DNA of 64,000 nt, taken from contig CM073196.1 in the NCBI GenBank assembly GCA_037042915.1, forward strand, positions 4,278,001-4,342,000. The letters are read 5' to 3'. Below the pieces are notes generated by a model that did not search any database, was not told where the DNA came from, and worked only from the letters and a program-made list of their open reading frames with translations. Below, piece after piece: positions 1 to 64,000 of this stretch. Every line of letters begins with the position of its first letter. Position 1 is the stretch's first letter. Made by a program: the position numbers and the translations under genes. This DNA is from Auricularia sp. M13 (taxonomy: Eukaryota > Basidiomycota > Agaricomycetes > Auriculariales > Auriculariaceae).

Positions 1-13
1 TGTTGACACCGTA

Positions 14-1301
14 ATGGCTTGGTACGTTCCGCAGGATGAGCAACTGCTGGATGGCTCGATGCCCATCGAGGAAGTATTTCCGCCGGGCGGCGAGCTGCAT
101 CAGGGGATTTTACATCTCGTGTTTGATACAGAGACTCCTCTACGTATGTCTGTGCATGCTTTTCATCCATTTATACTCATTGTCGCCCGCCGTGTTCCAG
201 CCAAGGAGTTTGTGATGCAGTCGTTTCGCGGCATGCGGCGCATCCGCGGCAATCTGTGCCGCGTCTGGGGTAGCCAAGAAGTGGGTCATTCAAATTGATA
301 TGCGCTGTGATAGAACTATTGATGAACTGCCCTTTCAACTCTAGCCCTACCTGCCCACGACGTCGAACTTCGCAGAGATGGTTAGCGTGCCAGGCAGCTG
401 CTATATCGACCACTTTGACTGGGTCATGCGGCGCTTCGATCGTTTGGTTGATGACCCTGCGTCCCGCCTCCGCAATATCCTGGTCATTCGCCGTCCCAGT
501 GGGTTTGGCAAAACTACATTCCTTTCGGCCTTCGCCTCCTACTACGACTTGGGCGTCGACCACGACCTCGTTCCACCGCCGCGCGTTTGGAGCTTCAACA
601 AGCCGTTTCCTGACTGGCTCGTCTTCCACATAGACTTTTCCGAGTTGCGTTTACGCCCCGAGCAGATGTCTGACAGCCAGATGCACGAGGAGTGCGAGCG
701 TGTTATGTGGGATGCCACGGCGCGCTTTTATCGCAAATACACGCCGCTGCTCGGCGCGGATGCAACTGATCTCGACCATGAACGTTCTCAAAGCAACACA
801 GCGCCTTTTTAAACTGTCATGGTGCGTTACGCAGTTCGCTACCTGATTCTCACGTACCAGGATTTGCTCACGACTTCGGAGTAGGACCTAGCGCAGGAGC
901 ACAATCGCAAAATCTTCCTCGCCGTAGACAACTATACGGCGCCCTTCGCGTCAATCGCGGAGCCTTCACTGCACGACATGTCCGAAGATGGACCTTTCCG
1001 TCGCGTCGAGAGCGCCATCCACTCGGTGATGCTCGCCCATGTGTTTGTAGCTGTCGCGAGCGGCCTGGTCGAGCACGGATGCATGATGGGCACTATGCTC
1101 CCCGACGAAGAGGAGGGCATGACGTTGCCTTTCGAGGACACCATCCCCTGCCGCGAGTGGGACGACAACCTCCACCTCCCCGCATCCGAATCTTCCACGT
1201 CCTCCGGCTCGAACACTTCGGGGTTGGATTCGGTCGACTCGGCACGGGATGTCACAGGCCCTGTCGATAAGCCGGACCAAATAACGCTCACGGTCCAGTA
1301 A
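14..1301 (+). pseudogene. Degraded AAA-ATPase-like gene (basidiomycete family)
   Basis: Exon 1 runs from the ATG at 14 to 280. A GT-AG intron (281-344) joins it in phase to exon 2 from 345, which reads PYLPTTSNFAEM and continues to the P-loop-like motif RRPSGFGKTTFL (about 486-520). This motif is typical of the AAA-ATPase-like family (PF09820), whose Walker A lacks the first glycine. A Walker-B-like block (LAVDNYTAPF, about 921-950) follows in another frame. The two parts are separated by a frame change near 800 and an in-frame stop near 885, so the gene is broken. Full-length relatives often end in a PD-(D/E)XK nuclease domain, which is missing here. A PD-(D/E)XK-like gene lies just downstream on the other strand. 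Family assignment is from motifs by eye; the pseudogene call is firm. Confidence 0.7.
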
Positions 1302-2109
1302 TTCACAAGTGGCCGCGCTTTGCCGGCAGACACCTTGCTTGTACTTTGGTTTCTATTTCCAAGAAAGCACTCAAGCAGGAGACCCGGATTAGCGGGCCGG
1401 TTGTCGGAGTTTGAACAGCAGAAAAGGCGGGCTTCATTATGGGGGAGGGAGTGACCTTTCAAGCAAGGTGATTCTCGGTGATCCGTCATGTGCACTCCTC
1501 TGCCGAGTTTTGACACTAGAATTTTACCTATTCACTTCTTTTCACCTGTTCTCGCCCCGTCTCTCAGATCAATGGACTCCAACGTAAGAATAATTCTGTG
1601 TGCACAATGGATTCTGCAGCGCAGTGTACGTTTGAATATCGCGCAGTGAGTCTCAGGTTCTTTCCCGTCCCTTCTTTCTGCCTGTTCTTTCCCGTTCCTC
1701 TGGCTCTCTCCTGCCCGGCTGTTCTCTGCCTGGCGCTGCATGGCCCTCAGCCTGGTCCTGCATGGCGTTCGCCCGCCCATTGGCGCCCAATTCCTTAATC
1801 GCGATCCTCTGCATAGTCCTGTATACTGACGTCCCTTTCTTTTGCTGCGCAGTGTGTACGTCGTCGCGCGCAACGTCCCGCCCGGCGAGCACACGCTCAG
1901 CTGCGAGCTGTGGCAGGCTGGAGTGCTTCGGGAGAGATGATTGGCGACATGGATCTCAAGCGCCTGACGGGCTGCACACGACTCATCAGTGACAACGCCA
2001 GAGCTCGCGCCCTCCTCTGCACGAACGTCTGGGCCAGGAGGACCACTGGTAGAGTTCCGGGAGCAAGACAAAGGGTTCCCTTTATATATAACACAAGCTA
2101 CTCAAAGCC
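1302..2109. other. Stretch without an assignable gene
   Basis: No convincing complete gene. A C/T-rich tract lies at about 1655-1760. At about 1850-1920 the + strand reads YVVARNVPPGEHTLSCEL, which looks like a short remnant of a secreted or carbohydrate-related fungal protein, but it has no recognisable continuation on either side. Long - strand frames here look like compositional shadows. Confidence 0.4.
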
Positions 2110-2199
2110 TTCATACCTGTGAGAACGGGTGGGGACGACAGCGTGGCAAGGTATCATACATGTGAGAACGGTTGGGGACGACAGCCTGGAAAGGTATAA
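2110..2199. repeat. Two-copy imperfect tandem repeat, about 46 bp unit
   Basis: Two copies of a unit beginning CATAC(C/A)TGTGAGAACGG and ending AAGGTAT lie side by side (about 2110-2153 and 2156-2199) with a handful of mismatches. It lies just past the 3' end of the - strand gene H1. No function is apparent. Confidence 0.75.
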
Positions 2200-2253
2200 A
2201 TCCATCTAGCAAAGCTTCGATCTTGGTTACAAGCCGAGAGTATTACAGACCGA

Positions 2254-3270
2254 TTAGTACTTGGGCAATGGGGTATAATCGATGCGTCCCTGCGAGTGCT
2301 CGCCCAAGCGCCGGATCATCTCAGCGCTACCAGGCAGGGTCAGAACGTGGGACGGGTAATCATCGGTAAACTCACCTGTCCGGCTGGTCCGCAGAGACGC
2401 CGGCGAACATCGGAAAGCCCAGCATGGGTGTTGACTCCCCCTGCCAGACGCAGCACATCGTACCGCCGACGAGCATCACAACCATTTGGTGAACTTTGGT
2501 GGACTTCCCGTCGGCGGCCCATCCCACGCGCCTGTCGAGTATCTGCCGTGGTCGTGTCACGCCCTCCTTGTAGCCTCCGACCTGAGTGATCCCCTTGCGT
2601 AAGCGCTGGTCAGCAGTCTCGGAAAATATTGATCCGTCGACTTTGGTGTACGATAGCACGATGTCCGGCCAGTTGAGAGGGACGGCGGTGTTTCCGGGCG
2701 GGATGACGCATTGCGTGCAGTCAGAGGGCGCCTGGGTCGCCTCCATACGCTGGCGGAACGCTTTTTTATGCCGAGTCAGCTCTGGCTCCTCCAGATCCTG
2801 TGGCCACGCCTTCTTGAGCGTACTGCTGGGCATGGGGCTGAACCACATGTTCTTCAACTCGATGACATAGAGATGACGCGTGATGGGGTTCCAGAGGAAG
2901 AAGTCGCCGTAGCCGACGCCGAGCTCAGTCCGCATGACCATCACTTCTTGCTGTAAAAAGTGCGTCTCCGGAATGCCACAGCACACCATCAGGTGTCTGT
3001 ATATCAGGGCCAGGTCGTTCTGGAATTGCCGCTCGAACCTGGGCAGTTGATGGATGGGCACGTTACGGTATCGCGCTTCGACCAGCTCGATGGTGATGCG
3101 CGCGAGCGATTCGGGTTGTATTTCGGTGTACGGGAATCCGATGCCGTACCTGTGGCGGAGCAGGCTATCTGGCACGTAGGCCTGCACGATCGAACGTCAG
3201 CACAGAATGCAAGCGATTCAAGCGAATGCGACTGCACGTACGTAGAGACTCATGGCGTGAAGTATCCGTT
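2254..3270 (-). pseudogene. Host gene H1, 3' exons: PD-(D/E)XK-like nuclease domain protein, cut by element A
   Basis: Coding runs on the - strand from the element A insertion site (3270) to 3242, then 3181-2376, then 2326-2254, with GT-AG introns at 3241-3182 (60 bp) and 2375-2327 (49 bp); phases match throughout. The protein contains GYGDFFLWN followed by LYVIELKN, the D...ExK spacing of the PD-(D/E)XK nuclease superfamily (compare PF08011, often fused to AAA-ATPase-like domains). The C terminus is RIDYTPLPKY. An ATG at 3253 could give a short form, but the frame stays open upstream and continues exactly into the exon at 48902-49390 once element A and one copy of its target duplication are discounted. 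H1 was therefore one gene split by the 45.6 kb stack. Nuclease function is inferred from the motif only. Confidence 0.72.
3266..3270. repeat. Target-site duplication of element A, left copy (CCGTT)
   Basis: CCGTT directly precedes the TGTTACG start of the left LTR and is repeated at 48902-48906 directly after the AACA end of the right LTR. Five-base duplications are normal for Ty3/gypsy integrases. The pair marks both outer borders of the nested stack. Confidence 0.92.
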
Positions 3271-3987
3271 TGTTACGCCCGTGCCCCGGTCCGCGGACCT
3301 CACGTGCTCCCGGCATCACTCGGCGTCATTCTACGTCACTCGGTCAACTCGGTCAAGCTCCCGAATACCCGGCTTATCTCCCCTCGTGTTCATATGCTCG
3401 GGATATGTTCTCCTCATCGTCCTCTACCTCTAGACCTCTCCCTCACTTCTCTAGCTTCTCTCCTTACTCGCATACATCCACCTAACTCGCCTTGTCCCTA
3501 CTGTATCGATAGTGTTCATATCCGGTTTGCTCCACTCGTCTTAGTCATTCGCCTCTCGTCATTCGCCCGATCCCCCGATACCTTACCCACTCGCTCTTAC
3601 TCATCCTATCGGCCGATGACAACGATCTCTATTGATCTGAGGCCCCCTCTCCTTCGTCTCTAGGATACACTCCGAGTACATCGGATCACCTCCCCAGGTA
3701 TAAAAGACCCTCGACTTTGTATCTAGCTCCCCAGTTACGAAATCAACATAGTCGTGCCCCTCGCACACTCTATCTCTCTCTCTCTCGACTTCGCCTCTGG
3801 GTTCTCCCCTCGCCCGACTTACTTGTCTGAGTCCTCTGCTGCTCGCGGTCCCTTCGGTCGTGCTACTCGACGTAGCCGGTGTGCTCAATAACGCACCGAA
3901 GGCTCTAGTTGTTCGTTCGAGTGTTCTCTGCGCCCGGACGTTCGACTATCCTTGCAACCAAACCCCCAAGGCACAGCAGGCTTAACA
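3271..3987 (+). repeat. Element A left (5') LTR
   Basis: 717 bp, beginning TGTTACGCCC and ending GGCTTAACA. A TATA box (TATAAAAG) lies at 3699-3706, followed by a pyrimidine-rich stretch with a CTCTCT run, fitting an LTR promoter. No convincing tRNA primer-binding site was recognised directly after 3987. Confidence 0.93.
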
Positions 3988-4019
3988 GTATTTCGTAACT
4001 CGAGCTCCGCTCGAGTTGT

Positions 4020-5503
4020 ATGGCCTTTGGGACTCGACAGAATCTCAGAAGAAACCAGGAAGAACCTCATCCTCTACTCGACTCCCCCGACGCTATCCTT
4101 CGCGAAGCCCGTCGTCAGGCTCGTCTTCGCGACCAACAACCTCCTCAGCCGGCTACGCCTTCGCCATCAGTCTCGATGTCGGGCACTAGCCGCTTCGGAT
4201 CATCTCGGCACTTGCAACCGCCGAACGATGATGACGAAATCCTCTCGCAACACACTCTCTCCGGCTCGCTTCACACCTCGCGTTTCTCGCCGGCCCAGTC
4301 CACACTACGCGCGGACCCGAGCGGTTCCTACCCTCCCTCAAGTCACACGACGCGATCGCCTTCGCATCCCTCGACTCACTCGCTCGGCTCTCGACACCCT
4401 CTCGCGCTCGTTCCGTACACCGGCTCTCGCTCGACTCCTCGTTTCTCGCAGCACTCCTCGTCGTTCCGCGGCTTCTTCCCATCCGGCACCCCTAACACGC
4501 CCCGGCGTGGCGGCGGGGGTGGCGGAGGAGGCGGCGGAGGTGGCGGCGGTGGAGGCGGAGGCGGCGGAGGCGGCGGTGGCGGTGGTGGTCATCGAGGTGC
4601 TCCCTCGCCCTCGTCGCACCACTCGCACCACTCGCACCACTCGCACCACTCGCACGGCTCGCATCCTCCGAACCCTCCTCCCGGAGGTGGCGGCGGTGGG
4701 GGCGGTGGTGGCGGTAACGATCCTCCTGGTCCCCCGGGACCTCCCTTCGACCCTCCGTCGGACGGCTACGACTCGGACGTCGATCGCGAACGACAATTCC
4801 ACGATCAACACGACAACGTCCCTCGTGTCTACTTCGTCGACCGCGACAGCGGCTCTCGCATCGACGCCGCCAAACCCGACAAATTCGACGGCGAAAACGC
4901 CAACAAACTTCGCGGATTCCTCATCGACTGCGAAACCTACTTCCTCGCCAACCCTCGGAAGTACCAGACGTCCCGCGAGAAGATTCTCTTCACCGCGACC
5001 TATCTCTCGGGTCGGGCGAAGGAATGGTGGGGCGGCTACGTTCCTCTCGTCCCGAATCCGCCTCCCGGTTACGAGTTCCTCGAAGATTGGAACGAATTCA
5101 AGAACGAACTCACGATCACCTTCGGCGTCACGAACGAACGCGAACGCGCCGAAGTCAAGATTCGACGACTGCAAATGGCCGACAACGGCAAGGTCGCCCG
5201 CTACAAGCTCCAGTTCGACGAATACGCCAAACTGCTCGGCTGGGACGACGCTGCACTCGCCTCGCAATTCTATCGCGGACTCCCTCGCCGCATCAAATCT
5301 GTCTTCGCTGCTCAAGTAGCTCAACGCCCGGCTTCTCTGACGCCACTTGCTGCGCTCGCTCTTAGCATCGACGCCAACTACTGGATCGATAAGGACGAGC
5401 AAGCTCTCGAGCACGCGAACGAACCCCGTAAAGCGCAGAAGACCACCTCGACCGCGACGCCTCAATCGGGCTCCCGATCGAACACCAAGTCCAACGCGCG
5501 CGC

Positions 5504-5534
<31 letters not shown>

Positions 5535-5858
5535 TCGAACAACCACTCGAACTCGAGGGGTCAGTCCTCGACCTCGGCCCGCTCGTCTTCGAAGACCACG
5601 ACCAAGTCGAAGGACGACGTCGCGAAGAATCTCAACTCGAACGGCAAGCTCAACGACGCCGAACGACGCCGTCGCCTCGATAACAACCTCTGCCTCTACT
5701 GTGGCCATGCCGGCCACACCGCGTCCGAGTGCCGCAAGGCCGCTCACAATCGCGAGTCGAAGGGTCTCGCCGCTAAGGCTCAACCCGTGACTTCCTCGAC
5801 GCCGGCTCCCGCTCCCTCGGGCGCCGCCGCTTCTGCCCCGGCGGAAGCGAAAAACTAA
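4020..5858 (+). CDS. gag: Element A gag polyprotein
   Basis: An open frame of 612 codons. The N-terminal third is Ser/Pro/Arg rich and carries two long glycine tracts (about 4510-4590 and 4685-4715) around a repeated HHS block (about 4617-4663). The middle holds a Ty3-type capsid-like helical region (about 4880-5390, KPDKFDG, AKEWWGGY, FYRGLPRRI). An Asn/Ser-rich linker leads to a CCHC zinc knuckle (CLYCGHAGHTASEC, about 5692-5733) and an Ala/Pro tail. It would package element RNA and form the particle core. It ends 47 bases before the pol start in another frame. The glycine-histidine region is unusual for a gag protein. Confidence 0.88.
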
Positions 5859-5905
5859 CGGGCAGTTCCCCACGGGCATCTAGGGCCAACTGCGTCAAGC
5901 CCAAG

Positions 5906-8900
5906 ATGCCTTACACTCGGTTGAACGCTGCCGCGCTCACCGATCAAGACGCTCTCATCGTCGTCCTTTCCTCCGACGCTGTCCCATCCTTTCGCACACT
6001 CGTCGACTCCGGCTCCGAAGATCAGTTCCTCGATACTCAGTTCGCCGAGAGTCTTCGACTCCCTCAAAAGTCTCTCGATCAACCGCTACGCCTTCGGCTC
6101 TTCGACGGCTCCTATCGCGGTGTTATCTCCAAATACGTGTCGCTTCCCGTCCGCTTCCCTTGCGGAACTTCGATGATCATCAACTTCCTCCTCACCACTC
6201 TAGATCCGACTTGCTCTGCAGTGCTGGGATACCGCTGGTTGGCCCGCTACAATCCTAGGATTGACTGGTTCCATCACCGCATCTCTTTCCCCACTCGTGT
6301 CTCGCCCTCGGATCCCTCGGGTTTCGTCCCTGGGTTCTCGCTCAACTCGGATCCTCCGACTCCGTCTTCACCTCCTCCCGCGCCACGTACTCTGCCTCCC
6401 GAACCGCCGATGGACGAAACCGCCCTTCGTGCGGCCGCTGCTCGCGTCGACATCAAGATCATCGGCGCCGCAGCCTTCGACACCTCTTGTCGACTTCGCG
6501 GCTCGATGGTCTCGGCCATCTACATTCGAGATCCATCGGTGCCCGCTCGCTCTGCGTCTGCCAACCCGGCCTCGGAAACCGGCGAAGGCATCCCCGAGTG
6601 TTATCACGAGTTCCTCGACGTCTTCTCAAAGGAGGCCTCGAATCGACTCCCTGAACATCGGCCGTACGATCTCAAGATCGACATGGAAGAAGGCAAGCCT
6701 CTCCCATCCGGTCCGATCTACTCGCTCTCCGAGCCCGAGCGACTCGCGCTTCGGGAGTACATTCAGGATAACCTCAGCAGAGGACACATTCGCTCTTCGT
6801 CGTCCCCGGGTGGCGCCCCGGTTCTCTTCGTCAAGAAGGCCGACGGTTCTCTTCGCCTATGCGTCGATTATCGTGGGCTCAACAAGATCACTCGGAAGGA
6901 CAAGTACCCGCTTCCGCTCATCTCGTCCACGCTCGACCGCCTTCGCACCGCCAAGAAGTTCACCAAGCTCGATCTTCGTGTCGGATACAGCAACGTTCGC
7001 ATCGCGGCCGGCGACGAGTGGAAGACTGCCTTTCGAACGCGCTACGGCACCTACGAGTATCTCGTCATGCCTTTCGGTCTCACGAACGCTCCAGCCGCTT
7101 TCCAGCGCTTCATGAACGACATCTTCTCCGATCTCCTCGACGTCACGGTCACCGTCTACCTCGACGACATCCTTATCTACTCGGACGATCCCTCGAAGCA
7201 TGAGGAACACGTTCGAGAGGTCCTTCGACGGCTGCGGGAGAATGACCTCTTCTGTAAGCCCGAGAAGTGCGAGTTCCATGCTGACACCATCGAGTACCTC
7301 GGGTACATCATCAGCCCCGAGGGCATCAGCATGGACCCGAAGAAGATTGCCACCCTCCTCGAGTGGCCTGTTCCTCGCAACGTTCGCGACATCCAGTCGT
7401 TCCTCGGCTTCGCGAACTTCTATCGACGATTCATCTACGATTACTCCGATATCGTCGTCCCGCTCACTCGTCTCACTCGAAAGACCGCAACGTGGAACTT
7501 CACTCCGCAATGCCTCGCTGCGTTCAACGAGCTCAAGAAGGCGTTCACTTGCGCTCCCGTCCTTCACCACTTCGATCCCGCTCTCCCTCGCGTCGTCGAG
7601 ACTGACGCTTCCGACTACGCGATCGCGGCGATCTTCTCGCACGTCCTCCCGGACGGCTCTGTTCACCCCGTCGCTTTCCATTCGCGCACGCTCACTCCCA
7701 CCGAGCTCAACTACGACACGCACGACAAGGAGCTACTCGCGATATTCGAGGCGTTCGAACTATGGCGACACTACCTCGAAGGGGCCGAGACCCCAATAGA
7801 CGTCGTCACGGACCACAAGAACCTCGAGTATTTCTCTACCACGAAGATGCTCACTCGTCGGCAAGCTCGCTGGTCCGAGTACCTTTCTACCTTCAACCTC
7901 CTCATTCGCTTTCGACCCGGTCGACTCGGCGGCAAACCCGATGCTCTCACTCGCCGCCACGATGTCTATCTCAAAAGGGGGATGGTGGCTACGCCAGCGC
8001 AAACCCGCAGAACTTCCGACCCGTTTTTACTTCGGAACAGTTCGCCGCTTCCCTTCGCGCGACGTATGCTGAAGAGACTTTCCTTCGCGCAGCCACGATC
8101 ATGGACACTCAGTCCATTCGGGATGACATTCGCGCCTCGTACGACTCGGACGAACTCGCTCTCGACATTCGCTCGAAACTCGGCACCGATGACGCGATCA
8201 ACTGGTCGGCCTCGGACGATGGATTCTTGCTGTTCAAGGGCAGGATCTACGTACCGAACGCTCTCGATTGTCGCCTTCGTATCCTTCGCGAAAAGCACGA
8301 TCACCCGCTCGCTGGCCATCCGGGTCAGAACAAGACACTCAAGATGGTCGCCCGCGAGTACTACTGGCCCGACCTGCGCGACTCGATTCGTACCTACGTC
8401 CAGGCCTGCGTCACCTGTGGGCGCAGCAAACCTCGACGACACAAGCCGTACGGTCGACTTCAACCGCTCCCGATTCCGCTTCGCAACTGGGACTCGATCT
8501 CGATGGACTTCATCGGACAACTCCCTGAGTCCAACGGTTACACCGCGATCCTCGTCATTATTGATCGCCTCTCGAAGCAGGGTATCTTCGTCCCGACCAA
8601 GGGCAAGATCACCTCCGAAGAACTCGCGCGTCTCTTCCTCATCCACGTCTTCGCCAAACATGGCGCTCCCTCGCACGTCTCTACCGACCGCGGCTCCGAA
8701 TTCGTCTCCCGCTTCTTTCGCGCACTCGGCTCGCTCCTCAACATGACCATGCACTTCACCTCGGGTCACCACCCGGAGGCGAACGGTCAAGTCGAACGCA
8801 CGAACCAGACGCTCGAGCAGTACCTCCGTCTCTACTGCAACTACGAGCAGGACAACTGGTCCGAGCTACTCCCTCTCGCCGAATTCACGTACAACAACAC

Positions 8901-9617
8901 CCCGAACGACTCGACTGGTGTCTCGCCTTTCTTTGCCAACAAGGGTTTTCACCCGAACATCTCCGTCTACCCCGAGCGCGACGTTGCCTCTGCTTGCGCC
9001 CGCGACTTCGCTGTCGACATCCACAAACTGCAGGACGTCCTGAAGGAGCAGATCGCTGCCGCTCAGAAACGTTACACTGCATCTGCGAATGCTCGACGCA
9101 CTCCCCCGCCTGACTTCAAGGTCGGCGACATGGCCTACGTCCTCTCGGAACACATCAAGACGACGCAGCCCACCCGCAAACTCGCCGATCGCTACCTAGG
9201 CCCGTTCCCGATCGTCGATCAACCTAGCTCGCAATCGTTCACCCTCAGCCTACCCGACTACCTCGCTCGCGTACACCCGGTCTTTCACGTCTCGCAACTC
9301 GAACCCCACCCTCGAAGCGTTCCCCGGTCAACGTCAAGAACCTCCTCCGCCCGTCGTCGTCGACGGCGAGCAAGAGTACGAGCTCGAAGTACTCAGCGTA
9401 CGCATCGACAATCGCCATCGTCACTCGCGCCTTCGTTTTCGCATTCGCTGGATCGGTCACATCGGCACTCCCGACGACCCCGAGACCACCGAGATGGGCT
9501 CCGAAAATCTCGAACACACGCAAGAAGCAGTTCAAGACTTCTATGCTGCAAATCCCAGCGCTCCCGGCAGTTATCAAGAGTTCCAGCAAATCCTCAAGAA
9601 ATTCGAAAACATTTAAG
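5906..9617 (+). pseudogene. pol: Element A pol region: protease, RT, RNase H, integrase, chromodomain-like end
   Basis: Order along the strand: aspartic protease (LVDSGSEDQFLD, near 6000), reverse transcriptase (FTKLDLRVGY, VMPFGLTNAPAAFQ, YLDDILIYS, about 6650-7440), RNase H (VVETDASDYA, VTDHKNLEYF, to about 7950), integrase with an H2C2-type zinc region (about 8290-8420) and DDE core (SMDFIGQLP; a glutamate within HHPEANGQVERTNQ; about 8490-8800), then a chromodomain-like segment (about 9370-9600). The order RT-RNase H-integrase-chromodomain places it in the Ty3/gypsy chromoviruses. The region is not one continuous frame and has a small number of breaks, so this copy is treated as a young fossil. 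Confidence 0.88.
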
Positions 9618-9768
9618 CACTCGCTTTTTCACTCGCTATTTCTTCGCTCACTCGCTTTTCACCCGATTCCAAGAAACAGTCATTTATTACATTTTGGGCG
9701 ACTTTGGTCGCACCCGCTACTACTCTACCCTATCGCCTACTCGTCCGCGTCCTCGGTCGCTTCCTTGA

Positions 9769-9773
9769 CCGCT
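9769..9773. repeat. Target-site duplication of element B, left copy (CCGCT)
   Basis: CCGCT lies directly before the TGTCACGG border of element B and again at 46791-46795 directly after its CAACA border. This shows that element B is inserted in the 3' internal part of element A. Confidence 0.9.
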
Positions 9774-10190
9774 TGTCACGGCAGAGCGCTCGTCACTCGC
9801 CGAGACCGACGCCCAAGAGAGGAGAGAGGGACGAGGAAGAACGGACAAGCGGTACAATTGACCAGACCAAACCTAGGGTACACGCATCTACACCCTACAA
9901 CCTATATACCCCTCCCCAAGGTCCGCTGATCCGGTCCAGGGTGATCCCGGAGCTAAAGGGTCCACCCACCATCGTCTCCCATGGTGCCAAAACCATACCA
10001 CACCTCCAGTCGAACGTGGTCCGAGATAGGGTGAAGGTGCCGAGGTATGCTACACACGCACACACATCCACCGAGGGTACGGACCGAGAAGGAGGGCACC
10101 TCCCGAGTACACGGGGAGAGCGCCGCACTGTTGAGGCCACGGGCCGAGGGTCCGAGGGTGTAGCCGAGCTTGTATCAGGCGATGATAACC
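9774..10190 (-). repeat. Element B LTR, outer part (left of the KDZ insertion)
   Basis: It matches 45933-46349 with no mismatch noticed and stops at GATGATAACC, where the KDZ transposon begins. The LTR resumes at 42884. In element B's own orientation this is the 3' part of its 3' LTR. Confidence 0.93.
10184..10190. repeat. Target-site duplication of the KDZ transposon (GATAACC), left copy
   Basis: GATAACC is at 10184-10190 and 42884-42890 but only once in the uninterrupted LTR copy (about 46343-46349). This is an internal control that fixes the insertion site to the base. The next base outward is T in the left copy and in the intact LTR but C on the right, so an original 8 bp duplication with one later change is possible; 8 bp is reported for Zisupton elements. 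Confidence 0.92.
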
Positions 10191-10622
10191 CTATACTCCT
10201 CCCAGTTGAGATGCATCTGGTAATCACTTACTTACAGAAAGATGCATCTGACCCTAGCAAAAGCTTATGATATATGGAGGGCCTTGGGGATGCATCCTCA
10301 GATGCATCTGCCGCTATGGCCTGAGGGGAAGAGTCCGTCCTTGGATGCATCCTATGATGCATCTGAAATCTTTTCCGTAGAAGGTGAGGAAACTGGATGT
10401 ATCCCCGGATGCATCCCAGGATGTATCTGGATGTATCCCCTGGATGCATCTGGAATTTTGTACATAGAAGGTGCACCAGACCCTGGATATATCCCAGGAT
10501 GCATCTGGAAGTTTGTATGTAGAAGGTACACCAGACCTTGGATATATCCCAGGATGCATCTGGAAGTTTGTACAAAGAAGGTAAACCAGACCCAGGAATG
10601 TATCCCTTGGATGCATCCTACA
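10191..10622. repeat. KDZ left terminal and subterminal repeat region (GATGCATC array)
   Basis: The first 28 bases pair with the inverted right end except for the six tip bases and two others. Eleven exact GATGCATC palindromes lie between about 10209 and 10616, with several one-base variants (GATGTATC, GATATATC), mostly as GGATGCATC(C/T). They are probably binding sites for the transposase complex. Confidence 0.88.
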
Positions 10623-10689
10623 TATTGATATTCAGGTGATAACGATTTGATATGATAACACGTTATTATTGATAACAAATACGTAAACT

Positions 10690-11343
10690 GCCTCAATTCT
10701 CTATCCTCTGACGTTTCCCTTCCCTCTCAGGCTCCAATCCCTGCGACAGAGAACAGCCCTTTCGCTTTTTTGATCCCTTGAAAGCATCAAGAGTGCGGGC
10801 AGGACCTTGGGGATCATCTGACTCGATTTGTCCGGAATGAGGGCACCATCAATCTCCTCGTCGTCCTCCAGGTCACAAGATACAAGCTCGATGATTTTCT
10901 GTAGCTGCTCATCATTCAGCCTGGTGATGGGACTGTATCGCTGCCATTTCTCGAGAAGGGCACAAATTCGAGCAAGTGGAAGTGTGGGAACATTGAGGAG
11001 TTCCGTACCAGCCTCGTCCCAGGGAAATTGAAGGCTTTTGTAATTCGCGAGAGACTTCGACTAATTGATATCAAATAACATAATAATAACACGTTACCCT
11101 CAGTATCGACCCTCATTGTGCCATGGGGTTGTAGTTTTTCTTTGGAATGTAGAAGGGCACCATGTCATCCTCGCTCAAGAACACAACAGCAAAGGGGAGC
11201 AATGGGTGCATGACGTGGGCGGTGCCTCCCTTTACAAACTTGGATATCAGCGGCTTCCAGCCAGCTGTCGTCAAGTTGTTGTCTTCTCCAATGTCACCTC
11301 CATGGAACATAAAAAACGGGGTGCATTCTCCAATATCCCCTGA
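10690..11343 (-). pseudogene. Third JmjC-family paralog with its catalytic core deleted
   Basis: The - strand segment at about 11310-11113 reads SGWKPLISKFVKGG-like sequence (TAGWKPLISKFVKGGTAHVM) and matches the N-terminal conserved part of JmjC copy 1 (about 11880-12030). After a short intron-like stretch with ATAACA motifs, about 11030-10860 reads FPWDEAGTELLNVPTLPLA, matching the C-terminal part of copies 1 and 2. The whole JmjC core between these parts is missing. A basic stretch with KKRK near the end resembles the nuclear-signal tail of copy 2 but is in another frame. It lies head-to-head with copy 1. Confidence 0.75.
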
Positions 11344-11652
11344 ATTATCCTCTGAATAATAATATCTGAGCTCTCATGCAGCGATGCAGAACTATACCAG
11401 CAGCCATGGTGAATATAGCGGTCCGATAACACCGGATAACGGAAGACAAGTTGGACGGTATCGGTAACGACCGGGTCCGCCCACGCTCATTGCTCCATCT
11501 GCCCCTGGGCTTGCGACTGCCACTGCTCGTATTATTGCCAATAATTCGTCCATGCCACGTTCACCACCCTCTCCCACAAGCATTATTCATACATGTGCGC
11601 AATTAACTGCCTTGACCAGGCCATACTCAAAGAGCATCTCATTGTCCAGCTG

Positions 11653-14036
11653 AGGCTTCATCAACATCAACAGCTCCTGCCATTATCACTAGGGCACACA
11701 CAAAGCCCATCAATTACAAAGTCCACAGTGGGCTTGACCTGAAGCCACCTCCTGGAATAGTTGCCTCTATTGGCGATATTTATTTCTCGCCATCGGCCAA
11801 GCCTTCCCGTGCAGTTGGAGAAGGCCCGCCCTTCTTTATATTCTATGGGTCTAACGTTGGAAACGAAGGCAACACGGCAACCTCTGGCTGGAAGCCTCTT
11901 ATCTCCAAGTTCGTAAAGGGTGGGGCATCACAAGTCATGCACCCACTTCTCCCATATGCTGTGAAGTTCTGGGGAGCAAATGAATCGGAGCCCATCTACA
12001 TTCCTCAAAAGAACTATCCTGCAATGGCGCAGAGGGCAAGGACGAAGGCGGGTGTTGATTCAGATGGTAAAGTGCTGTTATTGTTATTGATAACATTGTT
12101 ATTTATGTGAGTTATTCACGTCCATAGGGATATGCATGACAAAAACGGTTTCTGGCACAAATGCACTGTCATCAGAACCACGCGTGGAGGTCTTGCCGGT
12201 AGTTGGTCATGATCTCAACCTGACTCAGGGCCTTGCCTCACTGCCAACTGGTCTTGAGGCAATTCGTGGCCGCGAAGTTCGCAGCGATGCATCGACAAGC
12301 CGTCTGCTCTGTGCTCCAGGGGCGCCTGATGTTCTTCTACCCAGCGTCGACCCCATTCTGCTAGTGTGCCCCGATCAAAAGGAGAGAAATGTCCGTGTGA
12401 CGCATTCCAGCGAGTGTGGCCTTTTTTGACTGTTTCCAGGAGAAGATGCATGATGCTATCCATGCCATGCTTTCAGCAACCCCTGCAACTGCAGATGAAC
12501 AGTTTACCATACTTGACTACAATCATCAGGACTCTAGGCTCGACGAGACAGTTGCCCACCTCATCTCGAAGAACTATGTTGTAGTCATCCGCAACTTTCA
12601 GTCAGAACCGCTGCTTGATTGGAACCGGGAGACGCTCTTCAGTCATGTCCGATCACCAAATTCCCGCGTGACAACAATGTGTACGTCGCCTATCAGATCA
12701 CCTGCACGTTCATAACCCGTTTTTAGGCCAGGAAAATCGCATTCGCGGTGAGGAGGAGCGTCGTAATTGCATGTTCAACTCGTTTCTGGAAGACATCGAC
12801 AACCCCGACGTTTGCCTAAATCTACTCGACTGTGAAACAAACAAATTCAGTTATGCCTGGCCTGTCCGGTACGTATTTCAATTATTGATATTTCATGTTA
12901 TTGTGATATCCTGTTATTAACATCTGCCAAAGGCGCCTGCTCGGGCATGTGGATGGCCTCTCGAATACATTGAAGCGTGGCCTCGGAGGCCCAGATAATG
13001 AGGAAAACGAGCTTGAACTTCCTCTGCAATGGGTCCACTTAACTCACGCGACATTCTACGATGGTGATCACCACACTGGGCATGGCTTTGCCACTTGGGC
13101 GCACATTCACAATGGAGACAAGTTACTGTCGTATTATCGTCCACGTGCTTCATCACGGGATATTGCTCAGAAGAAGCAATTAAAGTACCTCAATGATGGC
13201 CTGGGACATGGTGGCACTCGATACTCAGTGCGTCTTGGCGCAGGTGATCTGCTGTGAGCACGGGTCCACGTTATTATGTTATTGCGATAACAGCTCTCAA
13301 ACGACGTCTTTTAGCGTACTACCTCCTGGACTTTGTCACCGCGTGTACACCCTCCGGAAGTCCATTGTTGTCGGAGGGCATTTCTTTGCCTACCAAACGT
13401 TGCACCTAACTGAGGCTTCCCGAGAGCTGGATGCTTTGCGCGGCCAGTCATTCATTCATCAGGAACGCATAGCTATTCCGCGCCTTCTATATCGCATGTC
13501 CATTTCAATGGCACTAGGAATGACAGCGAGTCGAGGTATGTTACATGCTCTTTTATGTTTATATGAATTAAGCTTTTTCAGCAATCCCTCGCCGCTGCTA
13601 TCTCGCTCTTCGTCGCATGGTTTGCGCCCTTGGACCGTTTTCTGAGAAGCAGCCCTTCGATCATTATTTTGCTGAGATTCTCTTCTGTCTCCTGGATTTT
13701 CATCCTGATTTCGAGTCTCTTCCTGATGTCAAGAGCTCTCTTCAAGTATACGACAGTCCACAGGTTCGGTGGGATGACGCGGGTACAGATCTCATTGACA
13801 TTCCACCCCTCCCACTTTCGAATATTTGTGCACTGCTCGAAAAGTGGTGGATAGGGTCGCCTATCGCCTATCCAGGACATGAAGGTTGTCTACAACTCTT
13901 TGCCCTCGCCTATCCCAACGAACCATTTACTCCGCCAATCTCTCGGGCCAATTCCCCGATGGAGGAAACAGGCGCTATGGCGGATACAATGGATGAAGTT
14001 CAGGAGCACGGGGATATTACAGCGGAGGACAAGTAG
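11653..14036 (+). CDS. JmjC-family protein, copy 1 (predicted iron site altered)
   Basis: Spliced + strand gene with the same exon plan as copy 2. It has the N-terminal block SGWKPLISKFVKGGASQVMH (about 11880-11940), a helical region starting MHDAIHAML, the JmjC core (ATFYDGDHHTGHGFATW, GDKLLSYY, GAGDLL, PPGLCHRVYT) and the C-terminal WDDAGTDLIDIPPLP region. Introns at about 12066-12126, 12870-12931 and 13255-13316 carry TTATTG/ATAACA motifs. JmjC enzymes bind Fe(II) with HxD...H. Here the HHD of copy 2 is HHT, so the aspartate ligand is lost and activity is doubtful. The N terminus before 11653 is unclear: an upstream ATG at about 11552 runs into a stop. Stop at 14034-14036. It is convergent with the TET/JBP gene. 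Confidence 0.8.
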
Positions 14037-14265
14037 GAGCGGTACGCGTCCCATAGCACCATTCCTGGGGCCACCGGCACTCACAAAAGGAAGGCTTCTG
14101 TGAGATGAGGCACATCGAAGAAGGAATGTCACAGAATTGTATTGTGAATATCAATCCACAAAATTGGTTATCTTGCCCGTTTGAAATCTGCATATAGCAA
14201 AAATGATAACACGATGCGCTTTGATAACATAGTTATTCATAATAACATGATGCCGATAGCTGAAT

Positions 14266-15993
14266 CTACCAAGACCTTTGAATGTAGTATTCCTCTTCCT
14301 CATCAGCTGGCGGGTCCTTTGATTTCTGGTAAGCGATGTCAGGTATTTCTGCACCACACCAATCTAAAACGCTTTTGTGGACAAAGGACGCCATGCAGAT
14401 TCGGTGGCCAGTGAACTTGAGTACCTCGTGTGGTAACATCCGCCCAGCGAATATTGCGCAAGCACCGTGGCCATAGGTCATCTGTAACCCAAGAAGCCTG
14501 ATGCGCAGGTTGCCGCCAGTCAAACCTCGTTCGAGGTTTACAAGGCGTTCCTTGCTATACAGACCACCATGGGCATCACGGTGCTCCACAGAGGACCGAT
14601 TGAAAATCCAAGATATGCCGTGCGTAATCGAGTTCCAGAACCGTCCTGCATCCCCCATGTCCGTCGAATGCGAAAGAACGGTCAGAGCATTGCGATACTC
14701 CTTGGCCATTACAGGCTCTGTGAGCTCGAAGACCAAGTTGAGATACTGCATCTGAACAGAAATGGAGTTGAAGAATGCTTCCACACGCTGAAGACTCTGC
14801 TGATTTTCTGGTCGAATTCCGTGCGACGGTGCAGGAGGTGACTTCTGAAGAGGGTATGAGTTGGCAAACATTAAGCAGAGAGTCTACACACCTTATCTTG
14901 CATGATACCATGCCAAAACGCCGTGTTCCAGACTCCATGTACTGGACCAGTTTTCACGTACGAGCTTGGATTTCCCTTCCCCGCCTTGTCAGACGAAGAC
15001 TTCGAAAGCAAGGAAGGAAATGCAGTGGCCAGTGAAATAGCTTCATCATACATGTGATCCTACAAAGCGTGAAAAAAAAACAGCAAGAATAAATGAATAC
15101 TACTCACGGCATCTTGAACCGGCAAGACTTTTGGAAAATAGTGCAACAGCGGAATACGATCTCGGTCCAGCACGCGTGTTGGATGGTCCTCAGACAGCAA
15201 CATAAAATCCGAATCCTCAGGATCAGGGAATATGCGTCGAAGAATCTTGTCAGTGACTTGGGCAGATCGCCATGTCTTTGCGTATTCGACGATACTGAAG
15301 TTCTTGATGATAACTGTGACATTCGTGGTTCAATAACAATAACATGTTATCATGTTATTATGGACCACTGACTTGTGTGTGCATTTGCTGCATCAACTTG
15401 CGCTTTTGCCAGCGTGTAGAGTCTTTCGTGTAAAGCTGCATCATCCCCGCTGGGTAACATGGCCTAAGGGTACATTAAATATGCAAGCATAAGAGACGTA
15501 TGCACTCGTACATCGACCATTGCTTCCTCTTGAATGTCTTGTAATGGGGCGCGGCGTAATTTCCCAAATTTAAGCACCTCTGTTGAGAGTGGCCTGCAAG
15601 GTCATTCAGGGCGGGTGTGGGCATAGATATGAACACACTTTTCTCGGTACCCAGCTTGGGTGCCTGCACTTGTCCCGTCTGGCAACGACTGCCTGCAGAT
15701 CGCTGTCAGAGCTGTCCAAGACAGCTAATACGGTGACGCACCCGAGGTCCTGCGCGGTGTCCGTGGTACCAGTACCATCGTCCATATTGGTATTTCGAAA
15801 TGGGTGCCAGGAATATCAATAGCGTGTGTGTGTTATCCAGACGAAAAGACGCGCGGCTTGAACTCCGATTCGGCCCAACGTTCCGGCCGGGAATAACAAT
15901 AATATCCGATTATCAATAACACTGAGCATAACGAAACTAAACTTACGACAGACACATATCTCAAGTTCAGATTGATGAGGCCGAGAATTACTC
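14266..15993 (-). CDS. TET/JBP-family 2-oxoglutarate/Fe(II) dioxygenase
   Basis: Five 3' exons are resolved with matching phases: an exon ending near 15511, then 15463-15373, 15313-15108, 15059-14892 and 14844-14266. The introns are 45-60 bp, and the one at 15372-15314 contains AATAACATGTTAT. The catalytic part has the family signature: SSVEHRDAHGG (HxD), GLTGGNLRIRLLGL, MLPHEV (distal His) and GHRICMASFVHKSV (Arg for 2-oxoglutarate). The N-terminal half contains IIKNFSIVEYAKTW, as in fungal family members. The first exons (a possible ATG at 15993, MSNSRPHQSELEI) are tentative. Family members oxidise 5-methylcytosine or thymine in DNA. In basidiomycetes they are expanded and linked to KDZ transposons (Iyer et al. 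2014). All key residues are present, so it is probably active. It could act on the element's own methylation. Confidence 0.85.
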
Positions 15994-16005
15994 ATATACA
16001 CCCTC

Positions 16006-18666
<2,661 letters not shown>

Positions 18667-18754
18667 CGCGACTGGTAGGGGTTGCGGCTCAAGTTGCGCG
18701 CGTCTTAGCAGCCGGCTCTTGGAAATTGACGCCCACCGCGCTCAACACCCTGTC

Positions 18755-19400
18755 GCCGTGCCCATCAGTGGCACGACCTCGCTCTCCATCGTACGATCGT
18801 GCCATTTCGCCCGCATACACCGCCCGGGCCCTCGCACAGCATGCGTTCGAGTCGTCGCGCACGCTGCAGCTGTCCTGCGCGACCGTCGGCGCCCTCCATG
18901 TGCACATTCCCTGACGGCAACGAGTCTGACATCGGCTGCTTCTCCTACATTCGAGCCCGCCATGCCATTCTGATCGTCAGTGGCCGCGGCGGCGACGCGA
19001 CTGGCAGCGCGCGCCCATGGCAGTTGCGCCGCGCTCCCCACATCAACCTCGCCGTCAACCCCGCCGTCATCGGTAGCGACGCAAGTCGAACGACGCCGCC
19101 ATAATCCAAGCTCTGTCATGAATCAGCGCAACCCATCGCGTCTCGCCTCTCGCTCTTGTCCTGCTTTCCGTAGATGCCGCACAGCTACAACCCTCCGCAC
19201 CACCTTACCAGACGATGAGCTGATCGGCGGCAACATGCCTGCGGCCACAATTAGCGTGCTCGAGCGTTAACCCAGGTGCAGCAGAACGATTCAAAGGACG
19301 AATTCCGCCGCAGCTCGCAACGGCCCCCGCGCATCTCCTCTCCCTCGTGGAATCCGGTCGTCGCCTCCATCGATATCCTGAACGTCTTCTTTCGCAGCGG
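18755..19400 (+). repeat. Captured block 1 copy of a sequence also present inverted at about 26400-26800
   Basis: At 18765-18860 the + strand reads GTTSLSIVRSCHFARIH, and at about 26780-26690 the - strand reads GTTSLSIVPSRHFARIH with the same continuation (GPRTACV). Further shared pieces in the same order are the ATATCCTGAACGTCTTC word (about 19375 and 26550), the ACGACGCCGCCATAAT word (about 19092 and 26402), and the AACGATTC...GCAGCTCGCAACGGC words (about 19283-19325 and 26203-26240). The pieces are partly shuffled. The parent gene was not recognised. Confidence 0.65.
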
Positions 19401-19640
19401 CACCTCCTCGAATCACTACCTGACTTGGGCGCCGCGATCCTTGCCACGCGCTCATTGTCTCGGCCCCGCATAATCCCAGCTGACTTACTTACCTTTCAGC
19501 GCAACCTATGTACTCCGACCCGCGCCTTCTTGTCCTATTCTTCTCTCCGTCGGCGCCGCACACATACATACGACCTCGCTACTCGGCGGCATCCCTCAGC
19601 CTGAAACTAGGCGCGCCAGAATGATTCGCACCCCTCTACC

Positions 19641-20353
19641 TTGTCCTCTACCACGCGTCCCGCAGCCGCCTCATCTACCCGCGCCGCCGTCGACCAGCCG
19701 ACCAGCGCAGTCGGCGCACTCGCCGCGGCCTTCGCGTCCGCTTATGCAGGCTCGCGTGCAGCTCCTCCCTGCCTCGCACGCGTGCGCGAGTTCAGGCTCG
19801 GACGCGCCGCTTGGTCGGTTCCACATCGCTCCCCCATCGCAGTTCCCCAGCAATCCCGCACGCGTGCCCTCTTATTGCCACCTCCCTCCTTGCCCGTCCG
19901 TCTTTCTCCATCCGCCCCCCGCCAGCTTGCTTCGCCGTCCGTCATTTCGGGCACAAGCATGGCGCGCCGCTCGCCGACCTCGTCCGCGCCGACCCCGCCC
20001 TGCCGCCCAGCAAGCCTGTGGCAACCGCGGAGGTGGCGGCACTGCGCGCGCGCATCGCTGAGCTCGCGTCCAGCAGATTGCGCAGCGCGAGGCGGCGACG
20101 CGCTGCCTGCTCAAGGATGCGCGCGCCGCGCAGATCTAGCTCGAGATTACACACGTCCAGGCCGAGCTTGCGTGCGAGCAGAAGGAGGAGCGAGAACGCC
20201 AAGCGCATGCACGAGAAGCACATCATGCACACTCTCTCCATCGGCCAGATTCCCACCTTTGCCGTGCTCGTCGGCATCGGCCTCTGCACTGTTATCGTGC
20301 GCATGCTCAAAAACTTGCCGTCAGCTGCGCGCGGTGGGCATACGTGCAGCTAA
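19641..20353 (+). pseudogene. Captured remnant of an unrecognised coiled-coil membrane protein gene
   Basis: Several overlapping + strand frames carry pieces that look coding: a basic/Ala-rich N-terminal part, HGAPLADLVRADPALPPSKP, a heptad-like helix (EVAALRARIAEL, about 20030-20060), then EKHIMHTLSIGQIPTFAVLV with a hydrophobic segment AVLVGIGLCTVIVRML (about 20262-20310). The pieces lie in different frames, so the gene is degraded. No family was recognised. GC-rich and free of the element's ATAACA motifs, it belongs to captured block 1. Confidence 0.4.
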
Positions 20354-20777
20354 TGCCTCATCCTTTTCATGTTGGCTTGCTGCTGCTGCCGTCTGCTCTT
20401 TATACCTCGATTCATCGTCTTAATTTGCTGTCTGCTCGCTGCCTGTATGTATTGCTCTCACCCGTGCCATGCCCTGCCTTTATGACTCGTAACAATTTTA
20501 TTGAATATCTCCACATTCCGTGCGCCCTGTACATAGTAATAGGGCAGCTTCAATGGCATTCCGTCATCCCGAAGAAAGATCTAATGTTATCACATAGTCG
20601 ATACCATGTTATTTGAAACCACCAATTTTTGCCAGTCCGACGGATGGCCTCGGTTATTACCGGGCGCACTCCTTGTCATCCGCTATCCGTGTTAACATCG
20701 ACCCTGCATTATAGTACGCACCTGTAGTCTGTGCAGATTAAAGCAGGGCTCTTACGGCTCCATGACAAGCAGGAACA
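20354..20777. other. Border of captured block 1 and upstream region of JmjC copy 2
   Basis: Composition shifts from GC-rich to near-neutral here. The element's motif reappears at about 20583-20610 (TGTTATCACATAG, CCATGTTATTTG), marking return to native KDZ sequence by about 20560-20580. No gene was seen. The stretch before the ATG at 20778 should hold the promoter of JmjC copy 2. Confidence 0.5.
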
Positions 20778-23700
20778 ATGCGGCTTACTGTGCTCGCCGA
20801 AGGCTATGACTCAGATTCCAGCTCGGACGCGGTGGATGGTCAGCTCCAAGCTGCGCCATGCTCTCCTACTCTGGCGTCAGAGCAGCGTCACCCACCTGAG
20901 CCTCCTACCACGCTGCCTGAAACATGTGACCCTGGCCGCGTGCTTGGCCCCACTTGGCCCGCCAGTTCTACTGCTCCTGTCGTCCTAGCCGCTCCTACTG
21001 CGGCCATTTCTGCTGCTTCTTCTCCGTTACAATTGTGTCAACCAGGCCAATCTGGACCATCTACCAACCGTCCCAATACTGTGGAAGCTGGTGCCATCGC
21101 TGCTCGCACTCCCGCACGTTCTCCCAGTGCCGACTCGACCTCTTCTGCCTCTCGTGCTCCTGGTGGTGAACCTCCTGCTCTTCCGGAAGGCATAATATTC
21201 AAGAAATATACGTCACCGCTGGAGTATACCGTGTACAGTGGTCCTAGCTTGGATCCACCTGCGGTCAATGCGTCTGTTGGCGACCTCTATTTCTCGACCT
21301 CAGCTGAACATTCTGGCATTTTCGGATCCGGCCTGCCTTTCTTCATGTGTGTACGACCGTGCGCTCATGGCAAGAGAGCTGTAGGAACAGTGGAGCCAGC
21401 ACAATGGAAGGAAAAGGTGTCGAGGTTCGTGAATGGCGGCGCATCTCAAGTAGCGCACCCGCTTCAGCCGTTCTCCGTCCAATTCTGGGATCAAAAAGGA
21501 TCGTCATGGCCCGAATACGTCGCCAGAACAACCTTCAACGTCAATGCCCAGCGGATGAGGGAGGCTGCAGGTGTCGATAAGACCGGTGAGACGTGTTATT
21601 TATGTTATTATGTTATTTCTACTGTTATTGACTTATTTCAGGCGCTGACAAGCGGGGTGGATCTGCTTCTGTCGAAGAAGCACCTGCTTCAGGTACGATA
21701 AATCTTGATTACAAAATGAACCACTCTTTGAGTAGCAATGTAGGTAAACGGACACGCGGTCGCCCACGCAAGGTCAAGGACGAGGCTACGCATTCAGGTG
21801 TGCCAAAAATCAATATTCACAATGACAGTTTATCCTGACGCTATAATCATAGGCGTATCCAGAATTCCCGAAAGAATTTCCTCATCAGGCGGTCGCGCAG
21901 TGGCGGATACGAAAATACGTGCAAGTCTCCCTGACATGCAAGGCGAAATCCCTGGGGTTATCCCCAGCATATCCTCTCTGCCGACCTCACTTGCCGCACT
22001 GCGCGGTTCCGAGGTTCGAGCTGATGCAGCTATGAGCCCTGTGATATTCGCGCAGCAGGCGCCAGAGATTGTGTTGCCGAGCATCAATCCTGCGCGCCTG
22101 GTCTCGTCCGAGCAAAAAACTAAGAACGTACGTACCAGGCTGTGACCAGATGCATGTCTTTGACGAAGCTCTAGGAGGACATGATCGACGCAATTCATGC
22201 TATGCTAAATGCACCCCCGGCGTCTGCAGACAAACAATTTACGGTCCTCGACTACAACCGCACTGATGCGTCTCTCGACAAGATTGTGGCTGGCCTCATC
22301 TCCCGCAACCATGTTGTCGTGGTCCGCAACTTCCGAAATGGGCCCTTGCTTAATTGGGACCATGATACGCTTTTTGACCTTGTGCGAGCCCCTGAATCAT
22401 TGGTCACACCCCAGTGTATGTTTATCTTTTGGCTTCGTTGCTCCCTTACTAATGAGGTTCTTAGCACAAGAAAACCGCATCTTGGGGAAGGAGTCCGTCC
22501 ACACCCATTGCTCTTTTGCTTCGTTCCTCAAGGCGGTCAATGACCCCGATACGTGTCTGAACCTGCTGGACTGTCAGACAGATCGATTTGGCCAAGCATG
22601 GCCAGTCCGGTATGTCTGAATTCGTTATTGCGTTATTATGTTATTTGTTATTCACTTTGGCTTCAGGAGATTACTCGGGCACTGCGACGGGCTGTTCAAC
22701 ACGATGAAGGACGGCATCGGTTTCGAAGGTGTCAACTACCAGCTCACCGATATGACATTCCCTTTACAATGGGTTCTTCTTACGCATTCAACATTCTATA
22801 CCGGGGACCATCACGATGGCAATGGCTTTGCAACCTGGGCGCATGTCCAAGACGGCGACAAACTGTGGTCGTACTACCGTCCGCGATCTGACGAACGTAT
22901 GATGGCCCAAGAGAAAATGTCCAACCACCTCCGTAAGGGCGGAGATACGAAGGGCGGCACTCGGTACTCCTTCTGGATCGGCCCAGGCGACTTGCTGTGA
23001 GTTGATGTTATCATTATGTCATTGTTATTCAATAACCGATAACATGCTATCTTTAGGATCCAGCCTCCCGGGCTGTGTCATCGCGTCTACACCGTGCGGA
23101 AGTCCATCGTTACTGGAGGGCATTTCTTTGCTTATCAATCACTGCACCTTACGGAGGCTTCCCAGGAGCTCGACTCGAAAAAGGGTGAACTCTTCACCAA
23201 CGAGGAACACCCAGCTGTTCCCCGGCTTCTGTCGCGCATGACCATGTCCATGGCCCTGGGAATGTCGGGAAATCAAGGTACATTTGATTATTTACAATCA
23301 ATTACTCAACTTACAACTGTCGCAGCAATACCTCGACGCTGTTTCCTCGCGCTTCGGCGTCTCATTTGCCTTCCGGGAAACTACAAGCAGGTTTATACCA
23401 ACGAGAAGAATCGCAACCTGCAGACGGCAATGCGCAAAGACATGGCATGGATCGAGGATCGTCACGATTTGCTGGCAGCATCTGTCATTTTCCGGCTCCT
23501 CGACCATTATTTCAAGATGATCGGTTTCCCTCTTCCTCCTGTGGAATCCTCGCTCGCGCATTACGACATCCCTGGAGTTCCCTGGGATGCAGCCGGAGAC
23601 GACCTGGTCGATGTTCCTGCACTCCCAATGGATCAGATATATACGCTGCTCGACCAATGGACGACCGCACCTGGCTTCAGCAAGGTCAGCGACGAGCAAA

Positions 23701-23888
23701 TTCAGAAGCTCCTTTCCGTTGCTTTTCCTTCTCGAGGCTTGTCGCCGCTGTCTTCGCCGAGCGCATCCGACGGAGAGAATAGCAAGCAGAGTAGCGGGCT
23801 GGACCTCACAGCAGAGCAAGCCACTGTATCAAGGAAACGAACTAGATCCCAGTCCGCCCAGTCAACTCGGAAAAGAGCCAAAAAGTAG
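20778..23888 (+). CDS. JmjC-family protein with AT-hook, copy 2 (intact)
   Basis: Nine exons with consistent phases (20778-21585, 21642-21692, 21744-21797, 21853-22127, 22175-22415, 22465-22609, 22667-22996, 23057-23277, 23326-23888) give 895 residues. The N terminus is a Ser/Pro/Ala-rich tail followed by a conserved block (about 21180-21580). Then come an AT-hook (KRTRGRPRKVKDE, exon 3) and a helical region from MIDAIHAML. The JmjC core follows: STFYTGDHHDGNGFATW with the HxD iron ligands, GDKLWSYY, GPGDLL, PPGLCHRVYT with the distal His, then GGHFFAYQSLHL. The tail RKRTRSQSAQSTRKRAKK is a likely nuclear signal. Several introns (21586-21641, 22610-22666, 22997-23056) are rich in TTATTG/ATAACA motifs. 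JmjC proteins demethylate histone lysines or hydroxylate proteins; the substrate is unknown. It is probably a chromatin-acting cargo gene and the best preserved of three copies. Confidence 0.88.
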
Positions 23889-24022
23889 TCATAATATAGT
23901 ACGATATTATTGTTACTGTTAATACCAATACAGTTTATCCGTTCATCGTTATTCATAACAAAGCGTGCACGGCCTCCTTGCCCCACGGCATTGAGCCGCT
24001 GCGCCCCCGCGGCGACCATTAT

Positions 24023-26393
24023 TCAACTGCAACCCAGAGAACTGCTGTTGGCCGAAGGGCCAGACAGCGAACTCTGCAAGCACGTCGTCGCATTGCGCGG
24101 CATCCTCGTGCTTGTCGAAGCCAAAATTACGAGGTCGAGTGCGTTGTTGAACACGGAGGACGGATAGCTCGAGCACGGAAGACGCATAGCGCCGCAGACC
24201 GGGGCCGTGCCGTGTGTCACAGCTAACTCGATGCAGGCGTCAAACGCTGTGCCGGGCAGGGTGTTCGTGCGGCAGGTGAGCAGCGCCTTGACGCAGACGA
24301 TGGAGGTGTCGAAAGGATGAACGATTGTGAGCACCGCAGTCATCCGCGCAGATTTAAATAAGAACTCACAACTGCCGTTCGTCTCGACGCTGCGCAAGCT
24401 GCGCTGGCGACTCCGGCTCGTGCTCCGGCTCTTCCTGCGCACGGTGTCCAAGCTGCGCAGGATAAAGCTCGCGGGGCCCGTGTCCTCGCTCTGGCGCACG
24501 TCGCGCGTGGTCTCCTCCGCGACCTCCTCGCTCGCGCCGAAGAACTTGAGGATCGCGCGGACGGCCATCGGGCCCAGGCCGCGCGGCGGGTAGCAGATGT
24601 ACTCGGCGTCCTGCACCGCGCCGAGCTTCTCCTTGAACTCGAACTTGTTGAGCAGCCGCAGCGTCTTGGTGATCGTCGTGTACGTGTGCGCGAGCGCCTT
24701 CGCCTTGAGCCCGGGGATGTTGTGCGGCGCCTCAAACGCCGCGGACGGCGTCTCGCCGAACGACCGTCTTCGCGCCCATGCCCTGCGTCTCGCGGATAGC
24801 GTGCAGCACCATGAATTTGATCTATAACGACACCAGTCAGCCTTGCACATCGAAGAGGGAAGAAATATCACGCACTGTGCCGCCAGGGGCACCAGGGAAG
24901 TCCAGCGCCCACTTGATCTGGGACCATTGCGCACCGCCAGCTGCGCGACGACGACCAAGCCGCAGACCTTGCCGCTCTTATCGCGCCCAATGAAGTACTT
25001 GCGGTGCTCGCGGTCGGACCACGGGTCGACGTCGGGGCCCAATCTCGTACACGCGCTCGAAGTCGGCCGAGATGAACATCTTTTGCAAGCTGCGGGCTCT
25101 GGGCGAGGAAGGCGAGGCGGCCGAAGTACTGCACGGAGAAGACGCTCGCGCCGGACTCGGTCGCACCGCCCTGCAGCTTGGGCGTGTGGATCTCGACGAA
25201 GCCCAGCGGGTCGAGGTACGAACGGAACAGGCTGCAGATGCCGGCCTGCACGCGGAAGATGGCCTGCGCCGCGCCCGTACGCAGGTCCATGACGCGATGG
25301 GCGAACCGCGTCCGGTCTGTGATTTGCGCGCTGGTACTGCTCGTGCTCGGTCTTGTCGACGCGCTTCTCGAGCTCGGCGTCGCTGAGCTCGGCGTCGATG
25401 TCGGTGTCGGCGTCGTCCATGGCATCGCGTGCCGTCAGTTCGGCATGGTATACGTCGAACGGCACCGGCGTCGACGCAGCGGAGATGACGTGGAGGGACT
25501 GTATGCGGAGCTCGATGTCGTGAAGCGAGGCGCCGACGACGGCGAACGGCGGGTGTTGAAGCTTGCCCGTGACGAGCACGACGCTCTCGATGAGCAGGCG
25601 GCGTGTCCACCGAATCATGTGCTCGGTGATGTCGGGGTCCTTGGATGTTTCGAGAATGCCCTGGATGGAGACTCCGCGTCGCCTGAACAGACGAACGCCA
25701 GGCCAGCGCTCTTGACGCGGATGGTGTGCAGGCGCGCACGGAACGTGACTGTGGGGTTGATGTCGTTGGCGGTGAGCGAGCTGAGCTGGACTCGGTCGTT
25801 GTTGAAGTCTGCGGCGCGCTCGACGGGGCCATAGCCTGCTCGCTGCTCGGGCGTCTCTTCGCGCGCGGCCCTCTCGTCGTCCTCGAGGCGCTGGCGCTCG
25901 AGCTCCTCGGCCTCATGGTCACGCGCTGCAATCTTCTCGCGCTTGTGCTCCTCCTTCTCGCGCTTGCCAGCTGGTGCTTGCTAAGCGGCTCGCCGTCGTC
26001 GGCGGTGAGCATGGTGGTGACTTTGTTGATGTTTTCCTGCACTTTGGAGGCGAGGGCGGGCGCCGTGCTCGCGAATGTCGTGCTGGGTCGTGGTACGGTG
26101 GCAGAGGAGAGACTCGAACAGCAAGAGCTGCCGGCCAGTCTTCCAACGCGCCCAGGCGAGCTGTACAGTCGACTCGGTGGGTTAATGTCGTTCGCGAGCC
26201 GTTGCGAGCTGCGCCAGAGCTCGTCATTCGAATCGTTCTGGAGCGCTTGGTTTCACCCTCGAGCGCGCTGACCGCGTTCTCAGGTATGTTGCCGACGACG
26301 GGCTTCGGGTCGGGTCTCGCGACGAGGTGCGGAACTTCTTGGCGTGCGTCTACGGAGACCAGGACACGAGGGTTGCGCTGCAAGGCAAGTTAG
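24023..26393 (-). pseudogene. erdS: Captured ErdS-like gene remnant (AspRS-DUF2156 fusion)
   Basis: On the - strand the AspRS N-terminal part begins with a charged helix (ADDGEPLSKHQLA, about 26005-25970). The tRNA-binding OB-fold region (TVTFRARLHTIRVKSAGLAF, about 25760-25700) and class II catalytic start (VMDLRTGAAQAIFRVQAG, SYLDPLGFVEIHTPKLQGG, LAFLAQSPQLAK, ADFERVYEIG) follow in several frames. Directly after this the sequence jumps to DPWSDREHRKYFIGRDKSGK and then LLNKFEFKEKLG, YICYPPRGLGPMAVRAIL, which fit DUF2156 (aminoacyl-tRNA transferase). An AspRS fused to DUF2156 is the layout of fungal ErdS, which makes ergosteryl-3beta-O-L-aspartate (Yakobov et al. 2020). The AspRS active-site half and the first part of DUF2156 are deleted and there are several frame changes, so it is dead. 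Confidence 0.78.
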
Positions 26394-26399
26394 CTGGGA

Positions 26400-26800
26400 T
26401 TATGGCGGCGTCGTTGCGATATTCGACTTACCGATATCGATGACGTTCCAGATATCCGTGACGGCGAGGTTGACAGTGAGCTTGATGCGGCGCGGCTACC
26501 GTGAACACTGAATGCGCTGCAAGCCTAAGCCGGGCGCTGTGGACGAAGACGTTCAGGATATCGTTGGTGTCAACTTCAAGCGCGGGCCGGAGCCCATGAG
26601 TGACAGGACGCGGCTCTAAGCTGGCGGCAGTGCCGCTGGGAGCGTGTAGTCTCCGCGCCATGGCTGCATTATACGCGACGACGACGCATGCAGTGCGCGG
26701 GCCCGAGCGGTGTATGCGCGCGAAATGGCGCGAGGGTACGATGGAGAGCGAGGTCGTGCCGAGGTTGTGGAGTCCCAGCAGCCCAAGCGACTGTGGACGA
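26400..26800 (-). repeat. Captured block 2 copy of the sequence shared with 18755-19400
   Basis: Inverted relative to the block 1 copy (GTTSLSIVPSRHFARIHRSG on the - strand). Here it sits directly upstream of the ErdS-like remnant, with an intron-like stretch (about 26433-26381) ahead of RNPRVLVSVDARQEVPHLV. It may therefore be the 5' part of that gene or of a neighbouring host gene. No family was recognised. Confidence 0.6.
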
Positions 26801-26825
26801 AACACTGGTGTACGGAATCGCTCCA

Positions 26826-29800
26826 TTAGAAGATATTATCGCTGCAGTAGAAATGCAGCGTACCCAGCCGCGTCGAGTGCTTCTTCGATCTTTTCATCGA
26901 CGAAGAGTTAGCGTGAGTAACCGGAAATAAAAGAGATATCAGACCCACCTTGTCTAGAAAACCCGTAAATTGCGAGAAGACGAGCGACTTCTCGGTCGCC
27001 GGTGTGAGCTGCAGCATCTTGACAAGCTGGTCAATCTTTGCCGACGACCCTGCCCTAATTTGATCCTCAGCAGCGTTGGCATCTTCATCCATATCGTCGT
27101 CATCTTCGCCGTTCCAGCGCTGCGTGGCCTCCGTGGGTTCGGGCGGTTCAATGAGACCTTGCATCCCGAGCGTACGGCGATCCTAGACCACAGTAAGCGA
27201 GGGATCCCTGAAACACAAGGTGGAAAAATCGCACCATCGGGCAGCGCGTATCGCGCCGGATGACCTCCGTGATGCAGGCGAAGCAGAACGAGTGCGAGCA
27301 GACGGTAATGCGCGGCTCACGCAGCACCTCGAAGCACACTGGGCACTCCTCATTCTCTTCAACAGCCTGCGCAAGCTGGCACTGCAGTCGTGCCTATAAC
27401 GCATCTTCGTCAGCCGCAGGCACGAGAGATAGAGTCAAAGGCAACGAACCTTGTCCTTGGGCGAAATCACAACTTGCTGCACGCGCTCCTCGCCCGCGAC
27501 GGCCGCGGCGGGCTCGCGCAGCGTCTCGACGTAGTTGCGCGGGATGAGCCCCGGGTGGAGCACGAGCTGGCGCATGCGCGTCAGCATGCCCAGCACATTC
27601 GCGCCCGCAATCGCATTCTGGCCGTGCACCGCGCGCGCGGCCTGCATCCAATACTCAAAGCGCTGCCGGCTCAGCGACTCAATCTCGTCGTACAGCGCGC
27701 GCGTTTCGGGCGGCAATGTCACGGGCACCTGCACCATCTCGACCGGCGGCAGCTCGACGAGGTGATTCCCCGCGTCGTCCTGCATCTCCTTGGTGCGCCG
27801 CAGACAGATCTGGTGCATGACGCTCTTGAGCAGCCGCGCGCCCTCGGCCGTGCTCGCCTTGAGCGGGCGCTCGAGCAGCGACTTGAAGTAATCTTCCTGA
27901 TCCAGCGGCGCGCACACCTGCAGGAACTGCAGGATGGAGCCGAGGTCCTTCGGAGAGTTGATAATCGGCGTGCCCGTCACGACCCAGCGCCGCTCGGCCG
28001 TCAGCGCGCGGCATGCGATGGCTGCTTGCGTCTTTGGATTGCGGATCTGGTGTCCCTCGTCTAGCACGACGCGCTGCATATAGGCATCGTAAGTAAGGCA
28101 TGATGGTTCGCACTAAAGACTGCAGCACGCACCCGCCACTTGACGCCCATGAGTCCACCGTCCGTCTTGCGTTTCTTCTTGCTCGGTCCAGCTTCGACAC
28201 CGGCGCTCGCAGCGACGGACTTGGCGTAATCTTGCGCGACGACCTAAGAGCAAGAATCAGCAGTCCGCGCGCGAAGACGATGCTGGGCACGGCGGCGTAC
28301 TTGGTACGTCGTAATCACAATATCAGCCTTTTCCATCTCCTCGACGCTGGCGTTCCGTCCAGTATTATAATACACAAGCGTCTTGAGCTTCCCATGCTGT
28401 ACATGGTCCGCAATCTGCTTCTCCCAATTGCTGAGCACGCTGAGCGGGCATACTGGACGTGGATCGGCAGGAGCAACGGCAACATCGAGGCGAAAACGTA
28501 CCAATAAGCGTCGCGCCGCTATACCCATTCTTCGGCTCTCTCTTCGTCATCAACGCCAGCGCCAGAATCGTCAACGTCTTCCCAAGGCCCATGGCATCCG
28601 CAATGAGCCCGCCGCGGCCGAGGACGGGCGGGTTCTCGATGCGCGACGGCATGTGGGTGAGGCTGTTGTAGTAGATCGGCTTGCCATCACGATCTTGTAC
28701 GAGCAGAACTGGACGGCCGGGTCGCTCTCCTTCGCCGGCAACCTGGGGTGCTCTTTCGCCAAACACCATTTCAGTGCTTGTTTCTGTGTCGGGCGCGCGT
28801 CAGCCCCGAGCGGAGATAGAGAGCGGTTCGGGTGGGGGAAGCGCACCTGATGCTTCATGAGCTCGACGCCAGCCTGGAGGCCAAGGGGCATCTGGTCCTC
28901 CTCGAGCTCGGGCAGCTTGAGCACGTCCTCGCCGTCGACGCCGCACAGCGCGTCCATCAGCCCAGTGCGCCGGCCGTCGTCGTCGACCTTGGACAGCGAC
29001 TCGAGCATCGTGCGCAGCTCCAGCGCCTTCTGCGCCTCGGCGTAGCGGCGTTGCTGCTCCGCGAGCGCCTTGGCTGCTGCCGCGGACGACGCCTGCGCCT
29101 GTGACGACGATGCTGCGGCGTACGATTGAGACGCTGGAACGCTAAGTGGCGAGTAAATAAGGCAACACAAATGTTGAAAGTCGCGATACGTACACTGGCG
29201 GCGGGAGCGCCGGGGCGCGCGCAGGGTTGCCCGTGTACTCGGCCGTGCGCATTGTATCGTCGAACCCGCGCTGGCCTGGGGTCGCCCAGCGCAGCGCGGG
29301 CTCGAGGGTTGCGCGTTGGTCAGAGCGGCCGTAGATCTTCACTTCAGCGGGTAGGGTGTAGACCGTACCGCCGCGAGTCACTGAGAAAGGATATCAGCCA
29401 CGCGAACATATAAGACTTGGAATGCCATAGCGAGCTCGCAACATCTACGCAACGCTGGCCACACAATGCTGCGGCCCCAGCGAGACGAGCACCGAGTGTT
29501 GTAGCGCGAGCCTGCAACGCGGCAACCGTCACACGGGCTAGCACGGCACCAACCCGTTGCGAGTTTGTTGGGGCTCTGGTCGCGCCCTCACGTCACGGGT
29601 CGGGGGGGGGCTGCGACATCCCTCAGGTATCACAGTGAGCGCGCAACAGCCACAACGTTGGTCACAGGTTGAAAAATGCAACAGAGACGTTGCGAACAGG
29701 CGCGAACACAGGACGACCCTTCGTGGGGTCGCAACTGGCGCCACGGCGACTTTCGTCACGCTCGCCTTGCGAGTTGTTGGAAGTACAATGCTGAATTTTC

Positions 29801-30330
29801 ACTCACCGTTTCCTTGCGTGACGATGCCTTCGACGGTGACCCGTTGGGCGTCCATGAGCGGTGCAAGCTTAGCCGCCGTGTTGCGCGACAAGTGGCCGAC
29901 GCCGACGCCGGCGGCGTTGAAGACCTTGATGGCGTTGCGGTCGTATTGGTTCGTCGGCTCGCGGCGGATGAGCACGCGCTCCATGTTGCCGACCATGCCG
30001 GTGTAATACTGAACGCCGACGATCTCAGTGCGGAACGACACATAGAGCTCTTCGACGGGTTCCTCCTCGACCGGCGCGGCGTCCTCGACGTCGTCGTCGT
30101 CGGGGATCTCGATGATGGGAATTTCGGACTCGCGCTTGCGCTTCTGGGTGCTTGGGCCTGGTGTCGGCGGGGCGGCTGCCGGTGCTGGGGCGGGAGCTGC
30201 TGAATACGACGCTCGCCCGCGCGCAACGTCGCTGCGAATGTGCTGCCGATCGGCTTCGTTTATCCCAATCCATCCCTGGACCATTTCCAGTCGGGCAGAT
30301 TTGAGTCGCTGGAGTGCTTTCTTCGGGACA
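26826..30330 (-). pseudogene. Captured RAD5/HLTF-type SNF2 helicase gene, 3' truncated
   Basis: Order on the - strand: HIRAN domain (YVSFRTEIVGVQYYTGMVG, RREPTNQYDRNAIKVF, about 30050-29800); SNF2 ATPase with Walker A (DAMGLGKTLTILALAL, near 28590), CPLSVLSNWEKQI, VVLDEGHQIRNPKTQ (DEGH, near 28060), RRWVVTGTPIINSPKDLGS and CLRRTKEM; RING finger (CPVCFEVLREPRITVCSHSFCFAC, near 27340); and the first helicase C motifs (SAKIDQLVKML, KSLVFSQFTGFLDK, about 27030-26950). HIRAN + SNF2 with an embedded RING is the RAD5/HLTF/SMARCA3 layout, a nuclear DNA-damage-tolerance translocase and ubiquitin ligase. The final helicase motifs are missing at 26826, so it is a truncated capture. Introns are ordinary and lack the element's ATAACA motif. 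Confidence 0.85.
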
Positions 30331-30982
30331 CATCGCCTGAATGAATTATCAGCCAACGTGCACGGGCTGTAAACTGTAGCTAAACGGAGTACGGCCCTGT
30401 TGATACAGGCCGTATTGCCAACCATGAGTACAGTCACGACCATCACAGTCGCAGTACGGCTGGCGGTACTGTTGTACAGAATAAAAAAAAGACCTGGGAT
30501 ACTTACCAATGATACCAATGATGGGATTCTCCGTAACGGTTGTCGACGACGAGCATGCCATAACGCAATTCGCCTTTTCCGATTAACTGGCCACCGCACG
30601 GCCCATGGCATTTGGCACGTCCAGAACGCGCATACTGGCAATGAGCACGGCTGAAAGGAAATTGCGTTCAGGATATCAGTCAATAATCGTGGAATTGCGC
30701 GTTGGACCAGGCGGTCGAGCAGGACACGGCGAGCAGCGATAGTAAACGAGACAATGCACGGTCAGCGCGTTATCCAGGCACAGCCAGACGCGATGCGCAC
30801 CTCTATCGCGTGCTTAGACGCCATCTTGAAGTTACTTTCTGTAGGATATCGCTGCTGCTGTCGAATCGCGGGCTTGTGGCGGCTGTTCGGATTTTTCGGG
30901 TCCAAGAAGCGTGGCGCGAAACGAAGCTCCGACCCGGACCTTATTCCGCCTCAGCTGCTCCGACGTCGAACTGCTTTGCGCA
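30331..30982. other. Spacer between captured helicase and F-box remnants
   Basis: On the - strand, about 30660-30500, there are short coding-looking pieces in different frames, possibly the 5' end of the helicase gene or of another gene. On the + strand a basic region (FGSKKRGAKRSS, about 30890-30930) precedes the F-box frame. Nothing complete was found. Confidence 0.35.
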
Positions 30983-32141
30983 ATGGCATCCGCCAGTTCC
31001 TGCGCGCTCCCGCAAGCGCATCGTGATAGTATATTTAGTCCGATATCAACAGTATTTGAATGCGGAATTAATAGCCTCGAAGCAGTACCAAAGTTCGTAT
31101 TGCGCAAAATTTTCACCGCCACATTTATAGCGACGAGCTCATTCCATTTCAGCTCCGAAGAGGCTAGCTCGCTCGCGCAGTGTATTTTTGACTGCGTTAA
31201 GGAAACTTTAGCTGTCAAACTCAGCGCGCAGAATGAGCGAAGGTCTGCACAGGCTATTCTTCCGGACGAACTGCGGTGTGCAATCTGGGAGCGCCTGCCT
31301 TTCTTCGAGTGTATCGCGGTCACACACGTATGCAGGAGATGGCGCCATGTTTCCCGCTCATGTCCCTCGATTTGGCAACAAGTTACTTGCTTTACAACAG
31401 TGCATGATACTGCTTACTGCATTTGTCGCGACTGCGTCGTCAAGGATGATGGGTTCTGCTGTAAATGTTGGGACTTGGACCCGAGGGTCTTCCACCGAAC
31501 ACTCACCGTACACCCGTGGGATGGGACAGCTCCCCCTACCGTCGCAACACTACCAACCTCGCTGCGGCCGTTGAGATCCTGCAACGCAGTGTGGACCTGC
31601 CGCTCAGCATTACCCTCGACATTGTCCCTTACGACGCGCACTGCGATCCCTTAAAATCCCTTGCGCAGGTTCTCCAGCCTCATCTTCACTGCCTGTGTGC
31701 ACTTCGCGCCCGTTCCGCCGACACGACCGCCGTGTGCAAGTTTCTCTCGTTCTTCTCAGAGCTCCCATCGCTGCGCGACTTCTCCGCCGAGCTGCTGAAG
31801 AATAGGAGTCCTTCTGCATTCCTCAGCGTGTTGTTCCCCGGAAAATCGCACTTTCCGCTCTCGAGAAGATCCATCTCGGACACGGCTATCACTGGCCCAA
31901 TGGACCATAACTTCCGGCTGTCCACACCTTGTCGTTGACACCGAGCGACCTCATCCATGTCGTGTGGGCGCTGCAAGGATGTCCCGCTCCTCACGCGCCG
32001 CTCTCACCTCACGCGCCGCTCACACACGCCGTGGAGCCGTCCTCTTCCTGGCCACCCACTCGCGCACTGTGCTCGTTCCGGACCCTCGTACTCGCCTTCG
32101 CGCCCCATCATTACCCGGATTCCCGCCCACTCCCGCGCTGA
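30983..32141 (+). pseudogene. Captured F-box protein gene remnant
   Basis: From an ATG at 30983 the frame reads to an F-box (ILPDELRCAIWERLPFFECI, VTHVCRRWRHVSRSCPSIW, about 31257-31375), the substrate-adaptor motif of SCF ubiquitin ligases. The downstream leucine-rich part (LQRSVDLPLSITLDI, FFSELPSLRDFSAELL, about 31578-31800) is in another frame, and a third segment ([18 protein letters not shown], near 31930-31985) follows. The gene therefore has at least one frame change and no normal end. It abuts the EPSP synthase fragment. Confidence 0.72.
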
Positions 32142-32213
32142 TCGGCCCAGCCTTTCCCAGCCTTCCCACTGACGCCAGTCACCAGTGCCTCGAATCTCTC
32201 ACGCTACTTATTC

Positions 32214-32488
32214 CCACTGTCGAGGTCCTGCCCGCCGGCACCGCCGCGCTCTTCCTCACGACCTTCTGCACGCGCGCCGCGGGCCCCGGCAAGACGCGCA
32301 TTACCGGCAATGTGCGCATGAAGCAGCGCCCCGTCAGCCCGCTCGCGTACGCCAAGGGCAACGGCTGCCTGCTGCTGTGCATCGCGCTGGGCATCCGCGG
32401 CGGCCACATCCGCCTTGCGGCGAGCGTGAGCAGCCAGTACGTCAGCAGCGTGCTGTTGAGCCTCGTCCGGCAAGGTGTCCGCGCGTGA
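32214..32488 (+). pseudogene. aro1: Second AROM fragment: part of the EPSP synthase domain
   Basis: The + strand reads [34 protein letters not shown] and [20 protein letters not shown]. It matches the EPSP synthase part of the captured AROM at about 17190-16910 but lies on the opposite strand. A piece between MKQRP and the YAxGxGCLPL-type segment is shortened. It marks the right edge of captured block 2, while the larger AROM piece marks the left edge of block 1. Confidence 0.85.
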
Positions 32489-32948
32489 TACTGACCTCAA
32501 GATGTTATTCAGAACTTGCTGCGAGGATAAGTACTGAGCGCTGATAATCCCTTTGAGAAAAGAACGACAATTTCTCATGTTCAACCTGTTGGTTCGGTTT
32601 CCTACTTAGACATGGGCTAAAAAGTAGTTGTTGTTATACAGATGTTATTTAATGTTGTTATTACGAATGTTATTGTTGATGATATATTGTTATCTTATTG
32701 AATTCCCGTTATTCTTCAGTTATTCTTCAACTTGGTGCGATCTGCTGATGATTCCTGCGGAAGACATTTTATTGAGAATGCAGTTCGATTTGTCAATTTG
32801 GCATTGCTCAGTACATGGAGGGCTCAAGATCAACTAAGATACCGAGATAACAAGATAACAGCGCGAGAATAACATGATGCCTCTGCTGCCTCTGAGGTTG
32901 TTCTACAGTTTGATCAATATTTGAGCATCTGAGCACGTCAAGTCATAC
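32489..32948. other. Border of captured block 2, return to native KDZ sequence
   Basis: From about 32625 the sequence becomes AT-rich and dense in the element's motif (TGTTATACAGATGTTATTTAATG, TGTTATTGTTGATGATATATTG, ATAACAAGATAACA). No gene was seen. It is the 3' spacer of the - strand gene ending at 32949. Confidence 0.55.
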
Positions 32949-34517
32949 CTAGTCAGAGATGGTGATGATGTCGGCAGTTTCAGCCTTGAATTTCTTCACG
33001 GGCGGCGTCAATGTCTCGACAGCGTCAGCGTCCTCGTCGTCCGTTGACATCGCACAAGCTTTTCCTTTGCTGGACTCGATCTTGCGCTTGCGGACGCGTG
33101 AGAAGGCCGATGGAGCAGGCATATCCTCGAGCGTAGTTTTGCTGGACGAGGCGATCGTAGCTGCGGCGGACGAAGCGCCAGAGTTGTAAGGAACCATTGC
33201 TGAGCGCCTCATATACTCGGGGACGAAGTCGTAGTAGTGCGCAATGGAGTCGGCAGGCGGAGCGCGGGGCATGTAGACTGCGTGGGCCAGCGCCGACTTG
33301 AGAATGTCCAGCCCAAGGAGATCCTTCTCGAGGTTGCGGGTCTTGATGATGAGGAACTCGTTTGCTCCAACCAACGTCATCCCATCGCGGAACATGGTGG
33401 ACCACTTCTGCGTGAGAGGACGCCACAGATGAAAGATGGTGCGTGGAAAAATCCCAGAGGCCTCGAGCGTAAACTGGAAGTCGCGATCCCAGTGCACCCA
33501 TGCAGCATCAGGAGTGCATGGATCAATGTAGGCAACCTGGCGAAGGGGTGTATCGCACTCCTAAAAATTATGAGCTGGATGAGCATTTACTTGAACAATT
33601 CTACTCACCGAATAGTAGAAGTACACAACTACCTCCATCTTGCCTGCGTTGGAAGACGGAGGTGCTGACGAGACTGAGGACGGCGAAGCTGTGGGAGCCC
33701 AGCTGGAGGTAAGACGGCTGCTCGGGACCATGAACGAGCCAGTGCTACCAATGGATTTGTCGACCTCCACAAATTTGATTGTACCATTGGGAGTACTGTA
33801 TGGGCGAAAAACACCATCTTCCTCATCACTCGGTGGGGCAAACTCACTGATAACACAAAATGCCATGTCAATAACATGTTATCAATAACAAGACCAGACT
33901 TACACTTGTCCCGAACGTGCCTTGGGCTTCGCAGCAGGCTTGAGAGCCTCGTTAATTTTGGCGAGATTCTCGCGACGATTTTTTTCCTTGGCCTCTTGGG
34001 TACTAAGTAACTTCCACAGTCAGCAGATCATCTAGGTAGGCAGCAGTAGCGACGCACAGAGGTGCCTGAGTCTTTTTGGGGCTTGGAGTCCCAAAATCAG
34101 ACGCTTTTTTAGTTGTTGGTGTCCTAGAAGGGTGTGGTGTCAGAAAATGGATGCCAGACACGAAGAGCAAACGTTACTCACGACTCAGCGCGGTGCTTGA
34201 TATATTTCTTCATTTGGTCGGACGCCATGGTGTCAGTGAGCCAGTGCGCTGGCTTCCGATGCTCGAAGTTGAAGCGCTTGCACTCTGGGTTTTGGCACTA
34301 ATATAAATAACAGCATATCAGTGAATAACACGTCCGAGAATAACATAATACATGCAATTGCCATATAACGACCAGCGTTATTGATCTGCTCATGGCCAAG
34401 ACACAACTTGATGTCGAAGCTGGTGCCTTTGCACGTAGGGCAGGGTTCTTCACATTTTGGAGGCGCAGGGCCGACGAGCTTGGTCAAGAAATCGCGGTCG
34501 CGAGGGGCGGTGGACAT
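32949..34517 (-). CDS. KDZ accessory gene Y: cysteine-motif hypothetical protein
   Basis: Proposed start MSTAPRDRDFLTKLVG at 34517. The first exon holds CEEPCPTCKGTSFDIKLCLG, HEQINNAG; after an intron rich in TGTTATT motifs (about 34354-34303) the next exon gives CQNPECKRFNFEHRKPAHWL, together a probable zinc-binding module. Short lysine/serine-rich exons follow (about 34200-33900). Then come an exon with EFAPPSDEEDGVFRPYS (about 33846-33606) and a final exon, FQFTLEASGIFPRTIFHLW and MPRAPPADSIAHYYDF, to the stop at 32949, with a Ser/Lys-rich tail (RVRKRKIESSKGK). The donor after YMAI may be a GC-AG site. The family is not known to me. Native element gene by its introns. Confidence 0.6.
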
Positions 34518-34702
34518 GATGGTGTGCGGAAAACGGAGGCAGGGGAACCAGATGCGCGTCAGCAAGGTCTTATAGTGCTCATCGGAGATCCTGAGCCGAT
34601 TTCTAGCCATAATCAGTGCGTCCACATGGTCTGTGGTTCTGAGCCAACTTTTTGGGGGCTACTTTCTTGAAACCTGATCCTCGGGTAGCAGGTGTTGCTG
34701 TG

Positions 34703-37242
34703 TTATTGACAATGACAGTTATTTGTCATTGACAACAAGCGGCGCATAACAAATAACATTCTAGAATTCTGGGCTTGCTGCTTTTCCAGAGCGTCAGACA
34801 GGCGGAGCAGCTTGCACGTGCTGTCCTGCTCGAGAACTGGGGGCTGGTGGGTGCTGGCCCTGGGCGAGCGCTCTATGACGCGGGCATGTGGTGAGATGGA
34901 GAAAGAGGCAGCCCATGAGGCGTTGTCGCACGCTGGCTGAACCACATAGACCTGCATGAATGCGATGCATAGAGCTGCATGAACGCGATGACCTGCCCTG
35001 TATCTCCTCAATGGTCTTCAGGTCTGCTGCCGTGCAGAAGACCCTATTCCTGGTGCTGCACAAAGTGATCTCAACGGGGCACAAAGTACCAGGTTATGCT
35101 ATTGGCTGCTGTTATCCGTGTTATCCGTGTCATGCCAAGTGTGGGGGCATGTGCGACGGACCATGTATTTGTGTGGCTGGGCCATGGCTGGACCAGTGTG
35201 GCTAAGAGGACACATCTTATCTTCCAAATCAGCTTCTTTGACGTGCACTCCTGTGTTAATACACAGCAGGGTAATGGTTCATTGAAAAGTATCTGCGCGC
35301 TGAATCTGCGCACTAACAAGAATTGGATTGCAATTGAATAAAAAACGTTTGAACAGGATTACGTTGCACCCTGAGTTACCTGGACTTCTCTGCCCGGGGA
35401 CGAAGGCGCCTAGCAACAGCTTCCGTGAATCGTGGACCCTGTGTGCGCTTGTTGGGGCTGTCATGCCCTGCAGGGTCCTGTGCACGCTTTCTCTTCCTGG
35501 AATTTGCCCCCAATTCCCCGTCAGACTGCCGGATCTTTGTGGAAGCGCTGTCTTCCCTTCTCTGCTGGATTGTCGTCCTTCGTGGGCGACACGGAGACTT
35601 GACAAAAATAGGACTGTGGCAAAGGGGTATAAGTTATCTGTTATCCGTTATCGGTTACAGTTATTCATCAAACTCACGCAGTAGCGGTGGTTCTTCGACG
35701 CACGGCCAATTTTGACACTTTAACTGATGAACATTAGAATATTAAGATATGAGAGGAAAGACAAAGATCTACCTTTGACCTGCTGCAATGCTGCAGGCTC
35801 TGCAATGTGCCTCAAGGCTGGCACTTGGGTGGCTCTGGGCGACTGGAGGTCTTCGAGGGCGTCATTGTGCTCTTCAAAGTCGTCACAGGCTGCTGAGTTT
35901 GGTGATGAGGCCTGATGGAGGGAAGGTTCTGCAGAGAAGGGCTTTATAAGCTATCACGGTGGTTTGGACGGCATACCACGGCCATTTTCCAGCTCATTCA
36001 CATTGCGATCGCATTCCTGCCCTTCGCCATTTTTTTCTGTTGAGAAAAGCATTAGTCCCTGTTGTTACTATATCAAGACCATGGCAACCTGACTCAGGTG
36101 TTGCAACCTGTGGTGGGAATGCTACTTTTTGTGTGCAGTGGGCTGCAAAGATTATCAACACCTGCCTGCGAAATACATCACATGCTCCGCACAGAGGACA
36201 TCTTTAGCCGCCAGGCCGAATTCCTTCTGGAAGTCTTTGAGCCCAGGCAGGTTCCCTTCTTTGTGAAGAGGCTCCGACTGAGAATCTCGGCGCGAGCTGT
36301 GGCTATATGTTGTTCAGAAACAATAACATACAATAACATGTTATCACATACCAGATGGACGAAAGTACATTCGCGTCATTGTACCCTGCTGCAAATGCTA
36401 ATACCACGTATCCCGTCGCTTCTTGTACATCATTTGCCATGTTCCCAAGGAGGCGAGCAACCTCAAGGTTTGACCTTGACTATGTTATTGATGGCAAATG
36501 CAATACGGGCGACATACAGTGGGGCAGCTGCCTTTTGTACTTGAAGTTCCCGCTTGCTCTTGGTCATCTCCTCAGCCTGTAATTCGAGTTTCTCGCGTTC
36601 GGTGGGTGGGAGAGCGTCAATTTTGGAGGATATAGTCTTATTCAGGTTTCCAATGCGCTCGCGAGCTGGAATGCCCAGCGCATCTGCTTCATCGTAGAAG
36701 TCCTTGATAAGCTCAGGGTGCTCCTTGATGAAGACATCGCGGGGTCGAACAGCTTTTGGGACAGGTGTACGACTGCTAGTGGGTGGTCGAGGAGATGGGG
36801 CATGGTTCCCTGCCGCCCGCCGTGCAGCAGTGCCTGTCGCGTTGTCAGGCAATTTGGTGATACGCTGTGAGAGATATGTTATCCTGGTAATCCATAATAA
36901 CAAATCCATAATAACAGAACAACTCACAGTTTTAAATTGAGCATCGGTCAGTTTCTCCCTTGTCTGATGGTCAGGAAATGCGGCAGCAAAGTCGTTCACA
37001 AGTTGGGTCTTCCATCGGCCGTAGGTATCTGCTTTTTTGTGTTTCTCGATGAGCTCAATAGTTACATGGGTTTTGATCCAGTCGCGCTCGGCGGGCGTTT
37101 GCCAGCTCCGGCCCATGCTGCTTGGCGTGCGGTTGACGGTCTGGTGCAAGTAAGCGGGCAAGCTGCGGAAGCAGTGAAAATCGTTACTTCCCTGCGTCAA
37201 AACGTCCACAGTGCCTCCAGGATCAGCACCTGAGCAGCGCAT
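34703..37242 (-). CDS. KDZ accessory gene X: hypothetical nuclear protein, divergent from the transposase
   Basis: ATG at 37242. Exon 1 includes WQTPAERDWIKTHVTIELIE, GRWKTQLVNDFAAAFPDH. An intron at about 36926-36865 carries TTATTATGG and ATAACATA words. Exon 2 continues with RPRDVFIKEHPELIKDFYDE and LPPTEREKLELQAEEMTKSK, and a further piece, ARLLGNMANDVQEATGYVV, is followed by an intron containing AATAACATGTTAT (36332-36344). Later pieces include a basic exon (KSPCRPRRTT, SRKRKRAQDPAGHDSPNKRT, about 35600-35395) and a helical end (CKLLRLSDALEKQQAQNS, near 34790). Exon joins after 36400 are uncertain, so this could be two genes. Its position beside the transposase suggests a role in transposition. 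Confidence 0.5.
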
Positions 37243-37347
37243 TACGAGTTGATGGAAGTGTTATAAATAACACAATAACAAATGTTATCTTACATTCTGT
37301 TAATCATGTTTACAGCTGTTTTCCGACTGTGCAACTCCGTGTGCGCG
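37243..37347. promoter_or_regulatory. Divergent promoter between gene X and the KDZ transposase
   Basis: Only about 105 bases separate the two start codons. The spacer has a TATA-like TTATAAATAACA (about 37261-37272) and the words ACAATAACAAATGTTATC, i.e. the element's repeated motif. This would allow joint expression of the two genes. Inference from spacing and motif only. Confidence 0.45.
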
Positions 37348-40300
37348 ATGCCAAAGCGAAAGCGTCCAGACGACTTGGTCATTGCAGATGCTGATATCAT
37401 GGTTCTGGATGAAACCATGGCACTGGTGGAAGGGACAGCTGCCGACTGTTCCATCGATGTCGAGTCTGTTCCGCTCGATCCTGACATAAGTCCACCACGT
37501 TCCAAGACGCTTCACGATGGTGCTGGTGTAAAAACGAACATGTCCCAGACAAATGGGAAGTCTGGTAGCAGGATGGTGTGTAGTGATTTTGATTGGCAAA
37601 ATTATCTAACTGTTTTAAGACCACGTCAGAAGAATCGAGGGATTTCCAGGACAACTACGCTGCGCAATTACTCGACATCATGCTAGAGTCCGAATGCTTA
37701 TCCGATGCTGGCTGTGTCGAATGTGGTACATCCTGGTCCTCAACCGCCCTCGCATTTCGGTGCCATGATTGCTTTCATGGGCCTGTATTTTGCTGCGACT
37801 GCCTCCTGTCCCTGCACCGTTACACACCGACACATCGTATCTCGGTTTGGAACGGAAAACACTTCGAAAGAACTACGCTCCACGAGCAGAAACTTGTCGT
37901 CCACCTTGGCCATCGCAGTCGCCCCTGCACCTCTGTGCATACAGTCTCAGGATCCAAGACAATTTCCGTTACAGATTCACTCGGGGTTCAGAATGTCTCA
38001 ATCCGATACTGCACATGTCGAGATGCAAACTCAGAATTCGCGGCTTCTGAGGTCGTGCAACTCTGGCGGGCTGGTCTGTATCCTGGTACATTCAAACGGC
38101 CGCAGACCGTTTTCACGTCATCTGTATTCAAAGACTTTCATCTCCTTACGCTCCAGGGAAGCCTTAATGCATACGACTTCCTTCGCTACCTGCGACGTAA
38201 AACAAATAACGTATTTGTTAGCGACGTTAAGGTCTGTTATTTGTTATTAGTGATTTCTTCCTCGACTGAGATACATCTGCAGGAGCCATATCGACCGTTC
38301 ATGCATTCATTCAGACAGTGGTCATATTTGATTTCGCTGAAAAGAAATGGAATTCGTCCCTCATGGGACCTCCCTGCTCGAAGTCTGGCCGTTCTCTGCC
38401 CAGCCTGCCCGCAGCCAGGGATCAACATAGCGCAGAATGAGTGGGATAATCTGCCAAAAAGCCTTCAGTAAGGATAATTTTACCTTAAACTATATTTCTT
38501 ATGTGGTTACCAGCTTTTTGGTGGCTCTCTTCGTCAACATGGATGGAAACTTTAAGCTCAACCAACGTGACAAGCTGATGGATATCAACGATCTTCCTTT
38601 CACCACTGGTGCAGCATACTATGCCAATGAGGTTCTTTACAGCCAGTACCTTACTGAACACAATGTTGAGAATGACAGTCTGGTGCGTATAACATGTTGT
38701 CAACAATAACAATAACAATAATAACAATATATGTTATTGATAGCCATCGACGTGCAGTAATTTTGGAGCCTTACGCAATGGGAGATACGCAGGAAAGAGG
38801 GTGTCTGGCACGGTTGCGTTGACATGCAAGCATGAGTACGTCCTCCCAGAAGGCTGTGTTGATTTGCAAAAGGGCGAAAGGTGGGTTAAACCCTGATAAT
38901 TTATGTCTGCCAATAACCGCATTCAAGATATCGGAACGTTGACTATGCTGTCTATCACGCCCTAAAGCACTACAAGAACCTCCCACTTCTCTACAGCTCA
39001 TACGACATCAATTGCCAGTATAAAGTCAAGTTCTGGGATCGCATGTGCGACAGCTTTGGCTGGGTCCCACTTACGACAAAGGTCATCTTCGGCATTGGGA
39101 AATTTCATCTGCTTGGCCACAAGGAAGCCTGCAGAGGTCCATATTCCTTCAACTATATTCGCGGTTCTGGTCTGTTTTGTGGCGAGGGTGGAGAGCGACG
39201 CTGGCCAGCTACAAATGCAATCTCCACCTTCGTTCGCGAGATGGGTCCGGGACAAATGCATGACACCATCAACGACCATCACTCAGATCTGAATATACGC
39301 AAGACTCATCAGATGGGTACGTCTTTCACTGCATGCCTTTCACCATCTCAACTCTCATAGCTTCGAATCTTGGAGAAAAGTACCTTGAAGCATTAAAAGT
39401 GTATAAAATCATCCAGGACGAACTGTCGAGCCTCGAAATCAGCCTTGTCAGCAATGGTCTCCCGCTTGCCTCCTGGAAAACACAACAGAAGCGATATATG
39501 GAGAAAATCATGTCTGGAAACTGGAAAAGTGATGTTGCAAATCCGTACATCGCACAGGCCGATCTTGGTGAGCCTTACAAAACTCGTGAATGTGATTCGG
39601 TCCTAAGTATCCAAGCTCCTTCTGCAAAATCCATAAGGAATCAGTTAGATAAGGAAATATCTCAGGGCTCAAGGCCAGGCCTCATGACTGGAGTTCCTGC
39701 AATGATCCAGGAGGGAATCGACTTACAGGAGAAGCAGTGAGTCTTGAAATAACATAGTAACATGATATTACGATAACATGATAACACCTCAGGTGCGATA
39801 TTGCGGAGAAGGCCAAGACTGCAACTACCGACAGCGATATTTCTAGCCTAGCTGACCTGCGCAGGCGCTGCTTGACGCGTGTCGAAGACTTCTACTCGTG
39901 GCAGCAGAAGCTCATGGGATTAGTCAATCTGGACCTAGTCCCTTTTGATGCAGCAATACGGTGCGAGGATCAACCAATTCAACTTCCCTCTCAGTTGCCT
40001 TCTGCTTCATATCACATGGACGGAATGCGTGCGTTCATCTGCGCCGAGATGGAGCTTCGGAAGGCTCAGTGCAATGATGCACTTCGGACACTTCGGCGCA
40101 AACTTAGCTGTCGTGCAGCTCTGGAGAAGGAGAGCTCTGAGAACGACACTGGGCAGAAGTCCAAGACCAGGTCCTACGGATTCATCAGTCGGAACAAGCG
40201 ACTGGTGACACAAGCTGCTGCTGGTTACCGTCGCGGTAGAGCTGCACTGCAGAAGCTGCTTTCGACCTGTGACTCAGCTGAAGCTGAAGCACTTGAGAAA

Positions 40301-40929
40301 TTGTATCCACCACTGCTGGACAGCGAGCTTATTCCACTCCGACTTGACCCAAGTAAGTTTCAAGTCGTTGTTCAAAGATAACAATAACATTACTTCAGCG
40401 AAGCAAATCGGACGTTCGAAACGTCGCATTGCATGGTTTTGGATGGAGGCAGCAGCCCACAATGATCACATAGATGATGACCAGCCGCGGGCCAGAGGAC
40501 TCTTCCCAGATCAAGATGTTACGACTTGGGAGGAAGAATGTAAGTCCTTGCAGGAAAATCAGATCTCATATCTAATGCCGCCCGCCAGTGCTCCGAGTGG
40601 AATGGTTCGACGCCCATGCCCGAGTATGCCGAGCAGCTGAGCACCTATATCTGCTCGAAGAGGAATTCAGACGGACGTTGGGATTCTTCAAGTATTGGCA
40701 AAGGATTTGGGGTGATCGCGGAAGAACAGCCTTAAATCCAGGTCAGAAAGCTTATTCGAACCGGTGAGTGGAAATACGCAGTTTATTCAGACGTCTAACA
40801 TTGTATATAAGTCAAGCGTCTATGTACGGGAGACTTTACCAGAATTGCGAGGACAGACGAAACTTGTGCGGTATACCTGAGACTAGAGACCTTCGGAGAA
40901 TTGAAGCTGTTATCAACCTTTTGTATTGA
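37348..40929 (+). CDS. KDZ-superfamily transposase with CxC2 cysteine cluster
   Basis: ATG at 37348 (MPKRKRPDDL). The first intron is 37576-37619 and further introns lie at about 38227-38283, 38470-38516, 38682-38741, 38883-38927, 39316-39359, 39739-39792, 40352-40398 and 40765-40809, several full of ATAACA motifs. The N-terminal CxC2 domain reads CVECGTSW, FRCHDCFHGP, CCDCLLSLHRYTPTHRISVW, then RYCTCR and LYPGTFKRPQTVFT. The catalytic region has NMDGNFKLNQ (first Asp), SYDINCQYK (second Asp), FHLLGHKEACRGPYSFNYI and CGEGGERRW (Glu). A helical C-terminal part ends AVINLLY with stop at 40927-40929. All diagnostic motifs are present and splice phases checked at several joins agree, so it is probably functional. 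The enzyme cuts and joins the element ends in the nucleus. Confidence 0.93.
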
Positions 40930-41267
40930 TACGTTATTGCAATAACATCGTGTTATAGTGACATGTTATTACAATAACATTCGTTAGCACAACTGTGCCT
41001 TACGCGTCATAGGGCGCCCATGAGTTAGCCACGAGGCACTGACAATTTAAATTGGAATGCTTCGAATGATCTGCAAGGGTCCTGACTTCAGATTCTCAGC
41101 TCATGGTGGTTGCTCTCCCATGAGACAGTGCACAGTAACTTAATTCCAGAATATGACTGCGAATGATAAAAGGGAAAATGAGCAATGAGGAAATGATTCT
41201 ACAGGTGCAGATCACTTAGACACCTGTCATCAGGTGGCAGCGGCGAACATTTACAGTGGGGCACGGA
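40930..41267. other. Spacer after the transposase
   Basis: It opens with a run of the element's motif (ACGTTATTGCAATAACATCG, GACATGTTATTACAATAACA, about 40930-40982), which could serve as a 3' signal. No gene was found. Confidence 0.5.
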
Positions 41268-41636
41268 ATGGGGCCGTTTGCCCAACTACCCTTTCCTCAA
41301 AACCGCTACATTCCCCACCGCCCTCGAGCCATGCTTACAATCTCCGCTGTCGTTATCGGAGCGGTTTCGTTTTTGTGTGCTGTGACGGCCATCGCTATTC
41401 TAGGTGCATGGCAATACAAGCGCCAAAGGGTGTCACCCAAGGCCGGCTCCCAGGTGGAGCTTGTTGAGCGCGGGGATGGTCGTCCTGTGACGCCTGAGTT
41501 TGGTGAGTTTTTTTTCTTCACGATAAACACATCCTCATTTCGACCAGACACAGACCTCGACTTGGAGGCACTGCAGCAGGCCCTGCAGGATGCCTCGGGC
41601 CTGCGTTCGGACACACCACAGGTTTCCTCCAAGTGA
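41268..41636 (+). CDS. Small single-pass membrane protein, unknown
   Basis: ATG at 41268, one GT-AG intron (41503-41547), 107 residues in all. After a short N-terminal part (PHRPRAM) there is one clear membrane segment (LTISAVVIGAVSFLCAVTAI) followed by YKRQR, a topology of outside-in with a basic cytosolic stop. The C-terminal tail is acidic (DTDLDLEALQQALQDA). The intron lacks the element's motif, so it may be a captured host gene rather than a native one. No family recognised. Confidence 0.55.
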   Translation: MGPFAQLPFPQNRYIPHRPRAMLTISAVVIGAVSFLCAVTAIAILGAWQYKRQRVSPKAGSQVELVERGDGRPVTPEFGEFFFFTINTSSFRPDTDLDLEALQQALQDASGLRSDTPQVSSK

Positions 41637-41719
41637 ATGTGTAAAATTGTGTATTTCTTGAAAATATCTGTGCACTATCATTTGAGAAGTGAAAATAAGA
41701 TGATACTGTTGATATCAAC

Positions 41720-41935
41720 TTTTGCAATGAGGAAAGATAACAAAAGTCAAGTTATCGCGTGTAAATGTCACTTTGCTTCAAGTAGGATCAGAGCCAGAAA
41801 TAACAATAACACGGCGTAATGAACCGTGATAACAAAAGTCAGGTTATCAAGTGCAAATGTCACTTTGCATTACGTCATAAGAACCCGATGCAGGCCAGCA
41901 ATAACAATAACATGACATAATGAACCTCAATAACA
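41720..41935. repeat. Two-copy tandem repeat, about 95 bp unit
   Basis: The unit GATAACAAAAGTCA(A/G)GTTATC, then TGTCACTTTGC and AATAACAATAACA, occurs twice (about 41734-41825 and 41828-41930). It contains the element's ATAACA motif, suggesting local duplication of native spacer. Confidence 0.75.
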
Positions 41936-41936
41936 C

Positions 41937-42296
41937 AGCTGTCATTTGGTTTCGATTGGCGCCTGTCCGATGCAGACCCTTCACAATGCCATTAATCGAG
42001 GAAAACTGTTCGTCCACTTAGCTGCAGGCGGAGTGCAGCGGACCTTCAACGCCTCTTTTCCCCTTTCCCCCACCATCGGCACGCACTGCCATGGTTTCAT
42101 CTCCCTCCATGCCCTAGCGCTAGTCCACCTTGGTACCCTGCAACACAGAGTGAGTATGTCTCCATAACCACATTGCTAATAAATACTGATTTTTTCCCCT
42201 AAAGCCTTCCCCCACAGCCTACAGTGCAAATTGCAGTCTGTTCTGCCATAACTTGGTAAGCATTTTTCGTCGTGCAGGTGATTTACGATGCGTGCA
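41937..42296. other. Spacer without a supported gene
   Basis: A + strand frame at about 41946-42166 has no homology I recognise and no clear splice context. Nothing else was seen. Confidence 0.35.
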
Positions 42297-42461
42297 CTCT
42301 GATACTGATGTTATTGTTATCGATTTTAAATATCCAGATACAATAACATGTTATTCATAACTGTACGTCCCATTATCATTTTGTGTGCTCTGATAATTAT
42401 GTTATTGTTACTGATTTCAGATATCCAGATATAATAACATGTTATTCATAACTGTACGCGT
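42297..42461. repeat. Two-copy tandem repeat, about 90 bp unit, each with AATAACATGTTAT
   Basis: Two copies of TTATTGTTA(T/C)...GAT...ATATCCAGATA(C/T)AATAAC, then ATGTTATTCATAACTGTACG, lie at about 42309-42369 and 42400-42461. The perfect palindromic core AATAACATGTTAT is at 42342-42354 and 42433-42445. Other exact copies in the element are at 15338-15350, 33870-33882 and 36332-36344. Confidence 0.82.
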
Positions 42462-42514
42462 TCTTCCTCCAATCATCATTTCATCTGATAGCCTCCGTCT
42501 TCTTCTCCGCATAC

Positions 42515-42883
42515 AGATGGATCCCAGATGCATCCCAGATGTATCTCAGATGCATCCCAGATGTGGACCAGCCAGGGGTCGGGCTGGGATGTATCCTGGG
42601 ATGCATCTTCGGTGCGATGCATCTTGGGGAGCTCCTGGGGTCGGATGCATCGGGATGCAGACAAGAAGATGTGGATGCATCATGGAGGCACACAGTAAGT
42701 GGACCTGTGCTTTGACATCTGCATCTTGCAAGATGCATCCTCGATGCATCGGATGCATCTTGCAGGATGCAGCTTGTTACTCTCTCTTGATACCATGTAC
42801 ATACCTGAGTAGCTTACTTACTAGGATGCATCTTGTGTTAAGTAGTTAATTGAGCAGATGCATCTGAAATGGGAGGACGGCTC
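42515..42883. repeat. KDZ right terminal and subterminal repeat region (GATGCATC array)
   Basis: Eleven exact GATGCATC palindromes lie between about 42530 and 42866, mirroring the left end. The tip reads, inverted, TCCTCCCATTTCAGATGCATCTG. The number and variant types match the left array. Similar arrays at both ends are typical of transposons whose transposase binds several subterminal copies. Confidence 0.88.
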
Positions 42884-43331
42884 GATAACCAGCCTACTAT
42901 CCATCCGAGGAGTACCGCACCCACGAGAAGTCCAATAGAGGCGTTCCCGACTCTCCGAGGCCGCTCAAGGTGACCCGCCGAGTCAGCCCCAGGTCCAAAG
43001 GTGGTCCTGGAGCTTGTCCCGAGCACTGTAACGCCCATATCCGACATATACAGCGAGGGGAAAGCTGCCGAACCCTGGTCCGAGGAGAAGAAGCCTCCAC
43101 CGAGCCGAATTGGGGTATGCGCCGAGGTCGTCTCACCCTCTAGACAGGTAGAGAGCGGCGCGTCGATCATATCCCGAGGTGAGCAGCTCTAGGCGTATAA
43201 CCCTGGCCGAGTCTCCGTCCGAGGATAAACAGTGCGCCGACTGTATACAGCAGCGACCGAACGCTCGGCGAAGCGGCGTAAAACCCGCGGGCAAGCGGAC
43301 AGAGCTTGCGACGGCCGTGATGACCGCAACA
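42884..43331 (-). repeat. Element B LTR, inner part (right of the KDZ insertion)
   Basis: It starts with the duplicated GATAACC (42884-42890) and continues the LTR to its CAACA end at 43331. It matches 46343-46790 with two substitutions seen (near 42906 and 43300). Confidence 0.93.
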
Positions 43332-43428
43332 TAACCCCCCTTTCAAGCCGCGAGCCGAGAGAGCGTCCGAGGGTGAGAGGCGAAAGGCGGGGAGGACGAA
43401 ACAACGGGCCGAGGGCGCCGCGGACTGA

Positions 43429-44934
43429 ATGGCAATTCAGTTCGCGGTTGGACATAAAGCTTCGGCCTGTCAATCTGCTTCTTGTCCTCTTACCACCACC
43501 ATGCCCTCTGCAGACCGCGCAGACGACGCCCGCGACGACCAGCGCAGTGGCAGAGCACCCGCCTGGGTGCCCGTGCTGCCCGACTTTGTGCTCTCGCGCG
43601 CCCGGACCGTGGATATGGAGGCCCGCATCGTTGTTCTGACCGACGCCATGGACCGCATCGCCGCCGCGCTCGGCGACCCTGGCATCCCCGCTGCGCACCG
43701 TGACCTGGCCCGCGACCGACAGTTGGAGTTCGGCGTCGAGCGCCGCCTGCTTTTCTCGTTGTTGCCGTCGGCCCGTGCTCTTGCTCTCGGTCTGGCTGCT
43801 TGCTCGTCGCCCGCGGACGCTCTCCTGTCGCCGTTTTTGTCCGTGCCCGCCGCGCTATCCGAGCAAGTTCGTCCGCTGGCGCTTCGCCTCCCGCCTCTGC
43901 CGTCGGATGCCGTGTTCAGGACCCGTTGCTCGACGCTGAAGATCCCGCCCGGGCACCCGCTGTACGCCGAGTGCGAGAGGTCCGCGCCGCCGCCGCCGTC
44001 GGTTGTTGTTCCTCGGCCGCGTCGTCCTGCGCCAGCGTCGTCTTCGTCCCGACCGTCGGCGCCCGCTCCGTCTGTTCCCTCGGCGCCGCCTGCTCGTCGG
44101 CCGCGCTCATCGTCTGCTGTGCGGATGCCGCCCGCTCCTGCGCCGCCGTCGTTGGGCTCTATGTTGCATCACCCGCGTCGGCCACGGACACCCCCGCCCG
44201 GCGTGGAGGAACAACCCGCTCTGCGCGACCGCCGACATGCGTGGGACCGGGCGTTCGCGGAGGGTCTGATAGACCGCCATGGGGTCCCGACCTCGGTGAG
44301 TAGTTACCATCGTCCTGCGCGGGTTGTGATATCTGACACTGGGCAGCCGTGCAGCCGTTGTGCGGACCGCGACGACGACTGCCTTCCGGCGCAGGGGCTG
44401 GCGGCGTGCCTCGAGTGCTCGCGTCGGAAGGTAAAGTGCTCTTGGAAGGACCTGCGCGCCCCGCTCGGGTTCGGGACCAAGACGGGCAAGGGCTCCAAGG
44501 CGCCGGTATCGGGCGCGCGCGCGCCGCCTTCTCGTTCCCGCGCCGCGTCGGTCACGTCCCAGGTGCCCGCGTCGTCATCGTCCCGTGTGTCGCGGTCCCG
44601 GGCCGCAAAGGAGAGCTTGCCGGCGCTGCCTATCGAGGCGCCGGGTGAGGTCGGGGTCGCAGCGCCCGCGCTGCACCCCAACTTCATGGGCCAGTTTGCG
44701 GCGGCGTGGGCGCTGGTCACCGGGGGTGCGGCCGCGAATGCGCAGCCGTCGGCGACGGCGCCTTTGCGCTCGGCGATGCGTCGGGGCACTCGCTTCGCAG
44801 CGGGTACCGCTACTCGGTCGTCGCGCGCCTCCGTGACACCTGGGGCGGCCTCCTCGCGCGCATCCGCGCCACCTGAGTCGGGTCCGGAGGAGGAGGAGGA
44901 GGAGGAGGTGGAGGAGGCGATGGATATGGACTAG
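43429..44934 (+). CDS. Element B antisense gene: Zn2Cys6-like cysteine-cluster protein
   Basis: A 501-codon frame (a second ATG at 43501 may be the true start) on the strand opposite to element B's own orientation, starting about 90-160 bases inside its 3' LTR. It is rich in Pro, Ser and Ala. The cluster CSRCADRDDDC...CLECSRRKVKC (about 44350-44442) has spacing C-x2-C-x6-C-x8-C-x2-C-x6-C, within the range of fungal Zn2Cys6 DNA-binding clusters. The end is a Glu run followed by MDMD. The same spacing and acidic tail occur in the antisense gene of element A. It may be a DNA- or RNA-binding regulator of the element. Function is inferred from the motif only. Confidence 0.7.
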   Translation: MAIQFAVGHKASACQSASCPLTTTMPSADRADDARDDQRSGRAPAWVPVLPDFVLSRARTVDMEARIVVLTDAMDRIAAALGDPGIPAAHRDLARDRQLEFGVERRLLFSLLPSARALALGLAACSSPADALLSPFLSVPAALSEQVRPLALRLPPLPSDAVFRTRCSTLKIPPGHPLYAECERSAPPPPSVVVPRPRRPAPASSSSRPSAPAPSVPSAPPARRPRSSSAVRMPPAPAPPSLGSMLHHPRRPRTPPPGVEEQPALRDRRHAWDRAFAEGLIDRHGVPTSVSSYHRPARVVISDTGQPCSRCADRDDDCLPAQGLAACLECSRRKVKCSWKDLRAPLGFGTKTGKGSKAPVSGARAPPSRSRAASVTSQVPASSSSRVSRSRAAKESLPALPIEAPGEVGVAAPALHPNFMGQFAAAWALVTGGAAANAQPSATAPLRSAMRRGTRFAAGTATRSSRASVTPGAASSRASAPPESGPEEEEEEEVEEAMDMD

Positions 44935-45932
44935 ATGCTCGAATCGGCCGGCTTGTATGTAGTTTTCTTGTCGCAATGGGCGCGTGTACAAAATATAAAT
45001 AGTTTTCTTGAACTTGCGACCGAGGCGAGGGTCCGGGTCCGTGTGAGAATAATTGGGCTCCTCCCTGCGGGTCCAAGGGTTCGGTTCCGACCGCCTGCGC
45101 GTCCATCCTAGATGGGGTGCCGTTCAATGTATGTCTCCTGCGGCCGAATCCAGTGTCCGAGGGCCGTGGGATTCCAATCTTGTACTGTGTCCTGTGGGTC
45201 CGACTGCGCCCGCGCCACGACCTGTAAGTGATAAGGGAAATAAGGAACGTGTGGGATCCGCCGTCGGCGGCTGGGATTCGCGCAGCGAGTGAAGTTACTG
45301 GTTGCCGGAGCTTCGGCGTGAGCTCGGAGGGTCGTGAGACATCGTACAGTTCGTCCAGCCAGTGGCCGGTGGGTCGTGACGTCCTCGGGATGAGGGTATA
45401 CATATCTCGGGCGTTGCGGCGCGTGCATCCAGTCCATCCGGATCACGGCCGAGGCCCCATCTGCCGATGGCGTGCGAGAGGGGAAGGTACAACAGCTGTG
45501 GCTTGAGCGCGCAAGTCCAGACAACCGGGGTGGGATTTTGGGCGTAGGCGAGTGTCTCGGTTTACTCGCCGGGGTAGAAGGTGCGAAGGAGGTGCTGCAC
45601 CAGGGGTCGCCGGGGGCGGGATCGGGGTATCCCGCGCGACCGTGTGGAGAGGCTGTGCCAAGGGCTTGGTCATGCGCTGCGGCCGATGGGGTGGAGATAG
45701 GGCCTTGGCAGCGTACGCCTCGCTTCTCGGGGTGGGTGGCGACTCCGAGGGAGAAGGATGCGGGTGCCAATGGACCTCGGCCGGTGCACAGCGGCTAGCT
45801 GACGGCGAGGCCGGCCTGATGAGGTCGTCGGCTTTGACACACGGGCGATAGTAGTCGAGAGGACGCCGCGGCCGTGTGGGGAAGGAGAAGAGGGATGAGC
45901 GTCGGTCGAAAGGGAGTGAAGGTTTGGTCTTA
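44935..45932. other. Element B internal region without a recognised gene
   Basis: GC-rich, with long frames on both strands that show no motifs of gag, protease, RT or integrase. In the element's orientation this is the leader next to its 5' LTR. Confidence 0.5.
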
Positions 45933-46790
45933 TGTCACGGCAGAGCGCTCGTCACTCGCCGAGACCGACGCCCAAGAGAGGAGAGAGGGACGAGGAAGAA
46001 CGGACAAGCGGTACAATTGACCAGACCAAACCTAGGGTACACGCATCTACACCCTACAACCTATATACCCCTCCCCAAGGTCCGCTGATCCGGTCCAGGG
46101 TGATCCCGGAGCTAAAGGGTCCACCCACCATCGTCTCCCATGGTGCCAAAACCATACCACACCTCCAGTCGAACGTGGTCCGAGATAGGGTGAAGGTGCC
46201 GAGGTATGCTACACACGCACACACATCCACCGAGGGTACGGACCGAGAAGGAGGGCACCTCCCGAGTACACGGGGAGAGCGCCGCACTGTTGAGGCCACG
46301 GGCCGAGGGTCCGAGGGTGTAGCCGAGCTTGTATCAGGCGATGATAACCAGCCTACTATCCATCCGAGGAGTACCGCTCCCACGAGAAGTCCAATAGAGG
46401 CGTTCCCGACTCTCCGAGGCCGCTCAAGGTGACCCGCCGAGTCAGCCCCAGGTCCAAAGGTGGTCCTGGAGCTTGTCCCGAGCACTGTAACGCCCATATC
46501 CGACATATACAGCGAGGGGAAAGCTGCCGAACCCTGGTCCGAGGAGAAGAAGCCTCCACCGAGCCGAATTGGGGTATGCGCCGAGGTCGTCTCACCCTCT
46601 AGACAGGTAGAGAGCGGCGCGTCGATCATATCCCGAGGTGAGCAGCTCTAGGCGTATAACCCTGGCCGAGTCTCCGTCCGAGGATAAACAGTGCGCCGAC
46701 TGTATACAGCAGCGACCGAACGCTCGGCGAAGCGGCGTAAAACCCGCGGGCAAGCGGACGGAGCTTGCGACGGCCGTGATGACCGCAACA
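45933..46790 (-). repeat. Element B right (own 5') LTR, complete
   Basis: 858 bp, + strand TGTCACGG to CCGCAACA. The complete copy provides the empty-site control for the KDZ insertion in the other LTR. The CCGCT duplication follows at 46791-46795. Confidence 0.93.
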
Positions 46791-46795
46791 CCGCT

Positions 46796-47986
46796 TCCTC
46801 GTCCTCCTCCTCGGACTCCTCCTCGACCTCCTCCTCGGCCTCCTCTTCCTCCTCGCTCGTGAACGGATCGTCGATCGACTGGCCGAACTGCTGCGCTTGC
46901 CACTGCAGCATCCGGTACAACATCCGCTCGATGTTGTGCACTGAATTGTTCGTCCACAGGGCGTGGTTCTCCACGACCCTGCGGTGCTTGGCCGTCTTCG
47001 CGCGGTCCTCGGCCGCCCTCGTCCCCAGCGTCGTCCCCTCGACGATGCGCACCTTCTTGGGGCGCTCGGGCGACGCACTCGGCGACGCTGCCCTCTTCTC
47101 GCCGCGCGGCACGAACGGCTTGCCCGAGTGCGTACACTTGCCCCGGGTCTGATGACACGCGGTGCAAGTGTTCGACCGGTGCTGCCGAACACACTGGCCG
47201 CCGCGCTTGGCGCAGGCCTCGCACTGCTCGATGTCAGCCCCGGCGAGCAAAACACGAACGACCGAAAACTTACCTGGCTCGGGAACCGCGTCCCGTACGG
47301 CACCTCCGGCCACCTGTCCGTGAACTTGCCGCCTGCGCGCGGCTTGGGCTTGGGCTTGGGCTTCGCGGCCGGAGCCACCGGGCTCGCGATCTCCTCGACC
47401 TCGTCGTCGTCCTCAAGCGTCTCGCCCGCCCCGAGCGACGGCGAGCGAGCAACCGCGACCGGCGCGGGTTTCGGCGTGACCTTGCGCGGCGCCTGAGCCG
47501 TCTTCGCGACATCGACCTAAAAAACAAAAGCGCACCTTAGCCAGATCGCGCAGTCGAGGTAACTCGACCCATACCTCCATGGCCTTCCGCCTCTTCGGCG
47601 GCGACTCGGTCTCCCTCGCGTCCTTCGCCGGCGCCTTCGTGCTCGTGGTCGGCGCCTTCGCCGGCGACGCCTGGCTCTTCGTCGCCTTGGCGCCCGCGTC
47701 CGCCGCGATCTTGGCCACGCGCTCGGCCAGCATCCCGGCGTCGCTGCGCCGCCAGGCGCAGCTCGGCCTTCGCCTGGCGTCTGCGCGCGCTGAGCGCCTC
47801 GATCGCATCGAGGTCCTCCTCGTCGACGGCCTCTTGCTGCAGGCCGCCGAGCGTCCGCTTCGCGTCCTCGTGCGCTGCGATCAGCGCCTCCATCGTCGGG
47901 TCGTCCTCGAGCGACCTCATGACGGCGCCGACGGTCTTGCGGTCGTACGCGGCGGCGACGTCCTCGAGCGATTCGTATCGTGGCAT
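46796..47986 (-). CDS. Element A antisense gene: Zn2Cys6-like cysteine-cluster protein
   Basis: ATG at 47986 (MPRYESLEDVAAAYDRKT), reading antisense to element A and starting about 200 bases inside its 3' LTR. It has an Ala/Lys-rich helical N-terminal part, a basic region (PPKRRKAMEV), then CEACAKRGGQC...CTACHQTRGKC (about 47227-47137), spacing C-x2-C-x6-C-x8-C-x2-C-x6-C, and a long Glu-rich tail running to the element B insertion site. It probably has short introns. Element B inserted in its acidic 3' part. It resembles the element B antisense gene in position, cluster spacing and acidic tail. Confidence 0.68.
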
Positions 47987-48164
47987 GGTGGGCGGCGGGC
48001 AGAAGACAAAGAGTGGTTCGATGATTCAACTCCCGACCCAACCACTTTTAATCTGCGCCCGACCCGTTCCGACCCGACCCGATCTTTTGGCCCCATTCGG
48101 ACTCGAGTGCGTGCTATCTCATTTTTTCGTATTCACCTTGCGTTGCTGCAGTCCTTCGTGGGCT

Positions 48165-48185
48165 CAGGACGTAAAGGGGGGATAC
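48165..48185 (+). promoter_or_regulatory. Element A polypurine tract
   Basis: AGGACGTAAAGGGGGGATAC lies directly before the right LTR start TGTTACG. Such a tract primes plus-strand DNA synthesis in LTR retrotransposons. It fixes the + orientation of element A. Confidence 0.8.
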
Positions 48186-48901
48186 TGTTACGCCCGTGCC
48201 CCGGTCCGCGGACCTCACGTGCTCCCGGCATCACTCGGCGTCATTCTACGTCACTCGGTCAACTCGGTCAAGCTCCCGAATACCCGGCTTATCTCCCCTC
48301 GTGTTCATATGCTCGGGATATGTTCTCCTCATCGTCCTCTACCTCTAGACCTCTCCCTCACTTCTCTAGCTTCTCTCCTTACTCGCATACATCCACCTAA
48401 CTCGCCTTGTCCCTACTGTATCGATAGTGTTCATATCCGGTTCGCTCCACTCGTCTTAGTCATTCGCCTCTCGTCATTCGCCGATCCCCCGATACCTTAC
48501 CCACTCGCTCTTACTCATCCTATCGGCCGATGACGACGATCTCTATTGATCTGAGGCCCCCTCTCCTTCGTCTCTAGGATACACTCCGAGTACATCGGAT
48601 CACCTCCCCAGGTATAAAAGACCCTCGACTTTGTATCTAGCTCCCCAGTTACGAAATCAACATAGTCGTGCCCCTCGCACACTCTATCTCTCTCTCTCTC
48701 GACTTCGCCTCTGGGTTCTCCCCTCGCCCGACTTACTCGTCTGAGTCCTCTGCTGCTCGCGGTCCCTTCGGTCGTGCTACTCGACGTAGCCGGTGTGCTC
48801 AATAACGCACCGAAGGCTCTAGTTGTTCGTTCGAGTGTTCTCTGCGCCCGGACGTTCGACTATCCTTGCAACCAAACCCCCAAGGCACAGCAGGCTTAAC
48901 A
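48186..48901 (+). repeat. Element A right (3') LTR
   Basis: 716 bp, nearly identical to the left LTR, with the same TATAAAAG box at about 48614-48621. The CCGTT duplication follows at 48902-48906. Confidence 0.93.
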
Positions 48902-49390
48902 CCGTTTTGCGTTGGACCCCGCTGCCACAAAGCAAATCTGGCCGTCGCAGATGGTGGATGAGCTCGATGCGACACGAACAAGGCCCAGGTCCAGCAACTC
49001 GTGACACATTGACTCCGTCCTCAGGCTAGAATCAAGGTAGAGAGCGACTATGTCGGATGACGGTCCGTCGCAACAAACAGCCGGCGCAGCATGAACTTCC
49101 CCGTCTGCACCCAAGTGGCGAAGGGTCAGGTAGAGGGTCGAGTCCGGACTTCGCTTGATGCGAGCCAGCAGCGCAAGACTGCCAAAAGCGAAAGTCACGT
49201 CTACCGTGGGGGAATTGAGGGTCTCCGGCTTGGCGATCGCAGCGGCCACACTCTCGTATGAAAACGTGACCGTATCAGCACTACTCGGCGCGAACCGGGA
49301 CACTTGATCAGTCTGGACATCGCTCTTCCTCCGCTCAACTGACTCTCTACCCCATGGATCCGACAACACCCCAAACCCCAACAGGCTCTC
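48902..49390 (-). pseudogene. Host gene H1, upstream exon stranded beyond the insertion
   Basis: A - strand frame is open from about 49390 to the LTR edge at 48902, ending GQICFVAAGSNAKR. The same frame continues at 3270 as ILHAMSLY after element A. The exon has no ATG before about 49009, and a stop lies just upstream near 49396, so either it starts at an acceptor near 49390 with further upstream exons or the start is at 49009. The domain (FSYESVAAAIA, VALYLDSSLRTES) is not recognised. The join is supported by identical frame, by the CCGTT duplication on both sides, and by the absence of any stop across the join. The gene can no longer make its full protein. Confidence 0.68.
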
Positions 49391-49399
49391 AGCTCACAG

Positions 49400-49740
49400 T
49401 CGTCCCACAACGTAGAGCACGGCGCCGCCGTTCCTCGCGTTTTCCTGCGTAGAGCACAGTTTCCCTGTTCCTCGCGCCGCACCTGCGTAGAGCACGGCAC
49501 CGCCGTTCCTCGCGCCTTTGCGTAGAGCACGGCCAGTCTGTCCCTCACGCCTGTCGCCTATAGCGCCTCTCTCCCGTGTACCAGCGTAGAGCACGACCTT
49601 GTCGTTCCTCGCGCTTGCTGCAGACCACGCTTCGGGCGTTCCTCGCGGCCGCCCTTACTTGCGCCCGACGTCGGACACAGTGTTCATCGACGTAGAGCAC
49701 GGAGCCAACGTTCCTCGCGTCTATTACCGATTTTCGCGCA
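49400..49740. repeat. Degenerate tandem array built on GTAGAGCACGG...CGTTCCTCGCG
   Basis: At least six units start with CGTAGAGCAC(G/A) and most end with (C/G)TTCCTCGCG, at irregular spacing of about 40-60 bases (starts near 49411, 49449, 49490, 49521, 49583, 49690), with two further TTCCTCGCG half-units. It lies directly upstream of the H1 exon. Function is unknown. Confidence 0.75.
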
Positions 49741-49841
49741 CGCGATCTCTTGGCCGTCGTCGTTCGGCCGTCGTCGCTGTGGCTCGCCGGCCGCCGGTTT
49801 TGTTGATTACCAAATCCGGAAACTATACAGTCCGGATGTAA

Positions 49842-51412
49842 ATCGTCAACTTCGCGAATATTCCATCGTTGCGCACAATGCTACGTGCTTCTTGCTAAGC
49901 TTGAGGCTTCTGTTGCACTTTGAACTTTGCATGTTGCTATACCGTGATGTCCCCAGATCCGACCAATATGACCGTTTCTCTACCTTCTCCCCATGCCCTC
50001 CCCTTTTCTCTCTGCAAGGCGCAATTAATCATACTTGAATATGCATCTCAAATTTAATCAGAATTTTTGGAGGACGGGATGGCTGGCAATGCGGTGGGAC
50101 GGGAAGTGGTTATAATTAATTAAAACCGCCGCCGCGACGACCCGGCATATGTTGGGCTTGCAATTCGCACAGATTCCCCTCTAAATTATTAATGGGGGTA
50201 TAAGATAGACTCTGGTAAGCTACTCTGTGAGGTTGGAAGGGAGGACCTTTCCCAGGTGTCGAAATATCGAGCTTGCAAGCTCGGCCGGGTCCATCGGCTT
50301 AGATCTTTGAGCTCTTACCTTACAGTCAAAGCTCATTTCCCCTCAATTACACCACAGCTATGCAGATAGTATATCATTATCTTATGCTGTAAAATTTGGA
50401 GGGGAGGGATGTGCTCCTTAGAGCAGGAGACGCGAAAATGTGGAGATTGGTCGCATCTGGGGCCGGCGCCGCATCTGGGGACATCACGGTATTCACTGAG
50501 TATGGGGTTCATCTGGTGGATCTGATACAGCCGAACACGCTCGCATTGATGCTTGTGCACTCATCACTCGCACTCGGGCTAAATATCGACCTGCCGTGCG
50601 TCTTCTACAGAACACATTCTCAATGCACAAAGCTGCCACCGTACTCCGTTATTCATGCACATGCTGCTGGCGGCATTGAAGATGCTCCAAGATTTCACTC
50701 AAGCTTCGAGCTGTACGTTCTGTCGAGAAACATGCAAGAACGAGGATGTGTATCCCGTCGAAGGCTCCCATTGTTGTCATCGTCGCAGGCTTGCATTGTT
50801 GACATCGCCGCCATACTCTGCCTGAGGACACTCCAATCCGCTTGATCGTTCGTGTTGTCTGTACGCTGAAAAGCTCTTTTCACAACCAGCTACATTGCTT
50901 GTGGCTACATCTGTACAGCATCAAGTTGGAGTCCCAGTCGTGAACAGCGGCACCGTAAGTTGTATGCCTGTGTGGGATACATAGTAACATACCTGAGGTT
51001 TACCTCATGATACTTCTAAGGCTATTCAGATGATGCCAAACTGAGAATGTGACTTTCGGATGGCGAGAGGCGTCCACCTCCAATGCTAGATGGAGTTGGG
51101 TTTTGTCCTGGATGACTATCTGTGCACGTCTTGCATGGTAGACAGGGAGTTATGTGGGAATGCAGGAGACTGTGTTGCCACTCCTCAAAGAGGTTTTACC
51201 TGTTCTGCCCGCCCGTTTGAGTGGGCCAGTGCAACGATGTGCACGGAGTAGTGAGAAGGGAATTTTCCCCAGCTTCACACAGCTTGGGGGCCAACTACCG
51301 CGCAGAAAGAAGGTTGCATAGGGTGGGAGGGTCGGTATTCCGGATGTATGTACATGTCATGTAAATACGTCCGAAGCGGAGGCAGTCCAGGAGGGCCCGT
51401 CAGCTCCGAATC
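49842..51412. other. Gene-poor stretch
   Basis: No gene that I can support. A 149-codon + strand frame at 50396-50845 has no recognisable motif or splice context. AT-rich pieces near 50040-50200 look like ordinary intergenic DNA. Confidence 0.4.
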
Positions 51413-51432
51413 TACCTACCTACCTACCTACC
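51413..51432. repeat. (CTAC)n microsatellite
   Basis: Five consecutive CTAC units, overlapping the last codons of H2 on the - strand. Confidence 0.85.
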
Positions 51433-52757
51433 AGCAACCAGACGCTCGACCAGTGATGGAAAAACGCGATGCGAAGCGAAAATGAGAATGTCCGTACGAG
51501 TGTAGCCGTGGCAGCTCGCATAATCAGGGTGGCTGGTCAAGTCCCGCAGATGTGTGCGCAGAGTGGTCTTGGCGAGGACGCAGCGCAAGTTGTCCCCGGA
51601 AACGATCACCCGGCCGAGCTCGCCTTCCCTGAGAGCTGCATCAAGAGGGTCCAACACACAATCAGCAATTGAAGCCAATATCCCATCGAGGCTGGGATGG
51701 CGGATGTTGGAGCAGATGCTGGTCAGCAGCAGCTGTTCGAAAATCCCTTGCAGATGGTGGACGACAACATAACAGTCAGGACGCGAGGGAAGATGCTCCT
51801 GAGGCCAGGGTCAAAAATGATTCAGGGGACCAGAATACCTTCGTGACTGACGAGAGTGCGGGCAAGGATGGTCTCAGGCGTCTGAGTCGCCGAGAGGAAT
51901 AATCGTTCCGCCTTCGGTATCACCTTATAAAGGTGCAGCACGCACACATGCCAAAGATACTGCGAGAGACGCTTGATTGTACGGGACGCCTTGGATATTG
52001 GCCACGAATACTGCTCGAAGTCCAGTACGAGTTCGGTGATGTCGGGACTCGGCGGCGGGGGCACCGCGAGAAGCGAACGGAACTCGGAGAAGGCGTGTTG
52101 TGAACTCGTGTAGAGGAGGAAGTGTGATATAAACGCCTCTCGAACGGCGGAGGAGGGGGAGCAGAAGAGCGTCGCCCTCGGTAGCGAAACGAAGAGCTCT
52201 CTCGACCCCAAACGAGCCATTGTGCTGGGAGCCATAAGTCCGTCAATATTTCCGGCATCCTGCGGAGATATTTTCAATTGTATGTCATAGACCTTAATCA
52301 ACAGAAAAGGCGTACCAAGAGTTTAGGCCGATCCGCGCCGACATGATGCACGATGCGAGCCTGAATGGCAGATTTCGAGGTTCTCGCTCAAAGGAAATGG
52401 AGAAGGCAAGGTAGAAGGGGCTCTCTGAGTCATCTCAAAGCGCAAATGGTAGGGCCAACTCCTGGAGTGAGCATGAAGCTGCAGAAGCGAGGTGAGGAAC
52501 CGCGCATCGCTGCAGGATCGGTATTTCTTCCAGATCAAGTCGACGGTCGCTGGAGTTCCGATATATAAGGTCTTGCGCCGCGGAGTAAATACGTGCGCAT
52601 CCATGCGCCCGTCATTGTAAGGACATTCCTTGCCGTGACAGAGCCGGTAATGGCGTTGCTGGACGAGTGTGAGCAGCTCGAGCCCAGGTGTCTTGGAAGA
52701 AATGAAGTCGTCCCACGGTATAGCCCATATGACGGGTTTGGGACCGTGGAATGCGAG
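51424..52757 (-). pseudogene. Host gene H2, 3' part, cut by the Mutator-like element
   Basis: On the - strand the frame starts at the transposon edge (52757) as LAFHGPKPVIWAIPWDDF and runs to about 52323. A second coding-looking segment is at about 52298-51822 (MARLGSRELFVSLPRATLF, ITELVLDFEQYSWPISKA). A last exon from an acceptor near 51788 reads HLPSRPDCYVVVHHLQGIFE and ends at 51424. The exact joins are not settled. At the other side of the transposon (63942-64000) the same frame reads FATDARNEDTDSLRCV and continues into LAFHGPKP with no stop once one GAATGCGAG is discounted. Family not recognised. The gene is interrupted and its 5' end lies outside the window. Confidence 0.55.
52749..52757. 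repeat. Target-site duplication of the Mutator-like element (GAATGCGAG), left copy
   Basis: GAATGCGAG at 52749-52757 recurs at 63942-63950. A 9-base duplication is typical of Mutator-like elements (9-11 bp) and unlike hAT or KDZ (about 8) and Ty3 (5). Confidence 0.85.
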
Positions 52758-53734
52758 GCAAGATCGGATAATGCACGTCGCATTTCCATTCCGAAACGTT
52801 GAGTTTTTTTGCACCGGAAACGTCTCCAATTGCCCTTCTGAAACGTTTTTTTGTCCTTCCGAAACATTCTTTTCCCCTTCCGAAACGACTGACTTCCATT
52901 CTGAAACGTTGAATATTACCCTTCCGAAACACGGTGATTACCATTCTGAAACGTTGTCAGTATCCTTCTGAAACATTGTCAGTATCCTTCTGAAACAACA
53001 TTACTACCCTTCTGAAACACCTCTATTACCCTTCTGAAACACCCCTGCTACCCTTCTGAAACGTTGCTAATACCATTCTGAAACGTTGCTAATACCATTC
53101 TGAAACGCTCTCAGTCCTAGTTTTAATAACTCACCAAAGGAGTGCCCGGAAAATTCCGTTCAACTCATGACAAATATCTATAATTCAAAGGAAAAATATC
53201 TAGATACTTTCGGAGGCAAATGTCCGACTCCTTGATTTGATATACCATTATCTTTGTATTTAAACTGCAGCCAGCAGATGCGTGACTTCTGTGGCAGGCT
53301 CGCTCTGGGAATCAAAGCCTTATGTATAAGAAATCTTCCAAAATGTGTTGCAAGATATCCTAGTCCTCACCAGAAGTTCAGAGCATGATCTGAGGTAGCA
53401 GGAGGCTGAACTTGAGGCCGTCAACAAATCGCAATTTTGAACATCACCGTGGCAACAAGAACTTCGGTTTTCTACACCATTGACTTTTGGGCGCCAAGAC
53501 AAATGTTTTGGTCATTTTTTTGTAATTTTACGTCCAGTCCTTCAATCGCTGTAACAGTTTGCATGGCGCCTCTTCAGCCTCAACTCATTTCAGAGTCAGA
53601 CACTCCTTCCTTGACCTCCAACCACTACCTTCCGCATTTGGAAACTCTGGTGAGTATTATGTAATAAATTATATTCGAATTTTTATTTTTCTTTTTCTTT
53701 TCTTTTTCTTTTCTTTTGATCGTGATGCCATCAT
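52758..53734. repeat. MULE left terminal inverted repeat
   Basis: About 977 bp, matched inverted by 62946-63941. The outer 350 bases hold about 16 copies of CC(A/T)TTC(T/C)GAAAC(G/A), spaced about 15-30 bases, the likely transposase binding array. The inner part ends in a T/C-rich tract (TTTTTCTTTTCTTTT) and TGATGCCAT. Confidence 0.9.
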
Positions 53735-53910
53735 TTTTTTATTATCTAATTAAATAAATATTTTAAATTAAATTAAATTAAATTAGTTATAAATTCATAA
53801 ATATTCAATTAATATTTTTTTCATATTCTACCTTAACTTATGATTGCTTCTCCTTCCCCCCATCATGGCTTCTCTCTGTGCTTTACTTATATATCCTTTA
53901 GTTTATCAAC

Positions 53911-56900
53911 ATGTCTGAGAGGCCTGGGCGTCCTCGCCTGCCTATGCCTCCTCCTCGTGGGCGTGGATCTTCGCGGGGCCGTGGCAAATCAACCTCGCGC
54001 AATACTTCTGCTGCTGGTTCTGCATCCTCATCACGTGCACCTTCTGTCTCCCGCAATTCTGGACCTCCCACTCCAGCGTCTGCTGCTCCATCTGAGCTCC
54101 CTGCAGAAGATGAGACAACGCTATCTGTCTTATCTTTTCTCCGCTCTGGTCCCCGCGCTGTGGCTAATACGCTGCCTCCTCCTCCTGCTCCACGCATGCC
54201 CTCTGCTGGTGGTCGCAAGACTGGAGGATTGCATCGCATGAACCGCACCTCCACCGAAGACTCTATCTGGACCCTTGTCGGCAGTTATCCAACTATTAAC
54301 CTATGGTCTGAGATTGATAAGTTGGTATGTTGAGGTTCTCTACTCTTTAAAGTGGAAAATAAATCTATTTTAGGCACACGACTATCGTAATCCAGACTAT
54401 AAAATCGACCCTCAGCTTACCATGCACTGGGTTGGACATCCACTGGACCGTCCTTATGATGTGCGAGCACGTGCATTCATGGTCTCTTGGCACAACAACA
54501 GTCCACAACGTCCCGCTGGAATGGATGCCGATCAACCAGTATTTCGAGTTTCTTACAACTGCTATGGCAACTGTGCATGGCCTGACGACCGCGAGCTCGA
54601 TGACACCGACATTGCTGGTGATAACAATGTGGAGGGGAATGAGAACGACGAGCAGGAGAACACTGAGCAGGAGACTGATGAAGATGCTCACAGCTCAGCT
54701 GATGAGAGTGCAGCACCCAAACGTGCTGCTAAGCGACCGCCTCGTGTTATTTGTCCTCACCGAGGGCGCTTGCAGGTGTGTAGTCAGAGTGGGAGGTTAT
54801 TGCTCTTCTGATTATATCTAGATTGAGATTCTTGCTAGAGATCTCAGCCGTGCCAATATCTGGGTACAAAGCGCTCCAGAACACCCACACCCCCGCGAGT
54901 CCACACGCTTAAAGTCACACTTCGTCCGACACCAAATTATGGAGTGCGCCTCTATTGGTTTGACTGCCAGCCAAATCAAAAAGCGTATGTCTTTCAATCT
55001 TCTATATACATATATTGATTACCTTTTTCAATTTAGGCTTGACCCAGACTTTTGCGGAGATGAAGATCGTGGAAGCTCGACAACACTCAGACAAAAATAT
55101 TGCGTCCATCGTGCAAGGATGGCGCAGGCGAGGTCGTTTTCATCATGATCCAATCCGTGCCATTGGCAAATTTCAAGAACATAAGCCAGAGGCTGTATAC
55201 ATGTTTGTACCTCTATTTCTTTTCAAGTCAAAGGCTAAGACTTTGTAGGTTTGCGGCCCATGATCCAGATGCCAACCCGCCAACAAAGTTTTCTGTCGCA
55301 GTATCCGATAACTTTGCTATGGAGAATCTGATTCTCCATGCGGGCACAATGGGTTGTGCACTCGACTCCTCGTGGCGCCACAAGAACGAAAATAGGTCTC
55401 CTTTGACTTTCTTGATTACTGTCAATCAGGACCTGCATTGCCTTCCTGGTGAGTGTCTTTGTTCTAATTCTGTTCCTATTTAAAATTGTTTTAGGGGCTG
55501 CCTATCTATCGGAGGATGTGAAGGCTGCCACTCTAGTGGACTTTCTGCGCACAACTAAGACTCGCATTGAAGACTATGCCAGGAAGATTGTTTCAAGTAC
55601 GATTTTCCTGCTTTGTATAATCTTTGTCTTACACCTTTATAGACGAGATTATTCTTGAACATGCTGGCGCTGAGGCTGAGCAAATCAAGAAGATTGCGGC
55701 ACTCATCGTTGAATCTGGCTGGACTCCAGCATGGTTCATGATTGACAAGAGTCGAGCTGAAGCCAATGCAATCTTGGAAGGTTGGAAGCTTTTTTCTTTT
55801 GGAGGCACCACAGCTAATGGAAGGTTTTTAGTATGGCCAGACATGATTATCCGTCTCTGCCAATTCCATGTCATCCAGGCCATTATCAAGTTCGAGGGCG
55901 ATGAACCTGAGGGCCGTCGTCCCAAGCTTAGTCGCGCACAGAAGGAACTACTTCTGTATTCCTTCCGTGAACTACAGCGCTGCCGGCGTGCAGAGGACTT
56001 CCCCAATGCTACAGCCAAATTCAAGGAGTCACTGAAGCAAATTATCAGCGACGAAGACGCCTCAACTCGTGAACAGGTTTGGCGGTACTTTGAGAAGAAT
56101 TGGTTCAACACATTTTGGCGTGGTGCGCATTACTACTCATATTTTGTGTGTGGCCTGCTAAAGGTAGCTATTAGCTATGTGGACCGACATTGGACTCCCC
56201 TCAGGTCGCAATAGGGATGGCATGCTAAACACCAACAATTGGATTGAGCGCTCATTCAAGACCTTTGACCAACTCTTTTTGGATTGTCGCTCCAATAAAA
56301 GGTATTCTGCTTCTATAGTTGCTTTATTAAAATTATACTTATGTGTATTTTTAGGCTGGACAGACTTGTTATGATTCTGGCGAATGAGTTCTTCCCTTTC
56401 TTCAAGCAATGGGACCCTCGAGAGCCTACACGCAATCAAGCTCTTCTTCGTGAGATCCACGAAGGCCACTATCTTTGGGGCGAGCCTCAAATGCTTCGAA
56501 CACTGTCCAAGACATCATGGAGAGTCTCAGAGTTTAAGTGCGCTTTAAATTCTTTCCTTACACATGGTCTTTAACATGAAACTAGATCTGAAGAACGCCT
56601 TCAAGTAACTCGCAACGAGGACGACAGCTTCAACTGTAGCTGTGAAGCATTTACGCAGACAGGACGATCATGTTGCCACATTTGGGCCATACGACTCCTT
56701 CTCAATAATGGTAGTGCATCTGAATGGATAGGTATGATTTTTTTAAAATGGTTGTGCAATTATTCACATGGCTCTTAGAGCACGAACTTATCCGTCCCAA
56801 ACGAGGCAGCCAAGCAGCAGGAAGGAAGAGTGCAGCCCCCAAGAAATCCAAGGACGCTCCACCAGTTCTCGAATCAAGGACACGGGATTCGACTGTTCGG

Positions 56901-57113
56901 AAGATTCTCGAAGCCTACATGAACAACTTGGCAGTCAAGTCACTAGAGGATTTGAAGAATCGTCTAGGGAAAGGCGGTAAAAGGATCAACTCGCCTGACT
57001 CTCCCTCTGCGTCTGAGGAAGAGAATACTGTTCCTGATGCAGACTTGGACGTGCGCAAAGACTTTGGTGTGTGTCTCCTTCGTTCCTCCCCTTTAATTAT
57101 TTACAAAATTTAG
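53911..57113 (+). CDS. MULE transposase region with SWIM zinc finger
   Basis: Start MSERPGRPRLPMPPPRGRG (basic, Pro-rich). Exon 1 is 53911-54324; exon 2 begins at 54374 (AHDYRNPDYKIDPQLTMHW). Small introns of about 40-60 bases separate the rest. Recognisable parts: a DNA-binding-like segment (MKIVEARQHSDKNIASIVQG, about 55060-55120); a DDE-like core (WFMIDKSRAEANAILEG, near 55735-55785; IRLCQFHVIQAI, near 55848-55885; NTNNWIERSFKTFDQLF, near 56230); and a SWIM finger (FNCSCEAFTQTGRSCCHIWA, about 56630-56690). A basic linker and a possible AT-hook (RGRPKD, near 57130) lead towards the protease region, so both may be one polypeptide. Not every splice join was verified. Confidence 0.75.
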
Positions 57114-57473
57114 GCAAAGTCACACGAGGTCGTCCAAAGGATACAACTTCCCTTCAGCCTTGGCGTTCTTCAGGTTTGCTATGGTATTGAACATAATGAT
57201 TGAGGTACTCAATCCTTCGTAGGATCGTCCAGCAAACTGCGCTTCTCAGAAAAGTCAGGGCGCCCTTCTGGTCATCCCAACAGCTTGCTGCCAGCCAAAT
57301 CAGCTTCAGATGCTGCAGTGGTCTGTCTCTCACGTTTTCTACAGCACCAGGGCGATTTTCTCATATGTTTCTCAGATCAAGGCAGATAAAGGCAAAGGCA
57401 AGGCCAAAGCAGTGGTCGAAGATCATGTAGTCGAGGTTAGTACCATTCAAACCTTGCAGGCAAAGAGCTAAGT

Positions 57474-59547
57474 TATGGGGCAGGAGGCCGTGGTTGATAC
57501 CTTCAAGAATGTTCGAATCCTCACTGCGCTTCTCAACAATCTAAGCCAGGCAATGGAACGCAAGATGGTAGTTTTGCCTGGCGGATATTGCTCAGACAGA
57601 GAGCGCATCCAGTTTGGAATGCTGGAAGCAAACTCAAATAATCCTGAGGTATTTGAATCTTTACCCCGGCCGAGACAAATCTGAACTTCACAAAGGGAGG
57701 CCTTTGGGAGATGGCAAGCCTTGGCTTTCAGCCGAGTGTCGAGCGTATTCTCTTTTTCCATCTTTGCCCAGCTTCCAATCACTGGATGCTCTGCGAATGG
57801 AGACCAAAGGGTGATAGTGTGCCAGCATGCTATGGTGTCCAGAACCAAAGTGGGATGGATGTTTCATCACTCCAGCATCAGCGTCGCATCTTGAAGACAT
57901 TCACCAGCTTCGAATCTCAGGTTGAGGTGAGTTTTACCACAATAGACTTGTACATTGAATGTTTATCGTTTTCTCCAGCCACTGTTCGTCCAGATTCCCC
58001 TCCCACCCTCAGAGGATGAGGAGGTCACCAGTGCTCTGCTTATGGCTGGCATTGCACTCCATATACTCTTTGGCAAGTGCCCTACAAAGCAGTCCAAGCT
58101 TCCAAGCTCAGCAGACCTCATTTCTGCCATGCACCACATCTTGGACGCATACCCAGGCATTATTCCTAAGGAGGATCTAGCCAGCTGGTTCGCCTCCATG
58201 GAATTGGAACTTCCCTCCAACTGTCCTGCGCATATCCAACCAGAACCGCGGTTATTCTTCTCTATGGGTGACTTCGAGCACAACCTAGCTGTATGTGTTG
58301 TTCTATGATCTCTCTTCAACCTTTGACATGGTTATAGCCCGACATACTAGAGGATTGGGCCCCTGAACCTGAACCCACACAATTCTCAGCAGAGCAACCT
58401 CCAGCCCCACCAGACCCTCGAGATGTAGCTCAGGTCAGTTGTCATATTAAGATGCAGGCGGCATTTTAATGGAGTGGTACTTTAGTTCTTAGCCTCAGCG
58501 CAGAGGGATACAACACAGCCACCATTATTTACTATCAACAGGATTCCTATCTCAGCACATGAAGCTTGGATCCTTTCCCAGCCGCTGGCCTGGTTCAATG
58601 ACGAAATCATCAACTGTTGGGTAACCTTGAACAAAGGACGATCGTACGACTCAGATACAGCCCGATGGTTGACAATCTCGAGCTTTTTCTACACCAAGCT
58701 TGTAGAGGCCCTATCCCAGACCGGCGAGGCGCGTGCCAAGTCTCTGACCGCGCTACATAGATGGTTCACAGCGAAGGTGTGCAATCAATCTGTGGATATA
58801 TGAGCAGTTATTGATGAATCCATGCATAGGATCGCAATTTGAACTTAATGAAGTTGTTGCACCTCAATATGCCTATCAACCTGGGCAACTCGCACTGGAT
58901 CACTGCCAGCATTGATATGCTGAATCACAGGATTTCTATCTTCGACAGCTTGTCACCCAAATCTCGGGATCGTAGTGCAAGCAAGTCTGAAGCCCATGCG
59001 ATTATATATCAGGTAGACTGATATATAATAATTGTGTCATTTGAAGCTTACTATATTTCTAGAACCTCATTGAATATGTTGCATCGTACTGTGAAACCAC
59101 AGGGCAACGCTTTAGACCATCTGAGTGGATCAAGCATGCGCCTGTGAGTATCTGTTTTATCTTTGTTTGAGCAGCACAATATTTATTTTCATTCAGATTG
59201 TGCAGCAGCAGCTTGACCATAGCAGCTGTGGAGTCTTTACCTGCTGGTTTCTCAAGCAGCTCTCAGTGGACAATCGCCCCAAGTCTTTCAAGGAGGATAT
59301 TGATCCCACGAAGTACAGGCATGTTATTGCAGAAGAATTGGTTGCCGCCCACCAGACCAGCATGGACGTAGAGTGAGTTTCAAAGTTTTGTAACAGTCCT
59401 TTCTCAACACTGACAATATTAAGTGTTGCACTAACTACGCCAACTCAGAAGTTTGCATCTGCAGTGATGCATTCACCTCCAACACCTCATCAACCTGGTG
59501 CAGCAAAGCGCCCACGACGTGAAGGCACTTCTCGTGCTCCAAAGTGA
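57474..59547 (+). CDS. MULE Ulp1-type (C48) cysteine protease region
   Basis: Pieces in order: QEAVVDTFKNVRILTALLNN (about 57480-57540), ILFFHLCPASNHWMLCEW (about 57745-57800), PPSEDEEVTSALLMAGIALH (about 58000-58060), then the protease fold: WILSQPLAWFNDEIINCW (near 58570), SSFFYTKLVEAL, LGNSHWITASIDM (catalytic His), ISIFDSLSP (Asp), and after an intron at about 59145-59197 DHSSCGVFTCWFL (Cys). The last exon ends AKRPRREGTSRAPK at 59547. Ulp1 proteases process SUMO-like modifiers. All three catalytic residues are present. Its link to transposition is unknown. It may be the C-terminal half of the transposase polypeptide. Confidence 0.75.
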
Positions 59548-61993
59548 AGCAGTAAGGTTCACAATTTGATTATACCCGCCAGATACCCATTATAGGCATG
59601 GACATTATCTGATTTTACAACTTCAATTGTATCACTATGTAACTATACTCGCCCAATACCCTTCATAGGCACGGACAATAAATTACTTATAGTTTTTGTA
59701 TAATCTGGATTGCTTGTGATGGGAAACTATTCCGCCCGTCCAACCACCAGTGTCTGTACAAGATCACATGAGGGGTAATCAAGTACGAGCCTGATCAGAG
59801 CTGTTGCTGTTGGCGGCAGTGTCCTGTGTCCACACCGTTCCCGTGTCACCATTATCAATGCTCAGGTCTGCATTCGTCGCACTCAATACCCACCGTCATG
59901 TGTGCCGTGAGGGCCACCTCGGCCCCGTACACTCTGGTGACATATCTCAGGGCCGTCGACCTCCGTTCTACATATGCCGACGCACCTGTCGGCCTCCCTG
60001 CAACACTGGCCAGTCCTCCATCAGCCACAGGAGGTCATGGGTGTACTTGGACTATAGTACGCTCACATCGGCGTAGTACTTATGCTCGGTCTGCCGGTCT
60101 TGCACTTCGTGCACATCCACTACCAACCTCGAGCATTGGCACCAATCTCAGTCGCGGTCTTGGTCTCACCGCACCCCATGAGGGTATCAGGCGGGAATCT
60201 GGAAGAGACCGAGACCAAAAAGTGCAAGAGCTGCTGCACAGCGTGACCAAGAGTGTGGAGTGCTAGAATCGTTCCACAGCAAGACCCAGACCATGACCAA
60301 GACCAATGCCGATGCCCGAGGTTGGTAGTGGGTGTACACGGAGTGCAAGACTGGCAGACAGAGTGTGAGGGCGAGGCGGTGCTGCTGGAAGGTCAACAGG
60401 GGTGTCGGCATATGTAGCACAGAGGCTAGTCATCTCACAGAAAGACCCTACTGAGCTTAGGGGCCCTTAGCTCCTGAACGCGGGCGTGGATGGAAAGCAC
60501 TCTCCCAAGTTTTGGAACTCTTGTCATTGCGTACCCCTGATAGTTTCCAGAAGTGACTTCTTGTGGCTCGTACCCACCTCACCTCAATGGCCTTCATACA
60601 TAATGGGCCCAAGTGCTAGAGTGTGATGTTCTGGTCTTTACGGTCCTGGCTGGCTCTAGCGGGTGTGCCCAATGATTTTACACCACCTTACAGAGGTGAC
60701 CGGTACCTATGTCAGGTGCTACACCTCTGTGAGCAGCAGCATGCATGCTGTAGCCCCCAGCTGGCCACAACGTAACTGTGTTGCGGTTTGCAGCAGTGTC
60801 CTGCATCTGCGCATCTCTCGCGCCACCATTATTGACGCTCAATCCGCATTGCCGCCCTCAATACCCACCGCCGCTGCATGTCGCGAGGACCACATCGGTG
60901 CCATACATTCCGGTGACACACCTCAGGCCCATCAGCCTCACCGCGCACCAGCTCTTGCACTCCCTGATCTCAGTCTCTTCTAGGTACCTGTCACGGAGCG
61001 CACCATAAACCGACCATGAGGGGTACTCAGGAGGAACGGTCGGACACATAAGGGGCTACATAATGGACCAGAACCAACATAGGGTACACGGATCGGCGAT
61101 AGCCGGCAACTATGGCGTGACCAGAAGCAAGGGGAGTGCAGCCACAACACCCTACAGAAGGGACGGAATACCGCGGCAGCGGCGCGGCGCAGCCAGAGAC
61201 CGAGGTCAAGCACCGGTAGGCTCGGAGCACGAGGTCAACCGACCGATGATGGGAGGTATTGGGCCTGCCATGGTCAGGGAAGGTGTAGTGGGAGTCGCCG
61301 ACAATATGGATGGTGCGCCGACAAGAACCGAGAGGTGCCCACTGGCTCCAAGGCGTGTTGCAAGGGTATGTAGGGCTGGTCCGATGATGAACGCGGGCGG
61401 CAACAGCAAGCACCGAGGGCAACAACCGAGGACTGAGCGTCGATAAAAGTAGACTGGGAACGGCGTGGACAGAGGACATCGCAGTGAACTGCAACAATAC
61501 CCGCCCGATACCCCCCATAGGCATGGACTCTAGTTTAGCATACTTCTTCCCACCTTTGCTTCATCTCCGCTCTTGGTATGGCCCCCATCCCTTCACTTCT
61601 CCGAGGTTTCCTTGTGTTGCCGATGCCCCCTTGGTCCCCGGTTTATTTGTGTGCTTCCCTTCGGTCACCACCCCAGTGTTTGCCCCTTCTGTCCCACATC
61701 TTGGCCCTGTCTGTATGGTGGTGTGGCTGCACTCTCCTTACTTCCGGTCACGCCATAGTTACTGGCTATCGCAGATCAGTGTACTGTAGGTTGGATCTTG
61801 ACCGTCATTTGCCTGGCCTTTCCTTCTCCTGAGTACCTCGTCTGGTCGGTTTTTTGGCGCACTCTGTGACAAACTAGGCAAATTTCCTCATGTAGAGATC
61901 CTGTGTCTGGCCAAAGAGTCCAAATATATAATGATCACAAATAAATACAAAAGATAGCAATTATAAATAAATAAATAGAACGAGCGCGCGCAG
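59548..61993. other. MULE internal non-coding region with scrambled repeats
   Basis: No supported gene. ACCCGCCAGATACCCATTAT-like words (consensus CCCGCC(A/C)(A/G)ATACCC...CATAGGCA(T/C)GGAC) occur at about 59572, 59650 and 61501. A block at about 59817-59960 is repeated with divergence at about 60795-60940 and, inverted, at about 61330-61490. Another pair is inverted between about 61075-61165 and 61715-61798. This looks like older insertions or duplications inside the transposon. Confidence 0.55.
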
Positions 61994-62860
61994 TTACATG
62001 AAATTGAACGCAATTCGATCCTTGTGGATATCAAGAGTCAATGAATTGACTGTGTAAAGAAGTTGAGCGGCGCTGACTTCCTGGCGCATATCCTGCCAGT
62101 ATTGGCGAGCGTTATCTGACGGGCAGTTAAAATCTAAGAATATAATGTCAAGGTTACGCACAGCAAATATCGCAATCGAGTGTGTGGCAGACGATCCATG
62201 TATCAGGGTTGTACCTTGGATCATCTAGAGAATATCAAAGCCAATTCCAGCAAATAATAAAATGTATCACGTACCACAGACAAGATGAACGAGTGACAGG
62301 TACCGGGTATGGAGGTTGACGGCGAGGTTTCTGCCACGCTGCATGGCAGTAGCAAGGGCTTCAGCTTGAGACACAGGAGGTGCCGGAGGTACTGCAAACT
62401 GCGGTGGAATCCCAACAGCCAAGGCGGAGGGTGTGTTGGAAACAGCGGGCGTAGATGGAGGAGATGGGAAGTATGAACTGGGAGAGGAGGGAGAAGATGT
62501 GCTGGAGACCATGGGCGAGGACGGAGGAGATACGCTACCGCCCGGAGGTGCCGGAGAGAATGACACCTCCGCAATCGGAGCAGGAGGGACAGGAGAGGAA
62601 GAGGGTATAGTAACCGGAGGCAAAGAAGGGATGGGATGGGATAAAAGGCCATTGGGTACAAAGGCAGGAGGGAAAGATGGTGACGGATTAGGAGGGGGTA
62701 GAAGTAAACCATTGGGTACGAAGGCAGGAGGAGCGCCACCACGGATGGCCATATTCCCACGAAGGTAACGGCGCTGGCCCCGGCCGTGAATGTTCGAGGG
62801 ACTACAAATACATAAGCAAGACAAAAATAGTGATAAGGAAGATACACACGTGCGAGCCAT
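61994..62860 (-). CDS. Proline-rich hypothetical protein inside the MULE
   Basis: From ATG at 62860 (or the internal one near 62755) the first exon is a Pro/Ser-rich protein with a repeated PPAFVPNGLL motif and many SPxxP words, ending near 62277 in NLHTRYLSLVHLVC. A GT-AG intron (about 62272-62225) follows, and a second part reads CPSDNARQYWQDMRQEVSAA and DIHKDRIAFNFM to the stop at 61994. A further tiny intron is possible near 62150. No family is recognised. It lies next to the right inverted repeat, so it may be a MULE accessory gene. Confidence 0.45.
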
Positions 62861-62915
62861 TGAAAAGATCTAGAAACAAATCAGTAAGGAAAAGCCGAGA
62901 GGAGAGGCAGAGGCA

Positions 62916-62945
<30 letters not shown>

Positions 62946-62950
<5 letters not shown>

Positions 62951-63941
62951 ATCACGATCAAAAGAAAAGAAAAAGAAAAGAAAAAGAAAAATAAAAATTC
63001 GAATATAATTTATTACATAATACTCACCAGAGTTTCCAAATGCGGAAGGTAGTGGTTGGAGGTCAAGGAAGGAGTGTCTGACTCTGAAATGAGTTGAGGC
63101 TGAAGAGGCGCCATGCAAACTGTTACAGCGATTGAAGGACTGGACGTAAAATTACAAAAAAATGACCAAAACATTTGTCTTGGCGCCCAAAAGTCAATGG
63201 TGTAGAAAACCGAAGTTCTTGTTGCCACGGTGATGTTCAAAATTGCGATTTGTTGACGGCCTCAAGTTCAGCCTCCTGCTACCTCAGATCATGCTCTGAA
63301 CTTCTGGTGAGGACTAGGATATCTTGCAACACATTTTGGAAGATTTCTTATACATAAGGCTTTGATTCCCAGAGCGAGCCTGCCACAGAAGTCACGCATC
63401 TGCTGGCTGCAGTTTAAATACAAAGATAATGGTATATCAAATCAAGGAGTCGGACATTTGCCTCCGAAAGTATCTAGATATTTTTCCTTTGAATTATAGA
63501 TATTTGTCATGAGTTGAACGGAATTTTCCGGGCACTCCTTTGGTGAGTTATTAAAACTAGGACTGAGAGCGTTTCAGAATGGTATTAGCAACGTTTCAGA
63601 ATGGTATTAGCAACGTTTCAGAAGGGTAGCAGGGGTGTTTCAGAAGGGTAATAGAGGTGTTTCAGAAGGGTAGTAATGTTGTTTCAGAAGGATACTGACA
63701 ATGTTTCAGAAGGATACTGACAACGTTTCAGAATGGTAATCACCGTGTTTCGGAAGGGTAATATTCAACGTTTCAGAATGGAAGTCAGTCGTTTCGGAAT
63801 GGAACTTGGTCGTTTCAGAAGGGAATAAAAACGTTTCGGAAGGGGATTGGAAGCGCCTCCGGTACCCATCTCCATGCGCCGTTTCGGAACGCTAAGTTGA
63901 CGTTTCGGAATGAAAGTCGGCCGTGCATTATCCATTTTTGC
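62946..63941. repeat. MULE right terminal inverted repeat
   Basis: Inverted match to the left repeat, with a few changes in the outermost 150 bases (an extra GCGCCTCCGGTACCC-type piece). It carries the same GTTTC(A/G)GAA(G/T)GG array. A run of about 27 A lies just inside at about 62919-62945. Confidence 0.9.
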
Positions 63942-64000
63942 GAATGCGAGGACGCATCGCAGTGAGTCGGTGTCTTCGTTCCTAGCGTCGGTGGCGAATG
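63942..64000 (-). pseudogene. Host gene H2, upstream part, window edge
   Basis: An open - strand frame (FATDARNEDTDSLRCV) enters from beyond the window and meets the Mutator-like element at 63941. It is in phase with the part at 52757. Too short to identify. Confidence 0.5.

Follow-up and report, generated by a model that had tools for sequence, protein, structure and literature searches.

A 32.7-kb KDZ-superfamily insertion in an Auricularia LTR, carrying a TET/JBP gene and captured gene fragments

Insertion site, ends and genes of the element

The window analysed here is a 64-kb stretch of the Auricularia sp. M13 genome, in which an LTR is split by a large insertion. The borders and ends of the inserted element are made up of the following features:

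10191..42883, no strand assigned: whole KDZ element, 32,693 bp between two GATAACC copies
10184..10190: left-hand GATAACC of the 7-bp target-site duplication (TSD), the overlap of both LTR matches
42884..42890: right copy of the 7-bp TSD GATAACC, the overlap of both LTR matches
10197..10219, + strand: left inverted repeat, from base 7 of the element, 21/23 match to the right end at the same offset
42855..42877, - strand: right inverted repeat, from base 7 of the right end, 21/23 match to the left end
10191..10617: left subterminal array of 11 GATGCATC palindromes, motif starts 10210-10610
42527..42883: right subterminal array of 11 GATGCATC palindromes, motif starts 42527-42857

An uninterrupted partner LTR of 858 bp lies at 45933-46790. 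Positions 9774-10190 repeat its beginning (417 bp, 100% identity) and positions 42884-43331 its end (448 bp, 99.55% identity), with a 7-bp overlap that is GATAACC; 417 + 448 - 7 gives 858. When the flanks were rejoined in silico with a single GATAACC, the product was 858 bp long and 856 of its bases were identical to the intact LTR. That the interval 10191-42883 entered an LTR as a single insertion is confirmed. The LTR so interrupted is part of an element bounded by TG..CA and flanked by a 5-bp TSD (CCGCT), itself nested in a second LTR element at 3271-48901 (TSD CCGTT), so the order of insertion is clear. The original prediction had given a KDZ transposon these precise borders, and the split and rejoined LTR, the duplicated GATAACC and the matched inverted ends bear it out. 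From this one insertion, seen in one copy, we infer that the full 32.7-kb unit is mobile. The locus is known from a single assembled sequence, as an assembly artefact joining unrelated sequences would be, but an exact TSD and position-matched inverted ends at the same borders would be unexpected from misassembly, and we regard such an artefact as extremely improbable.

The 23-bp inverted repeat pairs bases 7-29 of the left end with the reverse complement of bases 7-29 of the right end, and none of 200,000 random internal pairs reached its score of 21. The outermost 6 bp are unmatched between left and right. As for the GATGCATC palindrome, 22 of the 23 sites in the whole window fall within the first and last ~430 bp of the element, and none was found outside the element in the rest of the window. 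The left array is a probable transposase-binding region.

Outside the captured DNA described below, the element contains these genes:

37348..40539, + strand: CxC2-KDZ transposase gene (splice model; 3' end uncertain)
14270..15702, - strand: TET/JBP dioxygenase gene (PF12851, 8.2e-10; N-terminal exons uncertain)
20778..23888, + strand: JMJ2, JmjC-like gene (splice model, ~930 aa)
11650..14036, + strand: JMJ1, second JmjC-like copy (splice model; 50% identical to JMJ2 by alignment)
10701..11351, - strand: JMJ0, inverted remnant of a third JmjC-like copy (ORFs)
36160..37242, - strand: gene with a helical segment, possibly HMG-box-like (splice model)
32952..34630, - strand: multi-exon gene (splice model, exon borders uncertain; spliced protein without Pfam match)
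41220..41636, + strand: small ORF, by eye with a single hydrophobic segment (ORF and splice model; without Pfam match)

These gene models are predictions from sequence, and since the splice search selects open paths by construction, an open model does not by itself vouch for an intact gene. The spliced transposase model matches the KDZ profile PF18758 at 2.5e-46 over positions 2-217 of 217, and its N-terminal cysteine cluster matches CxC2 (PF18803) at 2.4e-26, so the predicted KDZ transposase is indeed inside the element. A query of 222 transposase residues gave 27 pattern matches among viral and 19 among prokaryote sequences and no relative, a result from non-fungal collections that has no bearing on fungi. 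No tyrosine recombinase was present among the Pfam matches of the selected ORFs scanned. The element is a KDZ transposon of the known TET-carrying kind, and is Kyakuja-like solely by its 7-bp TSD: according to excerpts of PMC12730594, Kyakuja TSDs are 7 bp long, as GATAACC is, while Zisupton TSDs have 8 bp.

The TET protein aligns with the CcTet structure 7vpn at 4.4e-8, with the HxD, the distal H and a downstream R all aligned, so that the metal triad of AG-type TET/JBP enzymes (HxD plus distal H) is present by this alignment. At the position of CcTET Asp337, the ungapped alignment has Glu, not Asp. For JMJ2, the Pfam match (PF08007, 0.0015) is under Pfam's cut-off; nine PDB sequences were found at E<=1, all of KDM2A/KDM7/PHF8 type, the best at 0.0055. 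A structure model of the JmjC-like protein had a pLDDT of 35 and was left unused. The JmjC assignment of JMJ2 from these matches is weak. JMJ0 was recognised as a remnant with 72% identity between 11132-11333 and 12016-11815. The chromatin-type genes expected in the element are represented by TET/JBP and, more weakly, by the two JmjC-like copies and their remnant; the encoded enzymes are apparently capable of removing silencing marks from DNA and perhaps from histones.

The AF2 model of the 36160..37242 protein has helices with pLDDT >90 over ~50 residues. The protein has no Pfam match above cut-off, HMG included, and Foldseek on the model was not significant (E at least 3.5), with HMG-box proteins making up 4 of 26 weak matches. 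Given the absence of a Pfam HMG match and these Foldseek values, an HMG-box identity was not adopted.

Captured gene DNA

Two blocks inside the element, together 13,051 bp as bounded here, consist of foreign gene DNA, in agreement with the ~13 kb that had been predicted, though the host origin given there is putative:

16010..20549: captured block A, GC-rich, without AATAACA (borders by composition and homology)
23950..32460: captured block B, GC-rich, without AATAACA (borders by composition and homology)
16009..18666, - strand: AROM gene in block A, apparently broken, with DHQS, EPSPS and SK parts and its end missing
32233..32461, + strand: second AROM (EPSPS) fragment, two pieces 89% and 91% identical, inverted, to parts of 16903-17164
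24539..25690, - strand: long AspRS with a C-terminal extension, apparently broken, which we take to be an ErdS-like DUF2156 fusion
26829..30761, - strand: Rad5/HLTF-like HIRAN-SNF2-RING gene, second helicase domain not recognisable
30845..31651, + strand: F-box ORF (PF12937, 3.8e-6)

The presence of ~13 kb of gene DNA within a mobile unit would suit a Starship-style carrier, in which the captured genes are working cargo of benefit to the host. The Rad5-like gene still has recognisable HIRAN (1.1e-20), SNF2 (1.2e-27, with more SNF2 pieces) and RING (6e-11) Pfam matches and aligns with the RAD5 structure 6l8n at 6.4e-23; the F-box ORF is also present. The integrity check covered AROM, AspRS and the Rad5-like gene. 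Against working cargo, all three of the genes examined look broken. The AROM frame breaks between the DHQS and EPSPS parts, where frames 2 and 0 overlap at 17460-17466 (the DHQS Pfam match ends at ~17529, and its extension to 17460 was read by eye). An internal deletion between EPSPS and SK joins 6hqv residues 732 and 942 within one ORF, and the match to 6hqv stops at residue 1071 of 1589. The AspRS matches 9w9e residues 77-163, 713-749 and 776-860 in one frame and 170-260 in another, its middle is missing, and the frame changes at 25081/25079 and 25035/25033 leave no room for an intron (the short third-frame piece, 25035-25079, was read by eye). The Rad5-like gene looks truncated: no helicase-C match was found in five ORFs spanning 26431-27316, and 26958-26990 resembles the start of the second helicase domain by eye only, with no Pfam match. 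Because these genes look broken, on evidence that is partly by eye, we rejected the working-cargo reading, which we now consider very unlikely; scrap capture fits better. The cargo-carrier proposal of the original prediction therefore survives in its borders, its KDZ transposase, its chromatin-type genes and its foreign DNA, and loses its likeness to working Starship cargo.

The sharp composition borders of the blocks, and the absence there of the element's AATAACA motif, would also be seen if the blocks had arrived after landing, as separate insertions or within another transposon. However, in the 250-300-bp stretches tested around the block borders, neither inverted 10-mers nor direct 9-mers form exact pairs, so there is no sign of a separate nested element, and we rejected one as the carrier of the blocks. 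The decay and self-divergence of the blocks also far exceed the divergence of the LTR, though decay could predate arrival. Such a composite is unlikely in our view. Since the AROM copies are ~10% apart and the genes decayed, while the LTR differs at only 2 of 858 bases, the foreign DNA was probably inside the element before it landed.

The AATAACA motif and base composition

The DNA native to the element is marked by a short motif:

11074..42446: 63 AATAACA/TGTTATT sites, grouped into 28 clusters and confined within the element to its native DNA

The shuffled mean for native DNA is 2.45 sites; there are none in the captured DNA and two in the flanks of the element. Clusters recur about once per 0.7 kb of native DNA. 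With hand-edited gene models 58/63 sites lie outside exons, and with the raw automatic models 50/63. The hand edits removed the first intron of JMJ2 from its exons (4 sites, by homology to JMJ1) and dropped terminal exons considered doubtful in the TET, transposase and 33-35-kb genes. A count of 63/63 was circular, the exons having been re-cut to drop the remaining sites, and is unused. Spacing was more even than in the comparison (CV 0.59 vs 1.29, 0/5000), a result that uses the re-cut exons and noncoding positions that are themselves clumped.

To our reading there is an even chance that these sites reflect simple-sequence drift or a habit of intron composition, and not a binding motif. Some of them are (AATAAC)n-like runs, and on the sense strands of 14 motif-bearing introns TGTTATT (22 occurrences) outnumbers AATAACA (7), a bias that U-rich splice signals could produce. 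A Markov model of order 3, fitted to the noncoding DNA, predicts 17.8 sites, though this model itself learns the motif; against drift, order-1 and order-2 models predict only 1.5 and 2.8, compared with the 58 observed. The motif also occurs in both orientations and at intergenic sites, and there are five perfect ATAACATGTTAT palindromes where Markov models expect 0.0-0.1. Among the five JmjC introns compared, introns 1, 4 and 5 carry the motif in both paralogs, and introns 2 and 3 in neither.

The motif is enriched in the element's own noncoding DNA and rare elsewhere, as for a VANC-like system, in one copy and with the rest of the window as elsewhere. Its position beside TET and JmjC-like genes recalls plant VANC anti-silencing, and we advance as a hypothesis from this one copy a fungal counterpart. 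An element-encoded protein would bind AATAACA (sometimes ATAACATGTTAT) and recruit to the element that encodes it both the TET and a JmjC demethylase, so that silencing at the DNA and the histone level would be lifted throughout the element, with the newly captured fragments, which lack the motif, left unprotected. This proposal is tentative, and in our view more likely wrong than right.

Native parts of the element have CpG ratios of 0.80-0.96 and TpG/CpA ratios of 1.13-1.27, vs 1.25-1.31 and 1.04-1.09 in the foreign parts. The contrast would be expected of native DNA with a long history as a target of methylation, and could in part be coding bias. Another inverted-repeat element in the window is CpG-poor too (0.69).

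Interpretation and comparison with known systems

The locus is best explained, with a probability of roughly 0.8, as a single, recently inserted, possibly autonomous TET-carrying (Kyakuja-like) KDZ-superfamily DNA transposon that was enlarged by captured gene fragments. The transposase would bind the GATGCATC arrays and cut and paste the whole 32.7 kb, while silencing would be relieved by the TET at the level of DNA and by the JmjC-like enzyme at the level of histones. The AROM, AspRS and Rad5-like pieces may derive from genomic DNA taken up, in the simplest case, as filler in post-excision repair, and would ride along without function. As the least certain step, AATAACA sites might be docking places for an element-encoded protein that keeps the whole element open.

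The split LTR fixes the borders to the base, and shows that a KDZ element is capable of a single-step insertion exceeding 30 kb, with captured gene DNA making up ~40% of it. Should the TET, the JmjC enzyme and the self-marking motif cooperate, one motif (AATAACA) and a few candidate proteins would allow a direct test of how fungal transposon-encoded TETs locate the element that carries them. If the VANC-like reading is true, it would be a sequence-specific, dual DNA-plus-histone form of anti-silencing that evolved independently of plants.

Pack-type elements carry gene fragments within the transposon. The gene-capturing Helitrons of Pleurotus (PMC4289320) also have them; compared with both, the element here is a KDZ with its own transposase and accessory genes and 13 kb of captured DNA.

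The combination of a KDZ transposase with a TET/JBP gene is of a described kind, the Kyakuja transposons of Agaricomycetes (excerpts of PMC12730594), with which the element shares the KDZ transposase, a TET/JBP dioxygenase with HxD and the 7-bp TSD. Two Laccaria Kyakuja families in that text have CA..TG termini and no TIRs, whereas the ends here are CT..TC, with the inverted subterminal repeat from position 7 instead. Glu replaces the Asp337 described there as conserved among Kyakuja AG-type TETs, the JmjC-like gene and the 13 kb of gene fragments are further differences, and the 32.7-kb size is a possible one. Our literature search found no JmjC with a KDZ transposon in fungi; Iyer et al. 2014, outside that search, may already describe it. 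Cryptococcus KDZ1-KDZ3, which were shown to move, also have a KDZ transposase with a cysteine cluster, but differ in size (~9.2-11 kb), in 139-241-bp TIRs, in having CxC1 and in TSDs of 8 bp (KDZ1) or 4-8 bp (KDZ2, KDZ3) (excerpts of PMC12810828).

With VANC/VANDAL21 of Arabidopsis (excerpts of PMC5735166), the element has in common a short motif that is dense in its own noncoding DNA and introns, with same-orientation arrays, and rare in other transposons, and an element-encoded anti-silencing factor, predicted here. It differs in superfamily and kingdom, and in its predicted TET and JmjC-like enzymes. The contrast drawn earlier with the Starships of ascomycetes is weaker than stated, as eight Starships of 42-606 kb are reported from the basidiomycete Tremella fuciformis in excerpts of PMC13066641. 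Both are large fungal elements with genes unneeded for transposition, but the element here has a KDZ transposase and broken fragments where Starships have a tyrosine recombinase and accessory cargo.

Borders and insertion order

The borders of the element are set by the LTR into which it inserted. The uninterrupted LTR (45933–46790) is 858 bp long, and the pieces matching it on either side of the insertion, 9774–10190 (417 bp, 100% identity) and 42884–43331 (448 bp, 99.55%), overlap by GATAACC. With a single GATAACC, the rejoined flanks give 858 bp, 856 of them identical to the intact LTR, which agrees with the split LTR and duplicated GATAACC of the original prediction. Bases 7–29 of the element's ends form an inverted match at 21 of 23 positions. 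No randomly drawn internal pair, of 200,000 tried, agreed that well, and the terminal 6 bp of the two ends show no such match. The palindrome of the subterminal arrays, GATGCATC, occurs 23 times in the 64 kb window, always within the element, and 22 copies lie near the ends (11 per end). The target site duplication (TSD, 10184–10190) also resembles GATAACA, found 30 times in the native DNA (the element minus its captured blocks), possibly through target preference or by coincidence.

LTR elements enclosing the insertion
9774–46790, inner LTR element, TG..CA ends, 5-bp TSD CCGCT
3271–48901, outer LTR element, 5-bp TSD CCGTT, LTRs 99.4% identical over 717 bp

Being nested in both, the KDZ element was the last of them to insert. 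Without it, only 2.6 kb separates the LTRs of the inner element.

Captured gene fragments

We consider the interval to be a single insertion of a KDZ transposon of the TET-carrying kind, enlarged by captured gene fragments (probability roughly 0.8). The ~13 kb of gene DNA expected inside it was recovered as two blocks that contain ordinary cellular genes and total 13,051 bp, with a GC content of 0.630 vs 0.491 in native DNA.

Captured blocks
16010–20549, block A, GC-rich
23950–32460, block B, GC-rich

AROM, the long AspRS, and a Rad5/HLTF-like gene in these blocks appear broken, with some breaks read by eye. We take both AROM and the long AspRS, each a gene fusion, to be fungal; the long AspRS, in block B, is presumably ErdS, an AspRS-DUF2156 fusion. 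In AROM, DHQS pieces are present, and the EPSPS and shikimate-kinase parts share one ORF that skips residues 732–942 of the 6hqv chain, with the match ending at residue 1071 of 1589; the DHQS part (its continuation read by eye) and the EPSPS part overlap in different frames. Against 9w9e, the long AspRS aligns at residues 77–163, 713–749, and 776–860 in one frame and 170–260 in another, so that its middle is missing, and the two frame changes leave gaps of just 1–2 bp to their neighbours (intervening piece by eye). The Rad5/HLTF-like gene has HIRAN, SNF2 pieces, and RING; the five ORFs covering 26431–27316 gave no match to helicase-C. Its introns are apparently retained in our splice model and, if so, the captured material was probably genomic DNA rather than a cDNA. 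The captured DNA also holds an F-box ORF.

A second AROM fragment, 89–91% identical, lies in block B. The segment upstream of AROM (18770–19329) and that upstream of AspRS (26193–26760) are inverted and 62% similar, as if these two broken genes had once stood head to head. This decay and self-divergence far exceed the LTR difference of 2/858, which suggests that the fragments were aboard before the present landing; a composite in which the blocks entered afterwards seems to us quite improbable.

Observed/expected CpG was 0.80–0.96 in native DNA, 1.25–1.31 in captured DNA, and 1.14–1.27 in the LTR flanks, with TpG/CpA at 1.13–1.27 in native and 1.04–1.09 in captured DNA. This contrast fits transposon DNA that was long CpG-methylated and fragments that arrived later, although coding bias could contribute. 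An unrelated 11-kb element (52824–63853), with ~920-bp inverted repeats (98% complementary) carrying 22-bp subrepeats, had a CpG ratio of 0.69, and seven ORFs within it matched no Pfam family.

Native genes

Gene models are predictions of our own splice search, which chooses open paths from the sequence alone, so their openness arises partly by construction. Short introns and the types of gene present mark the DNA as fungal.

Native genes of the element
37348 to about 40539, plus strand, transposase, CxC2 and a KDZ domain spanning the whole profile
20778–23888, plus strand, JMJ2, JmjC-like
11650–14036, JMJ1, second JmjC-like copy near the left end, 50% identical to JMJ2
10701–11351, JMJ0, inverted JmjC-like remnant near the left end
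36160–37242, minus strand, gene with a confidently predicted helical segment
32952–34630, gene without family assignment

The domains found on the splice model bear out the predicted KDZ transposase. The TET gene (minus strand) matches Tet_JBP at 8.2e-10 and a pair of CcTet sequences (4.4e-8, 5e-8); the metal-binding H-x-D, distal H, and downstream R align with CcTet, with Glu at the site of the reported conserved Asp337. JMJ2 matched Pfam JmjC_2 at 0.0015, below the cut-off. A profile of JMJ2 and its paralog retrieved nine PDB sequences at E ≤ 1, all of KDM2A/KDM7/PHF8 type (best 0.0055), with H-x-D and the later H aligned; on these alignments, we regard the gene as JmjC-like. The helical segment at 36160–37242 is only suggestively HMG-like.

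Kojima has proposed TET as a silencing-escape factor (PMC12730594). Our element would function as other TET-carrying KDZ transposons do, with TET probably, and the JmjC-like enzyme perhaps, helping it evade silencing.

The AATAACA word and known systems

AATAACA is the most frequent 7-mer in native DNA: it has 63 sites in 19.6 kb, where dinucleotide shuffling yields a mean of 2.45; captured DNA has none (0.28 expected) and 31.3 kb of flank has two (1.77 expected). Sites lie mostly outside exons, 58/63 in hand-edited and 50/63 in raw models, the raw densities being 8.5 per kb outside and 0.95 inside. Since the word gives a stop codon in just one of six frames, this placement is not simply an effect of ORF choice. 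Introns with the word number 14 of 29 after editing and 17 of 47 in the raw set. The sites form 28 clusters, 26 of 35 neighbour pairs no more than 100 bp apart share orientation, and the word's palindromic form, ATAACATGTTAT, was seen five times (0.0–0.1 expected). Among five introns compared between JMJ1 and JMJ2, the word is in 1, 4, and 5 of both and in 2 and 3 of neither. Motif-bearing and motif-free introns thus stand at matching places in 12072–13309 and 21586–23056 despite 50% protein identity. We give even odds to composition drift or an intron habit with no binding motif: an order-3 model predicts 17.8 sites, introns show a sense-strand bias (TGTTATT 22 times, AATAACA 7 times), and the pattern is known from one element copy.

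TET-carrying KDZ elements are already known, and Starships have been reported in a basidiomycete (PMC13066641). In the literature searched, we found no JmjC gene in a KDZ element, an association that earlier work may already describe, and no self-marking motif in one among the matches listed. The motif pattern has a parallel in VANC21, an element-encoded protein that binds YAGTATTAY, a motif concentrated in the noncoding DNA of VANDAL21 and in its introns (PMC5735166). Both elements are enriched for their own motif, AATAACA here, in noncoding DNA and introns; the likeness is one of analogy only.
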